Shown in pieces: positions 1 to 64,000 of a stretch of 64,000 bases of DNA. Each line of letters begins with the position of its first letter. Positions within the stretch are counted from its first letter, which is position 1. The translations under genes and the position numbers were made by a program. Origin of the DNA: Pandoraea aquatica (lineage in GTDB: Bacteria; Pseudomonadota; Gammaproteobacteria; Burkholderiales; Burkholderiaceae). Under the pieces are notes generated by a model. That model did no database searches and was not told where the DNA came from. It saw nothing but the letters and a program-made list of their open reading frames with translations. The stretch lies in NCBI RefSeq assembly GCF_902459565.1, contig NZ_CABPSN010000006.1, positions 124,001 through 188,000 on the forward strand, read 5' to 3'.

Positions 1-260
1 GACTCGCACCGGAAGCCATGCGTGCCGTGCGTGCGGGTGTCGTCTCGGGCGACGACCATCGCGACGCGCTCGCTCACTTCGTGCGCAATCTGGTCACCAC
101 CAACGGCACCATCGACAAGAACGAATACCAGCGCATTCGCGACGCCGGCTTCACGGAGCGGCAGGTCATCGAAATCGCGCTGGTGATGTCGGGCATCACG
201 TTCACGAATCTGGTCAACCGCATCAACGACACGGACCTCGACTTCCCGCGCGCCGACTGA
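1..260 (+). CDS. Carboxymuconolactone decarboxylase family protein, 3' part only
   Basis: The reading frame is open from base 3 with no stop before it, so the gene begins upstream of the window; the ATG at 18 is internal. About 85 C-terminal residues are visible. The helical segment with RDAGFTERQVIEIALVMSG followed by FTNLVNRIND resembles the C-terminal half of AhpD/carboxymuconolactone decarboxylase proteins, which are small all-helical peroxidase-like or decarboxylase enzymes. The CxxC active site of AhpD-type members would lie outside the window, so catalytic status cannot be judged. It is followed at once by a strong terminator, so it ends its transcription unit. Confidence 0.7.
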   Translation, partial: LAPEAMRAVRAGVVSGDDHRDALAHFVRNLVTTNGTIDKNEYQRIRDAGFTERQVIEIALVMSGITFTNLVNRINDTDLDFPRAD

Positions 261-294
261 TGCGTGACGGCTTGTCACGGACGATGAAAAGACG

Positions 295-327
295 AAGCGC
301 CTCCCGGAATTCCCGGGAGGCGCTTTT
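295..327 (+). terminator. Rho-independent terminator
   Basis: A 13-bp perfect stem (AAGCGCCTCCCGG with CCGGGAGGCGCTT) around a 5-base loop is followed by a short T run (TTTT). It lies 35 bases after the stop of the upstream rightward gene and also precedes the 3' end of the convergent transporter gene. Confidence 0.9.
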
Positions 328-361
328 GTGCTTAAACGTGTGAGCGTGTGAGCGCTAATCG

Positions 362-1810
362 TTACGGCATGACCGGCGGGTGATACGTCAGCGTTTGCGC
401 CAGCAACCAGAGCATCACGATGACCACCGGGAAGTGCACGAGCAATTGCGTGAACGTGTAGCCCACCACGTCGCGAGCGCGCAGGCCGAGCACGCCCAGC
501 AGCGGCAGCATCCAGAACGGGTTGATCAGGTTCGGCAGCGCCTCGGCCGCGTTATACACCGTCACCGCCCAGCCCAGGTGGACGTGCAGATCGTTAGCGG
601 CTTGCATGACATACGGCGCTTCGATGATCCACTTGCCGCCGCCCGACGGCACGAAGAAGCCCAGCACGGCCGAGTACACGCCCATCACGCCCGGGAACGA
701 CTCCTGCGACGAGATCGCCACGAAGAAGCTCGAGAGATGATGCGAGAGCGTCTGGCCATCCAGCCCCGGTGCCTTCGTCAGCAGGTAAGCGATGCCACCG
801 TACAGCGGGAACTGAATCAGCACGCCCGCCACCGACGGCACCGACTTGGCGATGGCGTCGAGGAAACGGCGCGGACGCCAGTTCAGCAACATCCCCAGCA
901 TCAGGAACAGAAAGTTGTACGTGTTCAGGTTCGAGATGGCGAGCAGCGGGTCTTTGGTCGTGAACTCATGCCCGATCCACAACGCGCCGAGCGCCACGAT
1001 CAGCACCGTCACGAGCGGGCTGTATTCGAGCCAGTCGCCGGGACGCTGCGGACGCACGTACGGCTTCGACGCATCGTCGAGCGACACGCCGAGATCGGCA
1101 GCCACCTTCGCACGTTCGTCGCGCGGCGCGGAGTAGTACGCAAGGATCACCGAGACGACCGTCAGCACGGCGGCAATCGCCATCGACTGCGGCAAGAAAA
1201 TCGTGTCCGAGAACGGAATGACGCCGGTGATCTCGATGAGCGCCTTGGGCAGGCTCGCCGGGTTCGCCTGCAACTGCGCGGCCGACGAACTCAAACCCAG
1301 CGCCCACGTCGCGCCCATGCCCAGATATGCCGCAGCGCCGCCCGCGCGGTAATCCATGCGGATGTTGTCGCGTCGCGCAATCGCACGCACCAACAGACCG
1401 CTGAACACGAGGCTGATGGCCCAGTTGAACAAGGAGAGCACGATACTCACGAACGCCACATACGCGACAGCGCTGCGACCGCTGCGCGGCACGGCGGCCA
1501 TCTTGCGGATCAGCACGGCCGCCGGCGGCGAGACCGCCACCACATAGCCCGAGATGGCGACGATGGCCATCTGCATCGTGAACGGGATCAGGCTCCAGAA
1601 GCCGTCGCCGAACGCGACACCGACCTTGACGGCCGGCACCCCGATAGCAAGCGCCCCGCCCGCACACACGATCACGGCGAGTGCGGCAAACAGATAGGCG
1701 TCAGGAAACCAGCGCTCGGACCAGCGTGTGACCGATGCCGCCAGACGTTCGAGGAGCCCGCCGTCGTGCGGCGCCTCCGTCGTGCTCGATAGTGAAGTTC
1801 CCGGTTTCAT
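362..1810 (-). CDS. AtoE/short-chain fatty acid transporter family protein
   Basis: 482 residues, strongly hydrophobic, with about a dozen predicted membrane segments. The sequence matches the AtoE family of short-chain fatty acid carriers in length and pattern, including the RWSERWFPDAYLFA start and the repeated VPSGGGKWIIEAPYVM-type segment near residues 380-400. The family is thought to move short-chain carboxylates across the inner membrane. It is the last gene of a leftward run behind the ornithine-cyclodeaminase-like gene (42-base gap) and the molybdenum enzyme, so its real substrate may be the acid used or made by that pathway. The start has AGGAA just upstream. Family confident, substrate unknown. 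Confidence 0.85.
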   Translation of the reverse strand: MKPGTSLSSTTEAPHDGGLLERLAASVTRWSERWFPDAYLFAALAVIVCAGGALAIGVPAVKVGVAFGDGFWSLIPFTMQMAIVAISGYVVAVSPPAAVLIRKMAAVPRSGRSAVAYVAFVSIVLSLFNWAISLVFSGLLVRAIARRDNIRMDYRAGGAAAYLGMGATWALGLSSSAAQLQANPASLPKALIEITGVIPFSDTIFLPQSMAIAAVLTVVSVILAYYSAPRDERAKVAADLGVSLDDASKPYVRPQRPGDWLEYSPLVTVLIVALGALWIGHEFTTKDPLLAISNLNTYNFLFLMLGMLLNWRPRRFLDAIAKSVPSVAGVLIQFPLYGGIAYLLTKAPGLDGQTLSHHLSSFFVAISSQESFPGVMGVYSAVLGFFVPSGGGKWIIEAPYVMQAANDLHVHLGWAVTVYNAAEALPNLINPFWMLPLLGVLGLRARDVVGYTFTQLLVHFPVVIVMLWLLAQTLTYHPPVMP

Positions 1811-1852
1811 TTCCTGCGTTCCCCTTGCTTGATGTGGCTTGAATTGGATGGG

Positions 1853-2797
1853 TCAGGTGCCCTGCGTCGCTCGCCAGACCAACATGGCGGCAGCAAGGTC
1901 TTCTAGTGCGGTGCCCACGGCCTTGAACACCGTGCGCTCGTCTTGCGTGCTGCGGTGGATGCGTCCCTCGCGACACAGGTCGGCCAGCGTGCCGCGCACG
2001 TCGTCTTTCGTGAAAACGCCGCGCGACATCGGTCCGAGCAGCTCGCCGGACTTCGCCAGCGCTTCCTCCGTGTCGACGAACAACGTCGCACCGGCAAAGC
2101 AGGCGTCGTCCGCTTCGCGCATCTGCGGCGTGAAGCTGCCGATCAGATCCAGATGCACGCCCGGCTTGAGCCATTCGGCCTGCACGACCGGCTCGGTCGC
2201 GAGCGTGGCGCAGGTCACGACGTCGGCGTCCGCCACGGCGTCTTTGGCCGTCGCGCTCACCTGCGCCTCGAAGCCCTGCTCTCGCAGACCGTCGACCACA
2301 CGGGCAGCCGCATTCGCATCACGGTCCCACACGCTCACGTGTGTAATCGGGCGCACCGTGCGATGCGCAGGCGGCACCAGCGAGCCAACGCGGCCCGCGC
2401 CCAGCAGCGCGAGATGCGACGCGTCTTCGCGTGCCAGGTAGGCCGCCCCCAGCGCCGAAGCCGCCGCCGTGCGGCGTGACGTGATCTCGTTGCCATCCAT
2501 CTGCGCGAGCGGCACGCCAGTCGCAGCGTCGTACAGCAAATACGTCGAATGCAGTCCGGGGACGCTGCGCTGAGCGTTCGCGGGTGCAATGTTGACCGTC
2601 TTGATGCCGAGGAACCCGCCCGGCTGCCACGCGGGCATGATCAGCACGGTCACCGATGCGCCCGTCGCCGGATCGGGGATCACGTGCGTATGGCGCAGCG
2701 GCACTTCGCATCCTTCCACGAACATGGCGTTCAGCGCGTCGAGCAGCGGGCCAAACGCGAGAGCGTTGCGGGTGGCGGCGGCGTCGATGATTTGCAT
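1853..2797 (-). CDS. Ornithine cyclodeaminase/mu-crystallin family protein (pyrroline/piperideine-carboxylate reductase-like)
   Basis: 314 residues, the usual length of the family. A substrate-binding half comes first (GGFLGIKTVNI, with the family's conserved lysine), then a Rossmann fold with LLGAGRVGS near residue 130, and VFKAVGTALEDLAAA at the C-terminus. Members either convert ornithine to proline with release of ammonia or reduce cyclic imines (delta-1-pyrroline-2-carboxylate, delta-1-piperideine-2-carboxylate) with NAD(P)H. The sequence alone does not separate these. It sits 57 bases behind the molybdenum oxidoreductase and 42 bases ahead of the transporter, which favours a catabolic imine or amino-acid step over biosynthesis. 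Confidence 0.85.
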   Translation of the reverse strand: MQIIDAAATRNALAFGPLLDALNAMFVEGCEVPLRHTHVIPDPATGASVTVLIMPAWQPGGFLGIKTVNIAPANAQRSVPGLHSTYLLYDAATGVPLAQMDGNEITSRRTAAASALGAAYLAREDASHLALLGAGRVGSLVPPAHRTVRPITHVSVWDRDANAAARVVDGLREQGFEAQVSATAKDAVADADVVTCATLATEPVVQAEWLKPGVHLDLIGSFTPQMREADDACFAGATLFVDTEEALAKSGELLGPMSRGVFTKDDVRGTLADLCREGRIHRSTQDERTVFKAVGTALEDLAAAMLVWRATQGT

Positions 2798-2854
2798 GGG
2801 TTGCGTCCTCTTCAGAATTGGGGGGATGAAATTCGGATAAGTCTTGGGTCGATC

Positions 2855-5800
2855 TCAAGCATCGATCACGACGGCTTCGCGCGGTATGGCCTGACACGCC
2901 AGACACATGCCCGGCTCGTCGAGCGCCACATCGCCCATGTGATCGACCTCGCCTTCCAGCACGCGCACGGCGCAGCTTTCGCACTGTCCGACGCGACACC
3001 CGCTTGGCAGCGAGAGACCCAGCGACTCGGCGAAAGACAGCAAGCTGCCGTGCGAGGGCGTCCACACCGCCTGACGGCCCGAGCGGGCGAAGGTGACAGG
3101 CCACGCCGCGTCGGCATCCACGCGCGGCGCGGCCGGTGAGCGGAAAGCTTCCTTGAACATGTCGAACGCCGGAACACCACGCGCGGCCAGCCCGCCCATC
3201 ACGGCCACCATCATCGGCTCAGGACCGCAGAGATAAACGCGCGCGCGACGCGCGATCAGGTCGTCGGACACCACAGCCGCCGACAGCCGTTCGGCCGACG
3301 CGTAGTCACGGCCGAACACATCGACGTCGCGCGGTGCGTCGTAGTAGTTGACGATATGCACGTCGGGCACCCGCTGCGCCAGCGCCGCCAGACGATCGCG
3401 AAACGCGTGCGTCGCGCCATTGCGGTTGGCGTAGTGCAGCCAGACTTCCGGCGTCTGCGTCAGTCCGCGCGCCCGTTGTTCGGCCAGCGATTCCAGATAG
3501 CAGAGGAACGGTGTGATGCCGATACCGCCAGCGAAGCAGATCACCGGCTGACGGCTTTGCAGCGGCATGACGAAGCGTCCCGACGGTGCGCCGAGTTCGA
3601 TCACGTCGCCCACGCGCGCGCCGGTGTTCAGCCAACTGGACACGACGCCCGCAAACGGTTCGCCGTTGGCGGTGCGCCCTTGTTGATGTCGCACGGCGAT
3701 CCGATAGCCACGTCTCGCAGACTCATTGGCGGGGCCGGTCAGCGAGTAAGCCCGTGTGACCGGCTTCGCATGACCGGGGATCGGCACGCGCACAGTGACG
3801 TGCTGACCGGCGAGATAGTCCGGCAGGCCCACGTCGTCCAGCGGTTCGAACGCGATGGCGCACACGCCGTCGGCGGCGGCGTCGAGTTCGCTGATGCGAA
3901 AGCGCGCAAGTCCGTCCCACGGGCGACGCGCGGGATCGCTGGCCGGGTCACGCTCAACATCGCAGCGGAACGAGCGCAACGGCGACGAACCGCTGATCGG
4001 ATCGATGTCCTGCGTCGTCACCAGTGCGTTGTAGTTGCTCGACTGCTCGCCCGTCATGGTGAAGCCGCGACGTCCGACGCTGTCGCACGCCTGCCACCAA
4101 CCGTATTCGGCGAGCAGCACATCCACACCGACACCCGCGTCGAACGCCACGCGAAAACGCGCAACACCGGCAGGCGTCGTCACGCGCACCCAGTCGCCCT
4201 CGGCGATCTGCTTGCGTTCGGCCAGCGCGGGATGCAGATGCACCAGCGGGTCCGGCGCGCGCATGCGCAGACTGGCCAATCCGCGATGCTGGCTATGGCA
4301 GTAGTAACCGTTCTTCGTCGAGCCGAGCACCAGCGGGAAACGACGCGCTTCGTCGTCGGTGAATGCATGCGAAGCGACGTGCACCGGCACCGGCGGATAG
4401 CCGTGACGCAGCAGACGCTCGGAGTACAGTTCGACGCGTCGCGTCTCGGTCGCGAAGCCGCGCACGCCACCGGATTCGCCGCGCGCGTACTTCCGGTCGT
4501 ACTGCGGCTGCGGACGTGAAATGCCCTCGGGATGCGCGCGCAGCGTCTGCACATCCAGCCCCGTCGGCGCGAGTTGATAATTCCACCCCGCTTCCAGGCT
4601 GCCACCGAAAAACGCGTCGCCCATGCCCAGCCGCACGGCGAGGTCGAACACAATGTCGTTGTCGCTGCGGGACTCGCCGCGCGGCGACACCATGCGCTGA
4701 CGCAACTGAATCAGCGCGTCCGCCTGATCGTCGATCTCGAAGCCGGGACGCAGGCCTTCGCGCTCCCACGGCGTATTCACCGGCAGCACGATGTCGGCGT
4801 AGCGCGACGACGGCGTTTCGAACAAGTCGCAATGGACATGGAATTCGAGCGCTTCGAGCGCGGCACACGCCATCTCGTAATCGGCCTGCGACGCCAGCAC
4901 ATTGGTGCCGAAGCAGAACAACGCGCGCACGCGATACGGCTCGCCTTCGAGGATCGCGCGATAGGTGTCGCGCGCCGTCACCCAGCCACGTGCAGGCGGC
5001 CCCAGCGGACGCTCGTCGATGCCCAATGCTTTCGCCTGTTGCTCCGGGCTCAGCAGCTCGTGTTGTGCCACCGCGTTCACCGGCTGACGCGTCATCACCC
5101 GGTTGCCGCCACGGCGGTCGAAGCTGCCGGTGAGTGCATACAGCACGGCAACGGCGCGCTCGATCTGCGTGGCGTTCGCGTGCTGGGCGACGCCCGACCA
5201 CGCGTGATACGCGACGCGTTGCGTGCCGTCGAAAAGTGCAGCGGCCGCGTCGAGTTGTTCGGGCGACACACCGCACAGTTCGCTGACGGTTGCCGGGTCG
5301 TAAGGGGCCAGGCCTTCGCACAGCAGATCGAACGCCGGGCGGCAGACGATGCGCGCACCGTCGCGGCCATCGACGGTGAATTCGCCGCGCAGGGCCGCGC
5401 GATTGGCGGCGTCGCGCGTCAGCGCATGGGTTGTGTCGTAGCCCTGCGGCGCGGCAGCCGCATCATCCCAGATGACGAAGGCGTCCGGTGAAGCGTTCGC
5501 TGCAAACGTCGCCAAATCCTGCGCACGCAGAAAGTGCCCGTTGTCGTTGCGCACGAGCAAGGGGGCGTTGGTCCAGCGGCGTACGAAGGTCTCGTCGAAC
5601 CGGTTGTCGTCGATCAGGCGACGAGCGAGGCCCAGTGCCAGCGCCGCGTCCGTGCCGGGACGCACCGGCAGCCACGCATCCGCCGCAGCGGCGAGCGGCG
5701 TTTTGCGCGGATCGACGACGAGCAAACGCGCACCGCGTGTGCGGCCGCGCCCGATGGCGTTCGCCTGACTCAACCACGTGCTCGTCGGGTTATGCCCCCA

Positions 5801-6316
5801 GAGCATGATGACGTCCGCTTGCGAATAGTCGGCGGTCGGCATGCCGCAGCCGAACGTGAACGCGTGCGCGAAGTCCTTGTGCCAGTTGCAGATTTCCGTC
5901 GCGTAGACGGTGTTGGGGCTGCCGAAGACCCGGATGAAGCGCTCGATCCAGTCGATGCTGTCCGAGAGCGGCGTGCCGCTCGGTGTGGTGACGCCGAAGG
6001 CAACGGAATGCGCCCCGCTCTCGCGACGGATGTCGCCCAGACGCGTGGCGATCTCGGTCAGCGCCTCATCCCACGAAATACGCTCCCAGCGCGGATCGTC
6101 GGCCCCTTTGGGCGCAGTACGGCGCAACGGCGTGGTGAGGCGGTCCGGGTGATGCACCAACTCCGGCGCAGCCTTGCCTTTGCGGCACATGGCCGCGCCG
6201 TTCGGGTGCGACGGATCGGGCTCGACCGCGATCAGCGCATCGTTTTCCACGCGATTGAGTGTGCCGCAGCGGGACCTGCAAAGCGTGCAGAACCCGGGCT
6301 TGACCTCCTGAACCAT
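2855..6316 (-). CDS. Molybdopterin oxidoreductase fused to FAD/NAD reductase and [2Fe-2S] ferredoxin
   Basis: 1153 residues in one frame. Residues 1-60 carry an N-terminal [4Fe-4S] motif (C10, C13, C17, C44). The MopB catalytic region follows to about residue 770, with a candidate Mo-ligand cysteine at 143 (EICNWHKD). A ferredoxin-reductase module follows at about 800-1070, with RAYSLTG for FAD and GGIGITPFL plus YLCGPEPMM for the nucleotide. A plant-type [2Fe-2S] domain ends the protein (C1107, C1112, C1115, C1141). It can therefore pass electrons between NAD(P)H and the Mo site within one chain. There is no Tat signal, so it is cytoplasmic. It is first in a three-gene leftward operon and is divergent from a LysR gene. 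Substrate unknown. Confidence 0.85.
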   Translation of the reverse strand: MVQEVKPGFCTLCRSRCGTLNRVENDALIAVEPDPSHPNGAAMCRKGKAAPELVHHPDRLTTPLRRTAPKGADDPRWERISWDEALTEIATRLGDIRRESGAHSVAFGVTTPSGTPLSDSIDWIERFIRVFGSPNTVYATEICNWHKDFAHAFTFGCGMPTADYSQADVIMLWGHNPTSTWLSQANAIGRGRTRGARLLVVDPRKTPLAAAADAWLPVRPGTDAALALGLARRLIDDNRFDETFVRRWTNAPLLVRNDNGHFLRAQDLATFAANASPDAFVIWDDAAAAPQGYDTTHALTRDAANRAALRGEFTVDGRDGARIVCRPAFDLLCEGLAPYDPATVSELCGVSPEQLDAAAALFDGTQRVAYHAWSGVAQHANATQIERAVAVLYALTGSFDRRGGNRVMTRQPVNAVAQHELLSPEQQAKALGIDERPLGPPARGWVTARDTYRAILEGEPYRVRALFCFGTNVLASQADYEMACAALEALEFHVHCDLFETPSSRYADIVLPVNTPWEREGLRPGFEIDDQADALIQLRQRMVSPRGESRSDNDIVFDLAVRLGMGDAFFGGSLEAGWNYQLAPTGLDVQTLRAHPEGISRPQPQYDRKYARGESGGVRGFATETRRVELYSERLLRHGYPPVPVHVASHAFTDDEARRFPLVLGSTKNGYYCHSQHRGLASLRMRAPDPLVHLHPALAERKQIAEGDWVRVTTPAGVARFRVAFDAGVGVDVLLAEYGWWQACDSVGRRGFTMTGEQSSNYNALVTTQDIDPISGSSPLRSFRCDVERDPASDPARRPWDGLARFRISELDAAADGVCAIAFEPLDDVGLPDYLAGQHVTVRVPIPGHAKPVTRAYSLTGPANESARRGYRIAVRHQQGRTANGEPFAGVVSSWLNTGARVGDVIELGAPSGRFVMPLQSRQPVICFAGGIGITPFLCYLESLAEQRARGLTQTPEVWLHYANRNGATHAFRDRLAALAQRVPDVHIVNYYDAPRDVDVFGRDYASAERLSAAVVSDDLIARRARVYLCGPEPMMVAVMGGLAARGVPAFDMFKEAFRSPAAPRVDADAAWPVTFARSGRQAVWTPSHGSLLSFAESLGLSLPSGCRVGQCESCAVRVLEGEVDHMGDVALDEPGMCLACQAIPREAVVIDA

Positions 6317-6415
6317 GTCCCGTGCATCTCTTATATGAAGCGATGTTCCGATGCTATACAGCGGGCAGTTTTATTACTAATATAAAAAATATAGTTTGCA
6401 ATATTGATTTTTTAA
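6317..6415. promoter_or_regulatory. Divergent promoter region, molybdenum operon / LysR gene
   Basis: 99 bases between divergent starts, with a sharply AT-rich stretch (about 6368-6415, including AATATAAAAAATATA) in an otherwise GC-rich region. LysR regulators usually bind such gaps through T-N11-A sites and control both directions. No single operator can be fixed by eye. Confidence 0.5.
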
Positions 6416-7342
6416 ATGAAACCAACCCTGCGTCAGATCGAGTATTTCGTGGCCGTCGCCGAGACCGGGCAAGTGATGCGGGCCGCCGAGCGGTGCAGCG
6501 CATCGCAGTCGTCGCTGACGATTGCCTTGCAGAATCTGGAGGTGATTGTCGGCACGCCGCTGTTCGTGCGGCACGCGAAGGGGCTGCGTCCGACGGAAGC
6601 GGGCGAACGGTTCCTGCGGCACGCCTATCGCATCCTCAACGCGACGGACGACGCCCTGCACGAAGCCCGCACGCTGCCCGACGACGCAGGCGGGCGGCTG
6701 CGGCTGGCCGTCACGGAGACGATTTCCGCTTATCTGCTGCCATCGGTGGCCAGCACGTTGTCCAAGCGTTTCCCCAACGTCGAACTCACATTGATCGAGG
6801 GCGACCGTCGCGAACTGGAAACGGCCGTGCTCGCGGGCGACGTCGATCTGGCCTTACTGTTGGTGTCCAACGTCGTCGCCGACGGTCTCGTCTCGCACAC
6901 GTTGCTGCGCTCCACCCGACGGCTCTGGACGAACCCGGGGCATCCGCTGCTCGACAAGCCGACCGTCACGCTGGACGACGTGCGCGGGCAGCGCTTCCTG
7001 CTGCTCGATATGGACGAGCACGTGCAGACGGTCGAGCGCTACTGGCATGCAGCGCACGTCGAGCCGGTCGTGCATTTCCGCACGCGCTCGATCGAGTCGA
7101 TTCGCAGCATGGTGGCGCAGGGGTATGGGGTGTCGATTCTGTCGGATCTCGTCTACCGGCCATGGTCGATCGATGGCGGACGGATTCTGCGACGGGATCT
7201 CGGCACGGGCGTGCCGTCGATGGATGTGGGACTCGTGTGGGCAGAGCAACGTCCGCCACAAGGACTGACCGAGCGTATCGTCGGCGCGCTACGTACGCTC
7301 ATCCGCGAAATCAACGATCGCGGTCATATGGGGGTGGAGTGA
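6416..7342 (+). CDS. LysR-family transcriptional regulator
   Basis: 308 residues. The N-terminal winged helix-turn-helix (MKPTLRQIEYFVAVAETGQ, then CSASQSSLTIALQNLE) is followed by a LysR effector-binding domain from about residue 90. It is divergent from the molybdenum oxidoreductase operon across a short AT-rich gap, the classical arrangement for a regulator of its neighbour. The inducer is likely a pathway substrate or intermediate. Assignment to the family is firm; the target is inferred from position. Confidence 0.92.
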   Translation: MKPTLRQIEYFVAVAETGQVMRAAERCSASQSSLTIALQNLEVIVGTPLFVRHAKGLRPTEAGERFLRHAYRILNATDDALHEARTLPDDAGGRLRLAVTETISAYLLPSVASTLSKRFPNVELTLIEGDRRELETAVLAGDVDLALLLVSNVVADGLVSHTLLRSTRRLWTNPGHPLLDKPTVTLDDVRGQRFLLLDMDEHVQTVERYWHAAHVEPVVHFRTRSIESIRSMVAQGYGVSILSDLVYRPWSIDGGRILRRDLGTGVPSMDVGLVWAEQRPPQGLTERIVGALRTLIREINDRGHMGVE

Positions 7343-7372
7343 CGCGTTAGCGCCACCTCCCCCTTCGTCGCA

Positions 7373-8389
7373 TCAGCCGCGACGCGTCGCCAGCTCAGCG
7401 CCCTGACGCAGCGCTTCGAGCAGGCTGCCTTCGTCGGCAATGCCCTTGCCTGCGATGTCGAACGCCGTGCCGTGATCGACCGACGTGCGCACCACTTGCA
7501 GACCGACGGTCACGTTCACGCCCGCCTCCAGACCCAGCACCTTGACCGGGCCGTGGCCCTGATCGTGGTACATGGCGACGACCAGATCGAAGTCGCCACG
7601 GCCGGCGCGGAAGAACAGCGTGTCGGCCGGCAGCGGCCCTTCGATGTCCCAACCGCGCTCGCGCAGCAGTTGCACCGCCGGCACGATCTTCTCTTCCTCT
7701 TCGCCGTAACCGAACAGCCCGTTCTCGCCTGCATGCGGGTTGATACCGCACACCGCGATGCGCGGGTTCGCGATGCCTGCCTTCACCAGCGTCGCATGAC
7801 CGCGCTCGATCGTGCGCTGCACCAGCCCCGGCTCGATCTTGCGAATCGCGTCGATGATGCCGATGTGCGTCGTCACGTGAATCACGCGCAGTTGCGGCGC
7901 GACCAGCATCATCGACACTTCTTCCACGCCCGTCAGATGCGCCAGCATCTCGGTATGCCCCGGGAACTTGTGACCGCCCGCGTGCAGGGCTTCCTTGTTG
8001 AGCGGCGCGGTGCAGATCGCGTCGATTTCACCCGCTTCGGCCAGCTTCGCGGCATGCGCAATGTACTGATACGCCGCGTCGCCCGCAATCGCCGACAGCT
8101 CGCCGAACGGCAGGTCTTCCGGGATCAGATCGAGGTCGATGCACTCGATCACGCCGCGCGCGAAAGTCGCCTCACTGACCGTTTTGATACGGCGCACGGT
8201 GAGCGGCTGCTTCACGATGGCGATGGCTTGTTCCAGACGGCGCGCGTCGCCGATCACCACCGGGCGGCACTGCTGATAAACGCTCTCGTGCGCCAGACTC
8301 TTGACGATGATTTCAGGGCCAACGCCCGCCGCATCACCCATGGTGATGCCGATAACAGGGAGGTAAGGGTTCATGGCGTTTGCGTTCAT
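7373..8389 (-). CDS. pdxA2: PdxA2-type 4-phospho-acid-sugar dehydrogenase
   Basis: Member of the PdxA family of NAD-dependent metal-requiring oxidative decarboxylases (ITMGDAAGVGPEII start, TAPLNKEAL, FPGHTEMLA, NPHAGENG, MYHDQGHGPVKVLG, VRTSVDHGTAFD). True PdxA makes vitamin B6. The neighbouring DUF1537 kinase and permease instead point to PdxA2, which oxidises D-threonate/D-erythronate 4-phosphate type substrates and yields dihydroxyacetone phosphate and CO2. The open frame extends to 8470, but the conserved start is the ATG at 8389 (338 residues); 8374 is a second possible ATG. It ends the leftward operon, 84 bases behind the kinase. Confidence 0.88.
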   Translation of the reverse strand: MNANAMNPYLPVIGITMGDAAGVGPEIIVKSLAHESVYQQCRPVVIGDARRLEQAIAIVKQPLTVRRIKTVSEATFARGVIECIDLDLIPEDLPFGELSAIAGDAAYQYIAHAAKLAEAGEIDAICTAPLNKEALHAGGHKFPGHTEMLAHLTGVEEVSMMLVAPQLRVIHVTTHIGIIDAIRKIEPGLVQRTIERGHATLVKAGIANPRIAVCGINPHAGENGLFGYGEEEEKIVPAVQLLRERGWDIEGPLPADTLFFRAGRGDFDLVVAMYHDQGHGPVKVLGLEAGVNVTVGLQVVRTSVDHGTAFDIAGKGIADEGSLLEALRQGAELATRRG

Positions 8390-8473
8390 ATCCGTTTCGT
8401 TTGGGGGGTGCCCGGCGCACAGGCCGAGGCGATTTCCAGATGTTTCGTAGGCAGCTTGCGTCCAGGGCACGCG

Positions 8474-9745
8474 TCAACCGACGCTTGCGTCCGCCGCCGC
8501 GCGCAAATGACGATAGGCGCTGTGCAGCGCCGCTTCACCGCCGAATGCGCCAGCCTTCGTCACGATGTGCATGCGCACACCGTTGGCGGGACGTCCGACG
8601 GCCACGCCCGGTTCGACTTCCGACAGCAGTTCCAGCGCGCCGATATTCGCTGCGCTCAACATCGCACGGGCCGTTTCGCCGCCCGTGACGATCAGTCCCG
8701 ACAACTTCGCGAAGTGCGGTGCGATCAGCGCCGCCAGTGCCGCCGAGAGTTGCGCGCCTTCGGCGGGATCGAACGCGTCGTCGCGTCCGATACGCACGAG
8801 CAGGTCGGTGCCTTCCTCGATGGCTTCGCCGATGCGTTCGCACCACACGGCGCTCTGCGGATGTGCAGCACCGGCACGCAATACGGCAGGCGGTACAACC
8901 CACTCCACGACGGCATTGTCTTCACACAGTCGCGCACATTGCTGGCGCGAGACCGCCGACAAGCTGCCGACGAGCGTCAACACGCGGCCGTTGCCGTTGT
9001 AGGTGTCAACATTGCTCACTGCGTCTGCCGACGGCGTTGCGCCTTCCGGCACTTCGAACAATTCCGGCAATTCGGCCAGTTCACGAGCGAGTCCGCCCGA
9101 ACCGACCCAGAAGATTTCCGTGAGCGACGTGCTCGCGCGCGCAAGCATGGCGAGATCGTCATCGGTCTGCGCGTCGACGATCAACGCCGTCACGCCCACC
9201 GCGCGCGCCTGCGCGACGATGCCAGCCAACGCCGATGTCACTTGCACAAGTTCGGCGCGCAGCGTCTCGACGGACACCGTTTGCGTGACCATACCGGCCG
9301 CGCTCAGCATGGGCGCGAGACGCGCCTCCTGCCCTTCATGCTCCAGTTGCCATGTGTCCGTCTCGGCCAGCGGCACACCACGCACGAAGACTTCGCCGTT
9401 GCGCACGGTGCGTCCCGTCGCCGGAAACGCGGGCGCTACGACCGCAAGCCCCGCGAGCGGCTGCAAGGCCGCCACTTCGGCGACCCAGTTGCCACGCAAC
9501 GTCGAATCGATTTTCTTGTACAGTCGACGGCCCGGTGCCGCCAGTCGCTGCCAGGCGGCGACCGCACGTGCGGCCGCTTCACCCGGTGCGAGACGCCGCG
9601 TATCGGTGTCGATGGCGACGACCTGTGCCGAAGCGTTGAAGCCTTCGACATCCAGCGACACCACACTGCGCCGTCCGGCATTGGTAAAGCCGATGGCACA
9701 GTCGGCAGCGCCGGACAGATCGTCGGCGACAATCAGAACACTCAC
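8474..9745 (-). CDS. Four-carbon acid sugar kinase (DUF1537 family, D-threonate/erythronate kinase-like)
   Basis: 423 residues with the family signatures ADDLSGAAD at the N-terminus, [10 protein letters not shown] near residue 80, [10 protein letters not shown] in the middle and TGGETA plus TKAGAFG near the C-terminus. DUF1537 proteins phosphorylate four-carbon acid sugars such as D-threonate or D-erythronate at O4 using ATP. The start is GTG, overlapping the stop of the upstream permease by four bases (GTGA), so the two are translationally coupled. The PdxA2 gene follows, and the three genes form transport, phosphorylation and oxidative decarboxylation steps. The exact stereoisomer cannot be read from sequence. 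Confidence 0.9.
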
Positions 9746-10740
9746 TGCACCGCTCCCTTACCCGAGCTCGCTGCGTTTGCCGTGTTGCGCGCCATCGCCC
9801 GCTTGGCGACGGCGGCCGTCAGGATCGGCGAGACGATGGCGGTCACCACCACGCATGCAGCCACGAGCAGCGTCGCACTCTTGGCCGCTTCTTCATAGAC
9901 GGGATTGGCGGCCGCGATCAGTGCAGGTACTGCCGCCGCATTCCCTGCCGTGTTGGCAGCGGCCGTACCGGCCACGCCCGTGCCGCCCGTCAGACGGTCG
10001 ACGATGTACAGCGGAATGCCCGTCACGACGACGACGGCGAAACCGAGCAGGATACCCAGCAGGCCTGCTTGCCAGACCTTGTGCAGATCGAGGCCAGCAC
10101 CCAGTGCCAGCGCGAAGAACGGAATCATGACGGGCACGGCACGGCCCAGGAAGTCGCGCATTTCGCGATCGAGGTTACCGAGCAGCATGCCCACGGCCAG
10201 CGGCAGAATGCTGCCGACCAGCGTCGGCCACGGGAACGCCGACAGACCGGCCACGCCCAGCGTGACCATCGTCAGGAACGGACCCGATTCGAGCGACATG
10301 ATCGTGTACGCGCCCACGTCTTCCGAACGGCCGTACTGGCCCATCAGCGCCATGTACAGGCCACCGTTGGTGTCGTTCATCGCGGCGACCACGGCCAGCG
10401 TGGAGATGCCCGCGAACATGCCCGACGTCACCGGCGCTTCGCCCAGGAAGTGGCCCAGCACGATGCCCACGACAATAGCTGCGCCCACCTTGGCGGCGAA
10501 CAGCGCGCCGCCCTTCTTGATGAGGTACGGCGTGGCCTTCACGTCGATGCTCGCGCCCATGCAGACATAGAACACCGCGAGAATCGGCAGCGCGCCGGTG
10601 AACAGCGCATTCGTGAACGAGCCGAAGAACTTCGGCATGCCCGGCATGAACGTGGCAATCAACGAGCCGATCAGCAGGGGGACAATCATCATCCCGCCCG
10701 GTACGCGTTCGATGCCGCGCTTGATACGAATTTGAGCCAT
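9742..10740 (-). CDS. KdgT/2-keto-3-deoxygluconate permease family transporter
   Basis: 332 residues from the ATG at 10740, preceded by GGGAGA at good spacing; the frame stays open upstream to 10836 but that extension is not conserved-looking and overlaps the operators. About ten hydrophobic segments, with [20 protein letters not shown] at the start and [14 protein letters not shown] in the middle, match the 2-keto-3-deoxygluconate permease family of sugar-acid proton symporters. It is first in the operon with the DUF1537 kinase and PdxA2, so the cargo is probably a four-carbon sugar acid, not KDG itself. Confidence 0.85.
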
Positions 10741-11116
10741 TGTTGTCTCCCGACTGATATCGATATTGATTAATCGATCATTATTTTGATCGATTTGAGC
10801 AGACGGAAGTCTAATCGCTGCCAGAAAAATGTGCAAATTTTGTGACTAGGGGTTTATCCTCGGGTGAAATCGATCAAAACTGAGGCATCGAGATCGCCAA
10901 AATGATCGAATCGATCATTTTCAGAGGAAGGTGCGCCGAATGCTTCCCTCCCCCACCCGTTTGCCAGCGTCCCCACCGGTTTGCGGACGCCGCAAGCTAC
11001 ACTATGCGCGCCGCGCGGCGATCCCGCTGTCAGCCTTCAGTCCACGCTGATGCAGTCCTGACGGCATTGCGCTCGCCCGCGAGACTTCGTCATTCGTATC
11101 ATTGAGCGATCCCTCC
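10741..11116. promoter_or_regulatory. Divergent intergenic region with repeated TGATCGATT operators
   Basis: 376 bases without a gene. It holds an inverted repeat AATCGATCA-N6-TGATCGATT (10772-10795), a further AATCGATCA copy at 10868-10876, and an 11-bp-armed palindrome centred on 10910 (AAAATGATCGA / TCGATCATTTT, 10899-10921). The shared core is TGATCGA. The first site lies close to the permease start and would block its transcription; the others sit in the middle, where they can affect both directions. The rest of the region, about 10925-11110, shows nothing further to me. The likely binder is the adjacent DeoR protein. Confidence 0.75.
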
Positions 11117-11884
11117 ATGAAAGTTGCTAACCGCCGCGAGGCGATTTTCAAAGCTGTCCTGTCTGGCATGACCGATGTGGCTGCACTGTGTGCGCACTTC
11201 GGCATGTCGGAGGCGACGGTGCGGCGCGACCTGCGCGCACTCGCCGACGAGCGTCGCATCGTGCGCACATACGGGGGTGCCGCAGCGCCCGTGCGCATGC
11301 ACGAGCCGGAAGAATCACTGGAATTGCGTCGTGAGAGTTTTCGCGAACAGAAAGACGCTATCGCGCGCGCTGCGGTCGCGCATGTCGCCGACGGCGACAC
11401 GATCTTCCTCGATGGCGGCACAACGACCGAAGCGATGGCGCGTTTCCTCGCAGGACGCGAGCGCGTGCAGGTCGTCACGAACAATTTGCTCGCCGTCGGT
11501 GCGCTGGCCGCCAACAAGGTGCCGGTGACGCTCATCGGCGGCGACGTGCGTCCGTCGAGCATGAGCGTGCTCGGGCCACTGGCGCAGCTCGCGCTCTCGC
11601 GGGTCTCCGTTGACAAGGCGTTTCTCGGCGCGGATGGCGTCGTCGCCGGACGCGGACTGTGCGAAGCCTCGGCCGAGCAGGCGTGGCTCAAGGAATGCAT
11701 CATCCGCCAGTCGGCGAGCGTCTATGTATTAGTGACAGCGAACAAACTCGACCGCGCGAGTCAGCAGCACTGGACGCCGCTGGAACGCGCATGGACGCTT
11801 GTCACCGACGCGCGCCCCAACGACGACGCGCTCGCCAGCTTCCACAAGCATCCGGAAATCGCCATCGAATCGGTGAACGGCTGA
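11117..11884 (+). CDS. DeoR-family transcriptional repressor
   Basis: 255 residues from the ATG at 11117; a TTG at 11102 in frame would add five residues. The N-terminal DeoR helix-turn-helix (RREAIFKAVLSG, MSEATVRRDLRALADE) is followed by the sugar-phosphate-sensing domain with FLDGGTTTEAMARFL, VTNNLLAVGAL, LIGGDVRPSS and FLGADGVVAGRGLC. DeoR proteins usually release DNA on binding a sugar phosphate made by their pathway, which fits a four-carbon acid sugar phosphate made by the adjacent kinase. It is divergent from that operon across a region rich in palindromes. Confidence 0.93.
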   Translation: MKVANRREAIFKAVLSGMTDVAALCAHFGMSEATVRRDLRALADERRIVRTYGGAAAPVRMHEPEESLELRRESFREQKDAIARAAVAHVADGDTIFLDGGTTTEAMARFLAGRERVQVVTNNLLAVGALAANKVPVTLIGGDVRPSSMSVLGPLAQLALSRVSVDKAFLGADGVVAGRGLCEASAEQAWLKECIIRQSASVYVLVTANKLDRASQQHWTPLERAWTLVTDARPNDDALASFHKHPEIAIESVNG

Positions 11885-11938
11885 AGGGGTGACGCGAGAC
11901 GTCGTTCACCTCACGTGCACCGCCCCCCCGCCGACAGA

Positions 11939-12397
11939 TCACATATCGCGAGTGCGCGGAATGACGACGGCCTGTCCATGCAGCTTGCCGTCGTCGTCGA
12001 TCAACTGCCACAGCGTGGCCTCTTCGATCATGAAACGCTCACCGGTCTTGGTGATGCGTACGCCCTTGTAGCCCGACTCGTAGCCCAGACGCTGAACGCG
12101 TTCGAGGAACTGCTGACGCTCCTCGCGGTTCGGCGCTTCGGCCGACAGTCGCGACGGCAGACGGGTGATTTCGTCCCAGTCGTAGCCAAAGCGGCGCTGC
12201 GCTATCTTGTTGCCGTACACGAACACCGGATCGGTGGCCGTATTGTGTGCGAGCACGGCAAACGGCGCGTGCTCGTAGAGCCATTCGACGGCGTCCTCTG
12301 AGGGGATGTCTTGCGGGACGAGCGGGCGGCCAAGCAGTCGTGCGTGGCTATCCGCCAGAAGTTGAAAAAACGCTGGATCGGAGTGAAGCGGCATCAT
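11939..12397 (-). CDS. MEKHLA/PAS domain-containing protein
   Basis: 152 residues. A PAS-like fold runs through most of the chain: WLYEHAPFAVLAHNTATDPVFVYGNKIAQRRFGYDWDE is the typical MEKHLA segment, followed by SRLSAEAPNREERQQFLERV and a C-terminal sheet (WQLIDDDGKLHGQAVVIP). Free-standing proteins of this type occur widely in proteobacteria; their role is not established, though a small-molecule or redox sensor is plausible. No output domain is present. Two adjacent ATG codons (12397 and 12394) could start it and neither has a clear ribosome site. Confidence 0.8.
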   Translation of the reverse strand: MMPLHSDPAFFQLLADSHARLLGRPLVPQDIPSEDAVEWLYEHAPFAVLAHNTATDPVFVYGNKIAQRRFGYDWDEITRLPSRLSAEAPNREERQQFLERVQRLGYESGYKGVRITKTGERFMIEEATLWQLIDDDGKLHGQAVVIPRTRDM

Positions 12398-12469
12398 CGG
12401 GGGGACTTCAACAACAAATTACGGGAGCCCTGACGATACAACATCCGCGCGATTTCCCGGGGGCAGGTC

Positions 12470-12500
12470 CCGGGCAAAACAACGGCGTCCGAAGACGCCG
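12470..12500 (-). terminator. Terminator of argC
   Basis: On the minus strand a 7-bp stem CGGCGTC closes a stable TTCG tetraloop (12483-12500), followed by TTGTTTTG. It lies 24 bases after the argC stop codon. Confidence 0.8.
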
Positions 12501-12523
12501 CTGGCTTGCCGCTGTCGCCTGTT

Positions 12524-13450
12524 TTACTGGGTAAGCATCAGATCCAGGTTCTGGATCGCCGCCCCCGACGCCCCCTTGCCGAGGTTGTCGAGCACCGCTG
12601 CAAGCAGGATCTGGCCGTTTTCCGGGTGCGCGAACACGCTCAGTTGCATGACGTTCGTGCCGTTCATCGCCTCCGGATCGAGCTGTTTCACAACGCCCGG
12701 CGCTTCCATCGGCATCACTTCGACGAATTTTTCATCGACGTAATGAGCCGACAAAGCGTCGTGCAACACGCGGCCGTCGACGCCAGGCCCCAACAAGCGC
12801 GCGTGAAGCGGAATCGTCAGCACGATGCCTTGCCGGTACGAACCGTACGACGGCAGGAACAGGGGACGGAACGCGAGGCCCGAGCGCTGTTCGATCTCCG
12901 GCGCGTGCTTGTGCGACAGCTCCAGCCCGTACACACGATGCGTCGAGCGCGGCGTTGCGTTCGGTCCCTCGTGCTCGTCGACGCCAGCCCGCCCACGACC
13001 GGAATACCCCGACACGGCATTGACGCTGATCGGATAGTCGCGCGGGATCAGTCCGGCATCGACCAGCGGCCGCAGCAGGCCCACCGCGCCCGTCGGATAG
13101 CAGCCGGGATTCGACACGCGTTTGGCGCTCGCCACACGCGCTGCCTGCCCTTTCGTCATTTCGGGAAATCCGTACACCCAGTCGGCATGCGTGCGATGCG
13201 CGGAACTCGCATCGATCACCCGTACGTGCGGATTGACGATGGATGCGGCGGCTTCGCGTGCCGCGGCGTCGGGCAGACAAAGAATGGCGATATCGCAGTG
13301 GTTGATCGCATCAGTGCGATGCTGCGGATCCTTGCGATGGGCGTCCGGCAACGTCAGCAGTTGAATATCGGTGCGTCCACGCAGTTGCTCGTGGATCTGC
13401 AATCCCGTGGTGCCCTGATCACCATCGATAAAAACAAGCGGAGAAGACAT
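12524..13450 (-). CDS. argC: N-acetyl-gamma-glutamyl-phosphate reductase, type 2
   Basis: 308 residues, the length of the short (type 2) ArgC family. [17 protein letters not shown] is the NADP-binding start, and the catalytic cysteine is C117 in SNPGCYPTG. It reduces N-acetyl-glutamyl phosphate to the semialdehyde in arginine biosynthesis, in the cytoplasm. It stands alone here, apart from other arginine genes, as is common for the type 2 form in proteobacteria, and it is divergent from a LysR gene 137 bases away that may or may not control it. A TTCG-loop terminator follows. Confidence 0.93.
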
Positions 13451-13587
13451 ATCGGATACCCCATCAGTGGATCATGAACCTCGTCGAAGTGGTATCTTCT
13501 CGCCACGACCGAAATAAAAAAAGTTGAATTTCGTGAATCTGAAATTCTATTTTTCTGAACGACAATCGACGATGTGACGGTGACGAT

Positions 13588-14472
13588 ATGAGAGAGATCA
13601 GTCTCGACCGATTGAAGACACTGGTGGCGGTCGCCGACAGCGGTTCGTTCGCCGACGCGGCGCAGGCGCTGCACCTCTCGCCGCCGACCGTCAGCCTGCA
13701 TATCTCGGATCTGGAAGCGCGCGTGGGCGCACAGCTGTTATCGCGCAAGCGCGGGCATGTGCGGCCGACGTCGGTCGGCGAGGCGCTGGTGGAACGCGCG
13801 CGCCGACTGCTGGCCGACGCGGAGCGCACGCTCGAGGACATCGAGCGACATGCGCAGGGGCTGGCGGGACGGGTGAGAATCGGCGCGTCGACGGGGGCCA
13901 TCGCGCATTTGCTGCCGCAGGCACTTGAAACGTTGCGTCTGGATCATCCGGATATCGACGTGCAGGTCGCCATCCTCACCTCGCAGGAGACGCTCAGCCG
14001 CTTGCATCGCGGCGCACTCGATCTCGGGCTGGTGGCCTTGCCGCAATCGCAGGTCAAAGGGCTGACGCTGCGGCAATGGCGTCGCGATCCGGTCATGGCG
14101 TTCGTGCCCGCGCATTGGGAGACGCCCAAACGCGTGACACCGGACTGGCTCGCCGACCAGCCGCTCATCCTGAACGACAGTACGACCCGGCTTTCGCGCC
14201 AGACGGCCGAATGGTTCGCTGCGGCCGGGCATCATCCGACGCCACGCATCGAACTCAACTACAACGACGCGATCAAGAGCCTCGTGGCCGCCGGGTATGG
14301 CGCGGCATTGCTGCCGCACGAAGCCACGACACCCCACACCGACGAGCGCATCGCCATGCGGCCGCTACGTCCCGCGTTGTGGCGTGATCTGGGCATCGCG
14401 CATCACACAGGGCCGCTGGAGCGCTCAACCCAGCATGTGCTCGATGCGCTGTGGGGACTGCGACTGCGATAA
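13588..14472 (+). CDS. LysR-family transcriptional regulator
   Basis: 294 residues. The winged helix-turn-helix is at residues 1-65 (ISLDRLKTLVAVADSGSFADAAQALHLS, then PPTVSLHISDLEARVG), followed by the effector domain with RVRIGASTGAIAHLLP and LVAAGYGAALLPHEA. It is divergent from argC and convergent with the dioxygenase gene. The promoter side (13451-13587) is AT-richer than its surroundings, with no operator I can define. A link to argC is possible from position only. Confidence 0.92.
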   Translation: MREISLDRLKTLVAVADSGSFADAAQALHLSPPTVSLHISDLEARVGAQLLSRKRGHVRPTSVGEALVERARRLLADAERTLEDIERHAQGLAGRVRIGASTGAIAHLLPQALETLRLDHPDIDVQVAILTSQETLSRLHRGALDLGLVALPQSQVKGLTLRQWRRDPVMAFVPAHWETPKRVTPDWLADQPLILNDSTTRLSRQTAEWFAAAGHHPTPRIELNYNDAIKSLVAAGYGAALLPHEATTPHTDERIAMRPLRPALWRDLGIAHHTGPLERSTQHVLDALWGLRLR

Positions 14473-14497
14473 CACTTCGATAGCGCTTCAATAACGC

Positions 14498-15334
14498 TCA
14501 GCCCTTGGCGACAGGATTGAGCACGAAGTCGTAATGCAGCGCGTAGCTGCCGTCTTCACGGCGGACCCACGGTGCGATCAGCGACTGACGAACACCGAAT
14601 ACCGCGTCCGAATCGAGCCATTGATCGTCTTCGCGGAAAACATGCGTGACCAGCGTCTCATAGCCCGGCGCTTCGATACGGAAATGCAGATGCGCGGGAC
14701 GCCACGGATGCCGCGCCGTCGCCGCCAGCAACTCGCCGACCGGGCCGTCGGTGGGGATCGGATAGGCCTCGGCCAGCACCGTGTGGAAATGGTACATGCC
14801 GGCGTCGTCGGCATGGAGCACGCCGCGTCCTTGCGCGGTGTCGAGGTCGTCGCGCTGCACGTCGTACAAGCCCTGTGCGTCGGCCTGCCACACGTCGATG
14901 CGCGCGCCTGCGACGGGACGGCCGTCCAGCGCGCGAATGCTGCCGATGACTTCACACGGCTCGCCCGATGCGCCATTCGCCACGTCGTCGCCGTTCTCGT
15001 AATGCGGCGCGCCGTCGACGAAGAACGGGCCGAACACCGTCGCCTCGGTGCATTCCGGCGGCTTCGCATTATTCATCGCGACGGTGAGCATCGACAGGCC
15101 CAGCACATCGCTTAACAGGATGAACTCCTGACGCTTGTCGTCGCACTTCTGGCCGGTCGCCGTCAGGAAGGCGATTCCCCTGGCCCATTCGTCTTCCGTC
15201 AGATTCACGTCGCGTGCGAAGTCGTGCAGGTGGCGGATGAGGCTGGTGAGCACTTCGCGCACACGCGGGTCCGGCGTGTCCGCCAGGCGGTCGATCGCTT
15301 CCTGCGTGATCGTGTGTTGATCCAGATTGCGCAT
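14498..15334 (-). CDS. Intradiol ring-cleavage dioxygenase, hydroxyquinol 1,2-dioxygenase-like
   Basis: 278 residues. An N-terminal helical dimerisation region (to about 95) is followed by the catalytic beta domain. The four expected non-haem Fe(III) ligands are visible: Y157 (GLYDVQ), Y191 (AYPIPTDGPVG), H215 and H217 (RPAHLHF). The AYPIPTDGPVG loop and length favour hydroxyquinol 1,2-dioxygenase over classical catechol dioxygenase, giving maleylacetate from benzene-1,2,4-triol. No maleylacetate reductase or monooxygenase partner is next to it. An HxlR regulator lies 114 bases upstream on the same strand. Confidence 0.85.
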   Translation of the reverse strand: MRNLDQHTITQEAIDRLADTPDPRVREVLTSLIRHLHDFARDVNLTEDEWARGIAFLTATGQKCDDKRQEFILLSDVLGLSMLTVAMNNAKPPECTEATVFGPFFVDGAPHYENGDDVANGASGEPCEVIGSIRALDGRPVAGARIDVWQADAQGLYDVQRDDLDTAQGRGVLHADDAGMYHFHTVLAEAYPIPTDGPVGELLAATARHPWRPAHLHFRIEAPGYETLVTHVFREDDQWLDSDAVFGVRQSLIAPWVRREDGSYALHYDFVLNPVAKG

Positions 15335-15448
15335 CGCGTGTCCTTGATGTTTTGGGGGCGGCCGGTTGTCTCGAACTCCGGGCCGGATATTCGTGTGCAG
15401 GCATTGTTGCGCAAAACGCCGCCGAACGCCTTGCAGGCTGGCGACGGC

Positions 15449-15871
15449 TCAGGGCGTCTTGACGTCGAACGCTCTGCGCGACTCACGAAAGTCGTCGGCG
15501 TTATCCATCACCCACCGCCACAGCGGCACCATGCCGACGAGCAACCCGCGTCCTAACTCGGTCAGCCGGTAATCGACACGCGGCGGCACTTCGTCGTAAT
15601 CGTGGCGAGCGATCAGGCCGTCGCGCTCCAGTTGGCGCAGCGTGCGAGTGAGCATGCGCTGCGTCACGCCGTCGAGCCGACGCGCAATCTCGGCGTGCCG
15701 TAACGTGCCGCCCACGCCCAGCGCATGCACGACGCCCAGCGACCAGCGGTTGCCTGCATGTGCCAGGATCTCGCGCTTGAGGCCGTCGTCGTCTGCGCTG
15801 AGCGCGTCGCACGCGGCTTGCGACTCCTGAAGGAGCGCTTCGAAGGAGGGGATGCCAGGAGGCAGTATCAC
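15449..15871 (-). CDS. HxlR-family transcriptional regulator
   Basis: 140 residues starting at a GTG. The HxlR winged helix is complete: HAGNRWSLGVVHALGVGGTLRHAEIARRLDGVTQRMLTRTLRQLERDGLI, then the wing VPPRVDYRLTELGRGLL. It contains a cysteine (C21) before the helix-turn-helix; in some HxlR proteins such a cysteine senses electrophiles or oxidants. It is divergent from the NmrA-type reductase, with a dyad at 15915-15933 in between, and is upstream of the ring-cleavage dioxygenase, so it could control either. Confidence 0.9.
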   Translation of the reverse strand: MILPPGIPSFEALLQESQAACDALSADDDGLKREILAHAGNRWSLGVVHALGVGGTLRHAEIARRLDGVTQRMLTRTLRQLERDGLIARHDYDEVPPRVDYRLTELGRGLLVGMVPLWRWVMDNADDFRESRRAFDVKTP

Positions 15872-15914
15872 GCGTGTACCTTCTTATCAAAGGGCTGGAA
15901 CGTCCCTATTATTC

Positions 15915-15933
15915 GCAACTTCACAGGAGTTGC
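15915..15933. promoter_or_regulatory. Candidate HxlR operator overlapping a ribosome binding site
   Basis: GCAACT-N7-AGTTGC, a perfect 6-bp dyad in the 64-base gap between the HxlR gene and the reductase. The spacer and right arm include the reductase's CAGGAG ribosome site, so binding here would cover the start of the transcript. Confidence 0.6.
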
Positions 15934-15935
15934 AA

Positions 15936-16883
15936 ATGACCACTCTAAATCCTTCGGAAAACCGCGTGCTGGTGCTTGGCGCGGGAGAACTCGGCGAATG
16001 CGTGCTGCGCGAGATGAGCGCGATGCGTGATGCCGGGCGCGTCGAATCCGTCTCCGTATTACTGCGGCCTGCGGCAGCCGATTCGGCGCAACGCACGGCA
16101 CTACTTGCGCAGCTGAATGAGCTTCGGGTCGACATCGTCGAAGCCGATCTCGCGACCGCCTCGGAAGATGCGCTCGCCGCCGTCTTCCAACCGTTCGACC
16201 AGATCATCTGCTGCACCGGCTTCGTCGGCGGTTCCGGCACGCAGCGCAAAATCACGGCGGCCGTGCTTAAGGCCCGCGTCGCGCATTACATCCCGTGGCA
16301 GTTCGGTGTCGATTACGACGTCGTCGGCCGGGGCAGCGGTCAGGACGTCTGGGACGAACAGCTCGACGTGCGCGACATGCTGCGCGCGCAGAACGACGTG
16401 CGCTGGACCATCGTCTCGACGGGCATGTTCATGAGCTTCGTGGTGCTGCCCGCCTTCGGGCTGGTGGACGTCGAGCGAGGCGTTGTGCACGCGTTGGGCG
16501 ACCCCGACTTTGCGCTCACCGTCACGACGCCGGAGGACATAGGACGTCTCACCGCGCAGATCGCCGCGTCGCGTCCGTCGTTCGACGATCAGGTCGTGCA
16601 CGTGGCCGGCGACACGTTCACTTACCGCGAACTGGCAAGCACGCTGACGAATGAGTTCGGACGCCCGTTCTCGGTGGAGTGCTGGGAAGTACCGCAGTTG
16701 AAAGCCGACGCTGCAGCGCACCCGGACGACACGATGCGCAAATACCGGCTGTCATTTGCGCGCAAGGACGGGGTCGCGTGGCCCAAAGCGCAGACGTTCA
16801 ACGCTAAGGCAGAGATCTCTGTCACCGGCCTCGCGACGTGGTTGCGCGTATGGCGCGAGCGCGGTCTCGATCAGGCGCGATGA
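15936..16883 (+). CDS. NmrA/isoflavone-reductase-like NAD(P)-binding protein
   Basis: 315 residues from the ATG at 15936, chosen because CAGGAG lies eight bases ahead and the Rossmann motif VLVLGAGELGECVL then begins at residue 11; the open frame reaches back to 15852. The middle reads DQIICCTGFVGG and VAHYIPWQFGVDYD, typical of aromatic alcohol reductases and NmrA-like atypical SDRs, which either reduce substrates with NADPH or sense the NADP ratio. It is divergent from the HxlR gene, a common pairing for HxlR targets. A strong terminator follows. Confidence 0.8.
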   Translation: MTTLNPSENRVLVLGAGELGECVLREMSAMRDAGRVESVSVLLRPAAADSAQRTALLAQLNELRVDIVEADLATASEDALAAVFQPFDQIICCTGFVGGSGTQRKITAAVLKARVAHYIPWQFGVDYDVVGRGSGQDVWDEQLDVRDMLRAQNDVRWTIVSTGMFMSFVVLPAFGLVDVERGVVHALGDPDFALTVTTPEDIGRLTAQIAASRPSFDDQVVHVAGDTFTYRELASTLTNEFGRPFSVECWEVPQLKADAAAHPDDTMRKYRLSFARKDGVAWPKAQTFNAKAEISVTGLATWLRVWRERGLDQAR

Positions 16884-16887
16884 AACG

Positions 16888-16934
16888 AAAAGGGCGTCAC
16901 ATGTCCGGAGGACTCCGGTATGTGACGCCCTTAA
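16888..16934 (+). terminator. Terminator of the NmrA-like gene
   Basis: AAGGGCGTCACAT pairs perfectly with ATGTGACGCCCTT, and the loop itself contains CCGGAG/CTCCGG. It starts five bases after the stop codon and probably works for the convergent symporter gene as well. Confidence 0.85.
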
Positions 16935-16980
16935 TTCATGCGCAATGCCGCGCTGACTACACGCGGCAAGCACTCAGCAA

Positions 16981-18477
16981 TTACGCTGCGCTACGCAGAG
17001 CCGGACGTGACCCCTTGCCCAGCACGAGGTTAGCGACCACCGCCACAACCACGTTCAGCGCAAGCGCGATCAGGCCGGTGTACATCGCGTACTGCTCACC
17101 GCCCACCATGAACGAGTGAACCGGCTTGATGCCGTCGGCAAACGCCATCCAGCTTCCGCACACGATCCCGACGGCCCAGCCGCACAGCAACGCACGCGCG
17201 CCGAACCAGCCCACGAACAGGCCGAACACCAGCGCCGGGAACGTTTGCAGAATCCACACACCGCCCAGCAATTGCAGGTCGAGTGCGAACTTCGTCGGCA
17301 GGAACAGGATGAACACCAGCGCGCCAAGCTTCACGACTAGCGACACGACCTTGGCGACCTTCGCTTCACCCTCGTTCGAAATCCCCGGGTTGACGTACGG
17401 CTTCCAGAAGTTGCGCGTGAACAGGTTCGATGCGCCGATCGACATCACGGCCGCCGGCACCAACGCACCGATGGCAATCGCAGCAAACGCAAAGCCTGCG
17501 AACCAGCTCGGGAACAGGCCGTTGAACAACGCCGGTACGACGTCGTTGTTGGTCTGCACCTTCACACCCGCCGCGTAAGCCATGAAGCCGAGCAGCGCGA
17601 TCAGGCCGAGCAGCACAGTGTAGGCCGGCAGGAAAACGGCGTTCTTGCGAATCGTGTTCGCATCTTTCGCAGCGAAAATGCCGGTCAGCGTATGCGGATA
17701 CATGAACGCGGCCATCGCCGAGCCGAGCGCCAGCGTGGCGAATGGCAGGAACTGCGACGGCTTGAGCGTCAGGCCAGTCGCCCCGCCCTTGTTCGCGAAC
17801 ACCTCGCGCGCCGAGTCGAACACCACACCATAGCCGCCCAGCTTTGCAGGTACGACCACCACCGCCACCAGCACCACGATGTAGATCATCAGGTCCTTGA
17901 CGAAGGCGATCAGCGCCGGTGCGCGCAACCCCGCCGAGTACGTGTACAGCGCGAGAATCACGAATGCGGCCAGCAGCGGCAACTCACCCGTCAGCCCCAA
18001 CGCCTTGATCACGACTTCCATACCGATCAGTTGCAGCGCGATGTACGGCATCGTCGCCACCACGCCGGTGAGCGCAATTGCGAACTCCAGCGGACGCGAC
18101 TGATAGCGACCGTAGACCACGTCGGCGGCCGTCACGTGACCCGCCTTGTGCGCGGCGTGCCACAGCTTGGGCATGATCAGGAAGACGATCGGGTAGACGA
18201 GAATCGTGTACGGCAACGCGAAGAAACCGTAGGCACCGACGGCGTAGACCAGTGCCGGCACAGCGATCACGGTGTAAGCCGTGTAGAAGTCGCCCCCCAC
18301 GAGGAACCACGTAATCCACGCGCCGAAGTTACGGCCGCCGAGGCCCCACTCGTCCAGATGCGCGCCTTTGTTGGACGGTCCCGCCATCCAGCGCGACGCC
18401 CAGAACCCCATGACGGTCACGAGGATGAAGAAAAATACGAAGACCGCTAGCGCAGTCCAGTTGATACCGGCTTCCAT
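16981..18477 (-). CDS. Sodium:solute symporter (SSSF family)
   Basis: 498 residues with about thirteen membrane segments. LGGRNFGAWITWFLVGGDFYTAYT at residues 45-70 and GLRAPALIAFVKDLMIY in the middle match the SSSF family, close to monocarboxylate-type members (MctP-like). It would import a small organic acid with sodium. Its ATG abuts the stop of the DUF3311 gene upstream, so the two are a translation unit. It lies before and apart from the second symporter pair at 20.8-22.5 kb. Confidence 0.88.
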   Translation of the reverse strand: MEAGINWTALAVFVFFFILVTVMGFWASRWMAGPSNKGAHLDEWGLGGRNFGAWITWFLVGGDFYTAYTVIAVPALVYAVGAYGFFALPYTILVYPIVFLIMPKLWHAAHKAGHVTAADVVYGRYQSRPLEFAIALTGVVATMPYIALQLIGMEVVIKALGLTGELPLLAAFVILALYTYSAGLRAPALIAFVKDLMIYIVVLVAVVVVPAKLGGYGVVFDSAREVFANKGGATGLTLKPSQFLPFATLALGSAMAAFMYPHTLTGIFAAKDANTIRKNAVFLPAYTVLLGLIALLGFMAYAAGVKVQTNNDVVPALFNGLFPSWFAGFAFAAIAIGALVPAAVMSIGASNLFTRNFWKPYVNPGISNEGEAKVAKVVSLVVKLGALVFILFLPTKFALDLQLLGGVWILQTFPALVFGLFVGWFGARALLCGWAVGIVCGSWMAFADGIKPVHSFMVGGEQYAMYTGLIALALNVVVAVVANLVLGKGSRPALRSAA

Positions 18478-18657
18478 TTATTCTTCCCCTTTCCTCAGAC
18501 CATCGCGAAACACGATCCAGATCAGCAGCGAGGTCAGCGGCACCCAGGCGAACTGGTACCAATAAAAGAAAGGGAATCCCCAAAGGGCCGGCAGTTCTTT
18601 GTTGTAGAAAGGCACCCACAACAAGCCGATGAACGGCAGCAATAGCAATAACCGCAT
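18478..18657 (-). CDS. DUF3311 small membrane protein, symporter partner
   Basis: 59 residues, starting MRLLLLLPFIGLLWVPFYN and ending FRDGLRKGEE, with two membrane helices separated by a short WGFPFFYWYQF turn. Small DUF3311 proteins are regularly encoded just upstream of sodium:solute symporters and are thought to be accessory subunits. The stop codon is directly followed by the symporter ATG. The ribosome site CAGGAGACTG-like sequence (AGGAG at about 18666-18670 on the minus strand) fits this start. Confidence 0.85.
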   Translation of the reverse strand: MRLLLLLPFIGLLWVPFYNKELPALWGFPFFYWYQFAWVPLTSLLIWIVFRDGLRKGEE

Positions 18658-18850
18658 CTCAGCAGTCTCCTCTTGTTCTAGTTCGATAAAAGCGCATGTA
18701 AAACACGCTTAAATACACTCTAGCCGATGGAATGTGCTTTTGCCGCTGCGCCGCAAAGCCCCATGAACAGTGGGGTTTCAGGGAAGAATGGAGACGTTGT
18801 GCGTATCGAAACATTTTGTCCCGATGTGCAAGTTCAACGTCCGTTTTATT

Positions 18851-18886
18851 CGATGAAATCGACGTGTTTTTACGTCGATTTCATCG
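18851..18886. repeat. Perfect 15-bp inverted repeat
   Basis: CGATGAAATCGACGT and its exact complement ACGTCGATTTCATCG are separated by six bases (GTTTTT). No T run follows on either side, so it is either a protein-binding dyad for the symporter promoter or a weak transcript hairpin. Confidence 0.7.
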
Positions 18887-18931
18887 GGACTTAGGTTGAA
18901 ATATCAGGCACGAATAATGCCCGAAGCGGAA

Positions 18932-18975
18932 AAGACAACGCACCTGCATCGTGGATAAAAATACGCAGGTGCGTT
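18932..18975 (-). terminator. Terminator of the eight-gene flavin operon
   Basis: On the minus strand AACGCACCTGC pairs with GCAGGTGCGTT (18937-18975), followed by GTCTTTTCC. It lies 36 bases after the amidohydrolase stop. Confidence 0.75.
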
Positions 18976-19011
18976 GAATTCGCCGCATTAAAAAATCTTG
19001 ACTTCGGGCAA

Positions 19012-20205
19012 TTATCGTCTACGTGGTCCTACGTAGTAAGCCTGCGCAAGCGCAACCCAATACCGCACACCGTCGCGAATAATGTCGTCGTTAAAGTCGT
19101 AGGCGGGATGATGCAAACCGACGCCGGTTTCGCCACGTGGCGCATTACCGATCAGCACGTAAGCACCGGGCTTCGCTTCGAGCATGAAACCGAAGTCCTC
19201 AGACGTCATGTTCGGCGGCACGTCTGCGTGTGTGGCCTCGTCGCCGAACGTCTCGCGCATGACCTGCTCGCACAGCGCGGCTTCGTTCGCCGTATTGACG
19301 GTCGCCGGGTAGTACTGGAAGAACTCCGTCTCGATCGTCGCGTCGTAGGCCGCTACCAGGCCGTCGCCAATGCGGCGAATACCGTCCTGCAACTGGTTCA
19401 GCACGGCCGACGACAGGGTGCGAATCGTGCCGCGCAACTCCGCCGTATCCGGGATCACATTGTCCGTGTCGCCCGCGTGCATCATGCAAACGGAGACGAC
19501 TGCCGGGGCGACGGGATCCTTGTGACGAGCGGCCAGCGTCTGGCATTGCAGCACCATCGAACAGGCAAGCGGAATCGGATCGAGGCCGAGATGCGGCTGC
19601 GCGGCGTGCGCGCCCTTCCCGCGAATCTTGATCCGGAAACGCACGCCCGCCGCCATGATCGGCCCCGTGCGCAGGCCGAACTCGCCCGCCGGCAGTGTCG
19701 GCCAGTTGTGCATGCCGAACACGGCCTGTGTCGGGAAGCGCTCGAAGAGGCCGTCGTCGATCATCTTCTGCGCGCCCGCGCCGCCCTCCTCGCCCGGCTG
19801 GAAGACGAAGTGCACCGAACCCGGCAACTGCGGCAATTGACGCAGCACACGGGCCGCGCCGAGCAGCATCGTCGTGTGGCCGTCATGGCCGCAGGCGTGC
19901 ATCACGCCGTGATGACACGAGGCATGCGAGAACGTATTCGCTTCCTGTATCGGCAGTGCATCCATGTCGGCGCGCAGCACGATCCCCATCGACGGGTCTG
20001 CGCCCGGCAGGCTCGCCACCACGCCGGTGCCCCCCATGCCACGGTCGACGGTGTAGCCGAGCGACGTCAGATACCCGGCGACCACGTCCGCCGTGCGACG
20101 CTCTTCGAAACGCAGTTCGGGATGGGCATGCAGGTCGCGGCGCAAGGTGCGCAGGTCGGCGTCGCCCTCGGCGAGCAATACGTCCAGATCGCTCGGAGGC
20201 GTCAT
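19012..20205 (-). CDS. M20-family amidohydrolase (hippurate hydrolase/N-acyl-amino-acid deacetylase-like)
   Basis: 397 residues. Metal-site motifs of the M20D group are present: RRDLHAHPELRFEE (about 22-35), MHACGHDGHTTMLLG (C105, H107), QPGEEGGAGA (E139, E140), and a catalytic-domain return at NMTSEDFGFML and GVGLHHPAYDFND. These enzymes cleave N-acyl or amide bonds of amino acids using two metals in the cytoplasm. The ATG overlaps the ribH stop by four bases, so it is translationally coupled to the lumazine synthase paralogue. In flavin-monooxygenase pathways such enzymes often remove an N-acetyl group at the end. Substrate unproven. Confidence 0.9.
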   Translation of the reverse strand: MTPPSDLDVLLAEGDADLRTLRRDLHAHPELRFEERRTADVVAGYLTSLGYTVDRGMGGTGVVASLPGADPSMGIVLRADMDALPIQEANTFSHASCHHGVMHACGHDGHTTMLLGAARVLRQLPQLPGSVHFVFQPGEEGGAGAQKMIDDGLFERFPTQAVFGMHNWPTLPAGEFGLRTGPIMAAGVRFRIKIRGKGAHAAQPHLGLDPIPLACSMVLQCQTLAARHKDPVAPAVVSVCMMHAGDTDNVIPDTAELRGTIRTLSSAVLNQLQDGIRRIGDGLVAAYDATIETEFFQYYPATVNTANEAALCEQVMRETFGDEATHADVPPNMTSEDFGFMLEAKPGAYVLIGNAPRGETGVGLHHPAYDFNDDIIRDGVRYWVALAQAYYVGPRRR

Positions 20206-20717
20206 GTCTGAGATTCCTTGGTAGGTGTGGCGGATACGTCATCCACCGGAGCGACGGGGCTGTCGAGATTCGCCAGTGCGAGCAGCATGCCGACACAGGC
20301 GTCGGCCACTTCGCGGCCCTTGTGACGCAGATGCCCGTCGAAAAAGCCGTAGTGTTCGTCGTGAGAATGGAAGTGGTGCGGCGTGAGCGACATCGAGAAC
20401 ACCGGCACATCGGTGTCGAGCTGCACACGCATCAGACCGTCGACCACCGCCTGCGCCACGAACTCGTGACGATAGATTCCGCCGTTGACGACGAGCGCCG
20501 CGCCGACGATGGCGTCGTACTGGCCGCTTTTGGCGAGACGTCTCGCGAACAAGGGGATTTCGAACGCACCGGGCACGTCGAAGTGATGGATACGGTCGGC
20601 GGGCACGCCCAGTTCGGTCATGCGGGCCCGGAAGGCGTCGCGTGCGCCGTCGAGCAAGTCGGCATGCCAGCCAGCCTGCACGAATGCGATGCGATGAATA
20701 TCGAGGGAAGTCGTCAT
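20202..20717 (-). CDS. ribH: 6,7-dimethyl-8-ribityllumazine synthase, RibH2 type
   Basis: 171 residues. The lumazine synthase core is clear: FDVPGAFEIPLFARRL at 47-61, ALVVNGGIYRHEFVAQAVVDG with the catalytic-type histidine H84, and SMSLTPHHFHSHDEHYGFF, the form seen in RibH2 paralogues of rhizobia and Brucella. It condenses a pyrimidinedione with dihydroxybutanone phosphate to make the riboflavin precursor. No ribA, ribB, ribD or ribE neighbours are present. It lies in an operon with an FMN-dependent monooxygenase and a flavin reductase, so it may support local flavin demand. No clear ribosome site precedes the ATG. Confidence 0.9.
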   Translation of the reverse strand: MTTSLDIHRIAFVQAGWHADLLDGARDAFRARMTELGVPADRIHHFDVPGAFEIPLFARRLAKSGQYDAIVGAALVVNGGIYRHEFVAQAVVDGLMRVQLDTDVPVFSMSLTPHHFHSHDEHYGFFDGHLRHKGREVADACVGMLLALANLDSPVAPVDDVSATPTKESQT

Positions 20718-20732
20718 AGCTAGTCTGTTGCA

Positions 20733-20773
20733 CGAAAGCCCAGCGCCCTTTGCGGGGCGGCCACGGGCTTTCG
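20733..20773 (-). other. Hairpin ahead of the lumazine synthase gene
   Basis: CGAAAGCCC at 20733-20741 pairs with GGGCTTTCG at 20765-20773, and a GC-rich inner arm may add a second stem. No T run follows on the minus strand. It lies in the 76-base gap inside the operon and could attenuate, process or separate transcripts. It does not resemble an FMN riboswitch, being far too short. Confidence 0.55.
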
Positions 20774-20793
20774 TTACTTCTCTTGTGACTGGA

Positions 20794-22269
20794 TTACGAT
20801 GCGTCTGCCGAGAGCTGCGCAGCGCCCGCCGTGCGGCGCGTGAGCAGCGTCACGACCACTAGCGTCGCCACGTTGAACACCAGCGCCACGATGCCGACGT
20901 TGAGGTCCTTGAGCGCGTCCGGCAGGAACGGGAAGAGTGCGGCGACAGACTTCTTCGTGAGCGACACCCACGCCACCGTCGCTTCACCGACGATGATGCT
21001 GGCGAACGCTGCCGGGCGGGTCACGAGGTTCTTGCCGATCAGGCTGGCGAGCAGCACCGGGAACAACTGCGTCACGAGTGCATAAGCCATCAGCAGCAGC
21101 GCCACGATGGTCTGACCGCCGTTGAGCGTGAACAGCACCGCCAGCGCCATGACCGCCGGAGCGAGCCACTTGGCGACGCGAGCGACATGCGCATCGCTCG
21201 ACTGCGGACGCAGCGGGCGATACACGTTGTTCGCGAGCAGCGTGGCGGACGTCATCAGGATCATCGACCCCGGCACGAGTGCCGTCAGAATCCCGGCCGC
21301 ACCGATCACGCCGACGAACCACGGATCGAACGTCGCGAGCGACACCTTGAACAGCGCCAGATCGATGTCGCCACCGGTGAGGCCCGGCACGGCGAGCACC
21401 GCCGAAAAGCCGACGAAGAGGATGAACAGCAGCATCAGCTGATAGATCGGCAGCACGAATGCGTTGCGGCGCAGCACTTCCTCACGCTTGGCCGTGTACG
21501 TCGCCATGAACATGTGCGGCCACATGTAGAAGCCCAGCGTCGACAGGATCACCGTGGAGACCATCCACACCGGGCTTTCACCGACGTCCTTGAGCGCCAG
21601 GAAGCCCGGCTTGGCCTTCTCGATGGCCGCGAACATGTCGCCCACGCCACCGTAGTAGTGATACGGCAGATAGAGACCGAGGAACACGGCGACGAACATG
21701 ACGAGCGCGTCCTTGACGACCGACGTCCATGCCGAACCGTGTACGCCGGACAGCGCCACGTACACCGCGACCACGACCGCACCGATCAGCACGCCCTGAT
21801 TCGACGAGAGCGCGGAATACGACGATACGCTCACGATGATCCCGAGGCCCTTGAGCTGAAGCACGAGGTACGGCACCAGCGCCGCGAAGCCGACAATGGC
21901 GACCAGCACGCCGAGCACCGGACTGTTGTACTTCGAGGCGAAGAAGTCCGGCTGCGAAATCAGGTTGCGTTCCTTGGCGTAGCGCCAGATCGGCGGCAAC
22001 AGGAAGTACGACAGGATGAACGGCAGACTGCCGTAGCCGAGCAGGTAATACGCGCCGGCACCATGGCCGTACGCATAACCGCTGCCGCCGAGGAACACGA
22101 ACGTCGTGTAGATCTCGCCCGCCATCAGCAGGAAGACGATGGCCGCGCCAAAACCGCGACCGCCGACGGCCCATTGCTCAAGACTCATGTCCTTGCCGCG
22201 TCGCGCGCGAATGCCGAGGAACAGCGCCAGCGCGATGGCCAGAAAGATGAAGATCAGTGCGCTATTCAT
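20794..22269 (-). CDS. Sodium:solute symporter (SSSF family)
   Basis: 491 residues with about thirteen membrane helices. EQWAVGGRGFGAAIVFLLMAGEIYTTFVFLG near residues 32-60, and SGVHGSAWTSVVKDALVMF in the middle are typical of SSSF carriers. It pairs with the DUF3311 gene directly upstream (two-base gap) and belongs to the leftward flavin operon. It is clearly diverged from the other symporter at 17-18.5 kb, so the two probably carry different solutes. Confidence 0.88.
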   Translation of the reverse strand: MNSALIFIFLAIALALFLGIRARRGKDMSLEQWAVGGRGFGAAIVFLLMAGEIYTTFVFLGGSGYAYGHGAGAYYLLGYGSLPFILSYFLLPPIWRYAKERNLISQPDFFASKYNSPVLGVLVAIVGFAALVPYLVLQLKGLGIIVSVSSYSALSSNQGVLIGAVVVAVYVALSGVHGSAWTSVVKDALVMFVAVFLGLYLPYHYYGGVGDMFAAIEKAKPGFLALKDVGESPVWMVSTVILSTLGFYMWPHMFMATYTAKREEVLRRNAFVLPIYQLMLLFILFVGFSAVLAVPGLTGGDIDLALFKVSLATFDPWFVGVIGAAGILTALVPGSMILMTSATLLANNVYRPLRPQSSDAHVARVAKWLAPAVMALAVLFTLNGGQTIVALLLMAYALVTQLFPVLLASLIGKNLVTRPAAFASIIVGEATVAWVSLTKKSVAALFPFLPDALKDLNVGIVALVFNVATLVVVTLLTRRTAGAAQLSADAS

Positions 22270-22271
22270 GC

Positions 22272-22487
22272 TCAGACTCCTTCCTGGCCGTGGTCAGCCG
22301 CTTCGAATCGCGCCCGATCCGCGTAATAGATGATCGCCATCACAATCGACGTCAGCACGAGCGCTCCGGCCAGCCACGCCAGCAGAAACGGCATGCCGAG
22401 CACATACGGCGTGACGCGGTTGACGAAAAACGGACCTACCAGAACCGCCAATACTGGTAGGAGTGCTAAAAGATGTATGGACCGCAT
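22272..22487 (-). CDS. DUF3311 small membrane protein, symporter partner
   Basis: 71 residues from the ATG at 22487, chosen because AGGAGACGCTC precedes it; the open frame extends to 22616 without support. Two membrane helices (LLALLPVLAVLVGPFFVN and PFLLAWLAGALVLTSIVMAII) and a charged tail. Like the shorter copy at 18.5 kb, it comes just before a sodium:solute symporter and is probably its accessory subunit. Confidence 0.85.
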   Translation of the reverse strand: MRSIHLLALLPVLAVLVGPFFVNRVTPYVLGMPFLLAWLAGALVLTSIVMAIIYYADRARFEAADHGQEGV

Positions 22488-22637
22488 GAGCGTCTCCTGG
22501 TTTTTCCCGTTGCCTTGTCGGGCCGGTCGGGGCTTCGCAACATCAACGTGTGTCGATGTTCGATAGCCGTCGTCCGGCACGTCGTGTATGCGGTGAAGCG
22601 TGTCCCGTACGTTCACCGCGACGGATCCGTCGTCGGG

Positions 22638-24071
22638 TTACGCCGTCTCCATCAGGTGCGAGATGCTCTTGACGTGCGTGTAGCACTCAAGCCCCTCGGT
22701 GCCCCCTTCCCTGCCGTAGCCGCTGTCCTTCACGCCACCGAACGGGGTCTCGGAGACTGCCGAGACCAGATGGTTGATCGCGAGGTTGCCGACTTCGAGT
22801 TCGTCGCCAAGGCGGTAGGCATTCGCCGCCGAGCGGGTGAACGCGTAACCCGCCAATCCATAGGGCACGCTGTTGGCGCGTTCGATGGCTTCGTCGAGGC
22901 TATCGACGGGCACGATCAGCGACAGCGGACCGAACGGTTCTTCGAGCATCGCGCGCGCGTCAGGCGGCACGTCGGCCAGCGCGGTGAACGGAAACACATA
23001 GCCGGGGCCTTCCGCGCGAACGCCACCGCACAGTACGCGTGCACCGCGCGCAACGGCGTCGTCGACCAGCGAATGCAGTGCGTCCAGACGCCGCTGGTTC
23101 ACCACCGGGCCGATGTCGCTCGACGATTCGAGGGCGTGCCCCGCGCGGATCGCCGCGCCATGACGCGCGAAGGCGGCGATGAAAGCGTCGTAGACCTTGC
23201 GATGGACGAAGAAGCGCGTCGGAGCCACACACACCTGACCGGCGTTGTTGAGCTTGCCTTTGACGCACGCCAGCGCCGCCGCTTCGGGGTCGGCGTCGTC
23301 GCATACGATGACCGGTGCGTGACCGCCCAGCTCCAGAATGGCGGGCTTCATGTGCTTCGCCGTCAACCCGGCGAGATGCTTGCCGACCGGCGTGGAGCCC
23401 GTGAACGTGATGCCACGCACAACGGGGCTTGCGATCAGGTGCGACGAAATCGTCGCGGGATCGCCGAACACGAGGTTGAACACACCGTCGGGTAAGCCTG
23501 CGTCCTGGAACGCCTGCGCCATCAGCACGGCACCGGCGGGCGTTTCTTCGGCCGCTTTGAGAATGATCGAACAGCCCGCCGCGAGTGCGCCACCGACCTT
23601 GCGGGCGGGCGAACTCATCGGAAAGTTCCACGGCGTGAAGGCGGCGATCACACCGACCGGCTCACGCACCACGGTATGACGCATGCCCGGTTCAGCGGGA
23701 ATGACCCGACCGTACAGACGCTTGCCTTCGTTGGCGTCCCACGTCATCAGATCGCAGCCGCGCAGCACTTCGGCGCGGGCTTGGGCCAGCGTCTTGCCCT
23801 GCTCCAGCGAGATAGCGAACGCGATGCTTTCGACGCGCTCCTTGAGCAACGCAATCGCACGCAGCATGATCTCGGTGCGCTGCGCGGGCGACTTGCGTCG
23901 CCAGACGCGCAAGCCACGCTCGGCAGCGGCCAGCGCGTCGTCGAGGTCGGCGAGCGTCGCCGTCGGCACGGTGCCGATGGTCGTGCCTTCCGAGGGATTC
24001 GTCACCGGTTGGCCGGGCGCGGCGCGCCACTGACCGCCGATCAGCATCTTGATATCGGGATAGGAATACAT
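22638..24071 (-). CDS. NAD(P)-dependent aldehyde dehydrogenase, succinate-semialdehyde dehydrogenase-like
   Basis: 477 residues from the ATG at 24071 (MYSYPDIKMLIGGQWR, the normal family start); the long upstream extension of the frame to 24545 is antisense-type noise inside the MFS gene. TPWNFP at 146-151 binds NAD, E247 in LELGGH is the general base, and C281 in NNAGQVCVAPTR is the nucleophile. GabD-like members oxidise succinate semialdehyde, but related ones accept other aldehydes. In this operon it could oxidise an aldehyde released by the flavin monooxygenase. Confidence 0.9.
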   Translation of the reverse strand: MYSYPDIKMLIGGQWRAAPGQPVTNPSEGTTIGTVPTATLADLDDALAAAERGLRVWRRKSPAQRTEIMLRAIALLKERVESIAFAISLEQGKTLAQARAEVLRGCDLMTWDANEGKRLYGRVIPAEPGMRHTVVREPVGVIAAFTPWNFPMSSPARKVGGALAAGCSIILKAAEETPAGAVLMAQAFQDAGLPDGVFNLVFGDPATISSHLIASPVVRGITFTGSTPVGKHLAGLTAKHMKPAILELGGHAPVIVCDDADPEAAALACVKGKLNNAGQVCVAPTRFFVHRKVYDAFIAAFARHGAAIRAGHALESSSDIGPVVNQRRLDALHSLVDDAVARGARVLCGGVRAEGPGYVFPFTALADVPPDARAMLEEPFGPLSLIVPVDSLDEAIERANSVPYGLAGYAFTRSAANAYRLGDELEVGNLAINHLVSAVSETPFGGVKDSGYGREGGTEGLECYTHVKSISHLMETA

Positions 24072-24127
24072 TTCAACGTCTCGGGTTACTTGAGGTACTG
24101 AGGGAGAGAGCTTCGTGTGTTGTCGCG

Positions 24128-25375
24128 CTATCGTTTGCCACCGGCCATGCGTAGCGACGCCGGGTGCTGACGCAGTCGCCACATCGCCACGCAGCCAAGG
24201 GCCGGTCCGATGGCGAGCACCCCCATGCCGCCCTGCCAGCCGAGGTGCGCCACGATCACCGGCACCAGCCGAATGCTGGCGAGCGTGAGCAGAAAGCCGG
24301 CGCATGTCTGTGCGGTGAGCAGCGTGCCGACCGACGTCGGGTCCGCCAGCTCCGCCACGGCCGCCGAAAACTGCGCCGAGTCTGCGATCACCGAGAAGCC
24401 CCACACGAATGCGACACCCACGACAAGCGCAAGCGGTGCCGCAGGCAGCCAGCCAATCACGGCGGCACATGTCGCGCTGAGCGCCATCGCCCCCATCGTG
24501 ACGAGCGTTCGGCCCAGACGATCCGCAAGCATGCCGCCCGCCCACGCACCGACCGCGCCAAACGCGATCACCGCGAACGTCAGCATCTCGGCCTTCTCAT
24601 GGAAGTCCGCCACGCCATGCAGATGCAACGTGTATTGCAGGAACAGGCCGAGCCACGCCCACATGGCATACAGCTCCCACATGTGGCCGAGGTAGCCCAG
24701 ATTCGCCAGCCGCACCGCCGGGTCGCGCCACGCTTGCGTGACCTTCGTGAAATCGACGCGCGACGCCCGCTTGATGTTCGGGCCGATCTCCGCGAAACCG
24801 ATGGCCACGCCCGACGCCACGGCCAGCGTGGCCGCCGCGAGATAGACCCAGCGCCAGTCGAGGTCTTGCAAGCCACCGACCAGATGCGGACTCGCGGAGC
24901 CCAGCGTGAGCGCAGCGACCAGCAGACCGATCAGCAATCCGAGGTCGGCTTTGGCCCACGTCGCTACAAGCCGGATGCCGACCGGATAGACGCCAGCCAT
25001 GCAAATGCCCGTGATCAGTCGCAGCAGAATCACCACCGGCCCCGTCGGCGGCAGCACCGCAAGCGCACCGGTCGACAGCGCCGCCATTAGCGCAGACGCC
25101 GCGAAGATCCGGCGCAGGTCGTACCGGTCGGGCAGCGCGAGCGTGGCCGACACGACGGTGCCGATCACGAACCCGAGCTGCACCGCACCGGTGAGCATCG
25201 CCTCGTCCCCCGAGGCAATCGCCTGCGTGCGCTTGATCAGCGCGACGGCGGTCGTCGACGAAAACCAGACCCCCATCGCCGCCACTTGCGCCAGCAGCAC
25301 GATCGCCAGCGAGGCAATCTTGCCGTCGGGGGCACCGTGTTCGCGCAGAGTGCGCAGGGTGGACGGAGACTTCAT
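24128..25375 (-). CDS. Major facilitator superfamily transporter
   Basis: 415 residues and about twelve membrane helices. The MFS cytoplasmic motif is visible as GMLADRLGRTLVTMG in the second half, with LRLITGICMAGVYPVGIRL in helix 4-5 of the first half, a form seen in small-acid and cyanate-type carriers. It sits 13 bases behind the flavin reductase gene and 56 bases ahead of the aldehyde dehydrogenase in the same leftward run. The role may be uptake of the monooxygenase substrate or export. Confidence 0.85.
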   Translation of the reverse strand: MKSPSTLRTLREHGAPDGKIASLAIVLLAQVAAMGVWFSSTTAVALIKRTQAIASGDEAMLTGAVQLGFVIGTVVSATLALPDRYDLRRIFAASALMAALSTGALAVLPPTGPVVILLRLITGICMAGVYPVGIRLVATWAKADLGLLIGLLVAALTLGSASPHLVGGLQDLDWRWVYLAAATLAVASGVAIGFAEIGPNIKRASRVDFTKVTQAWRDPAVRLANLGYLGHMWELYAMWAWLGLFLQYTLHLHGVADFHEKAEMLTFAVIAFGAVGAWAGGMLADRLGRTLVTMGAMALSATCAAVIGWLPAAPLALVVGVAFVWGFSVIADSAQFSAAVAELADPTSVGTLLTAQTCAGFLLTLASIRLVPVIVAHLGWQGGMGVLAIGPALGCVAMWRLRQHPASLRMAGGKR

Positions 25376-25388
25376 GGGCAGTGCGTCC

Positions 25389-25904
25389 TCAGGCAGAAAC
25401 CGCTTGCGCGACCATGCCGACGCGGTGAAAGCCGCGTGCGAAATAGATCAGGCCATCGAGCGCCCCGGCGGAGCGCGCCGCCTTCACTTCACAGAAGAAG
25501 ACCGTGTGCGTGCCAACTTCGGTGATCGACGACACTTCGCAGTCGAGCACGCTCACCGCGCCTTGCAGCGCCGGCGCACCGGTGTGCAGGGTGTCCCAGT
25601 CGCCGCTCGCGAAACGCGTTTCTATCGACAGATCCTTCGTCGCGAACTGCATGGCGATGTCGCGCTGATCGGCCGACAACACGTTCACGCACAGGCGTGC
25701 GTTCTCGCGCATCACAGCGTTGTTTCGGCTCGCCCGGTTGATGCAGACGAGCAGCGTGGGCGGATCGTCGGTAACAGCGCACACGGCAGAGGCCGTGCAT
25801 CCGGCCAGCCCGCCGGGGCCATCGGTGGTAATGACGTTGACGGCAGCGCCCAGGCCAGCCATCGCTTCGCGGAAGATCGATTTGTCCACCGTGCTCTTGT
25901 CCAT
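25389..25904 (-). CDS. Flavin reductase, RutF-like
   Basis: 171 residues from the ATG at 25904. The FMN-binding split-barrel sequence closely follows RutF: FREAMAGLGAAVNVITTDGPGGLAGCTASAVCAVTDDPPTLLVCINR, then LCVNVLSADQ, LDCEVSSITEVGTHTVFFCEV and a closing YFARGFHRV. It reduces FMN with NADH and passes FMNH2 to a partner monooxygenase. The partner is plainly the LLM-type enzyme 50 bases upstream. A RutA-type uracil enzyme is absent, so this is not the pyrimidine pathway itself. Confidence 0.9.
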   Translation of the reverse strand: MDKSTVDKSIFREAMAGLGAAVNVITTDGPGGLAGCTASAVCAVTDDPPTLLVCINRASRNNAVMRENARLCVNVLSADQRDIAMQFATKDLSIETRFASGDWDTLHTGAPALQGAVSVLDCEVSSITEVGTHTVFFCEVKAARSAGALDGLIYFARGFHRVGMVAQAVSA

Positions 25905-25954
25905 TTCCTTCACCTCGTTCGATACTTGGATACGTGACGGTTTCACGGCGACGC

Positions 25955-27319
25955 TTACTTCGCGCCCGAGCGGTACTGTGCAGCGCTGTGCGTTTGCGGC
26001 AGACGGTCGTGACCGAAAAGCTTCTTGCGGTACGTGCCGTCGCCGTACGAGGTCTTGTACGCGCCACGCTCCTGCAACAGCGGCACCACGAGATCGATCA
26101 CGTCTTCGAAGCACTCCGGCACGACCGTGCGTGACAGGTTGAAGCCGTCGATACCCGTCGCTTCGCTCCACGCCATCATCTGGTCGGCAATGGTCTGCGC
26201 CGAGCCGATCCACGGCGTCTGGCGGCTGCCGAGCACCATCTGTTCGAGCAGCTTGCGACGCGTCCATTGCGGACCGGCAGCGCGCGTCATGGCCGTCACG
26301 TTCGACACGATGGCCTGGCTCTTGCCGGTGTCGATCGGCTCGTCGATGTCGTACTTGGCGAAGTCGATACCGAGCGACGCCGCCGCGTGTGCGAGCGCCC
26401 CTTCCGAGCTGACATAACGACGATACTCCTCGAACTTCTCCTTTGCTTCGGCGTCGGTGCGGCCGACGATGGGCGTCGCGCCCATGAAAACCTTCACGTC
26501 GTTCGCTTCGCGGCCGTACTTCACCGCCTCCGCGCGGATCGTGTCGACGATCTCCTTCACACCCTCCATCTTCTGGCCGTTCACGAAGACGCACTCGGCG
26601 TGGGTGGCAGCGAACTGGCAACCGCGCGGCGACGAACCGGCCTGATACAGCACAGGTGTGCGTTGCGGCGACGGCGCGCTCAGGTGCATGGCGTCGACCT
26701 TGTATTGCTTGCCGTGGTGGTGAATCACGCGCACCTTCGACGGATCGGCGTAGACGCCACCGGCGCGATCGGCCAGCACGGCGTCGTCGTCCCAGCTGCC
26801 TTCCCACAGCTTGTAGACGAGCGACATGTACTCGTCCGCGAGGTCATAGCGGTCGTCGTGCGCGATCTGCCCTTCGATGCCGATGGCGCGCGCGGCGCTA
26901 TCGAGATAACCCGTCACGATGTTCCAGCCGATACGGCCGCCCGTCAGGTGATCGAGCGTCGACATACGGCGCGCGAACAGGAACGGCTGTTCGTAAGTCA
27001 GGTTGGCCGTGACGCCAAAGCCGAGATGTTGCGTGGCCGCGGCCATCGCCGGAATCAGCATGAGCGGATCGTTGACCGGCACCTGCACGGCGTTGCGCAA
27101 CGCAGCGTCGGCGTTGCCGCCATAGACGTCGTACACGCCGACGACATCGGCGAAGAACATCCCGTCGAAGAGCCCCTTCTCCAGCTTCTTCGCGTAGTCG
27201 ACCCAGTATTGCAACTCGCTGTAGCGCGTGGATTGATCGCGGGGATGCGTCCACAGACCTTGCTGGATATGACCCACGCAGTTCATCTCGAAGGCGTTCA
27301 GTCGAATTTCACGGGGCAT
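25955..27319 (-). CDS. FMNH2-dependent monooxygenase, NtaA/SnaA/DszA (LLM) family
   Basis: 454 residues from the ATG at 27319, preceded by AAGGAG at ideal spacing. NtaA-family features include MNCVGHIQQGLWTHPRDQS at the start, GMFFADVVGVYDVYGG, VTANLTYEQPFLFARRMSTLDHLTGGRIGWNIVTGYLDSAA and PVLYQAGSSPRGCQFAATHAECVFV. These flavin-dependent enzymes cleave C-N or C-S bonds (nitrilotriacetate, EDTA, dibenzothiophene sulfone, N-acetyl-S-alkylcysteines, riboflavin). It leads an eight-gene operon with its flavin reductase second, and faces an XRE-cupin regulator. The substrate is not fixed by sequence. Confidence 0.92.
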   Translation of the reverse strand: MPREIRLNAFEMNCVGHIQQGLWTHPRDQSTRYSELQYWVDYAKKLEKGLFDGMFFADVVGVYDVYGGNADAALRNAVQVPVNDPLMLIPAMAAATQHLGFGVTANLTYEQPFLFARRMSTLDHLTGGRIGWNIVTGYLDSAARAIGIEGQIAHDDRYDLADEYMSLVYKLWEGSWDDDAVLADRAGGVYADPSKVRVIHHHGKQYKVDAMHLSAPSPQRTPVLYQAGSSPRGCQFAATHAECVFVNGQKMEGVKEIVDTIRAEAVKYGREANDVKVFMGATPIVGRTDAEAKEKFEEYRRYVSSEGALAHAAASLGIDFAKYDIDEPIDTGKSQAIVSNVTAMTRAAGPQWTRRKLLEQMVLGSRQTPWIGSAQTIADQMMAWSEATGIDGFNLSRTVVPECFEDVIDLVVPLLQERGAYKTSYGDGTYRKKLFGHDRLPQTHSAAQYRSGAK

Positions 27320-27380
27320 GTTGACTCCTTGTCTGCAACAAATTAGGGGCGGGACCAATGCGGTTCGATCCGTTGTTGCC

Positions 27381-27415
27381 GTTTACTATAGTAGACGTTT
27401 GACTACGATCAAAAA
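27381..27415. promoter_or_regulatory. Candidate operator for the flavin operon
   Basis: GTTTACTATAGTAGAC (27381-27396) is a near-perfect dyad with a perfect TACTATAGTA core. It overlaps a second, wider dyad GTAG-N8-CTAC (27391-27406). Both lie between the divergent monooxygenase and XRE-cupin genes, so the XRE protein is the likely binder. Confidence 0.6.
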
Positions 27416-27504
27416 TGTTTCGACTGGGGGTAAACGCTTAATTTCCGGGTCGTGATAGAGGTGACTTGTATAATTTCGCAACCCGAAACCCTTGGAATCT
27501 CTGC

Positions 27505-28071
27505 ATGACTCCCCCGATGGTGGACCCGACGCCCGCGATTTCGCATCGCATCCGTATCGAGCGCGAATCCCGCGGCTGGTCGTTAGGTGATCTGGCCGAA
27601 CGCTCCGGTGTCTCGAAGGCGATGATCAGCAAGATCGAACGTGGCGCAGCCAGCCCGACGGCCGCACTGCTCGGTCGTCTCTCGGGCGCATTCGGTCTGC
27701 AACTGTCGATGCTGCTTTCGCTCGCCGAGCAATCCGGTGAACGATTGAGCCGCGAAGCCGAGCAACTGGTCTGGCAGGACCCGGAGACGGGCTATCTGCG
27801 CCGCGCCGTGTCACCGCGCAATGGCGGCATGCTGGAGTTGCTGGAAGTGACGCTGCCGCCGGGCGTGAACGTGTCGTATCCGTCGTCGGCCTTCACGTTT
27901 CAGCATCAGCAGATCTGGGTGCGCAAAGGCACGCTCACGTTCGAAGAGGGCGAGTTGACGTACGAACTCAAGGAAGGCGACTGCCTTCAGCTCGGACCGC
28001 CCGCGCCGTGCACTTTCCTCAACGCGGGCAAGCAGCCTTGCGTCTACGTTGTGGCGCTGGTGCGTCGTTAA
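27505..28071 (+). CDS. XRE-family transcriptional regulator with cupin sensor domain
   Basis: 188 residues from the ATG at 27505 (frame open from 27466). The helix-turn-helix is near residues 10-65 (HRIRIERESRGWSLGDLAERSGVSKAMISKIERG) and a cupin_2 barrel fills the second half (PSSAFTFQHQQIWVRKGTLTFEEGE, LKEGDCLQLG, CTFLNAG). This group senses a small ligand through the cupin and controls nearby catabolic genes. It is divergent from the eight-gene flavin operon, with a palindrome between, and is followed by the racemase gene on the same strand. Confidence 0.92.
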   Translation: MTPPMVDPTPAISHRIRIERESRGWSLGDLAERSGVSKAMISKIERGAASPTAALLGRLSGAFGLQLSMLLSLAEQSGERLSREAEQLVWQDPETGYLRRAVSPRNGGMLELLEVTLPPGVNVSYPSSAFTFQHQQIWVRKGTLTFEEGELTYELKEGDCLQLGPPAPCTFLNAGKQPCVYVVALVRR

Positions 28072-28143
28072 GCGAATAAGCGAATTCAGCGGACGTCACG
28101 CGCACATCACGCGAACATCGTCTCTACCAAACAAGGAATTTTC

Positions 28144-28845
28144 ATGCGCACCATCGGCCTTATCGGCGGCATGAGCTGGCAATCCAGCGTGGAGTACTAC
28201 CGCATCGTCAACGAGGCGGTACAGGCGAAGCTCGGCCCGCTGCGCTCTGCGCAGACCTTGATGTTCAGCGTGGATTTCGGCCCGATCGAACGCGCTCAGC
28301 ATGAGGGGCGCTGGGATGACGCCGGCGTGATGTTGCGCGAGGCGGCGAAGCGTCTGGAAGCGGGGGGTGCGGACTGTGTGGTGCTGTGCACGAACACGAT
28401 GCACAAGCTGGCGAACTACATCGAAGACGCCGTCTCGATCCCGCTTATCCATGTCGCGGACCCGGTCGGACATGCCGCAAAGGCGCGTGAGATCACTTGC
28501 GTCGGCCTGTTAGGAACAGCGTTCACGATGGAGCAGGATTTCATCAAGTCGCGCCTGCACCAAAAGTTCGGACTCGACGTGCTCGTGCCGGACAGCGACG
28601 ACCGCGCCGCCGTGCACCGTGTGATCTACGACGAGCTTTGCGTCGGCGTCGTCAGCGACGCGTCGCGCGCGATCTACCTGGACGTGATGCAACGGCTCGC
28701 CGCACGCGGTGCGCAAGCCATCATTCTCGGCTGTACCGAGATTTCGCTGCTCGTGAAGCCGGAACACACCGATCTGCTGCTGTTCGACACCACCGAATTG
28801 CACGCATTGGCAGCCGTCGACTTTGCGCTCGGCGGCGACGCCTGA
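28144..28845 (+). CDS. Aspartate/glutamate racemase family protein
   Basis: 233 residues of the cofactor-independent Asp/Glu racemase (YgeA-like) family: MRTIGLIGGMSWQSSVEYYR at the start, catalytic cysteines C82 (LCTNTMH) and C197 (GCTEI). These enzymes invert amino acids by two-base proton exchange; YgeA-like members have broad amino-acid racemase activity. It follows the XRE-cupin gene after 72 bases and is probably cotranscribed with it, so it may belong to the flavin pathway or to amino-acid supply. Confidence 0.9.
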   Translation: MRTIGLIGGMSWQSSVEYYRIVNEAVQAKLGPLRSAQTLMFSVDFGPIERAQHEGRWDDAGVMLREAAKRLEAGGADCVVLCTNTMHKLANYIEDAVSIPLIHVADPVGHAAKAREITCVGLLGTAFTMEQDFIKSRLHQKFGLDVLVPDSDDRAAVHRVIYDELCVGVVSDASRAIYLDVMQRLAARGAQAIILGCTEISLLVKPEHTDLLLFDTTELHALAAVDFALGGDA

Positions 28846-28859
28846 TTCGACATCGATGC

Positions 28860-28892
28860 GGGAGGACGCGGCACTGATACCGACGTCCTCCC
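28860..28892. terminator. Probable bidirectional terminator
   Basis: GGGAGGACG (28860-28868) pairs with CGTCCTCCC (28884-28892) between the convergent racemase and membrane protein genes. The following sequence is only moderately T-rich. Confidence 0.6.
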
Positions 28893-28920
28893 TCGTTCCC
28901 TCTAACGTGCTTACACGCGC

Positions 28921-29415
28921 TTAAGCGCGGCTACGTTGCGAACGAAGCCACACGAATTGCAAGATCGCACCGAGCACGAAGATGCCCAGCCATGCGCCGA
29001 GCGCGCCGCGCACGAGTGGCGACTCCGGGCCGCTCGCAAGCGGATGGCTCGCGGGCAAGCGCGTCAGCGTCTCGTTGATCCCCGGTACCAACAGCAAGAA
29101 GAAGCTGAACGCGAACGCGAACTGCGACAGGTAGGGGCGCGCACGTCCCAGAAAGTCGATGCGAGGGATGAGCAAGCCGCCCAGCGTGGCGAGCAACGCC
29201 AGAATGCCCAGCGCATGACCCGCGTTGAAACCACCGGTGCTCGACAGCCCGAACGCCGTGAACACCGAGATCAACATGCCGACCAGATAGAGTTGACCAG
29301 CGCGATTGGCCGGATCGATTTTTCGATAGCGGACGAAGCTGACGATACCCGCCGCGAACGTCACGACACTGATGGCGGTATGCACCGCGCCCAAGGTGGA
29401 AATAGGATGAGGCAT
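28921..29415 (-). CDS. Small integral membrane protein of unknown function
   Basis: 164 residues with about four hydrophobic helices (HTAISVVTFAAGIVSFV, YLVGMLISVFTAF, ALGILALLATLGGLL, FAFAFSFFLLLVPG, LGIFVLGAILQFVWL). I do not recognise a named family with certainty. Its promoter holds the same ACTAGTTGGTTGGTT element found in front of the TetR gene upstream, so it is probably the main target of that repressor. It may be an inner-membrane protein induced by the TetR ligand; nothing in the chain suggests an enzyme. Confidence 0.75.
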   Translation of the reverse strand: MPHPISTLGAVHTAISVVTFAAGIVSFVRYRKIDPANRAGQLYLVGMLISVFTAFGLSSTGGFNAGHALGILALLATLGGLLIPRIDFLGRARPYLSQFAFAFSFFLLLVPGINETLTRLPASHPLASGPESPLVRGALGAWLGIFVLGAILQFVWLRSQRSRA

Positions 29416-29435
29416 GGAGGGGACTCCTTCTACCG

Positions 29436-29450
29436 ACTAGTTGGTTGGTT
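29436..29450. promoter_or_regulatory. Shared TetR operator, copy 1
   Basis: ACTAGTTGGTTGGTT, identical over 15 bases to the element at 30217-30231. Its left half forms ACCGACTAGTTGGT, an imperfect palindrome centred on ACTAGT. It lies 21 bases upstream of the membrane protein start. Confidence 0.75.
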
Positions 29451-29537
29451 TGATGCTTCAAAAAGTGGGCGCAAATGCGCCCTTTTCTGTCTGCTCGTCC
29501 GAACGACGCTCACTTCGTCGACGTCATGTCGTCAGAC

Positions 29538-30125
29538 TCACTTCGCGCCACTCAAACGGCTGATCGCCACTTGCGAAATCGCCTGAAACGAATCCGCGTT
29601 TCCTAATGCCCGCGCCGTCAGCATCGCGCCGTGCACCGTGGACATGAACGCCTGCGCCTCGACCAGCGCGCTGCCGTTCAACCGGAACTGCCGCTGCGCC
29701 ACACCGGCTTCCAGCACCGATGCGAGCCATGCCGTCAGATCGTCGAAATAGCGACGCACCTCGTCGGCGATTTCCGCCGGGATCATCGGCAATTCCGCCG
29801 CCAGCATGGCGCAGATGCACATGGGCATCGAACCGTCGCGAATGCATTCCGCCCAGTAATTCGTGTAGGCGGCGAGACGCGCCGTCGGATCGGCCACGTG
29901 CTGATCGAGCGCCGCCAGCCCGTCGCGCGCCTGCTCGCGATGCCGTTTGACCACCGTCAGCACCAGATCCGCTTTGCTCGGGAAGTGATGATGAATGCTG
30001 GCCTTGCCGATGTTCACACGCTCGGACAAATCGGCGTAGCTGAACCCGTGATAACCGCCCGCCGCCAACAATTGCTTCGTGTGCTCTGCGATTTCGGTCG
30101 CCCGGGGAGACAGCTCGACGCTCAT
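29538..30125 (-). CDS. TetR-family transcriptional regulator
   Basis: 195 residues from the ATG at 30125 (frame open to 30209). The TetR helix-turn-helix is near residues 8-55 (ATEIAEHTKQLLAAGGYHGFSYADLSERVNIGKASIHHHFPSKADLV), followed by an all-helical ligand domain. CICAMLAAELPMIPAEIADEVRRYF resembles the C-terminal domain of AcrR/NemR-like repressors. It contains cysteines at about 107 and 109 that could respond to electrophiles, as in NemR; this is inference. The same operator lies before its own gene and before the membrane protein gene downstream. Confidence 0.92.
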   Translation of the reverse strand: MSVELSPRATEIAEHTKQLLAAGGYHGFSYADLSERVNIGKASIHHHFPSKADLVLTVVKRHREQARDGLAALDQHVADPTARLAAYTNYWAECIRDGSMPMCICAMLAAELPMIPAEIADEVRRYFDDLTAWLASVLEAGVAQRQFRLNGSALVEAQAFMSTVHGAMLTARALGNADSFQAISQVAISRLSGAK

Positions 30126-30208
30126 AGTCCTTAACTCGATTAGACGAAACGGCGCGTGAAGCCGAACCTCACACGCGGGTTTGACGCTGACGATAGCGTC
30201 CGATGGCA

Positions 30209-30231
30209 ACCAATCTACTAGTTGGTTGGTT
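30209..30231. promoter_or_regulatory. Shared TetR operator, copy 2
   Basis: ACTAGTTGGTTGGTT at 30217-30231, upstream of the TetR gene. Together with AACCAA at 30209-30214 it forms an inverted repeat AACCAA-N7-TTGGTT, suggesting autoregulation. Confidence 0.75.
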
Positions 30232-30268
30232 GCGCGTCAAGTACCTCTCTGAAGGAGACACCGATACG

Positions 30269-31081
30269 TCAGACCATCGCCGACACGGCCGACGCGTCGG
30301 CACGCAGTTGCTCGACCAGCGTCGCCAGAACGGGTTTGTCCAGTGCCTGCACGGCGTAGCAAAGGCCCACGCGGCGCGACATTTCGAACCCGTCGATGGG
30401 CTGAACGGCAATTCCGGCATGCCCCCGCGCCAGCGATTCGGGCGCGACACAAGCCCCCAACCCAGCCGACACCAGATTCAGCGCCAGCCCAAGGGTTTCC
30501 GCGTGCGCGGCCGGGGCACCCGCCGCCGCGCCGTAGTACGGCAGCAAGCGCTGGTGTGTCGGATGCGTCGGACAGACGATCCACGGCAAAGCATCGGCAT
30601 CGCGCCCCTCGGGGATCGCCAGCACGTAAGGCTCGATGAAGAGCGGCAAGAACAGTTCGTCCTCGCAACGCGCGTCCTCGGTGGACAAGCGCGCGTCGCC
30701 CTTGCAGCCATCGAGCAGACTGACGAACAACGCAGGCACAGCGCTGCGCGCAAGCACAACGAATCGTGCGACATCCTGCGCAGCAATATCTGCTTCGACA
30801 CCGATATCGATGCCAGAAACATGCCCACTTTGACGGAATTGTCTCGTCATGGAATCGGTCTGAGACAGAATCCGGCGGGCTTGCGGATAGAGTATGCGAG
30901 CGGCCTCGGTCACTGCGACGCCGCGTGCTTCGCGCAGAAAGAGTTGTGTGCCCAGCAAGTCCTCAAGACTCTTGATCGTGCCGGACAACGCGGGCTGACT
31001 CAGATGAAGACGGCGTGCGGCCCCCGTGATGTTGCGCGCTTCAAAGACGGCGATAAACGCCTTTAGCTGACGGCCATCCAT
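30269..31081 (-). CDS. LysR-family transcriptional regulator
   Basis: 270 residues, slightly short for the family. The helix-turn-helix is at 1-65 (MDGRQLKAFIAVFEARNITGAARRLHLSQPALSGTIKSLE), followed by an effector domain. SSTEDARCEDELFLPLF-type segments in its middle are less typical, and the second half carries an NLVSAGLGACVAPES switch region. It is divergent from the SDR gene at 31194, the usual LysR-target arrangement. Confidence 0.92.
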   Translation of the reverse strand: MDGRQLKAFIAVFEARNITGAARRLHLSQPALSGTIKSLEDLLGTQLFLREARGVAVTEAARILYPQARRILSQTDSMTRQFRQSGHVSGIDIGVEADIAAQDVARFVVLARSAVPALFVSLLDGCKGDARLSTEDARCEDELFLPLFIEPYVLAIPEGRDADALPWIVCPTHPTHQRLLPYYGAAAGAPAAHAETLGLALNLVSAGLGACVAPESLARGHAGIAVQPIDGFEMSRRVGLCYAVQALDKPVLATLVEQLRADASAVSAMV

Positions 31082-31193
31082 AAGTTTCTCCGATTTCTGC
31101 GAAAAGAATAATGCATTTTTCGCCGTCGGTAATTGTGTCTAGACTTTGATTCAACGCTTACACATAAATCGAGCCGATATCTGGAGGTCTCTC

Positions 31194-31928
31194 ATGACTG
31201 CATCGCAAAAGCCCCTCGTCGTCATTACCGGTGGTAGTTCCGGCATTGGCGTCGCGACCGCCCGCCTCTTTTCGTCGCACGGCCATCCGCTGCTGTTGCT
31301 CGCGCGTCGGCTGGAGAAAATGGAATCGCTGGATTTGCCGAACACGCTCGCACGCTCGGTCGACGTGACCGACAGAGACGCACTGGACGCCGCCGTGCGC
31401 GAAGCCGAAGACCGTTTCGGTCCAGCGGATGCCATCGTCAACAATGCGGGTGTCATGCTGCTCGGCGACGTGACGCGTCAGGACCCGAAAGAATGGGACG
31501 GCATGATCGACGTGAACATCAAAGGGGTGCTCAACGGCGTGCACGCCGTCGCCTCGGGCATGGTCGCGCGCAAGCACGGCACGATCATCAACATTAGCTC
31601 GGTGGCAGGTCGAAAGACGTTCCCTAATCACGTCGCGTACGTCGGCACGAAGTTCGCCGTGCACGGGCTGTCGGAGAATCTGCGCGAGGAATTGTCGGCG
31701 CATAACGTGCGCGTCGTGACCATCGCGCCGGGCGCAGTGGACACCGACTTGCTCAGCCACACCACCGACGACGCCATCAAGACCGGCTACGAAGCGTGGA
31801 AGGCGGACATGGGCGGCAAGGTGCTGTCGGCAGAAGATGTGGCCAACGCCATTTACTACGCGTATTCGCAGCCGGATGGCGTGTGTATCCGGGAGATCGT
31901 GCTGGCAGCGACGCGTCAGCAGGCGTAA
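31194..31928 (+). CDS. Short-chain dehydrogenase/reductase (classical SDR)
   Basis: 244 residues from the ATG at 31194, preceded by CTGGAGG; the frame is open from 31146. All classical SDR motifs are intact: TGGSSGIG for the cofactor near residue 12, NNAGVM, the catalytic serine in INISSVAG, and YVGTK with the catalytic Tyr and Lys. The chain resembles oxidoreductases that act on small ketones or hydroxy acids. It is probably controlled by the divergent LysR gene. The substrate is unknown. Confidence 0.9.
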   Translation: MTASQKPLVVITGGSSGIGVATARLFSSHGHPLLLLARRLEKMESLDLPNTLARSVDVTDRDALDAAVREAEDRFGPADAIVNNAGVMLLGDVTRQDPKEWDGMIDVNIKGVLNGVHAVASGMVARKHGTIINISSVAGRKTFPNHVAYVGTKFAVHGLSENLREELSAHNVRVVTIAPGAVDTDLLSHTTDDAIKTGYEAWKADMGGKVLSAEDVANAIYYAYSQPDGVCIREIVLAATRQQA

Positions 31929-31943
31929 TGGCAGACAGGCCGC

Positions 31944-31963
31944 GTATCGCATCGTATCGCATC
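31944..31963. repeat. Tandem 10-bp repeat
   Basis: GTATCGCATC occurs twice head to tail in the short convergent gap after the SDR gene. It is probably incidental, but a full helical turn apart. Confidence 0.5.
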
Positions 31964-32010
31964 GCCAAGCCATGCGATGCGCGGTTCATGCCTGACCTAT
32001 GCGGTTTGAA

Positions 32011-33345
32011 TCACGCGCCGTGCACCAGCCGCTCGAAGAGATCCTCCCCGCCCATCTGCCCACCCTTGAGCAGAATCTCCATGCCGTCGAAAGCTGGCAC
32101 ATCGCTTTTGAGACGGCATATTGGCGCGCCCGGTGCGAGTGTCCCTGCGTGCGTCAGCCCCCAGGCATCGAGCGCGCGCATGCCGTGGCTGGAGGTGTCC
32201 CCGCCTGCGATGGCCATGCGCGACACCGGCACTTCGCGCAGCACCTGCGCGAGCAATCGCCCTCCGGCTTGTGCGAGACGTAGGGCGTTGATCGTGCCGC
32301 CGTTGGCCGTAGCGCCTTGAGACGGGACAGTGCAAGCCAGCGTGTGACGGCCTGCACGGAGATGCCTCACAAGCGCTAAGGCAGCCGACGCGCAATACTG
32401 CCCGTCCGCTTCCGTGAGTCGCGCGGCATCCAGACGCACGATCTCGAACGACTTCGCTGCGGCCACCTGAGCGGCCGTCACGGGCGAAAGACTTCCTGCC
32501 AACACCAGCACCGGCCCGCTGGCCGCCGCGACACCCGCCGACGCCACCGTCGCGCGTTGCGGCATAGCACTCGCCACCGCCTGCGTCACGCTGCTCGGGC
32601 CGACGGCCAGTAGGGGCGCATGTTCGGCCGCCGTCCATAGCTGCGCCCCGATTTCAGCCAAGTCACTTTGTCGCGCGACATCCCACAGCACGTGCGTCAC
32701 GCCCGCCTCACGCAACGCGAGCAAGCGCGCGGACGACGAATGCTTCGCATCGGCGTCGTAGCTCGTCCACGGAATCAGACCGATGCCTTCGAGCCCCTGC
32801 CGCGCAAGATGCCGCCGCAAATCCGCTTCGCTCATCGGCGTGACAGGGTGTCGACTCATCGTCGGATGACGGTCGATCCGGAACACGTCGCCGCCCGCCC
32901 CGGCCGCTGCAAAGAGATTGCCGAACAGACAGAAGCGTTGCAGGTTCGGCTGACCGCCGACAATCGCCACCCACGGGCTGGGCATTGCCGGAGACAGCAG
33001 GCGAACGGCCCCGCCGATACTGCCGACGTCCGGCGCGCTGTCGAACGTCGAACAGGTCTTGTAGTGCAGCACGCGCGGCTGAAGGCGTCGCGCGAGGTCA
33101 GCCACCGGCGCGAGTTCGTCGCTCATCTGCGCCGGAGCCAGCGAGCGTGCGATGCCCGCGATGCCCAAACAGTCGATCTCGCCCAGCGCGGCCAGACGTT
33201 GCACGCTCGGCGGCGCGAGCAGCAACATGCTGCGCAACCCGGCTTGCGCAGCGGTCGCGAGTGTGTCCGTCGCACCGGTGAAATCGTCGCCGTAATAGAG
33301 CAGATGCGGACGATGCCGCGCAGTCGCATTCGATTCGATGACCAT
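32011..33345 (-). CDS. DUF1537 acid-sugar kinase, OiaK/OtnK-like
   Basis: 444 residues. It is only distantly similar to the kinase at 8.5 kb and carries the other subgroup's signatures: YYGDDFTGATDTLATAAQAG at 17-36, HYKTCSTFDSAPDVGSIG near residue 95-111, GGQPNLQRFCLFGNLFAA, AGGDTSSHGMRAL and LKGGQMGGEDLFERL at the C-terminus. This subgroup includes 3-oxo-isoapionate kinase and similar enzymes that phosphorylate oxidised branched or four-carbon sugars with ATP. It is last in the operon, 13 bases behind the RuBisCO-like gene, which would use its phosphorylated product. Confidence 0.88.
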   Translation of the reverse strand: MVIESNATARHRPHLLYYGDDFTGATDTLATAAQAGLRSMLLLAPPSVQRLAALGEIDCLGIAGIARSLAPAQMSDELAPVADLARRLQPRVLHYKTCSTFDSAPDVGSIGGAVRLLSPAMPSPWVAIVGGQPNLQRFCLFGNLFAAAGAGGDVFRIDRHPTMSRHPVTPMSEADLRRHLARQGLEGIGLIPWTSYDADAKHSSSARLLALREAGVTHVLWDVARQSDLAEIGAQLWTAAEHAPLLAVGPSSVTQAVASAMPQRATVASAGVAAASGPVLVLAGSLSPVTAAQVAAAKSFEIVRLDAARLTEADGQYCASAALALVRHLRAGRHTLACTVPSQGATANGGTINALRLAQAGGRLLAQVLREVPVSRMAIAGGDTSSHGMRALDAWGLTHAGTLAPGAPICRLKSDVPAFDGMEILLKGGQMGGEDLFERLVHGA

Positions 33346-33358
33346 GTCGTCTTACCGA

Positions 33359-34633
33359 TCAGCGACCGAAGAAGCGCAATGCCGACGCGAGCGGCAACGA
33401 TTGCTTCGCGGCGTCCTCAAGGCTGCAACCTTCGCGAACGGCTTGCCATGCGTCGCGCAGACTTTGCACGCCTGCCGCAGGACCGTCCGGGTGTGCCAGA
33501 ATGCCTCCGCCCGCCATGAACAGCAAATCGTCACGCCCCACGGCATGCCAGGTCGCCGGGACGGTGCCCGCCCACTGGCCCGAGGAAAACGCGGGCATGA
33601 CCGTATCCGCCTGACCTGAGGCGTTGCCCTCAGCCAACGGCCGGTAGCAGTCGTGCGCCGATTCGATGACCTCTTCGTCGGCTTGCGCGAACTTGCCTTG
33701 CAGACCGTGCACGTGCATGTGATCGACGCCCGCGAGTCGCCAGAGCGTCTGATAGGCCTGAAAGCCGATGCCGAGGAGCGGGTCGCGCGACATCGCGCCG
33801 TAGCCGTTGCGATGCGCGTGAATCGCGAGATCGGTGTGACGGCGCAACGTCTGTACGGCCGAAAAGCCGCACCAGTTCAGGCTCACCATCACGCAGTTGC
33901 CGCCCTCTCGCTTCACGAGATCGGCGTGACGCCGCATGGCATCGGTTTCGTCGGTAATGTTGAACGCCACCATGACCTGCTTGCCGGTGCGCTCGCGATG
34001 CTCGCGCACGGCAGCCATCACCGCCGGTACGCGTTTCGCGAGCGGCGCATGGACCGGGTCGGCGCAGACCTCGTCGTCCTTGATGAAATCGACGCCCGCT
34101 GCGCACAAGCGCGCCACCAGCGCCGCCGTATCCTCGGCGCTCATACCCACATTCGGCTTGAGAATCGTGCCGACCAGCGCACCGGTCGACACACCCGTTG
34201 CTGCACGTGTGCCTGCGATGCCGTAGCGCGGGAAGTCGAACTGGTCGCGATACGCTGCCGGTAGCGATACGCGCTCCAGCCGCATGCCGGTCACTTCGCC
34301 GAGATCGTAAAGATTGCCCGCGAGCGTGGCGGCCAGCGTCGGCAGGTTCGCGCCGACGTTGTCCGTCGGAAACGCGATGCGCACGCGCGCCCGGTGCCAC
34401 GGGCCGCGAATGCCCTTTCGTTCGAGATATGCGTTGGGCAGCGACGTCATCGCCACCTCGCCCACCGTCTCGACCGACTCGACAATGGCGCGTGCGCGCT
34501 CGCGCAACGCGTCGGTCTCGCCTTCTACGCGCGTGAACGTACCGCACGACTGCTCGCCCGCCATCACTTCGGCAACCGCGCGCGGATCGAGGGGCGTCTC
34601 GATCAGATAGGTCGCACTCAGCTTTGTACTCAT
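33359..34633 (-). CDS. RuBisCO-like protein (form IV family)
   Basis: 424 residues with the large-subunit fold. Residues equivalent to RuBisCO's active site are kept: K159 (TILKPNVG, K175 in plant numbering), K185-D187-E188 (VDFIKDDE, the carbamylated lysine and Mg ligands), H272/H274-R275, H307, K314 (LQGKF, the loop-6 lysine), S351 and the GGGI phosphate site near 375. This is a catalytically competent set, unlike many RLPs, but the sequence is not a CO2-fixing form. RLPs next to DUF1537 kinases act as decarboxylases or transcarboxylases on 3-oxo-isoapionate 4-phosphate. The ATG overlaps the VOC stop by four bases. Confidence 0.92.
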   Translation of the reverse strand: MSTKLSATYLIETPLDPRAVAEVMAGEQSCGTFTRVEGETDALRERARAIVESVETVGEVAMTSLPNAYLERKGIRGPWHRARVRIAFPTDNVGANLPTLAATLAGNLYDLGEVTGMRLERVSLPAAYRDQFDFPRYGIAGTRAATGVSTGALVGTILKPNVGMSAEDTAALVARLCAAGVDFIKDDEVCADPVHAPLAKRVPAVMAAVREHRERTGKQVMVAFNITDETDAMRRHADLVKREGGNCVMVSLNWCGFSAVQTLRRHTDLAIHAHRNGYGAMSRDPLLGIGFQAYQTLWRLAGVDHMHVHGLQGKFAQADEEVIESAHDCYRPLAEGNASGQADTVMPAFSSGQWAGTVPATWHAVGRDDLLFMAGGGILAHPDGPAAGVQSLRDAWQAVREGCSLEDAAKQSLPLASALRFFGR

Positions 34634-35184
34634 AGCTTCGACAGGTCGGGAAAGACACGCACCGGATCACGGCCATCCCAGTCGGCGGCCGCTTCGCGAA
34701 TCATGCGAAAGAGCGTGCCTTTCGGGCCCGCCACTTCCGACAACTCGATGGTCGTCCCTGGGTGGCACCCCGGGTCTGCGCCACGATCTTCGAAGTAGAC
34801 GAAACGTCCGTTCTCGCCCACTTCGCCGCTCATGCAGACCTTGAAGCCTGCCGCCTGCGCGCGCGCCAGATCCTCGTCGAAGTTGTCCGTCCAGTACGCC
34901 ACGTGCTGCGCACCGGTGCGCCCGGCGCTGAGGAAGTCGCGGTACATCGACGGCACGTCGTTGCGGATTTGCAGCAGCTCGATCTGAAGACCGCCCGCGT
35001 TGGCGAGCGCGACGGAATTGTGTGGCTCGAACGACTCGCCGCGATACGTGTAGTTGCGGATCGGCACCTTGGGGTTGTAGTACCAGGGACCGACGCCGAG
35101 GACGTCCGACCAGTAGTTCATTGCCGCCTCGATATCGGGCACGAGGTATGCCACCTGGCGAATCTCGCCGAAAAATCTGCTCAT
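34630..35184 (-). CDS. VOC (glyoxalase/bleomycin-resistance) superfamily protein
   Basis: 184 residues from the ATG at 35184; the frame is open to 35259. Paired beta-alpha-beta-beta-beta modules start with IRQVAYLVPDIEAAMNYWSDVLGVGPWYY and repeat near residue 90 (GAQHVAYWTDNFDEDLARAQ), with likely metal residues including H92-region histidines and an ELSEV glutamate in TTIELSE. VOC enzymes are metal-dependent isomerases, epimerases, lyases or dioxygenases. It is translationally coupled to the RuBisCO-like gene, so it probably acts on the same sugar-acid intermediates, for example as an isomerase. Function is inferred from context only. Confidence 0.85.
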   Translation of the reverse strand: MSRFFGEIRQVAYLVPDIEAAMNYWSDVLGVGPWYYNPKVPIRNYTYRGESFEPHNSVALANAGGLQIELLQIRNDVPSMYRDFLSAGRTGAQHVAYWTDNFDEDLARAQAAGFKVCMSGEVGENGRFVYFEDRGADPGCHPGTTIELSEVAGPKGTLFRMIREAAADWDGRDPVRVFPDLSKL

Positions 35185-35331
35185 GGGTCGTCCCTTGTTC
35201 TTTGCTGTGACGTTCGTGACGTGTGCGTCGCCGTGCGCGCGAGGACCGTCCTCGCTCACCGGATTCGCGATTGTTATGAATGTGTTTTTGTGTGGCAGCC
35301 GAGTGGGCTGAGTTCGTTTGCGTACTGCCGT

Positions 35332-37236
35332 TCAGCGCAGGAAGCCTGTCGAGATCCACGGAATCGCCGCGACGCAGATCAGCCCGATGACGAGCGCGAC
35401 GAGGTAGCCCCAGATCGCGCGCATGCCCTTTGCCGGATCGACCTTGCCGATGGCACACGCCGCGTAGTACCCGACCCCGAATGGCGGTGCGAACAGCCCC
35501 AGCCCCATCGACAGCACGACCACCATCGCGTAATGCACCTCGTGCACGCCGACGGCACGCGCAATCGGGAACATCAGCGGCCCGAACAGCACGATGGCCG
35601 GAATCCCTTCGAGCACGCTGCCCAGCACGATAAACGCGACCACCGACACCGCGATAAAGCCCGCCGCGCCACCCGGCATGCGCTCCATGGCCGACGCGAG
35701 GTCCTGCGCGAAGCCCGATTGCGTCAGCCCCCAGGCCATGCCGGTCGCCGCCCCGATGATGAAGATGATGGCCCCCGAGAGCGCTGCCGTTTCGATCAGC
35801 ATCGGCAACAGACGCCGCGCGTCGAACTTACGGTAGATGAACAATCCCGCCAGCACCGAGTAGGCGATGCCGATGGTCGACACCTCGGTGGCCGTCGCCA
35901 CGCCTTCGACCACCGCCGCACGGATCACGAACGGCAATGCGACCGCAGGCAGCGCGTAGACGAAGGCCTTCATCACCGCGCCCTTCTTGGCGCGCTCGAC
36001 ACCGGACAGGTCTTCATGGCGATAGCGCCACCAGACCACACAGCACAGCGCCACGCCCAGCACGACGCCCGGCAACAGGCCGCCCGTGAACAACGCCGAG
36101 ATCGACACGCCCGTCACCGAGCCGATGGTGATCAGCACGATCGACGGCGGAATGGTTTCGGTCTGTGCGCCCGTGGTCGAGAGCAACGCCACGAGATCGC
36201 CCGGATCTGCGCCACGCTTTTTCATCTCCGGGAACAGCACCGGCGCGATGGCGGCCATGTCGGCAGCCTTCGAGCCGGAAATACCCGAGACCAGATACAT
36301 TCCACCGATCAGCACGTAACTCAGCCCGCCGCGTACGTGGCCGAGCATGCTCGCGAGGAACTGCACCATCGCACGCGCCATGCCGGTCATCTCGATCAAC
36401 AGCCCGAGAAAGACGAAGAGCGGCACGGCCAGCAGAATCAGATGCGACATCCCCTCATCCATGCGACCGACGAGCACGACCAGTGGTGTGGTCGTGGTGA
36501 GCGCCAGGAAACCGAACGTCGCCAGTGCGAACGAGAACGCAATCGGCACGCCGGCAAACACGCACGCGCCGACGACACCCGCGAAGAAGATCACCAGATT
36601 CCAGCGACCGAGCGGTTCGAGCGACGGCCCCAACAGCCAGAAGCCCGCACACACGACAGCCACCACCGCCATTGCCTGCACCGTGCGCCACGCAGGCGCA
36701 GCGCGCAGCAGGCGCAGCACGCTCACGAGCAACATCAGGGCCATGCCGACCGGCAAGGCCGCCGCGCGCCATGCGTTGCTGATTTCCATCGCGGGCGTGA
36801 CGACGAACGCTTCCTCCGACGCGTATTCGTACGCCGGATGCACGATCAGCAACAGAAAGGCCATGGCGGCGGCGACCGCCAGCATGTCGAGGAATGCGCG
36901 CGTGCCCGGCGATGCCTTGCCGACGAACGCCGTCATGCGCATGTGTTCGCCACGCCGCAACGCCACGACCGCGCCGAGCATCGACATCCAGAGAAAGAGG
37001 ATGCCCGCGAGTTCGTCGCCCCAGACGAGCGGCGCGTGGAACACGTAGCGCGCGATGACCCCCGCGAGCATGACGACGATATCCGCCAGCACGAGCAGCG
37101 CCGCAGGGATCTCCGTCAGCCAGCCGATGGCGCGATCGAGACCTGCCACGAACGCGCGCCAGCCGTGCGCGGGGGTGTCGACGTCAGTGGCATGGAGCCC
37201 TGACGCGGCAGACGGATGCGCGGGACGCGGCGTCAT
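35332..37236 (-). CDS. TRAP transporter, fused DctQ-DctM membrane subunit
   Basis: 634 residues from the ATG at 37236, one base after the DctP stop; the frame runs open to 37338 without support. The first 200 residues form the four-helix DctQ domain (VWGDELAGILFLWMSMLGAVVALRRGEHMRM). The remainder is the large DctM domain (GVPIAFSFALATFGF, AVPLFVFLGLLIEMTGMA, YLVSGISGSKAADMAAIAP, GLFAPPFGVGYYAAC). TRAP carriers import acids and sugars with sodium using a periplasmic binding protein. The two domains being fused is common. The cargo is probably the sugar acid used by the downstream genes. Confidence 0.92.
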   Translation of the reverse strand: MTPRPAHPSAASGLHATDVDTPAHGWRAFVAGLDRAIGWLTEIPAALLVLADIVVMLAGVIARYVFHAPLVWGDELAGILFLWMSMLGAVVALRRGEHMRMTAFVGKASPGTRAFLDMLAVAAAMAFLLLIVHPAYEYASEEAFVVTPAMEISNAWRAAALPVGMALMLLVSVLRLLRAAPAWRTVQAMAVVAVVCAGFWLLGPSLEPLGRWNLVIFFAGVVGACVFAGVPIAFSFALATFGFLALTTTTPLVVLVGRMDEGMSHLILLAVPLFVFLGLLIEMTGMARAMVQFLASMLGHVRGGLSYVLIGGMYLVSGISGSKAADMAAIAPVLFPEMKKRGADPGDLVALLSTTGAQTETIPPSIVLITIGSVTGVSISALFTGGLLPGVVLGVALCCVVWWRYRHEDLSGVERAKKGAVMKAFVYALPAVALPFVIRAAVVEGVATATEVSTIGIAYSVLAGLFIYRKFDARRLLPMLIETAALSGAIIFIIGAATGMAWGLTQSGFAQDLASAMERMPGGAAGFIAVSVVAFIVLGSVLEGIPAIVLFGPLMFPIARAVGVHEVHYAMVVVLSMGLGLFAPPFGVGYYAACAIGKVDPAKGMRAIWGYLVALVIGLICVAAIPWISTGFLR

Positions 37237-37237
37237 G

Positions 37238-38290
37238 TCAGGCCACCTTGCCTGCGGTCGCTTCGAGCAACGCCCAGGCTTCTGCACCGAACTTCTTCTG
37301 CCATTCGGCGTAGTACCCCGACTTCTGCAATTGCGCACGGAAGGTTTCGGGGGACGCCGAATTGAAGGCCAGCCCCTTGCTCGCCAGTTCGTTTTGCAAG
37401 CCGGTGTTGAGCGCGTAGACGTCCTCGCGCTGCTTGATGGCGGCTTCGTTGAACGCGCGGGCGACGATGGTCTTCAGGTCGTCCGGCAGGTTTTTCCACG
37501 ACCGGCCGTTGACGACGAGGTGATAGCCGTCCCAACTGTGATTCGTGATCGAGCAGAACTTCTGCACTTCGTAGAGCTTTGCCGTCTGCACGATGGCGAG
37601 CGGGTTTTCCTGTGCGTCCACCACGCGCGTTTGCAGCGCGGAGTAGACCTCGCTGAATTGCAGACTCGTCGGCGAGGCTTGCAGCGATTTGAACAGCGAG
37701 ATGCCCATCGGGCTGACCGGCACGCGGATCTTCATACCGGAAAGGTCGTTGGCCTTCGTGATCGGCTTGTTGCCGCTCGTGATCTGGCGGAAGCCGTTGT
37801 CCCACATCTTCTCAAAGGTGTAGAGCCCCGTCTTTGCGAAGGCCGCCCGGATGGTGTCACCGAGCTTGCCGTCGACGGCATGCCACACCTGGTCGTAGCT
37901 GGAGAACGCAAAGCCGACGGCCGTGATGGCGCTGATCGGGGCGAGCGTCGCGATCACCATGGTGCCTGCGTTGAAGATGTCGATCCCGCCGTTGCGCACC
38001 TGCGCAAGCATGTCCGTGTCGCCGCCCAGCTGGTTGTTGGGGAACACGCGCAATTCCATGCGCCCTTTGCTCTCGGCCGCGATGCGCGCCGCGACTTCCT
38101 GCGCGCGTACGTTCAGCGGATGGCTGACGGGCAGGTTGTTGCCGTACTTGAACACGTACTGGGGTGCCGCGGCGCGTGCGGTGCGCGGCAGCACGCCCGT
38201 CACACCGGCAACACCGGCCACGCCCAGCGCGGGCAGCGCAGAAAGCGCGCGCAGTACGTTGCGTCGGCCCTGTGAAGTTGAACTGGTCAT
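37238..38290 (-). CDS. TRAP transporter substrate-binding protein DctP
   Basis: 350 residues with a cleavable signal: GRRNVLRALSALPALGVAGVAG ends in TARAAAPQY, and the RRNVLRAL start is Tat-like. The mature DctP fold shows GNNLPVSHPLNVRAQEVAARI, LRVFPNNQLGGD, GGIDIFNAGTMVIA, GMKIRVPVSPMGISLFKSL with the conserved arginine that binds a carboxylate, and VDAQENPLAIVQTAKLYEVQKF. It acts in the periplasm and hands the cargo to DctQM. AGGAGACAAGCGC precedes its ATG. Confidence 0.93.
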   Translation of the reverse strand: MTSSTSQGRRNVLRALSALPALGVAGVAGVTGVLPRTARAAAPQYVFKYGNNLPVSHPLNVRAQEVAARIAAESKGRMELRVFPNNQLGGDTDMLAQVRNGGIDIFNAGTMVIATLAPISAITAVGFAFSSYDQVWHAVDGKLGDTIRAAFAKTGLYTFEKMWDNGFRQITSGNKPITKANDLSGMKIRVPVSPMGISLFKSLQASPTSLQFSEVYSALQTRVVDAQENPLAIVQTAKLYEVQKFCSITNHSWDGYHLVVNGRSWKNLPDDLKTIVARAFNEAAIKQREDVYALNTGLQNELASKGLAFNSASPETFRAQLQKSGYYAEWQKKFGAEAWALLEATAGKVA

Positions 38291-38356
38291 GCGCTTGTCT
38301 CCTGATATTGTGGTTTTCGTCTCGTCACTATTGTCGACTGCACCGCAGCACCGCAG

Positions 38357-39172
38357 TCAATTGCACCGTACGTGCATGCCGCCGTCGACCAGCAGCTCTA
38401 CGCCGTTGATGTAGCGCGCCTCGTCGGACGCGAGGAATACGGCGGCGTTCGCGACATCCCAGCCGTCGCCCATGCGCCCGGTCGGCGAGAGGCGATTGCG
38501 CGCCTCGACCATCGCCTGCGTGTTGTCGTAAAAGCCGGAAATCTGCTGATAGATGTGCGGCGTGTCCATCACGCCGGGCAGAATGCAGTTCGCACGGATA
38601 CCCTTGGCGGCATATTGCAGCGCCACGCTCTGCGTGAGCGAATTGACCGCGCCTTTGGACGCCGCGTAGGCGCAGTAGGCATACCCCGTCCAGCGAACGC
38701 CGCCGAGTGCGCCGATGTTGACGATGGCACCACTCCCCTGCGCCTCCATCGTCGGCAGCACGGCCTTGCACGTCAGGAACATGCTCTTGACGTTGACCGC
38801 CATCACGCGATCCCAGACTTCCTCGGTGGTTTCGACCGGACCGCCCTGCGACGTGATGCCCACGTTGTTGTGAAGAATGTCGATGTGGCCGTAGGTTTCG
38901 ATGGCGGCGGCGACGGCTTGCTGGACGTCGGCCCAGCGGGTGACATCGGCGGCCACGGCGATGGCGTCGTTGCCTTCACCGGCGATCACGTCGCGTGTGA
39001 TCTCGGCCGCCTGCGCCTCGCGATCGATGGCAACTACCTTCGCGCCATGTCGCGCGTAAGCCACTGCGGCAGCTTTGCCGTTGCCCCAGCCGTCGCCGAC
39101 CGAACCCGCACCGAATACCAACGCCACGCGGCCCTCCAGCCGACGCGACGTCGACACGTCTGCTCCTGCCAT
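38357..39172 (-). CDS. SDR-family dehydrogenase with altered catalytic serine
   Basis: 271 residues from the ATG at 39172 (AGGAG seven bases ahead; a GTG at 39175 is also possible). The cofactor loop is unusual, FGAGSVGDGWGNGKAAAV in place of TGxxxGIG. The NNVG and YAASK motifs are present, but the strand normally ending in the catalytic serine reads NIGALGG, with no Ser or Thr there. It heads the leftward operon with the TRAP carrier and RuBisCO-like protein and probably oxidises the imported sugar acid. Substrate not identified. Confidence 0.88.
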   Translation of the reverse strand: MAGADVSTSRRLEGRVALVFGAGSVGDGWGNGKAAAVAYARHGAKVVAIDREAQAAEITRDVIAGEGNDAIAVAADVTRWADVQQAVAAAIETYGHIDILHNNVGITSQGGPVETTEEVWDRVMAVNVKSMFLTCKAVLPTMEAQGSGAIVNIGALGGVRWTGYAYCAYAASKGAVNSLTQSVALQYAAKGIRANCILPGVMDTPHIYQQISGFYDNTQAMVEARNRLSPTGRMGDGWDVANAAVFLASDEARYINGVELLVDGGMHVRCN

Positions 39173-39371
39173 CACTCGTCTCCTGTTCTTTTCCTATTCG
39201 CTTCGCACCGGTCTTGCGATGCGTTTCGATGCGTTTCAATCCGCTATGAAGTCGTACGATAGGCGGCAAACCGGCAATCGACCAACCCGATTTCATGATG
39301 CGATTTGATGTGCTTTGATGAAGTATGCTGCGTTTATCGCGTTCATCGAAACACTCAAAGGACTCACTTCC
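39173..39371. promoter_or_regulatory. Divergent promoter region with tandem 10-bp repeat
   Basis: About 200 bases between the SDR operon and the LacI gene. CGATGCGTTT is repeated head to tail at 39217-39226 and 39227-39236, one helical turn apart. Further related GATG/GTTT words lie near 39298-39350. LacI-type repressors often bind such gaps, but a clean palindrome is not visible. Confidence 0.55.
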
Positions 39372-40406
39372 ATGCGACGAAATATGCCCAATCAGGCGGA
39401 CATCGCCCGAATGGCGGGCGTCTCGACCGCCACGGTCGACCGGGTGCTGCATCGCCGGGAAGGCGTGCGCCAGACGACGGTTCAGCGGGTGTTGCTCGCC
39501 GCGAGTGAGTTGAAGTATTTGCCGGAGCAGGATTTGGAGGCCGTGCGCCTGTCGCCGCCGACGCAGTTGCTGTTCGTGCTGCCTGACCGGAGCAGCAAGT
39601 TTCTGCGCATGCTAGGCGAGTGGGTGCAATGCTCGCAAACGCAGTGGGCGCCGTACAACGTCAACTGCCGGGTGCAGTTCATTCAGGGGTTCGACCCGGA
39701 CGCGATGGCCTCGGCGTTGCTGGGGCGCGGGCGCGGCTGCGACGGCGTAGCGTTCATGCCGCTGGAACATCCGAAGGTGCGAGAAGCGGTCGACACGCTG
39801 GCCGACGACGGCGTCGCGACCGTCACGCTGGTTTCCGATCTGTCGCACTCGCGGCGCATCGCGTATGTGGGGCTCGACAATGGCTCGGCGGGGCGCACGG
39901 CGGCCTATCTGATTGCCCGGTTCGTCGGTCAGAAGCGCCACGCGAAGGTGGCGCTGATTGCCGGGTCGCTCAGCTACAAAGCCCACGTGGAGCGTGAGGC
40001 CGGGTTCTTGCAGTTGTTTTCCGAGCAATACCCGCAGATGCAGGTCGTCGGGCTGCGCGAGGGCTACGACGACGAGAAGGTCAATTACCGCCAGACGCGC
40101 GCGCTACTCGAGCAACACCCCGACCTCTCCGCGATCTACAACATCGGCGGCGGATCGGAGGGCGTTGGCAAAGCGCTCAAGGAGGTAGGCAAGGAGCACA
40201 AGGTGGTGTTCATCGGACACGGCCTCACGCCAGATACCCGGGCCATGCTGATCGACGGCACGATGGACGCCGTCATCACCCAAAGTCCGCAGAGCGCCAT
40301 CATGAACTGCGTGCGCATCTTCGCGAACCTGCGCGAAAAGCGCGACCTGTCGGCCGGTGTCGAAGCCAGCCGAAGTCAGGTGATCTTTCGGGAGAATTTG
40401 CCGTAG
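39372..40406 (+). CDS. LacI-family transcriptional regulator
   Basis: 344 residues from the ATG at 39372 (AAAGGA ahead; the frame is open from 39315). The helix-turn-helix and hinge read NQADIARMAGVSTATVDRVLHRREGV, then a periplasmic-binding-type sensor domain (LLFVLPDRSSKFLRMLGEW, GFDPDAMASALLGRGRGCDGVAFMP, RIAYVGLDNGSAGRTAAYLIARF, AIYNIGGGSEGVGKALKE). It lies divergent from the SDR-TRAP-RuBisCO-like operon and is its likely repressor, with a sugar or sugar acid as inducer. A long perfect-stem terminator follows. Confidence 0.93.
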   Translation: MRRNMPNQADIARMAGVSTATVDRVLHRREGVRQTTVQRVLLAASELKYLPEQDLEAVRLSPPTQLLFVLPDRSSKFLRMLGEWVQCSQTQWAPYNVNCRVQFIQGFDPDAMASALLGRGRGCDGVAFMPLEHPKVREAVDTLADDGVATVTLVSDLSHSRRIAYVGLDNGSAGRTAAYLIARFVGQKRHAKVALIAGSLSYKAHVEREAGFLQLFSEQYPQMQVVGLREGYDDEKVNYRQTRALLEQHPDLSAIYNIGGGSEGVGKALKEVGKEHKVVFIGHGLTPDTRAMLIDGTMDAVITQSPQSAIMNCVRIFANLREKRDLSAGVEASRSQVIFRENLP

Positions 40407-40427
40407 AACTCACGCGGCGATGTCGCG

Positions 40428-40475
40428 ATGTCGAGCGCGCAATACCCCGGGTTATCGGCTTTGCGCGCTCGACAT
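40428..40475. terminator. Bidirectional terminator with perfect 15-bp stem
   Basis: ATGTCGAGCGCGCAA (40428-40442) pairs exactly with TTGCGCGCTCGACAT (40461-40475) around an 18-base loop, between the convergent LacI and COG0523 genes. No strong T run is present on either side. Confidence 0.7.
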
Positions 40476-40482
40476 CTGTGTC

Positions 40483-41484
40483 TTACTGCATCGTCAATCG
40501 ATTGAAACCGGCGTCGATCAACCCGGCGTTTGCGAACCGGTGAAGAGATTCGAGAATGCGCGATTTCTCTAGCCCGTCGGTGATGAACACCAGTCGCGAC
40601 GTCGACGCCTCCCCTTCGATTTGCGGCAGATGGCTCGGCGGATAGACGCGGTGACGCACGCCCTGCACCACGAGCTGCCCCGGCGTCGAGCGTATCGACA
40701 GAACCGACTTGAAGCGCAGAATCCGGTCGCCGTGACGATTGAGCAACGCCGTGAGCCAGACGGAGAATGTCGCCCAGTCGAGCGACGTGTCGAGCGCGAT
40801 GGAAAAGCTCTGCACCGAGCTCGTATGGACGTGCGCGCCGGCCTGACGTGACGAGACGTCTCCAATAGCCGAAGCCTCGCCCGGCGCAAAGAGCGCCTCG
40901 GGCACTTCACTGGTCATGATGGCGCACGCAGGATTCACGGCGCGAACCGCATCGACGAGTGCGCTCAGACCACTCTCGTCCAACAGATCGGTCTTGGTGA
41001 TGGCCACACGATCGGCCGCCGCGAGTTGTGCTGCCGCTTCCGGATAGCGTGCCAGCGACGCGATGCCTTCCAGCGCGTCGAACGTCGTGACGCAGGCACC
41101 CACGCGAAGGTATTCGTCGAGATTTTCATCCGACAGCACGGTGCCCAGTATCGGACCGGGATCGGCCAGACCACTGGTCTCGATGATGATGCGCTCCAGT
41201 TCCGGCAATTCGCCGCGCGCACGACGGGTCAGAATGTCGAGCAACGTCTCGCGCAGATCATCGAGCACCGTGCAGCACAGGCACCCATTGGCGATGGTCG
41301 CAATCTCCGAATTCAGGTGCAACGTCAGGCGGTCGTCAATCGATTCGCGCCCGAACTCGTTGATGATGACCAGTGTCGACGCGGGCGGCCGCTGCGCCAG
41401 ATAGCGCTTGAGCAGCGTGGTTTTACCGCTGCCGAGAAAGCCTGTGACGATATTCAGTTCGAGACGCGGTACGAGTCTGACCAT
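40483..41484 (-). CDS. COG0523/CobW-family GTPase, likely metallochaperone
   Basis: 333 residues from the ATG at 41484; the longer frame to 41631 overlaps the upstream gene. Walker A is GFLGSGKTT at 15-23, the metal-binding CxCC motif is C68-L-C70-C71 in NGCLCCT, ETSGLADP is the Walker B/switch region and ITKTDLLDE the guanine-specificity motif. The C-terminal CobW_C domain begins about residue 225. Family members insert zinc or other metals into client enzymes using GTP. The divergent amidohydrolase, a metal enzyme, is the obvious client here. The start lies 31 bases inside the upstream small gene. Confidence 0.9.
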   Translation of the reverse strand: MVRLVPRLELNIVTGFLGSGKTTLLKRYLAQRPPASTLVIINEFGRESIDDRLTLHLNSEIATIANGCLCCTVLDDLRETLLDILTRRARGELPELERIIIETSGLADPGPILGTVLSDENLDEYLRVGACVTTFDALEGIASLARYPEAAAQLAAADRVAITKTDLLDESGLSALVDAVRAVNPACAIMTSEVPEALFAPGEASAIGDVSSRQAGAHVHTSSVQSFSIALDTSLDWATFSVWLTALLNRHGDRILRFKSVLSIRSTPGQLVVQGVRHRVYPPSHLPQIEGEASTSRLVFITDGLEKSRILESLHRFANAGLIDAGFNRLTMQ

Positions 41485-41801
41485 AGCGATTGCGCGACCG
41501 TGAAGTCGCTCTCCAGCGGATCGATGAGGGTGTGACCAAGATGTTCGGCAACGCGCCAGAGCGACGAAAGATCGGACGCGAGTTGACGACGCCCGCTTGC
41601 GTCTTCCACGCTGTACGATTCGCCGTCCCAATCGTCGGCCTTCAGACCATGTGGACGCAGAATGCGATTGATGAGCCGCAGCCGACGCGCGCGTTCGCTG
41701 CGATTCTCCAGAATGCCGGCCGCTACGGAATGCTGACCCATCGGGTCGGCGGCATCGGTCCAGTGTTCACTCACGCCAAAGACGGCGCAGACTTCACACA
41801 T
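41454..41801 (-). CDS. Small CxxC protein of unknown function
   Basis: 115 residues from the ATG at 41801, which has GGAGGATCTTGAA in front and begins one base after the GntR stop. It starts MCEVCAVFGVSEHWTDAADP, giving a CxxC at residues 2-5, then a basic helix with NRSERARRLRLINRILRP and an acidic tail. I do not recognise the family. Overlap with the COG0523 gene at its 3' end and the N-terminal CxxC suggest a metal-linked partner of the GTPase. Other frames here look unsuitable. Confidence 0.75.
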   Translation of the reverse strand: MCEVCAVFGVSEHWTDAADPMGQHSVAAGILENRSERARRLRLINRILRPHGLKADDWDGESYSVEDASGRRQLASDLSSLWRVAEHLGHTLIDPLESDFTVAQSLWSDSYRVSN

Positions 41802-41802
41802 T

Positions 41803-42576
41803 TCAAGATCCTCCGGAAAACCCCGGCACATTCGCCTGTGCGCCGACGGCCATGCTGCCGAGCGCACTGAGCGAGATGTACTCGGTCACGCGTTTGCGTG
41901 CGAGATTGGTATGTGAAGCCGCCAGCTCGTCCGCACGCTCGGCGTCCCGCGTGCGAATGGCCTCCAGAATTTCGCGGTGCTCGCGCAGGATGTTGTTCAG
42001 ATGCGCTTGCCGCGCCGCCGGCGTCGGGAAGGTTTCGTAGCTCATCGCCAATCGTGCGATCCGCAGGTTTTCCGTCAGCAGATTCGTGTAAATCTTGGCG
42101 AGCACGCGATTGCCGCAGGCATTGCCGATGGCCAGATGCAGCTCCCAGTTGCCGTCGATCATGCCGTTGACGTCCTCCTTCTCATGCGCCGTCTCGAAGG
42201 CCACCACCAACGCCTCGATGCGCGCCAGATCCGCGGGCGTGCGTCGCAGCGCCGCCAGCCGCGTCGTTGCGCGTTGCGTCAACTCGAACGCCTCCAGATG
42301 CTCCTGCAACTGCGGGATATCCATCGACGACACCCGCGCGCCCCGGTTCGGCAGGATCGAAATCAGCCCTTCCGCCGCCAGACGAATCATGGCTTCGCGC
42401 AGCGGCGTTCGAGAAATCCCCAGCTCGTCGACGAGCGCCTGCTCGTCGATGTCATCGCCCGGATGCATCTCCAGCGACACGATGCGATCGCGTAGCAACT
42501 GGTAGGCCTTCGAAGCCCCGGAACCCTTGACGTGTTTGGTCGCCGCGTCCTGAGCGACCTCAGCTTTCTTGCGCAT
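41803..42576 (-). CDS. GntR-family regulator, FCD subfamily
   Basis: 257 residues from the ATG at 42576. A GntR winged helix (KAYQLLRDRIVSLEMHPGDDIDEQALVDELGISRTPLREAMIRLAAEGLI) is followed by an FCD ligand domain with likely metal-binding residues in ELHLAIGNACGN and HREILEAIR. It heads a three-gene leftward unit with the CxxC protein and GTPase and is divergent from the amidohydrolase gene, whose promoter carries a dyad. It probably senses the amidohydrolase substrate or product. Confidence 0.93.
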   Translation of the reverse strand: MRKKAEVAQDAATKHVKGSGASKAYQLLRDRIVSLEMHPGDDIDEQALVDELGISRTPLREAMIRLAAEGLISILPNRGARVSSMDIPQLQEHLEAFELTQRATTRLAALRRTPADLARIEALVVAFETAHEKEDVNGMIDGNWELHLAIGNACGNRVLAKIYTNLLTENLRIARLAMSYETFPTPAARQAHLNNILREHREILEAIRTRDAERADELAASHTNLARKRVTEYISLSALGSMAVGAQANVPGFSGGS

Positions 42577-42627
42577 GGTGAGACATGAAGTGATCGATTG
42601 GCAGCCAGTGTAGCGAACATTCCCTAC

Positions 42628-42667
42628 TTGACACAATAATTTTATACACAAACAATTTGTCGTGTAT
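42628..42667. promoter_or_regulatory. Promoter and candidate GntR operator of the amidohydrolase
   Basis: TTGACA (42628-42633) is followed after 17 bases by AACAAT as a weak -10. ATACAC (42644-42649) and GTGTAT (42662-42667) form an inverted repeat over the -10 and presumed start site, and GTGTATTT recurs at 42673. The position suits repression by the divergent GntR protein. Confidence 0.6.
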
Positions 42668-42692
42668 TTACTGTGTATTTTTGGAGAATGAG

Positions 42693-44090
42693 ATGAATCA
42701 GGAACCGCTGGATCTCGTGATAACGCGCGGTCGGGTGCACACCCCTGAAGGGTTTTCGACGCTGAACATCGGCGTGCGAGGCGGAAAAATCGTGGCGCTG
42801 ACGGACGACGCGAACACGCCGCCCGCGCTGCGGACCATCGACGCAGGCGGTTTGGACGTGCTGCCGGGGCTGTGGCATGTGCACTGCCACTTTCGCGAGC
42901 CGGGACACACCTACAAGGAGGATTTCACGTCGGGCACTACGGCCGCAGCCGCAGGGGGCATTACGTTCTGCATCGACATGACGAACAACGATCCTCACCC
43001 GACGACACTCGAATCGTTCATGCTCAAGCGGGAAACCATCGCGCCGAAAGCGCTGGTCGACTATGCGCTGTACGGCGGCGGCCTGTACCCGAAAACGGTG
43101 GCAGCGCTCGCCGAAGCGGGCGCGATCGGCATCAAGGTTTTCAACACCCGGCACGTGAAAGAGGTGTATCCGTACATTTCCGAGTTGGGTGTGGTCGACC
43201 ACGGCATCCTGCACGAGCTGTACGAAGCGGTCGCCGACAAGGGACTGCTCTGCGCCGTGCACCACGACGACAGCGAGTGGTGCAAACGGCTGACGTTTCG
43301 CGATTACATCAACCCGGGCAAGACCAGCAATCGCGACTACATGGAGGCGTACGAGCGCGGTTATATGTACGGCCACGGGATGGCGGCAGGGCTGGCGGCG
43401 TCGATTTACTACGCGCGACTGACGGGCGTGCGTCTGCATGTCCTGCACATGGGCGTCATGCCGCCGGGTGCCAACGAGCTGGTGCGACAGGCCAAGGCGC
43501 AAGGACAGGACATCTCCGGCGAGATGGAATCCGCGACTTTGTTCATGACGCGCGCTCAGGCGGAGAAGGTCGGACCCGGCGCCTATGCGTGGGCGTACGC
43601 ACCGGAGAGCCATTGGGCGGCGGTGCACGACGGCACGGCCGACATGCTGGTGGGGGAACATGCGCCGCATACGCTCGAAGAAATCACGCCGGGCTGGAAA
43701 GACAACTTCTCCGTGCCGTTGGGCATTACGGGCGCGCAGGAATTTATTCCGCTGGTGCTCAACGCCGTTAATGCGGGAAAGTTGACGCTTCAGGACGTTG
43801 CACGCCTTTGCGCGGAAGCCCCTGCCAAACGCTTCGGCCAATATCCGAAGAAGGGGCGGATCCAGTGTGGTGCCGACGCCGACTTCACTATCGTCGATAT
43901 GAAGCAGAAACAGACTTTCACCGTTGCCGACATGCATACGAAGGCCGGCTACACCGCGTGGGAAGGCATCCAGACGACGGGCATGCCGGTCTACACCGTC
44001 GTGCGAGGCGAGACGGTCATGGACCACGGCCAGATCGTCGGCACGCCGGGGCACGGCCAGTTCCACCCGGGCATCGGCGCTTCCGCCTGA
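42693..44090 (+). CDS. Cyclic amidohydrolase (dihydroorotase/allantoinase/hydantoinase-like)
   Basis: 465 residues from the ATG at 42693 with GGAG ahead. The fold is that of the dihydroorotase group: GLWHVHCHFREPG at 59-71 (H64, H66 as metal ligands), the carbamylation lysine K148 in IGIKVFN, H190-H191 in AVHHDD and H252 in VLHMG. Two positions differ from usual: the residue before the HxH pair is H instead of D, and the base in the GEHAPH motif is E instead of D. It hydrolyses a cyclic amide or imide; the substrate is unclear. MFS and a metallochaperone gene flank it. Confidence 0.85.
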   Translation: MNQEPLDLVITRGRVHTPEGFSTLNIGVRGGKIVALTDDANTPPALRTIDAGGLDVLPGLWHVHCHFREPGHTYKEDFTSGTTAAAAGGITFCIDMTNNDPHPTTLESFMLKRETIAPKALVDYALYGGGLYPKTVAALAEAGAIGIKVFNTRHVKEVYPYISELGVVDHGILHELYEAVADKGLLCAVHHDDSEWCKRLTFRDYINPGKTSNRDYMEAYERGYMYGHGMAAGLAASIYYARLTGVRLHVLHMGVMPPGANELVRQAKAQGQDISGEMESATLFMTRAQAEKVGPGAYAWAYAPESHWAAVHDGTADMLVGEHAPHTLEEITPGWKDNFSVPLGITGAQEFIPLVLNAVNAGKLTLQDVARLCAEAPAKRFGQYPKKGRIQCGADADFTIVDMKQKQTFTVADMHTKAGYTAWEGIQTTGMPVYTVVRGETVMDHGQIVGTPGHGQFHPGIGASA

Positions 44091-44173
44091 CACGCCCCGC
44101 CCCAACACAACGCAACGCTTTCTCATGACACCGGTGCCGGCGCTGTGTCCGGCCCCCACTGACAGACCAGAAC

Positions 44174-45664
44174 ATGACGACCTCTCAATTCGACTCTCGC
44201 CCGGGCGGCGATGCTGGCCGGATGTCCGGTGGCAACGCGACTTCCGAGACCTCGACAGTCTCGGCGTCCGGCGCCCGTGACGCCTTGCGGACTTCGACAC
44301 TCACCCAGCAGGACATCGCCCGGCGGCTCGACCGTCTGCCGGTGTCGCGTTTTCACCTGACGGTGCTCGTTGTCGCGGCGCTCTCGCTGTTCTTCGATAC
44401 GCTCGACACGGTCATCACCGGCTTCGTCCTGGCGACGTTGCGACCGTTATGGGGATTCGATGCGGCCACCATCGGTGTGATCTCAGCCATCGGTCTGGGC
44501 GGTTATCTGGTGGGGTCTGCGCTGGCCGGTTTTGCTGCCGACCGGTACGGCCGCAAGAAAATGATCATGCTCACGCTGGTGCTGTATTCGCTGTTTTCGG
44601 CGTCGCGCGGACTGGTCAATGACGTGTGGTCGTTTGCCGCATTGAACTTCTTCACGTGGCTGTTCGTGGGTGCGGAGAGTTCGATCGTGCCGCCCTACCT
44701 GGCGGAACTCTGGCCGACACGCGTGCGTGGCAAGCTCGGGGGCTGGATGATGGGCTTCTTCGCGCTCGGGATTGCCGTGTCGCCGATCTGGGCGCTGAAC
44801 ATCATCCCGCATTGGGGCTGGCGCGCCGCGCTCTTTCTGACGTTGCCCTTCGCCATCGTCGTCGGACTGATGCGTTCGGGCCTGCCCGAGTCGCCGCGCT
44901 GGCTGCTGCGTCGCGGGCGCGCGGCCGAAGCCGAAGCCGTGCTGGCGTCGATCGAGCAGCGCGTGGGACGTCGCCTGCCGGATGAAGCCGTCGTGTCGAG
45001 CAGTGTGGGGACAGCCTCGGCAGTCAAAGCCACGCCCGCGAAGGCATGGCGCGCACGCGATCTGCTCAGCCCGCGCTTTCGCAAGGTGACGCTGATGCTG
45101 TGGGCCGCATGGTTTGCCGAATACGGCGTGCTCTACACATTCATGACGTTCGTGCCGACGCTGCTTGCGATGGAGGGCTTCAGTATCGTCAAGTCCTTCG
45201 AGTTCTCGATTGCGATCTACGCGTCGGTCATTCCGGGCTATGTATTCGGCGGGTACGTGGTCGACTGGCTCGACCGCAAGCCGACGGCCATCCTTGCCTT
45301 CATCGGCACGGCCATCTTCGGTACGTTGTTCGGCTTGTCGACGACATCCACCACGCTCATGGTGTTCGGCGGACTGACGTCGTTCTGTCTGGCGCTCGGC
45401 TCGACCGCCATATACAGCTACACGCCCGAACTGTATCCGACGGAGATTCGTGCGACGGGGATGGGTCTCGCATCGGCATGGGGGCGCGCCGGGGCGATTC
45501 TGTTGCTTCTGGTCTTCGGCATCTTCGCCGTGCTCAAAGGCAAGCTCTTCGTGTTCGTGATCAGCGACGTGATTCTGTTGGCGGCGGCGATCTGCATTGC
45601 GCTTTTCGGCCCATCGACCAAAGGCCGGTCGCTCGAAGACGCCTCCACGGGCGGGTCGGACTAA
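44174..45664 (+). CDS. MFS transporter, metabolite:H+ symporter-like
   Basis: 496 residues with a soluble N-terminal stretch of about 50 residues, then twelve helices. The cytoplasmic motif is GFAADRYGRKKMIMLTLVLYSL, and LPESPRWLLRRGRAAEAEAVL lies in the central loop as in the sugar-porter/aromatic-acid branch. VLYTFMTFVPTLLAMEGFS and YTPELYPTEIRATGMG follow in the second half. It is 83 bases behind the amidohydrolase and probably imports its substrate. The stop codon overlaps the convergent response regulator gene by four bases. Confidence 0.87.
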   Translation: MTTSQFDSRPGGDAGRMSGGNATSETSTVSASGARDALRTSTLTQQDIARRLDRLPVSRFHLTVLVVAALSLFFDTLDTVITGFVLATLRPLWGFDAATIGVISAIGLGGYLVGSALAGFAADRYGRKKMIMLTLVLYSLFSASRGLVNDVWSFAALNFFTWLFVGAESSIVPPYLAELWPTRVRGKLGGWMMGFFALGIAVSPIWALNIIPHWGWRAALFLTLPFAIVVGLMRSGLPESPRWLLRRGRAAEAEAVLASIEQRVGRRLPDEAVVSSSVGTASAVKATPAKAWRARDLLSPRFRKVTLMLWAAWFAEYGVLYTFMTFVPTLLAMEGFSIVKSFEFSIAIYASVIPGYVFGGYVVDWLDRKPTAILAFIGTAIFGTLFGLSTTSTTLMVFGGLTSFCLALGSTAIYSYTPELYPTEIRATGMGLASAWGRAGAILLLLVFGIFAVLKGKLFVFVISDVILLAAAICIALFGPSTKGRSLEDASTGGSD

Positions 45665-46374
45665 CTCTCCGATTGTGCGCGCACGTCGAGCATATAGCCT
45701 TCGCCTCGAATCGTGCGCAGCAAGCGCGGCTCCTTGATGTCTTCGCGCAGTTTGTGCCGCAGCCTCGAAATCTGGACATCGATGCTGCGGTCGAACGCGT
45801 CGATGGACTTCCCCCGCGCCGTATCCATCAGGTACTCACGACTGAGCACACGCCCCGGTGCGGAAAGAAAAGCGTTGAGCAACCGGAACTCTGCGTTCGA
45901 GAGCGGGATGACGGTGTTGTCCGGCGCGATGAGATGGCGGCCGATCAAACTCAGTCGCCATCCCGCAAACTTCCGCTCGTCCTTCTGTTCTGTCGCCGAT
46001 CTCGCCTGCGCTTTCGTGCGACGCAGAATCGTCTGGATTCGCGCGACCAGTTCGCGCGGCTCGAACGGCTTCACGACATAGTCGTCCGCCCCCAGTTCAA
46101 GCCCCACGATCCGGTCGGTCATCTCGCCGCGCGCCGTGAGCATGATGATCGGGATGTCCGACGTCGTGCGCAGCTCCCGACATAGCGTCAGGCCGTCGCT
46201 GTCCGGCAGCATCAGGTCGAGCACGACGATGTCCACATCGCTGTGCGCCAGCACCCGGTGCATCTCCTCGCCGTTGGCCGCCTGCATGCAGGTCATGCCG
46301 AAGTCGGCAAGGCAATCGCAAAGCAGACTGCGGATCTGCGCATCGTCATCGACGACAAGTACGTGCGTTGCCAT
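45661..46374 (-). CDS. OmpR-family response regulator
   Basis: 237 residues: receiver domain with phosphoacceptor D53 (VLDLMLPD), D10-D11, and VKPFEP; a short linker; then a winged-helix DNA-binding domain (LSNAEFRLLNAFLSAPGRVLSREYLMD, RSIDVQISRLRHKL, RGEGYML). No histidine kinase lies next to it. The only candidate partner in the window is the kinase at 57.6-58.6 kb, across the TonB and peptide-catabolism genes. It is divergent from the tonB cassette, which is a possible target. Confidence 0.93.
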   Translation of the reverse strand: MATHVLVVDDDAQIRSLLCDCLADFGMTCMQAANGEEMHRVLAHSDVDIVVLDLMLPDSDGLTLCRELRTTSDIPIIMLTARGEMTDRIVGLELGADDYVVKPFEPRELVARIQTILRRTKAQARSATEQKDERKFAGWRLSLIGRHLIAPDNTVIPLSNAEFRLLNAFLSAPGRVLSREYLMDTARGKSIDAFDRSIDVQISRLRHKLREDIKEPRLLRTIRGEGYMLDVRAQSES

Positions 46375-46660
46375 GATCGTTTTCCTTTTCTAGTCTCCGG
46401 CACGTCGGGGCATTCCCCCTGCATTTCCCCCACGTGCGGTGTCTCCATGCCCCGATTATCCGCGAGGAACGTTCAGACATTCTTGCGGCATTGTTGCAGT
46501 CCTGAAACATTTGGCGCACAGACCTATTCGTCAACTGCGCGTCGCCTTCGCATCGTCCGCGCTATGTATCAATCCCGATACAAAGTCGAGATGAACCAGA
46601 AATACCCGCGCCGTAACGTGACTCCACACAAGACATAAGCAGGCAGGAGACACGTAGTCC

Positions 46661-47296
46661 ATGAATTACGCCCAACCCAAACCGCCCGCCCGGAGAATGC
46701 TCGGTATCGGCGTTGCACTGCTGCTGCACGCCCTGATTCTGTACGCCCTGCTCAGTGGACTCGCCACCCGGGTCGCGACGATCATCCAGGCACCCATTGA
46801 GACACGCATCATCGAGGAGATCAAACCGCCTCCTCCGCCGCCCCCGCCACCGCCGGTGAAGAAGATCTCGCCCGCGCCGCGCCCCGTCGTCCAGCCCAAG
46901 GCTTACGTGCCGCCGCCCGAAGTGCAGGTCCAGACCGCGCCACAGCCGAACGCCATCGTCGCGCAGGCCGACAAACCCGTCGAGACCGCTCCGGTCGCGC
47001 CGCCCGCACCGCCGAGCAAGCCCGTGCCCGCCAACGTCGGCGTCGTCTGCCCGAACTCTGCCCAAGTGCGCGCCGCCATCCGGTATCCGCGTGAAGCCCA
47101 GCGCGACAACATCACGGGCAGCGTGCTCGTCGAGTTCGTGGTCGGCACTGACGGACAGATCAAACAGCTTCGCGTCGTCCGTTCGGCCGCACCGGTGCTC
47201 GATCGTGCCGCCGAGAACGCCGTACGCCAGTTCCAGTGCGTTGCACAAGGACAGGAGGTCCGTGTGCAAGTCCCGTTCGATTTCCAACTCAATTGA
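46661..47296 (+). CDS. tonB: TonB energy transducer
   Basis: 211 residues: an N-terminal membrane helix (LGIGVALLLHALILYALLSGL), a proline-rich periplasmic spacer (eleven prolines in a row near residues 56-66, then KKISPAPRP), and a C-terminal TonB domain (RYPREAQRDNITGSVLVEFVVGTDGQI, VDRAAENAVRQFQC). It transfers proton-motive force to outer-membrane receptors. It heads an operon with exbB and two exbD genes, and the receptor it serves is likely the one at 54.9 kb. A run of ribosome-site purines precedes it (AGCAGGCAGGAGAC). Confidence 0.95.
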   Translation: MNYAQPKPPARRMLGIGVALLLHALILYALLSGLATRVATIIQAPIETRIIEEIKPPPPPPPPPPVKKISPAPRPVVQPKAYVPPPEVQVQTAPQPNAIVAQADKPVETAPVAPPAPPSKPVPANVGVVCPNSAQVRAAIRYPREAQRDNITGSVLVEFVVGTDGQIKQLRVVRSAAPVLDRAAENAVRQFQCVAQGQEVRVQVPFDFQLN

Positions 47297-47348
47297 GGCT
47301 GTCCTCAACAGCCCAACTTCCACCCTGATTTACGTCAAGGAGACAACC

Positions 47349-48170
47349 ATGTTTCAGTTCCAATCTCGCGTCACATCACGTGCACGCGGTCTCGCGGTCC
47401 CGATGGCCGTGGTATCGATGATGACGGCATTTGCGTCGCTCAGCGCGCATGCCGCCACCACGGTGACGAACCCCTACGGTCTCGAAGCCCTCTGGGAAGG
47501 CGGCGACATGATCGCTCGCGGGACCTTGCTTATCCTCGTGATCATGTCGATGGGGAGCTGGTACATCATCGTCGCCAAGCTGCTCGAACAGGCCAAGGTG
47601 CTGCGCCGGGCGCGTGCGGCGGAGCAGAAGTTCTGGGGTGCGTCGTCGCTCTCCGAAGGCGTGCGCTCGCTTGATGAGGGCAGCCCGTTTCGCTTCATCG
47701 CCGAAACCGGCTTGTCGGCGCGCGATCACCATCACGGCGCGCTGCTCGAACAGGTCGATCTGAATACCTGGGTGGCCACCGCCATCGAACGCTCCATGAC
47801 AGGCGTGTCGAATCGCCTCCAGGACGGGCTGTCGTTCCTGGGCACGGTCGGCTCGACGGCACCGTTCGTTGGCCTCTTCGGCACGGTGTGGGGTATCTAT
47901 CACGCGCTCACCGCCATCGGCATTGCCGGTCAGGCGTCCATCGACAAGGTGGCGGGGCCGGTCGGCGAAGCGCTGATCATGACGGCGATCGGTCTGGCCG
48001 TGGCCGTGCCTGCGGTGCTGGGCTACAACTGGCTCGTGCGTCGCAACAAGGCCGTGATGGAGCGCGTGCGCGAGTTCGGCAGCGAACTGCACAACGTGCT
48101 GCTCACGGGCAAGACGACCGCGTCGGCCATCGTAGCGACACGCACCTCGCAAGTCGCTCGCGTGGGGTGA
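47349..48170 (+). CDS. exbB: ExbB/TolQ-family proton channel protein
   Basis: 273 residues from the ATG at 47349 (AAGGAG ahead). An N-terminal signal-like segment (AVVSMMTAFASLSAHA) is followed by three helices of the MotA/TolQ/ExbB domain: GTLLILVIMSMGSWYIIVAKL, GLSFLGTVGSTAPFVGLFGTVWGIYHAL and ALIMTAIGLAVAVPAVLGYNW. ExbB with ExbD uses the proton gradient to energise TonB. The N-terminal extension with a predicted cleavable signal is typical of the longer ExbB type in alpha- and betaproteobacteria. Confidence 0.95.
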   Translation: MFQFQSRVTSRARGLAVPMAVVSMMTAFASLSAHAATTVTNPYGLEALWEGGDMIARGTLLILVIMSMGSWYIIVAKLLEQAKVLRRARAAEQKFWGASSLSEGVRSLDEGSPFRFIAETGLSARDHHHGALLEQVDLNTWVATAIERSMTGVSNRLQDGLSFLGTVGSTAPFVGLFGTVWGIYHALTAIGIAGQASIDKVAGPVGEALIMTAIGLAVAVPAVLGYNWLVRRNKAVMERVREFGSELHNVLLTGKTTASAIVATRTSQVARVG

Positions 48171-48174
48171 TGCC

Positions 48175-48609
48175 ATGGCGATGACCCTACCCAGTGGGGA
48201 TGGTGGCGCAGAACACGACGAGGTCATGGCGACGATCAACACGACGCCGCTCGTCGACGTGATGCTGGTGTTGCTGATCATCTTCCTGATCACCATTCCC
48301 GTGGTCTCGCACACCGTGCCGGTCACGCTGCCCAAGGAAGCGGTGCAACCGCTGCAAACCACGCCCCAGAACGTTGTCCTCGCCGTCACCCACGATGGCG
48401 AGGTGTATTGGGACGAGCGACGCATGCCCGACGCCGCGACGCTGCTGGAGAAGCTCAAGGCGGTCGCCGTGCTGACCCCGCAGCCCGAAGTCCATATTCG
48501 CGGCGACCTCGATGCGCGTTATGCGGCCATTGGACGCGTTGTCCTCATGTGCCAGCGAGCCGGCATCGCCAAGGTCGACTTCATTACCGAAGCGCCGCCG
48601 CGTCAATAG
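48175..48609 (+). CDS. exbD: ExbD proton-channel partner, first copy
   Basis: 144 residues with one membrane helix near the N-terminus (TTPLVDVMLVLLIIFLITIPVV), containing the conserved aspartate D28 essential for proton flow, and a periplasmic C-terminal domain (LPKEAVQPLQTTP, HIRGDLDARYAAIGRVVLMCQRAGI). It begins five bases after exbB and is one of two consecutive ExbD genes with only moderate similarity to each other outside the helix. Confidence 0.94.
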   Translation: MAMTLPSGDGGAEHDEVMATINTTPLVDVMLVLLIIFLITIPVVSHTVPVTLPKEAVQPLQTTPQNVVLAVTHDGEVYWDERRMPDAATLLEKLKAVAVLTPQPEVHIRGDLDARYAAIGRVVLMCQRAGIAKVDFITEAPPRQ

Positions 48610-48640
48610 CGCGAGACGCGCACCACCCCAGGAGACTGCC

Positions 48641-49069
48641 ATGGCCATGACCATGCCATCGGGCGCTGGCGAGAACAGCGACATCATGGTGGAGATCAAT
48701 ACGACGCCGCTCATCGACGTCATGTTGGTGCTGCTGATCATGCTGATCCTCACCATCCCGATCCAGACGCATGCCGTCAAACTCGACATGCCCACGCCTT
48801 CCAATGCCGCGCCACCCGCGCCGCCACTCGTCGTACAGGTCGACGTCGACGCCAGCGGTGTCGTGGCGTGGGACGGCTCGCCGCTTGCCGACCGCGCGCA
48901 ACTGGAAACCCGGCTCACCGAAGCCGCGACGTCCACGCCGCCCACCGAGCTGCACCTGCGGGCCGACGCACAAGCGCCCTACCGGGCGGTCGCGATGGTC
49001 ATGGCGTCCGCGCAAAAGCTGGGCGTGACCCGCATCGGCCTCGTCGGCAACGAGCGATTCGCGCAATGA
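48641..49069 (+). CDS. exbD: ExbD proton-channel partner, second copy
   Basis: 142 residues from the ATG at 48641 (AGGAG ahead). The helix TTPLIDVMLVLLIMLILTIPI carries the conserved aspartate D26; the periplasmic domain (HLRADAQAPYRAVAMVMASAQKLGV) differs markedly from the first copy. Two tandem ExbD proteins with one ExbB are known in other TonB systems, where both are needed for some receptors. It ends the TonB energising set. Confidence 0.94.
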   Translation: MAMTMPSGAGENSDIMVEINTTPLIDVMLVLLIMLILTIPIQTHAVKLDMPTPSNAAPPAPPLVVQVDVDASGVVAWDGSPLADRAQLETRLTEAATSTPPTELHLRADAQAPYRAVAMVMASAQKLGVTRIGLVGNERFAQ

Positions 49070-49145
49070 GCGCCCCGGCTGGCCGTCAGTTGCCTCACGC
49101 GCTGACGCGTTAGCCGCCCCACTCGCCCTAATACTGGGACTACAC

Positions 49146-50525
49146 ATGCTGGAAACGAACACCGATACACCGGGGAAGCCGGGGCAGGCGGGGTACGCCA
49201 CCACGGCGCGCCGCGCGCGGTATGCGGGGGTCGGCGCGTGGCTCGGGCTTTTTGCCCTCGTCGTCGTGACCTTCTTTGCCAACGTGGACCGCCAGATGCT
49301 GGTGCTTCTGGCCGAACTCATCCGCGCCGAATTCGGCCTTGCCGACATTCAGGTCGGGCTGTTGCAGGGCGCCGGTATCGCGCTCTTCGCCGGCGCGGCC
49401 GCGATCCCCATCGGGTGGCTGGCGGACCGGATGGACCGGCGTGCCGTGCTGGCGCTTTGCATCCTGCTCTGGAGTGCGGCGACAGCCGCGTGCGGACTGG
49501 CGACCGGCTTCTGGACGCTCTTCATCGCCTCCATCGGTCTGGGCCTCGGCGAAGCGGGACTCATGCCGATCATCTACGGCTTGCTGCCCGACCTCTTTCC
49601 GGCACGACAGCGCATCCTCGCCAACTCCGTCTTCGCCATGGTGAATCTGTTGAGCGCAGGCGCAGGCATGGCGCTCGGCGGGCTCCTGATTCAAGGGATC
49701 GATACGCTGCACGCCACGCTGCCCTTCGGGCTGGCCAGCACGTCTGCGTGGCGGATTGCGTTCTTCGCCGTGGCCGTGCCTGCGCCGTTGCTGGTGCTGA
49801 TCGTTGCGATGATTCGTCCGCATTACGCACATTCGGCGCATTCGGACGTCCCCTCCCCGACCGGTGAGACGGTGGCACCAGGGCTGGCGGCCGGTGAGTA
49901 CTTCCGTCGCGAGATGCCGATGATGCTTCGCTTCTTCGGGGCTATCGCACTGATCAATATGGCGTTCGCCGGGATCACGAGCTGGATGCCGGTCGTCGCC
50001 GTGCGCTTCTTCGGCGCAACGCCCGCGACCGCCGGTGCCGGACTCGGCAGCGCCGCCATGGTGGGCAGCGTGATCGGGTGCGTACTCGGCTGGCTCGTTG
50101 CACGTCGCCTCACCGCCCGACTCGGCGTGCTCGCGCCGCTGCGTGTCTGCGAGTGGGGCGCGCTGGGGGCCTGCGTCGTCAGCTTCGGCTATCTGATCGC
50201 GCCGTCCGTGTCGTACGTCTACCTTCTCTTCGGCGCGCAGTTCATGTGTGTCGTCGCCGGGATGATCATGTTCCCGGGCCTGATGCAGAGCATCTGTCCG
50301 CCGTATCTGCGCTCACGCGTAGCGGCCATCGGCGTGCTGACGACGGTGCTGATGCAGTCCGGCAGCCCCGTCGCTATCGGACTGATGTCGGATCACCTGC
50401 ACGGCACCGCCTCTGGCCTGATCTGGGCCATCGTGGCCGTCGCGTTGTCCGGCTTCATCGTCGCCTGCCTCCTGATGCGCAGCGCCGCCAACGCCGTGCG
50501 CCTCGCCATCGAACGTTACGCATAA
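49146..50525 (+). CDS. MFS transporter
   Basis: 459 residues with about twelve helices. The first-half motif is GWLADRMDRRAVLALCILLWSAATAACGLATGF, with GLGLGEAGLMPIIYGLLPDLFPARQR in helices 4-5 as in anion/glycerol-phosphate-type carriers. It begins 76 bases behind the second exbD and 6 bases ahead of the dipeptide epimerase, so it likely carries short peptides or amino acids released in the periplasm into the cytoplasm. Substrate inferred only from context. Confidence 0.88.
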   Translation: MLETNTDTPGKPGQAGYATTARRARYAGVGAWLGLFALVVVTFFANVDRQMLVLLAELIRAEFGLADIQVGLLQGAGIALFAGAAAIPIGWLADRMDRRAVLALCILLWSAATAACGLATGFWTLFIASIGLGLGEAGLMPIIYGLLPDLFPARQRILANSVFAMVNLLSAGAGMALGGLLIQGIDTLHATLPFGLASTSAWRIAFFAVAVPAPLLVLIVAMIRPHYAHSAHSDVPSPTGETVAPGLAAGEYFRREMPMMLRFFGAIALINMAFAGITSWMPVVAVRFFGATPATAGAGLGSAAMVGSVIGCVLGWLVARRLTARLGVLAPLRVCEWGALGACVVSFGYLIAPSVSYVYLLFGAQFMCVVAGMIMFPGLMQSICPPYLRSRVAAIGVLTTVLMQSGSPVAIGLMSDHLHGTASGLIWAIVAVALSGFIVACLLMRSAANAVRLAIERYA

Positions 50526-50531
50526 GCGCCC

Positions 50532-51548
50532 ATGACGATTCCCTGCACCCTTTCCGTTCGCATCGAACGGTGGCCGCTGGCCACGCCCTTCCACATCTCG
50601 GGTCATACGGTCGATGCGGCCGAAGTCCTGGTCGTCTCACTCAGGTCGGCACAGTGCCGAGGCCGGGGAGAAGCCGCCGGCGTCTACTACCGGCACGAAA
50701 CGCCGGAAAGCATGGCCGAACAGATTGCCGCCGTCCGTGCCGACATCGAGCGCGGCATCTCCCGTGAAGACCTCATCTCGCTGTTACCTGCCGGTGGCGC
50801 GAGAAATGCCGTCGATGCCGCGCTATGGTCGCTGGCCGCCCAGCGGTGCGGCATGACGGTGGCACGGCTGTCCGGACGTGCACGCCTGCGCCCGCTGCGC
50901 ACGTCGCTCACGGTCGGGGTCGATTCGGCGGAGGCGATGGCGGATGCGGCTCGTCGCTATACGGGCGCGACGACGTTGAAGATCAAGCTGGACGGTAACG
51001 CGCTCGACGCTGAGCGCCTCGTCGCGATTCGCAAGGCTTGCCCCGAAGTCGCACTGGCCGTGGACGCCAATCAGGGCTGGACGCCAGACCACATGCACCG
51101 GATGCTGCCGGTCTTGCAGCAAGTCGGCGTCGACCTGCTCGAACAGCCGTTGCCCGTGGGCAAGGACGAATGCCTCGAATCGATGTCGTACCCGATTCGT
51201 CTCGCGGCCGACGAATCGTTTCAGGATCTGAGCGATCTCGCCGCCGTCGCGCGCCGGTATGACGTCGTCAACATCAAGCTCGACAAGTGCGGTGGCCTCA
51301 CTCGTGCGCTGTCGCTCGTCGCGCCGATTCGCGATCTCGGTCTGTCGGTCATGGTCGGATGCATGCCCTGCACCTCGCTCGGTCTGGCACCGGCCTACCT
51401 CCTCGGGCAGGTCTGCGACCGCGTCGATCTCGACGGTCCCTGCTTTCTGGCCGAGGACCGCTCGCCTGCGTTCCAGTACCGGAACGGGTACGTACTCGGG
51501 CCTGACAGCTTGTGGGGCATCGACGATGCCGAACGGATCGCAACGTGA
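50532..51548 (+). CDS. Dipeptide epimerase (L-Ala-D/L-Glu epimerase-like, enolase superfamily)
   Basis: 338 residues of the enolase superfamily. Catalytic bases K150-x-K152 and K249 flank the metal ligands D178, E204 and D227. DLDGP near residue 300 is the D-x-D motif that binds the free amino group of a dipeptide, a hallmark of dipeptide epimerases over other members. It inverts the C-terminal residue of a dipeptide in the cytoplasm. It lies between the MFS carrier (six-base gap) and a D-aminopeptidase-like hydrolase (15-base gap), which together would convert and cleave D-containing dipeptides. Confidence 0.9.
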   Translation: MTIPCTLSVRIERWPLATPFHISGHTVDAAEVLVVSLRSAQCRGRGEAAGVYYRHETPESMAEQIAAVRADIERGISREDLISLLPAGGARNAVDAALWSLAAQRCGMTVARLSGRARLRPLRTSLTVGVDSAEAMADAARRYTGATTLKIKLDGNALDAERLVAIRKACPEVALAVDANQGWTPDHMHRMLPVLQQVGVDLLEQPLPVGKDECLESMSYPIRLAADESFQDLSDLAAVARRYDVVNIKLDKCGGLTRALSLVAPIRDLGLSVMVGCMPCTSLGLAPAYLLGQVCDRVDLDGPCFLAEDRSPAFQYRNGYVLGPDSLWGIDDAERIAT

Positions 51549-51563
51549 TTCAGGAGGATTGCC

Positions 51564-53231
51564 GTGTCAGCACGCGTGCCCTTTGACGACGAGGCCCTCA
51601 TCGCGCTATTCGAACCGTTCAACCGAAGCGACGCACCCGGTGTCGTCGTCGGCGCGGCCATCGATGGAAAGATTGTGTTACGCCGCGCCTTCGGGATGGC
51701 GAACGTTGGACTCGGCATGGCCCTCGATGCGCGGACTCGACTGCGTATCGGGTCGACGACGAAGCACATGGCTTGCCTTGCCGCCCTGTTGCTTCAGGAG
51801 GCTGGAGCGCTCGATATCGATGCGCCCATCCGCCGATACTTGCCGGAACTGACGGGCATCGCCGGTGAGCCGACGCTGCGCTCGTTCATGCACCACACCA
51901 GCGGCCAGCGCTGCGCGCTCGACATCTCGCTGCTCACCAACGGATTGGCAGTGCCGCAGGCAGGCTATCTGCTCGATATTCAGCACCGACAGACCCACGT
52001 CAACTTCCCCGCAGGGGCGCGGATGATGTACTGCAACGGCGGCTACCACCTGATGTCGCTGGCCATCGAACGTGTCAGCGGACAATCGTTCGCGTCGTTC
52101 CTTACGTCCGAAATCTTCGAACCGCTGGGCATGAGCGATACGTTCTGCCTGCCCGACGATTTCCGGATTCGAAACCGCATGGCCGCATGCCATGTGAAGC
52201 GCAGCGACGGGATATATGAACGGGGTCTGTTCCCTTCGCGCGAAATACTCGGCGAAGGCTGCGTCGTCTCCAGCGTGGACGACATGCTGCGATGGTGCGC
52301 CCACCTGCGCGGCGAAAAGTCAGTCGGCAATCGCACCACCTGGGAAGCGATGTTCTCGTCGCCCATGTTCTCCAGCGGACTGCGCAGCGATTACATGATG
52401 GGGCTGAAGCGCACGCAGTATCGCGGGTGCGAACTGATCCACCATGCGGGCGGTGTCGTTGGGGGAACGTGCCAGATGTTGTGCGTGCCTGAGTACGGCG
52501 TCGACATCGTGTTGTTGAGTAACGGTGCCATCCCGGCACCCGTCGCGTTTTCGCTGCGCATGCTCGACATCCTGCTGGCCGACCGGATGCAGGCGTATCC
52601 GGTGCCAACGCCCGCGCAAATACTCTCGTCTTCCGCGCTAGCGGGCACCTATCGCGAAGTGAATGGAGACGTCGTGTACGACATCGTCGAACGTAACGGC
52701 GCGATGACGCTCGGCGGTCCGCTCGAACCGAGCATCTCGTCGCTGTACGAGCTTGACGCGCGAGATGACGGCCCTCGCGAATTCGCGCTGGAGTCGAGCG
52801 GCGACGGGACATTCCGGTTGCGGTGGGGCACCGATCCCTCGCACCTGCACATCACGCATTGCGGCCACACGGCAATCTATCGCCGCATCGAAACGCCAGC
52901 GAGGATCAGCGCAGAAGATATCGAGGCCTTGTGCGGCGCTTATCTCAGTGAAGAAGCAGACGCTTGCGCGACGTTGCGCCCTTCGACGCTGGATCATCGG
53001 ACGGACACAGACATCGACGTCGTCATGTCGCTGGTGATCGCGGGAAAGGCAGGAGAATGCGCCTATGACGTCTTCCCCGTCGACATCGACCTCCTCCGCT
53101 TCTCTCCGAGTGAGCCGAATGCCATGCTAACGGGAACGATTGCGATCGTCAGGCACCCGGACACCGGGCTTGTGGCGGGGATCTCTGTCAGCACCCTCCG
53201 AACGCGAAACCTTCGATTCGGAAAGTCCTGA
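51564..53231 (+). CDS. Serine hydrolase, D-aminopeptidase-like (class C beta-lactamase fold), copy 1
   Basis: 555 residues starting at a GTG with AGGAGG ahead. The penicillin-recognising fold has S64-x-x-K67 (GSTTKH), Y156-C-N158 and H294-A-G296. This set is close to that of Ochrobactrum D-aminopeptidase (Ser62, Lys65, Tyr153, His287). The C-terminal 200 residues form extra beta domains also seen in DAP, which gate the active site. It removes N-terminal D-residues or hydrolyses related amides. No signal peptide is visible, so it is cytoplasmic. It is the last gene of the tonB operon. Confidence 0.88.
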   Translation: MSARVPFDDEALIALFEPFNRSDAPGVVVGAAIDGKIVLRRAFGMANVGLGMALDARTRLRIGSTTKHMACLAALLLQEAGALDIDAPIRRYLPELTGIAGEPTLRSFMHHTSGQRCALDISLLTNGLAVPQAGYLLDIQHRQTHVNFPAGARMMYCNGGYHLMSLAIERVSGQSFASFLTSEIFEPLGMSDTFCLPDDFRIRNRMAACHVKRSDGIYERGLFPSREILGEGCVVSSVDDMLRWCAHLRGEKSVGNRTTWEAMFSSPMFSSGLRSDYMMGLKRTQYRGCELIHHAGGVVGGTCQMLCVPEYGVDIVLLSNGAIPAPVAFSLRMLDILLADRMQAYPVPTPAQILSSSALAGTYREVNGDVVYDIVERNGAMTLGGPLEPSISSLYELDARDDGPREFALESSGDGTFRLRWGTDPSHLHITHCGHTAIYRRIETPARISAEDIEALCGAYLSEEADACATLRPSTLDHRTDTDIDVVMSLVIAGKAGECAYDVFPVDIDLLRFSPSEPNAMLTGTIAIVRHPDTGLVAGISVSTLRTRNLRFGKS

Positions 53232-53245
53232 GCGAGTCCTGAGCG
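53227..53245. repeat. Tandem 11-bp duplication over a stop codon
   Basis: GTCCTGAGCGA is followed by a second near-identical GTCCTGAGCG copy right at the end of the hydrolase gene, so the stop TGA occurs twice. It does not alter the product. It marks a recent slippage event. Confidence 0.6.
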
Positions 53246-53258
53246 CTAACGTCAAACA

Positions 53259-53284
53259 GGGAGGGTGCCCGAAAGGCCCCTCCC
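53259..53284. terminator. Probable bidirectional terminator between convergent hydrolases
   Basis: GGGAGGG (53259-53265) pairs with CCCTCCC (53278-53284) around a 12-base loop, in the 63-base gap between the two convergent hydrolase genes. Confidence 0.65.
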
Positions 53285-53294
53285 CGCTTCGTCG

Positions 53295-54929
53295 TTACCC
53301 AATACGAGAGAACGTCAGCCCCCGCGTACGGGAGGTGTTCAGCGAAAACCGCGTGGCCTTGTCTTCGCTACGCTCGACCCGTGCTGTGCCAGCGCTAAGC
53401 GCAGACGCATCGGCCGGTTCGAACGTCCAGACTTCACGGGTGAGTGCATTGAGGTGATAACGCACACTTCCCGTCGCACCGCGAATGGACAACGTCAGTT
53501 CGCCATCGATCATCGAAATGACGGCGTGCGCGTCAGCGTCGTGACTGAAGTACTCGCCACAAAGTCCTTCCGCGCCCAACGCCTCTGCCGGCGGCACACC
53601 TTCATAGCGCGTCAGCGTCACGACGTGTCCGCAGTCGATGAAATCGATGGCGGGCACACTGCCGGACGCCACACGCTCGTGCGGTATGACACGCATCCGC
53701 GCGCCGGCGCCATCCTCGATGCGATATCCCCGCTCGTCGGCAATCAGCGGCTGCGGCGGGTAGGGTTGATTCTGCGGCGACGCATGAAGGCCCCCCTCCC
53801 GCTCCACGATCTCCACCAACTGAAGCGGTGCGGCGCACAAGTACTTCCCAAGCAGACCGGGATTTGCCGACGTCGGCTCTGCCGTCTGACGAGGGGGGCC
53901 GAGCACTTCGTCGCCAAGAACGATATCGACAAACTCAGTCGCCAGCGCGACGGGATCGACTGGCGCGCCGTTGCTCATCAGGACGATATCGAGCGCGTGC
54001 GACGGTACCGTCAGCATTTGGCAAGTACCGCCGAAGACACCGCCCGCATGATGAATGGTCTCGACGTTGCGATACTGAGTACGCATCAGACCCGATGCGT
54101 AAACGCCGACCTCCCCACTCGAATACGTCGGCATTTCCAGCATTTCACGCCACGTGTCGGGACTTCCCAGCCTGCCGGGCCGACGCAGATGCGCAGCCCA
54201 CTTCAGCATGTCGTCGATCGTGGAAACGATACCGCCTTCACCCAACACCTCATGACTCGGGAACAGCCCGCGCAGATAGCCACCCTCGCCGTCAGGCACA
54301 TGCTGCGTTGCCATGCGCGGCCGGATGCGCAGATCGTCGCCGACGGACTCGGTGTCGCTCATGCCCATCACGCGGAAAATCCGCTCGTCGAGAAACTTTT
54401 CGAACGACATTTCACTGACGCGCGCAATGATGAGCGACAGCAGGTGATATCCGCCATTACAGTAGAGCATGCGCTCGCCCGGGGCGAAGTTGACGTCCTG
54501 CTGACGCAACTCGATGGCCAGTGGCACGCCGGGTCCAATCGCATTGATGCCCTGCGTGATAACCGATAGGTCCAGATAGCAACGATAGCCGCTGGTGTGC
54601 GTCATCAACTGACGCAGCGTCGGCTCCCCCGCCAACACCGGGAGTTCCGGCATATAGGTGCGAACACTTGCATCGATATCCAGCTTGCCGTCCTGCGCGA
54701 GCAGCAGCGCGGCGAGGCAGGTGAAGTGCTTGCTGGTCGAGCCGATGCGCATGCGGGTGGCCGGCGTGTTGGCCACCGCATGTTCGAGGCTCGTCATGCC
54801 GAACCCCTTGCGGTACAGCGCGCGCCCGTCACGGGCGACGCCGACCACGAGCCCCGGCGCATCGCTTCGGTTGAATCGCGCGAGATGCGCGTCGAGGCGA
54901 GCGTGCAGGTCTTGTTGTTGCAAAGTCAT
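53295..54929 (-). CDS. Serine hydrolase, D-aminopeptidase-like, copy 2
   Basis: 544 residues, a clear paralogue of the copy at 51.6 kb. The catalytic set is S64-x-x-K67 (GSTSKH), Y156-C-N158, and IHHAGG; the shared blocks FNRSDAPG, LLLxxDGxLDID, GEPTLRQLMTHTSG and MLYCNGGYHLLSLII are almost the same in both. The C-terminal domains are more diverged. It lies convergent to copy 1 and in a run ahead of no other gene, with the TonB receptor gene upstream on the same strand 17 bases away, so they probably form an operon. Different substrate ranges from copy 1 are likely. Confidence 0.87.
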   Translation of the reverse strand: MTLQQQDLHARLDAHLARFNRSDAPGLVVGVARDGRALYRKGFGMTSLEHAVANTPATRMRIGSTSKHFTCLAALLLAQDGKLDIDASVRTYMPELPVLAGEPTLRQLMTHTSGYRCYLDLSVITQGINAIGPGVPLAIELRQQDVNFAPGERMLYCNGGYHLLSLIIARVSEMSFEKFLDERIFRVMGMSDTESVGDDLRIRPRMATQHVPDGEGGYLRGLFPSHEVLGEGGIVSTIDDMLKWAAHLRRPGRLGSPDTWREMLEMPTYSSGEVGVYASGLMRTQYRNVETIHHAGGVFGGTCQMLTVPSHALDIVLMSNGAPVDPVALATEFVDIVLGDEVLGPPRQTAEPTSANPGLLGKYLCAAPLQLVEIVEREGGLHASPQNQPYPPQPLIADERGYRIEDGAGARMRVIPHERVASGSVPAIDFIDCGHVVTLTRYEGVPPAEALGAEGLCGEYFSHDADAHAVISMIDGELTLSIRGATGSVRYHLNALTREVWTFEPADASALSAGTARVERSEDKATRFSLNTSRTRGLTFSRIG

Positions 54930-54946
54930 TGGAAACTCTCCGAGGA

Positions 54947-57316
54947 TTAGAACGGCACCGTCAGCACGGCACCAAACGTGCGCGGACGCTCCACGCTGAC
55001 CAGCGCCGGGCCACCCATCGGCATCAGTGCGGTGCCAGCGGCCAGCAGCGCGCGACGGTCGAACAGGTTGCGCAAATAGAAGTTCAGGCTCGCGCGGCCG
55101 AAGTCGATCCCCGCCAGCAGGTCAGTGACGGCGTAGCCCGGGAGCTGGTAATCGGGGCGGCCGGTGCTGTTGCTGAAGCCCGAGTGACGACGACCGACAA
55201 TGCGCTCCGCAATACCGACGTACGAGGCATACGAGCCGAGCGAGAAGTGATACGTCCCCGTCAGCGTGGCCGAGAACTTCGCCGAGTTCGGCAGCGGGTC
55301 GCCCGACTGCGTGCCGGTCGACGCGTTGCCCTGCGTCAGCTTGGCATCGATGTACGAGAAGCCGACGCCGAAGTTCCAGTGCCGATCAGGGCGGAAGCTG
55401 CTCGCCAGCTCGAAACCCTTGATGCGCGCATTTCCTGCATTGAGCACCTGATTGACACCTTCGATTGCGCCGAGCTGCTGGATGTTCTTCCACTCGATGT
55501 CGTAGACGGTGGCCGACAACGACAGACGCTTATCGAACAGGTCTGCCTTGTAGCCCGCTTCATACGTCCAGAGCGTGTCCGGCTGGAACGTGGCGTTACC
55601 GTTGCCTGGCAACCCCGTGATCGGGCTGACGAGCTGCGCATTCGGTCCGCCCGGGCGATAACCGCTGGCCGCACGGACGTAGACGTTGCTGTTCTCGGTC
55701 AGGCCGTAGCTCGCCGTCAGCATGTAAGTCTTGCTGGTGTCGGACGAGGGTGCCGAAATCGTTTGCATCGGTCCGCCCAGCAACCCGCCGGTGGTCTGGT
55801 CGAAGTTCTGGTTGTTGTGGGCAATCCGCATGCCGCCGGTCAGTGCCAGTCGCGGCGTCACGTGGTACGTGAGGTCGCCGTACGCGGCGTATTCTGTGTA
55901 GGTGCTCGGTGCCGTGAGCGACGAGAGGTACCCTGAAGATCCGTCGGCAAACCCCGCGACAATGCCCTGGTCAGACTCGCTGCGCTCACGCGTGAAGAAG
56001 AGTCCCGCGATCCATTCAAGCTGACGGTTTCCAGGCGACGTCAGACGAAACTCTTGCGTCACCTTGTTCGTCGAGGCGATGTTCGCCGCCACGACCGAGT
56101 TCAGATTCAGCCCCTGCGCGGCCAACGCTGGCACGTACACCACAGACAGATCCTGCGGCGCATTCGTCTTCACAGACTGGTACGACGTGATCGAGTTAAA
56201 GCGCGACCATCCGAAGTCATACTCCAGCCCGAGCGAGTAAAGCTGCACGTTCTGATGGAACGGCTCGGGCGCATAGATGCGCGTGGTCAGATCGCCGTCG
56301 ACGGGTTTGCCCGTGTTGTCGTAGGCCACATAGTTCGGGGCATTACGGTTGATGTTCTGTGTGATCGCGCTCAGACGCACGGTGAACTGGCTCGTGGGCG
56401 TGAGCAGCAGCGAGGCGCGTGCACCGTACGTGTCGCCCCGGTCGACGCGCGTGCCTGCCTGCGGCCCGACGGCGTCGATATAACCGGCATCGTGTTGACT
56501 GAACGCCGACACGCGCACGGCCGCCACATCGTTCTTGATGGGGATGTTGAGGACTGCGCTGGCCGTGTTGCCGATGCCGCCGTGCTTGGTCGTCGACAAA
56601 CCTGCACTCGCCTGACCGGAGAACGTGTTGGTATCCGGCTCGTTGGTGACGTACTTCAACAACCCGCCCATCGCACCTGCACCGTAGAGCGTGCCCTGCG
56701 GCCCGCGCAGCACTTCGATGTGATTCAGGTCCAGCAGGCTCATGTCCAGCGCGAACGTCGCGCCTTGCGAGAACAGCGTGCTCCCGCCAAAGGCGACGTC
56801 ATCGACATAGACGCCCACGGTCGGTCCCGTTTGCTCGCCGGTCGTCACACCGCGCATACTGATCTGTCCCGCACCGCTGCCGCCCTGCGTGTTGAGGTCG
56901 ACGCCGGGCTCCGACGAAAGGAAATCCGACATCGTCTTGGCACCGCTCTTCTGCAACTCTTCCGCCGAGATGACGTTGATCTGCATCGGCACTTCGCGTG
57001 CCGGTTCGCGACGACGTGTTGCCGTCACCACGACGGTGTTGAGCGTTGCGCCGTCCTTTGCCGTGGCCGGGGTCACGGTGGGTGCCGCGCCGGGGACGAC
57101 TGCATTCGCGTCGGCCGAAGGGTTGGCCGTCACGGTGGCGCTCTCGGCTTCAGCACTGACCGCAGACGCGGCACCGGGCGGCGTCACGGTCTGCGCATGA
57201 CCATAGGCCGATGCCAGCCCCAGCAGTGAACCGACCAGCCAGGTGCCGCCGTTGGGTCGAAGTCTGAAACGGTGCAAAGTGCCTGCGGTCTGCCTGCGAT
57301 GCTGTCTGATTGCCAC
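54947..57316 (-). CDS. TonB-dependent outer-membrane receptor
   Basis: 789 residues from a GTG at 57316, chosen because GGAGGAG lies six bases ahead; an ATG at 57352 would add twelve residues. A basic signal peptide (WLVGSLLGLASAYGHAQ) is followed by a TonB-box-like region (LNTVVVTATRRREP), the plug domain (REVPMQINVISAEEL, PGVDLNTQGG, QISMRGV, TVGVYVDDV) and a 22-strand-type barrel ending in FGAVLTVPF with the terminal Phe. It imports a large or scarce ligand through the outer membrane. With peptide enzymes around it, the ligand is more likely a peptide than a siderophore. Confidence 0.93.
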   Translation of the reverse strand: MAIRQHRRQTAGTLHRFRLRPNGGTWLVGSLLGLASAYGHAQTVTPPGAASAVSAEAESATVTANPSADANAVVPGAAPTVTPATAKDGATLNTVVVTATRRREPAREVPMQINVISAEELQKSGAKTMSDFLSSEPGVDLNTQGGSGAGQISMRGVTTGEQTGPTVGVYVDDVAFGGSTLFSQGATFALDMSLLDLNHIEVLRGPQGTLYGAGAMGGLLKYVTNEPDTNTFSGQASAGLSTTKHGGIGNTASAVLNIPIKNDVAAVRVSAFSQHDAGYIDAVGPQAGTRVDRGDTYGARASLLLTPTSQFTVRLSAITQNINRNAPNYVAYDNTGKPVDGDLTTRIYAPEPFHQNVQLYSLGLEYDFGWSRFNSITSYQSVKTNAPQDLSVVYVPALAAQGLNLNSVVAANIASTNKVTQEFRLTSPGNRQLEWIAGLFFTRERSESDQGIVAGFADGSSGYLSSLTAPSTYTEYAAYGDLTYHVTPRLALTGGMRIAHNNQNFDQTTGGLLGGPMQTISAPSSDTSKTYMLTASYGLTENSNVYVRAASGYRPGGPNAQLVSPITGLPGNGNATFQPDTLWTYEAGYKADLFDKRLSLSATVYDIEWKNIQQLGAIEGVNQVLNAGNARIKGFELASSFRPDRHWNFGVGFSYIDAKLTQGNASTGTQSGDPLPNSAKFSATLTGTYHFSLGSYASYVGIAERIVGRRHSGFSNSTGRPDYQLPGYAVTDLLAGIDFGRASLNFYLRNLFDRRALLAAGTALMPMGGPALVSVERPRTFGAVLTVPF

Positions 57317-57604
57317 TGTCGTCTCCTCCGGGGGTTTCCGCGCTTCGGTCATCGCCGATGCCTTCGCGGTATGGATCGTTTGCGCGGTGCGTCCACGCTC
57401 ATCAGAGTCTTAGCTCTGGCATGCACGTTATTTGTGCGATATTTCTGGTTCATGTGGACTTTGTATCGCGCGTGAAACATAGATCCCCTGAGCACAGCCT
57501 CTCGCCCTTCCTGGGTTCAAGCGGACGGTGCGTGCTCCCGGATGTTTCCGTCCTGAAACAATCTGTTGACGAAGCCGCTACATGCGCGCGGGATAATGGC
57601 CCGC

Positions 57605-58636
57605 ATGTTCGAGATCACTTCTACTGCGCCGGCCGCCATCCCCATGCAAAAGCCATCGTTCGATTCCGCGTTCTATCGGCTGCTGTTCGTCATGCTTGTC
57701 ATGGTGGCGATGACACAGGTCGGCACCGGCTTGCTGGTGTACACGCTCTACTCCGAAGCCGCGTTCAAGCCACCGCCCGGTATGTCGACCGGATTGCAAT
57801 GGGGACTGGCTGCCGCCGTGCAGATCGTGCCGTTGCTCGTCTCGTCGTGGGTCGGCGCGCGCATGCTGTCGGGGCCGTTCCGGTCACTCGCAGCTGGCGC
57901 AGCGGCGTTGTCGCGCAATATCGACGCACCGCCGATTCCCGAAGCCGGTCCGATCGAAGCGCGTCAGGCGGCGCGCGTTTTCAACTCGATGCAAGCGGCG
58001 ATCCGACGTCAGGTCAACGACCGCAATCGCTTTCTGGCTGCGGTGTCGCATGACCTGCGCACGCCGCTCACCCGCATGCGCCTGCGGGTGCGTACGCTCG
58101 AAGGCTCAGAGTTCAACGACCGGATGATTGCCGACATCGACGAGATGACGCAGTTACTCGACGCAACACTCTCGTTTCTTCGTAACGAAGCGGTTACCGA
58201 AGAATTGAGCCCCATCGATATCGATGCGCTGATGGACGCCATCGCAGAAGATGCACTGGAACGCGGTCAGAATGTCTCGGTGCACGGTGCCATTGCTCCG
58301 CTGTCCGCACAGCCGCTCGCGTTGAAACGCTGCCTGACCAATCTGGTCGCGAACGCCATCCGCTACGGCGGCGAGGCACGCATCGAACTGATCGACGGCG
58401 AGAAAGAAGTGCAGATCGATATCGTGGATCGTGGCCCCGGCATACCGGAGCGCGATCTCGAGCGGGTCCTGGAGCCGTTCTTCCGGCTTGAGGGTTCTCG
58501 CAGCCGCGACACGGGCGGCACCGGACTCGGGCTGGCCATTGCTAACGATGTCGTGAAGCGTCACGCGGGCTCGCTGACGCTGCTCAACGCGCGAGACGGC
58601 GGGCTGATCGCCCGCGTGGTGCTACCGAGGCGGTAA
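57605..58636 (+). CDS. Sensor histidine kinase
   Basis: 343 residues from the ATG at 57605 (57596 or a TTG at 57566 are possible; none has a strong ribosome site). Two membrane helices (YRLLFVMLVMVAMTQVGTGLLV and WGLAAAVQIVPLLVSSWVGA) enclose only about 17 exposed residues, so there is no real periplasmic sensor domain. HAMP follows, then the H-box AAVSHDLRTPLTRMRLR, N-box NLVANAIRYGG, DRGPGIPERD and GGTGLGLAI. No response regulator is next to it; the orphan regulator at 45.7-46.4 kb is the nearest candidate. Confidence 0.92.
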   Translation: MFEITSTAPAAIPMQKPSFDSAFYRLLFVMLVMVAMTQVGTGLLVYTLYSEAAFKPPPGMSTGLQWGLAAAVQIVPLLVSSWVGARMLSGPFRSLAAGAAALSRNIDAPPIPEAGPIEARQAARVFNSMQAAIRRQVNDRNRFLAAVSHDLRTPLTRMRLRVRTLEGSEFNDRMIADIDEMTQLLDATLSFLRNEAVTEELSPIDIDALMDAIAEDALERGQNVSVHGAIAPLSAQPLALKRCLTNLVANAIRYGGEARIELIDGEKEVQIDIVDRGPGIPERDLERVLEPFFRLEGSRSRDTGGTGLGLAIANDVVKRHAGSLTLLNARDGGLIARVVLPRR

Positions 58637-58719
58637 CCGTCATACAGACGTGTGGGCCGTCGTGTGTGTCAATGTCGATACACACTGCTCACAATCAGGC
58701 AATGCGGTCCTCATAGAGT

Positions 58720-58751
58720 GTGTGAAATGGCTTCAATGGCTTTCTTCACAC
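58720..58751. promoter_or_regulatory. Possible operator ahead of the M81 gene
   Basis: GTGTGAA (58720-58726) and TTCACAC (58745-58751) form an inverted repeat with an 18-base spacer 13 bases before the M81 start. A weaker GTGTGT/ACACAC pair lies upstream near 58671-58685. Confidence 0.4.
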
Positions 58752-58764
58752 CTCTGGACTCGCA

Positions 58765-60222
58765 ATGAAGATCTTCGCCGCAAACCTTTCTACCGAAACA
58801 AACACATTCGCGCCGTGCCCCACCGGATGGGGCGGTTTTCAGGAGAACGGGATCTACCGGGGCGACGCAAGCCTCCGTGCGTCCGACGGCGTGGGGTATA
58901 TGTTGGCCGAACTTCGTCGTCTCGCAGAAGCGGACAGTCACGAACTGGTCGAAGGACTGAGTGCCGAGGCGCAACCGTCTGGCCCGGTAATTCGGGAAGT
59001 CTACGAAACCTTGCGCGACGAAATCGTCGCCGGTGTGCGGGCCGCCTTGCCGCTCGACGCCGTCGTCCTCCTGCTGCACGGCGCGATGGTGGCGCAGAAC
59101 CACGACGACTGCGAAGGCGATCTGCTCGCATGCGTTCGCGAAGTGGTCGGCCCGGATGTCCCCATTGCCGCGACGCTCGACCCGCACTGCCACTTCACCG
59201 AGCTGATGCAGTACGCGGCCAATATTCTCATCGCCTACAAAGAGTATCCGCATACCGACGGCATCGATCGGTTGCATGAACTCTATCGACTCGTGACGCA
59301 AGCGGCCGAGCGCAAAGTCTCGCCGGTCACTGCCGTGCACGATTGCCGGATGGTCGGTGCGTGGCACACCACGACGGAACCGATGGCGGGCTTCGTTCGC
59401 CGGATGAAGTCGTTCGAGGGCCACGACGGCATTCTGTCCGTCTCGCTGGGTCACGGCTTTCCGTGGGGCGATGTGCCCGAGGCCGGGGCAAAGCTCTGGG
59501 TCGTTGCGGACGGCGACCCACAGCGTGCGGCGGCACTGGCACATCAACTGGGCAACGAGTTCTGGGCGTTGCGTCACGAAGTCCAGCCCCAGTGGCTCGA
59601 CCTCGATCACGGACTCGACGTGGCGCTCGCCGTCGGCACGGGCCCGGTGGTCGTCGCTGATGTGGCGGACAACCCGGGCGGCGGTGCACCAGGCGACAGC
59701 ACGTTCATCCTTCGACGGGTTGTCGAACGAGACATCTCCAACGTCGCACTGGGTTGCTTCTGGGATCTCGGCGCCATTCAGATTTGTGCAGACGCGGGCG
59801 TCGGGGCCACGCTGGACCTTCGGATCGGCGGAAAGTGCGGCACCGCCTCGGGCGATCCCATCGATCTGCGCGTGACGGTGCGGGCAGTGCACGATACGCA
59901 CTCGCAGAGCATTCGCGGCATGTCGATTCCGTTGGGACGCTCAGTCTGGGTGGAAGGTCCGAACGGACTGGACATCGTGCTCGTCTCCGTGCGAACGCAA
60001 GTGATTGGCGTCGACGCGTTCACTGGCCTCGGTATTGCGATGGACGCCAAGCGTCTCGTCATCGTGAAATCGACGCAGCACTTTCAGGCGGAATTTGCGC
60101 CGCGTGCGAAGGCCGTCGTTCATCTCGCAGCCCCCGGGGCACTGACGCCTGACTTCGCTGCGCTTCCCTATCGACACCGCAGCCTCAAGTACTGGCCTCG
60201 CGTCGAGAATCCGTTTGTTTGA
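58765..60222 (+). CDS. M81-family metallopeptidase, microcystinase (MlrC)-like
   Basis: 485 residues matching the two-domain MlrC family: MKIFAANLSTETNTFAP at the start, LLLHGAMVAQNHDDCEGDLL, ATLDPHCHFTELM with D/H residues of the metal site, then YKEYPHTDGIDR; the C-terminal domain starts about residue 290 with DVADNPGGGAPGDST, GGKCGTASGDPI. MlrC finishes the breakdown of microcystin and nodularin by cleaving linear peptides, including those with Adda or D-residues. Homologues in Burkholderiaceae lack the full mlr set, so the natural substrates here may be other D-containing peptides. No signal peptide is visible. Confidence 0.9.
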   Translation: MKIFAANLSTETNTFAPCPTGWGGFQENGIYRGDASLRASDGVGYMLAELRRLAEADSHELVEGLSAEAQPSGPVIREVYETLRDEIVAGVRAALPLDAVVLLLHGAMVAQNHDDCEGDLLACVREVVGPDVPIAATLDPHCHFTELMQYAANILIAYKEYPHTDGIDRLHELYRLVTQAAERKVSPVTAVHDCRMVGAWHTTTEPMAGFVRRMKSFEGHDGILSVSLGHGFPWGDVPEAGAKLWVVADGDPQRAAALAHQLGNEFWALRHEVQPQWLDLDHGLDVALAVGTGPVVVADVADNPGGGAPGDSTFILRRVVERDISNVALGCFWDLGAIQICADAGVGATLDLRIGGKCGTASGDPIDLRVTVRAVHDTHSQSIRGMSIPLGRSVWVEGPNGLDIVLVSVRTQVIGVDAFTGLGIAMDAKRLVIVKSTQHFQAEFAPRAKAVVHLAAPGALTPDFAALPYRHRSLKYWPRVENPFV

Positions 60223-60321
60223 TTCTCGACATTTCGCACGCTAAGGAAACGCCACTGAATTTATGCCCGCCATACGCGGGCCGGTCTGACGATTTGCCGG
60301 GCTTCGCCAAAACTCCGGCAA

Positions 60322-60354
60322 ATTTTTGCCCTTCCTCGCGAAGGGCATTTTTTT
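60322..60354 (+). terminator. Terminator of the M81 gene
   Basis: TGCCCTT (60327-60333) pairs with AAGGGCA (60341-60347), followed by seven T residues (60348-60354). A second small repeat with CCGG sits before it. Confidence 0.85.
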
Positions 60355-60355
60355 G

Positions 60356-61588
60356 TCAGAACCGGTCCGCGCGAAACGGCGTCGGGTCGACCAGCGTCTG
60401 CTCACCCGAGATCATCTCGGCGATCAGACGTCCCGTCACCGGCCCGAGCGTCAGACCGTGATGCGCATGACCGAACGCGAACCAAAGGTCGCGATGGCGT
60501 GGCGCCGGACCGATGATCGGCAGCATGTCGGGCGTGCAAGGTCGGCTGCCCATCCACGGCTCGGCTTCGACCGCCTCGCCCAGCGGGAACAGGCTTCGGG
60601 CCAACGGTTCCACCGCCGCCAGTTGAACCGGCGTGCGAGGCGCGTCGCGCAATGCAAGTTCGACGCCCGTCGTCAGACGAATACCCTGATTCATCGGCGC
60701 CATCACAAAGCCGCGCTCGGCATCCAATACCGTTTGGTTCAACGTTGCACCGTTCGCCGGGCGGAAATGCCGGTGATAGCCGCGTTTGGACACCAACGGC
60801 AGCCGGTAGCCCAGCGCGTTCGTCACGGTATCGGACCACGGCCCCATCGCGACGACGGCGTGCCGGCCTTCGATCTCACCCGCTTCCGTCTGCACGCGCC
60901 ATTGGGGCTTCAGTGTGGTGGCATCTCCCCGGACGATGCGTCCGCCGAGCGACGTGAAGTGCTGCGCGTAGCGGCTCACCAGTTCGCCGGGATCGCGTAT
61001 CGAACCGGACGCCGTGTAGCGAATCGCCCCGGCCAGCGTTGCCGCGAGCGACGGCTCGTCGCGTTGAAGCTGTGCGGCGTCGAGCGGCTCGAACGGCACG
61101 TCGTACTCGCTTCGCCAGCGCTCGGCTTCGCGGTACGCGCTGTCGAACGCGCCTGCGGTATGGAAGACCTTCAACCAGCCGCCCGCGCGTAGCAGATCCT
61201 GCGCGCCCGCACGTTCGATCAGCGCATTGTGCTCCGTCAGACAATGCTCGATGAGGGTGCTGTAGTGGCGGGCGATCTGCACATGACGGTGCGGTGCGGA
61301 GTGGTGCCAGTAGCGTGCGAGAAACGGCGCGATGCTCGGCAGTGCCGCCGGGTGATAGCGCACGTCCGTGGATCGATTGCGCGCGTAGTGAAGCAGCGTG
61401 CCGACGTCTCGGGGGAACGCGTACGGATACACACCTTCGCGCTGTATCAGCCCGGCGTTGCCGTAGGACGTCTCTCGCCCCGGCGCGGCGCGGTCGACCA
61501 GAACCGTGTTCAGCCCCCGGCGCTGAAGGTGGATCGCGATGGAGGTGCCGACAATGCCGGCACCGAGCACAAGCACGTCGGCTGTCAT
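60356..61588 (-). CDS. FAD-dependent D-amino-acid dehydrogenase-like oxidoreductase
   Basis: 410 residues from the ATG at 61588. The FAD-binding motif GAGIVG lies at residues 9-14 with SIAIHLQRRGLNTVLVD, and the DAO-family C-terminus includes AEPWMGSRPCTPDMLPIIGPAP and FGHAHHGLTLGPVTGRLIAEMI, as in DadA-type enzymes. It oxidises D-amino acids to imino acids, passing electrons to the chain at the membrane. The ATG overlaps the RidA stop by four bases, a functional pair: RidA hydrolyses the imine. The substrate range is unknown. Confidence 0.9.
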   Translation of the reverse strand: MTADVLVLGAGIVGTSIAIHLQRRGLNTVLVDRAAPGRETSYGNAGLIQREGVYPYAFPRDVGTLLHYARNRSTDVRYHPAALPSIAPFLARYWHHSAPHRHVQIARHYSTLIEHCLTEHNALIERAGAQDLLRAGGWLKVFHTAGAFDSAYREAERWRSEYDVPFEPLDAAQLQRDEPSLAATLAGAIRYTASGSIRDPGELVSRYAQHFTSLGGRIVRGDATTLKPQWRVQTEAGEIEGRHAVVAMGPWSDTVTNALGYRLPLVSKRGYHRHFRPANGATLNQTVLDAERGFVMAPMNQGIRLTTGVELALRDAPRTPVQLAAVEPLARSLFPLGEAVEAEPWMGSRPCTPDMLPIIGPAPRHRDLWFAFGHAHHGLTLGPVTGRLIAEMISGEQTLVDPTPFRADRF

Positions 61589-61938
61589 GCCAGCGCCGTC
61601 ACGGCAATTTCCACGTCGAACCCGGCGCGCATCAGCAGCGACTGAACGCACGCACGCGTGGGCGCATGGCCTTCCGGCACCCACACATCCCAGACACGGT
61701 TGAATTCGTCGAAATGACGCGCATCCGACAGCCAGATGTTCGCCGTGAGAAGACGCGTCTTCTCGAGCCCCGCCTCCGCCAGCAGCGCGTCGATGTGCTT
61801 AAGCACTTCGATGGTCTGATCGGTGATCGTCGCGCCCGCCGTATCCGGCACCTGACCGGCCAGATGGACCACCCCGTTAGCCACGACTACCTGACTCATG
61901 CGGGTGTTGGTTTGCAAGCGCGTGATGTCTTTCTTCAT
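61585..61938 (-). CDS. RidA-family enamine/imine deaminase
   Basis: 117 residues of the YjgF/YER057c/UK114 family: VVANGVVHLAGQVPDT at about 16-31, TIEVLKHIDALLAEAGLEKTRLLTANIWLSD, with the arginine in TRACVQSLLM and the closing glutamate of DVEIAVTALA as the expected anion-binding pair. It hydrolyses reactive enamines and imines to keto acids plus ammonia in the cytoplasm. It precedes and is coupled to the D-amino-acid dehydrogenase, and both are divergent from an XRE-cupin regulator. Confidence 0.92.
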   Translation of the reverse strand: MKKDITRLQTNTRMSQVVVANGVVHLAGQVPDTAGATITDQTIEVLKHIDALLAEAGLEKTRLLTANIWLSDARHFDEFNRVWDVWVPEGHAPTRACVQSLLMRAGFDVEIAVTALA

Positions 61939-62013
61939 GGTTCGAACTCAAAAAAGAAAAGTGAATGGACGACCGCTAACGTAGACTCGACGGATTCGCG
62001 GCTGCTTGAATTA

Positions 62014-62049
62014 TCATATATGAGAATTTCGTTTCTCGTATACGAGAAA
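62014..62049. promoter_or_regulatory. Paired palindromic operators for the XRE-cupin regulator
   Basis: TCATATATGA (62014-62023) and TTTCTCGTATACGAGAAA (62032-62049), both perfect palindromes, lie next to each other with a related GAGAA-type half between them. They fall in the divergent gap between the RidA-dehydrogenase unit and the XRE-cupin gene, so one protein could control both. Confidence 0.75.
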
Positions 62050-62126
62050 ACACTGACACCGTAACGAGATCAACGACGCCGTGTTTTGTTCGGAGGATAT
62101 GAACGGGACACGTTCAGTGAAGTGCT

Positions 62127-62792
62127 ATGACGCCACCTACACGAAAGAAGACGCCAGCGCCGACCAAGCGGGATCGGGCACGGAGCGAGGGCGGACAAGT
62201 CAGCCAGATCAGCCACCAGACGGTAGGCGCTCGCCTGCGCAATGCGCGCAGCGCCCTTGGACTGACGCTCAAAGCGCTGAGCGAGCGCTCAGGCGTGGCG
62301 GTCTCCACCATCTCAAAGGCAGAGCGCGGCGACATCGCGCTGACGTACGACAAGTTCGGTGCGCTGGCGCGTGCGCTGAATCTGGACTATTCGGCGATCT
62401 TCGGTGATGAAGACACGGCACCCAGCGGTGCGATGAGCCCGTCGTTCACTCCAGCGGGAAAGCAGGCGATCTACGAGACGCCGAACTATCGCTACGGCAT
62501 GATCGCCTCCGATCTGCACGAAAAGCGCATGGTGCCGATGCGCGCGCACATCCGCGCGCGAAAGCTGGAAGATTTTCCCGACTACATTCGTCACGCCGGT
62601 GAGGAATTCGTCTTCGTCTTATCGGGCAACTTGATGTTGCAGTTTGAGAACGGTACGGCGTTTCGGCTAGCGCCGGGCGACAGCCTCTACTTCGACAGCG
62701 GCGTGGGGCACGTGTATCTAAGTGAGCACGAAGACGGCGTCGACGCTGTCGTCTGCTGTGTGGACCTGAATGTGCCGCATCCAGTGTTGTGA
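62127..62792 (+). CDS. XRE-family transcriptional regulator with cupin sensor domain
   Basis: 221 residues. A basic N-terminal tail is followed by the helix-turn-helix (VGARLRNARSALGLTLKALSERSGVAVSTISKAERGDIALTYDKFGALARAL) and a cupin barrel (YIRHAGEEFVFVLSGNLMLQFENGTAFRLAPGDSLYFDSGVGHVYLS). It resembles the other XRE-cupin regulator at 27.5 kb in design but not in detail. It is divergent from the RidA-dehydrogenase pair with strong palindromes between, so it is their likely regulator. Confidence 0.93.
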   Translation: MTPPTRKKTPAPTKRDRARSEGGQVSQISHQTVGARLRNARSALGLTLKALSERSGVAVSTISKAERGDIALTYDKFGALARALNLDYSAIFGDEDTAPSGAMSPSFTPAGKQAIYETPNYRYGMIASDLHEKRMVPMRAHIRARKLEDFPDYIRHAGEEFVFVLSGNLMLQFENGTAFRLAPGDSLYFDSGVGHVYLSEHEDGVDAVVCCVDLNVPHPVL

Positions 62793-62802
62793 GTGCGAGC
62801 CA

Positions 62803-63594
62803 CTATCCACGTAGCGCGGACCGCGACTGCAGAATGGCGTTGGCGAACTCCACAAAACCGGCCCCCCCTGGGCCACGCGTGATCCATCGCGGGGGCACCG
62901 GCAATTGCGGCAGGTAATCCGTCACCGTGCTCACGCCCGCCGTGTGTTTGAAGAACTCGAACATCGGCGCGTCGTTGGTGGAGTCGCCGGAATAGGCGAC
63001 CACCTCGTAGGCGGATTCGGCGTCAATGCCATAGGTGTCGGCCAGAACGCGCAATGACATCGTCAACTTGTCGTAGCCGCCGACCCAGCCGAGCACCCAC
63101 AGATTGTTGATGGTCGCATCCGCGCCTGCCTGCCTCAACGCCTCGACGATACGGGCATCGGTCTGCGTCCCTGTACGACGATAGGCAAGACTGGTCAGTC
63201 GAAACACCTGATCGTCAGCCTGTCGTGCCTGCGGCACTGCGGCTTCGACGGCCTGTGCAATGGACTTCAGTTGTTCGTGCACCTGTTCGACGTTATCGGG
63301 CGAATGCCAGAAATGCCGATCGACCTGGTGCCCATCCGAACTTCGTCGTAAGAACAAGCCACCGTTTTCGGCAATGACACCGTCGACAGGCCACATGCGC
63401 GCCATCTGGTCGCACCATCCGGCCGGGGCCGCAGTGACGGGCACCACGCGAATGCCCGCCACTTCCAGTCGCGCCAACGCGGTGTACGTTTCGGCGGGCA
63501 GGCGGCCCTGATAGGTCAACGTCTCATCCATGTCCGTAAGCACGAATCTGACGGTCGAAAATTGATCTGCTGTTGCCTGGGAAAGGGGTTGCAT
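62803..63594 (-). CDS. HAD-superfamily hydrolase, Cof/IIB-like
   Basis: 263 residues. Motif I is D21-x-D23 (LTDMDETLT), motif II lies near PVTAAPAGWC, and motif IV is YSGDSTNDAPMF near residue 212, all as in subclass IIB phosphatases such as mannosyl-3-phosphoglycerate or sucrose/trehalose phosphatases. It dephosphorylates a small sugar phosphate. No related gene is next to it, and it ends convergently with the XRE-cupin gene. Substrate unknown. No clear ribosome site precedes the ATG at 63594. Confidence 0.85.
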   Translation of the reverse strand: MQPLSQATADQFSTVRFVLTDMDETLTYQGRLPAETYTALARLEVAGIRVVPVTAAPAGWCDQMARMWPVDGVIAENGGLFLRRSSDGHQVDRHFWHSPDNVEQVHEQLKSIAQAVEAAVPQARQADDQVFRLTSLAYRRTGTQTDARIVEALRQAGADATINNLWVLGWVGGYDKLTMSLRVLADTYGIDAESAYEVVAYSGDSTNDAPMFEFFKHTAGVSTVTDYLPQLPVPPRWITRGPGGAGFVEFANAILQSRSALRG

Positions 63595-63719
63595 GGTGAG
63601 CGGTTAGCAATGGACGGAAGCAAATTATGCGGGGCACGCCGACAACCGCTTCGTTGAATTATGAAAATGCTTATCGCGATTTGTGGTTAGTGAGCCAATC
63701 GGTTGCGCACTTCAGGTCA

Positions 63720-64000
63720 TCAGCGGCCACGCCAGGGGACGAGGCGTTTTTCCAGCGCTCGCATGCCCAGGTCGAAGCACCATGCGATAACGCCGATAAG
63801 CACGATGCCCATGACAACTACGTCCGTGCGCAGAAAGCTCGACCCGTTGAGCACCATCTGCCCGAGGCCTGCGGTGGCCGCTACCATTTCGGCGGCGACC
63901 AGCGTGGTCCAGCCGAACCCGACTGCGATGCGTAAGCCCGTCAGGATCTCGGGCAGCGCCGCCGGCAGGATGACGTGGCGAACCACTTGCAGATCACGTC
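63720..64000 (-). CDS. ABC transporter permease, SsuC/TauC-like, partial
   Basis: The frame stays open to the window end, so the N-terminal part is missing; about 93 residues are visible. HVILPAALPEILTGLRIAVGFGWTTLVAAEMVA is the cytoplasmic EAA loop and the helix after it, followed by GLGQMVLNGSSFLRTDVVVMGIVLIGVIAWCFDLGMRALEKRLVPW, the usual end of taurine/aliphatic sulfonate or nitrate ABC permeases. The partner ATPase and binding protein would lie beyond the window or upstream of this gene. Confidence 0.85.
   Translation of the reverse strand, partial: RDLQVVRHVILPAALPEILTGLRIAVGFGWTTLVAAEMVAATAGLGQMVLNGSSFLRTDVVVMGIVLIGVIAWCFDLGMRALEKRLVPWRGR

Follow-up and report, generated by a model that had tools for sequence, protein, structure and literature searches.

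A putative TonB-dependent uptake and degradation locus for D-residue peptides in Pandoraea

In a Pandoraea bacterium, a 15-gene block that extends from an OmpR-type response regulator (RR) to an XRE-cupin regulator within the window (the whole 64,000-nucleotide stretch of DNA analysed) is likely to encode an inducible system for the uptake and degradation of small peptides with D-residues, probably non-acidic ones. TonB-dependent use of such peptides is the most likely reading of the block, their D-residues being suggested by the enzyme families present. Linked peptide uptake and catabolism with a dedicated TonB-ExbB-ExbD-ExbD set had been proposed in the initial annotation, and is supported by the recurrence of the set in other genera. 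All of the genes it named are intact open reading frames at about the positions given and, in a profile scan of the 18 window proteins of 42657-63594, score above the Pfam gathering thresholds. The matches comprise TonB_C, MotA_ExbB, two ExbD and a TonB receptor barrel and plug on the uptake side, and MR_MLE_N/C, two Beta-lactamase (S12), DUF1485 with MlrC_C (M81), DAO and Ribonuc_L-PSP/RidA on the enzyme side. The component list was confirmed in this respect but had overlooked an inner-membrane carrier of the MFS type and a two-component system (a histidine kinase, HK, and RR); the XRE-cupin regulator is a further member (Table 1).

Table 1. Coordinates of the block genes and operator-like sites (window positions)
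Feature	Position	Strand	Evidence
OmpR-type response regulator (RR)	45661..46374	-	Pfam Response_reg + Trans_reg_C
Operator-like palindrome TGTTGC-N6-GAAACA, upstream of RR	46492..46509	.	Motif scan; kept in Pandoraea relatives
Operator-like palindrome TGTATC-N6-GATACA, 78 bases before tonB	46565..46582	.	Motif scan
TonB	46661..47296	+	PF03544, E 6.9e-17
ExbB	47349..48170	+	PF01618, E 7.2e-33
ExbD, first copy	48175..48609	+	PF02472
ExbD, second copy	48641..49069	+	PF02472
MFS transporter, putative inner-membrane peptide carrier	49146..50525	+	PF07690, 11 hydrophobic segments
Enolase-superfamily dipeptide epimerase-like protein	50532..51548	+	MR_MLE_N/C; catalytic residues + DxD kept
S12 hydrolase DAP1 (D-aminopeptidase-like)	51564..53231	+	PF00144
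S12 hydrolase DAP2 (D-aminopeptidase-like)	53295..54929	-	PF00144; 1ei5 D-aminopeptidase, E 7.8e-25
TonB-dependent outer-membrane receptor	54947..57352	-	PF00593 + PF07715
Operator-like palindrome, receptor/HK gap, 109 bases before receptor start	57462..57479	.	Motif scan
Operator-like palindrome directly upstream of HK	57543..57560	.	Motif scan
EnvZ-like sensor histidine kinase (HK)	57566..58636	+	HAMP, HisKA, HATPase_c
Operator-like palindrome, 82 bases before M81	58665..58682	.	Motif scan
M81 metallopeptidase (MlrC superfamily)	58765..60222	+	PF07364, PF07171
DadA-like FAD oxidoreductase (DAO), optional add-on	60356..61588	-	PF01266
RidA-family protein, optional add-on	61585..61938	-	PF01042
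XRE-cupin regulator	62127..62792	+	HTH_3 + Cupin_2

The TonB_C, MotA_ExbB and ExbD domains lie side by side, with gaps of 52, 4 and 31 bases between their genes when corrected starts are used and of 46, 4 and 25 when counted from the scanned starts; the corrected start of ExbB is the probable one (the first ATG of the frame; the scanned stretch began at 47343), as is that of the second ExbD (scanned from 48635). The receptor best matches models of siderophore and haem receptors (TIGR01783, 170 bits against a cut-off of 223.5), its closest match among solved chains is the pesticin receptor, and a FecR gene adjoins one copy of the set in Roseateles. These matches would fit uptake of a peptide siderophore (or haem) from which the hydrolases free iron, but this is distinctly unlikely: the 18 scanned proteins include neither a siderophore reductase nor an ABC importer for iron, and the epimerase, S12 and M81 proteins point to peptide catabolism. 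In four intergenic gaps the best Fur-box-like sites scored 9-10 of 19 and were equalled by 130-199 of 200 shuffles, and iron regulation was rejected.

The initial annotation named neighbourhood conservation as a check, and nine Pandoraea relatives share the gene order from RR to M81, which argues that the block is not a chance assembly; RR, at its left edge, is 91-99% identical in the nine loci. For a wider comparison, the best 80 of 136 matches to DAP2 were merged into 70 loci (eight in Pandoraea), several of which share one genome, so that the counts are not independent. Within about 10 kb of the S12 gene, M81 occurs in 61 of the 70 loci, a TonB-dependent receptor in 60, the epimerase in 40 and MFS in 40 (E <= 1e-10), the large receptor and MFS families including weak matches of 25-38% identity; outside Pandoraea the figures are 54, 52, 33 and 33 of 62, respectively. 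Three genes just beyond the block edge are near S12 in only two, one and one of the 70 loci, although most block genes are closer to the S12 gene than these three are. TonB is nearby in only 16/70. Variovorax paradoxus VAI-C carries the receptor, epimerase, S12, MFS, M81, an aminotransferase, RidA, a flavoprotein, TonB, ExbB and two ExbD in one orientation, interrupted by a single oppositely oriented TetR gene. Of 249 family genomes, which include 32 from the genus, S12 and the epimerase occur together in 16 and singly in one each, and 231 have neither; for S12 and M81 the numbers are 16 with both, one with S12 only, five with M81 only and 227 with neither, and Fisher values on these related genomes do not constitute independent evidence.

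The palindrome TGTWTC-N6-GAWACA has five sites in the 64 kb (0.14 expected), standing before RR, tonB, the receptor, HK and M81, and the uptake genes, hydrolases and M81 therefore probably form one regulon. Of four exact copies in the genome, three fall in the block. The palindrome is present in all 17 S12 loci with HK compared with 2/53 other loci, and its spacing is similar elsewhere: 78-79 bases before tonB in ten loci of other genomes, and 73-75 bases before M81 in 14, compared with 82 here. RR is the presumptive binder. The best NCBIfam model for HK is EnvZ (203.7 bits; cut-off 415). Scans for sigma-70 promoters and terminators gave no more hits than in shuffles.

The epimerase is, as judged from its residues, catalytically complete: the KxK, DxN, E, D and KxD set and the DxD motif are kept in 43/43 aligned rows. 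Its nearest solved relative is the E. coli L-Ala-D/L-Glu epimerase (AEE; 1JPD, E 7.3e-69), as would be expected if muropeptides were imported and L-Ala-D-Glu turned into L-Ala-L-Glu. Such peptidoglycan scavenging is nevertheless unlikely. At the position of Arg24 in 1JPD, a residue that presumably binds the side chain of Glu, the window protein has Gly and 35 of the 43 rows lack Arg, which makes L-Ala-D-Glu and muropeptides, among the substrates initially suggested, less likely; the other eight keep Arg, and the linked epimerases thus differ among themselves. Moreover, the AEE model PRK15129 gives 275.4 bits, below its cut-off of 343, and no gamma-D-Glu-DAP endopeptidase family was found among the 18 scanned proteins. 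The E. coli and B. subtilis L-Ala-D/L-Glu epimerase loci likewise contain an epimerase of the enolase superfamily that has DxD and every catalytic residue, but its partners there are gamma-D-Glu-DAP peptidases, whereas in the block it is accompanied by S12, M81 and an outer-membrane receptor. The best-scoring model is DgcA (NF042940, 373.2 bits; cut-off 400). Catabolism of D-glutamate of the DgcN-DgcA type is scarcely credible, however, and the DgcA reading was rejected, as the DgcN family, which we take to be DUF1611 (PF07755), occurs in 0/32 genus genomes.

Both S12 hydrolases preserve their catalytic residues across 47 rows: Ser64, Lys67, Tyr156, Asn158, His294 and Gly296 of the SxxK, YxN and HxG motifs are invariant in DAP2, as are the catalytic Ser, Lys, Tyr, Asn and His in DAP1. 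DAP2 shares these motifs and a similar length with the D-aminopeptidase DAP of Ochrobactrum (Brucella) anthropi (1ei5), but the pair falls far below the cut-off of 443 of the D-aminopeptidase equivalog NF009622 (118.7 and 144.1 bits), and DAP domain B (PF07930) is unmatched in DAP2, reaching E <= 1 in 10/47 homologues (best 8.2e-05). Model and structure matches show that the S12 fold is shared with beta-lactamases and ClbP, and DAP1 and DAP2 diverge more between the closest relatives than any other protein of the block (80-85% identity compared with about 91-99%). Both observations could be accommodated if the S12 proteins inactivated a peptide antibiotic, whether imported or made by the cell itself, and catabolism were secondary; we consider such detoxification or resistance very unlikely, as active import by a dedicated receptor does not fit protection and neither protein has an evident signal sequence. 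Four proteins searched with PADLOC gave no match, and a defence function was rejected. Phage relatives of DAP2 amounted to 17 records, none with 80% query coverage.

The microcystinase-family reading of M81 was not sustained. According to the available text of PMC9982164, MlrC has the Zn ligands E39, D167, H169 and H191 and ten substrate-binding residues. All four ligands are kept in the window protein and in 89-90 of 90 rows, but only three of the ten named contacts are (N41, D341 and S392), W59, F67, E70, F96, Q468, S485 and R492 being replaced by Y, A, G, E, H, A and L, respectively. A second alignment places D opposite E70 and R opposite F67. In a 91-row tree, built by a quick method and with a long 7YLQ branch, the window M81 falls into a group of 56 rows (support 99) nested in one of 70 rows (97), apart from 7YLQ in a separate 11-row group (97); the separation is not clean, with some S12-locus rows outside the 70-row group and L115_1118 within the 11-row group. 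Neither tree nor contact residues support a microcystinase function, which was rejected.

The genes proposed for D-amino-acid oxidation and imine hydrolysis are present, yet DAO-RidA is a separable, optional add-on, and a motif scan did not find the block operator in the ridA/XRE gap. The XRE-cupin regulator probably controls ridA-DAO. DAO has the DAO domain but scores 154.8 bits with the DadA model PRK00711 (cut-off 383); its start is probably 61588 (its profile scans began at 61684), with which it overlaps ridA by four bases.

In the proposed working of the system, the receptor, powered by its own TonB-ExbB-ExbD-ExbD set, would take the peptide into the periplasm and the MFS carrier would move it on into the cytoplasm, where the two S12 hydrolases and the M81 metalloenzyme would cut it. 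Dipeptides would have their C-terminal residue inverted by the epimerase, leaving ordinary peptidases to finish; freed D-amino acids would be oxidised by the DadA-like flavoprotein, where present, and the imines cleared by RidA. HK may sense the peptide or the envelope state, with RR binding the five palindromes.

The sphingomonad mlr cluster (mlrC-A-D-B) similarly unites an S12 hydrolase (MlrB, modelled on the O. anthropi D-aminopeptidase), an M81 metalloenzyme (MlrC) and a transporter (MlrD), as described in the available text of PMC11070527, PMC12474180 and PMC6563193, through which MlrB and MlrD were compared. The cluster differs in having MlrA, no CPBP/MlrA-type protein being found among the 18 proteins of 42657-63594, and in the signal peptide predicted for MlrB in the published text consulted; the block adds the receptor, TonB set, epimerase and HK/RR. 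A search for a true mlr cluster on plasmids with 7YLQ returned 280 records, all under 60% identity, and, as a step towards a sphingomonad genome, a search with a Sphingobium S12 protein found nothing at E <= 1e-100 in 289 genomes (class of G032).

A literature search on the gene combination of the block found no description in the text available. We tentatively suggest, as an extension that is rather unlikely to hold in full, that S12-M81-epimerase-MFS-receptor sets are a widespread, undescribed class of loci for the TonB-dependent utilisation of nonribosomal peptides with D-residues, that the copies in Roseateles (Paucibacter) toxinivorans, which carries two S12-M81-type sets, carry out or support mlr-independent breakdown of cyanobacterial peptides, and that the same enzyme families were brought together in parallel in the sphingomonad mlr cluster. 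If so, many Burkholderiales and some other proteobacteria would hold a ready-made path for D-amino-acid peptides, a pool commonly regarded as difficult to degrade, and the conserved operator and sensor kinase would offer a direct route to the natural ligand. The available text of PMC8068134 reports microcystin degradation by R. toxinivorans without mlr genes as a puzzle, which the Roseateles copies would make testable by gene deletion; they would also be relevant to where mlrB and mlrC came from, which the text of PMC6563193 describes as unknown. In Sulfitobacter alexandrii and Comamonas antarctica, M81 likewise has an XRE regulator and a flavoprotein nearby, joined in Comamonas by RidA, but TRAP or tripartite importers replace receptor-TonB-MFS and no S12 or epimerase is annotated in the stretches shown. 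M81 is near RidA, flavoprotein or D-threonine-aldolase-family genes in four of seven annotated plasmid stretches; in the other three the flavoprotein, if any, lies some 5 kb from M81.

Every gene named in the initial annotation, which had proposed a system for the uptake and breakdown of peptides containing D-residues, is present as an intact ORF matching its own Pfam family. The block comprises 15 genes in the order response regulator (RR; minus strand), tonB, exbB, exbD, exbD, MFS, epimerase and the S12 hydrolase DAP1 (all plus), a second S12 hydrolase DAP2 and the TonB receptor (minus), histidine kinase (HK) and the MlrC-superfamily metallopeptidase M81 (plus), the DadA-like flavoprotein DAO and ridA (minus), and XRE-cupin (plus). 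Gaps of 4 to 76 bases separate the genes of the tonB-to-DAP1 run, which fits one operon. All enzyme scores fall below the cut-offs of the reported NCBIfam single-function models, and the enzyme names used here are therefore family names only. A simple hydropathy scan gave no evident signal-like N-terminus on the S12 or M81 proteins. The arrangement of the block is new, its components being known families; no description of this gene set was found in the open-licence papers searched. The observation behind the initial annotation is confirmed, and its interpretation is supported in part only. Coordinates are collected in the table.

Coordinates of the block and of related sets and sites in other loci
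Feature	Sequence	Position
Block, RR to XRE-cupin	window	45661-62792
DAP1 and DAP2	window	51564-54929
ridA/XRE gap with palindrome TCTCGTATACGAGA	window	61939-62126
Fourth exact copy of the block palindrome	L154 (contig C1, own genome)	4051-4068
M81-receptor pairs of P. horticolens (G013)	L053; L036	9942-13758; 1150-7334
Second set of genome G001	L054	6283-17168
One-strand run on Sphingobium sp. V4 plasmid	L129	9761-15841
Partial S12 and M81 matches	L073	16755-17847

Among the matches listed, the closest named relatives of the block belong to Pandoraea species, with identities of at most 85% for DAP2 (best 80 of 136 profile-search matches) and at most 96% for M81 (tree rows). Of 32 Pandoraea genomes, own genome counted, 12 have the S12 hydrolase (E <= 1e-60); at the cut-offs used the receptor is found in 12, the epimerase in 11 and M81 in 11. 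Gene order was inspected in stretches from 11 Pandoraea relatives; in nine it is unchanged from RR through M81 and continues with DAO, although in one of these, P. eparura (L029), the DAO match is partial and in three pieces, and neither RidA nor XRE was found in the stretch. P. bronchicola (G004) carries RR, then tonB-exbB-exbD-exbD-receptor-MFS-epimerase-S12-S12 on a single strand, followed by an M17 aminopeptidase, with no M81 relative at E <= 1e-100 or 1e-70. P. horticolens has M81, receptor, a single S12 and the TonB set together with S9, M20 and MFS_2 genes; the genus search gave no epimerase there at its cut-off. The two M81-receptor pairs of this species lie within ~13 kb, one enclosing an S9 prolyl oligopeptidase. 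A second, distinct set lies ~20 kb from the main block of genome G001 (S12, amidohydrolase, M81, MFS, receptor, TonB, ExbB, ExbD and ExbD). DAP1 and DAP2 are 80-85% identical to their counterparts in the three closest relatives, compared with about 91-99% for the other block proteins, suggesting faster divergence.

Beyond the genus, the best 80 of 136 matches of a profile search over one genome per species gave 70 S12 loci (eight from Pandoraea), which are not independent, as several share one genome. Within fetched stretches of up to 10 kb per side, some ending at contig ends, relatives (E <= 1e-10) of M81 occur in 61/70 loci, receptor in 60, MFS and epimerase in 40 each, ExbD in 24, XRE-cupin in 23, ExbB in 18, DAO and HK in 17 each, TonB in 16, RR in 10 and RidA in 9. 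Three window genes outside the block, all more distant from the S12 gene than are most genes of the block, are rare in the same loci (MFS1 2/70, amidohydrolase 1/70, HAD 1/70). With Pandoraea excluded, the counts are 54/62 for M81, 52/62 for the receptor and 33/62 each for MFS and epimerase. Across 249 genomes of the family (32 Pandoraea), S12 is found in 17 (E <= 1e-70), M81 in 21 (<= 1e-70) and the epimerase in 17 (<= 1e-50); 16 genomes are common to S12 and epimerase and 16 to S12 and M81, and in every shared genome an M81 and an epimerase match lie <=9 kb from a DAP2 relative on the same contig. For P. horticolens the M81 within this distance is the second-best match, the best being ~15 kb off. 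The annotated order in Variovorax paradoxus VAI-C is receptor, dipeptide epimerase, TetR (opposite strand), beta-lactamase family protein, MFS, M81, aminotransferase, RidA, FAD oxidoreductase, TonB, ExbB, ExbD and ExbD. A plasmid of the sphingomonad Sphingobium sp. V4, typed conjugative, carries a one-strand run of a receptor-like 728-residue ORF, S12, an MFS-like ORF and epimerase.

The RR/tonB and receptor/HK gaps have in common a conserved stretch with an 18-base palindrome, TGTWTC-N6-GAWACA, at its core. Allowing at most one mismatch, the 64 kb contain five sites, whereas 100 shuffles average 0.14; all five lie in block gaps, before RR, tonB, receptor, HK and M81. Four exact copies exist in the 5.96 Mb host genome, three of them in the block. 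The fourth, on another contig, lies near SNF-family transporter and pyridine-nucleotide-disulphide oxidoreductase genes. The 70 loci contain 54 sites, compared with 1, 2 and 6 in three Markov-1 runs; 53 sit in gaps before block genes and one inside the receptor gene of L116. Sites are present in 17/17 loci with HK (>=50% identical) compared with 2/53 without it, namely L116 and L082, the latter a short contig from the assembly that also holds L069. Spacing is steady: sites stand 73-75 bases ahead of the M81 match in 14 loci (six Pandoraea, L062 and seven Burkholderia/Paraburkholderia), with 82 in the window. Ahead of tonB the spacing is 78-79 bases in 10 loci, comprising seven from Pandoraea, two from Ralstonia and L062, and the window has 78. 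Neither Ralstonia locus (L063, L065) shows an M81 site at this cut-off. We infer that the palindrome is bound by the block's own RR. Since the ridA/XRE gap holds no copy of it, DAO and RidA are probably controlled by the XRE-cupin protein. This gap has a palindrome of its own, spotted by eye, a candidate XRE-cupin site.

All 47 S12 rows share the catalytic Ser, Lys, Tyr, Asn and His. Ser is spaced 92 from Tyr and 230 from His, compared with 94 and 230 for MlrB as computed from residue numbers given in PMC11070527. The catalytic positions and DxD motif of the epimerase are likewise conserved in 43/43 rows. At position 24 the E. coli L-Ala-D/L-Glu epimerase 1JPD and 4GFI have Arg, which presumably binds the Glu side chain, whereas the window epimerase has Gly (Gly 34, Arg 8 and Cys 1 over the 43 rows). 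According to the review PMC5808125, YcjG is narrowly specific for C-terminal Glu and a Thermotoga epimerase accepts L-Ala-Phe, -Tyr and -His.

M81, initially read as a microcystinase-family protein, conserves the MlrC Zn ligands E39, D167, H169 and H191 listed in PMC9982164. Of the ten substrate-binding residues in the same paper, it retains N41, D341 and S392 (3/10) and differs at W59, F67, E70, F96, Q468, S485 and R492. In the M81 tree the MlrC reference chain 7YLQ belongs to a group of 11 rows, and the window M81 to a separate group of 70. The split is not clean: the 70-row group leaves out the S12-locus rows from L054, L088 and L095, one of the two from L102 and a three-row Paraburkholderia group, and L115_1118, from a Caulobacteraceae S12 locus, falls into the 11-row group. 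Of ten plasmid stretches retrieved around M81 matches, three are without annotation; M81 is close to RidA, flavoprotein or D-threonine-aldolase-family genes in four of the seven annotated stretches and adjoined by different genes in two. The remaining one, from Paracoccus denitrificans PD1222 plasmid 1 (L149), has no annotated receptor and consecutively encodes MFS, serine hydrolase, M81, leucyl aminopeptidase and M42 peptidase.

In the microcystin-degradation (mlr) cluster, MlrA is found together with an S12 hydrolase, an M81 enzyme and a transporter, and the proposed working of the block resembles this in outline. Descent from or with mlr is not established, because no CPBP protein is present in the scanned window region and 7YLQ stands apart in an M81 tree that is not cleanly split. 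Roseateles toxinivorans DSM 16998, with six M81 matches in total, has two comparable sets, S12-MFS-S12-M81-epimerase-receptor (L073) and receptor-MFS-S12-M81 with an epimerase match further along (L156). We take DSM 16998 to be strain 2C20. Paucibacter toxinivorans 2C20 is described in PMC8068134 as being without the mlr pathway, yet breaking down microcystins and other cyanopeptides. The link between the Roseateles sets and this mlr-independent breakdown is one of association only. Adjoining the intact set in L073, partial S12 and M81 matches resemble a decayed extra copy.
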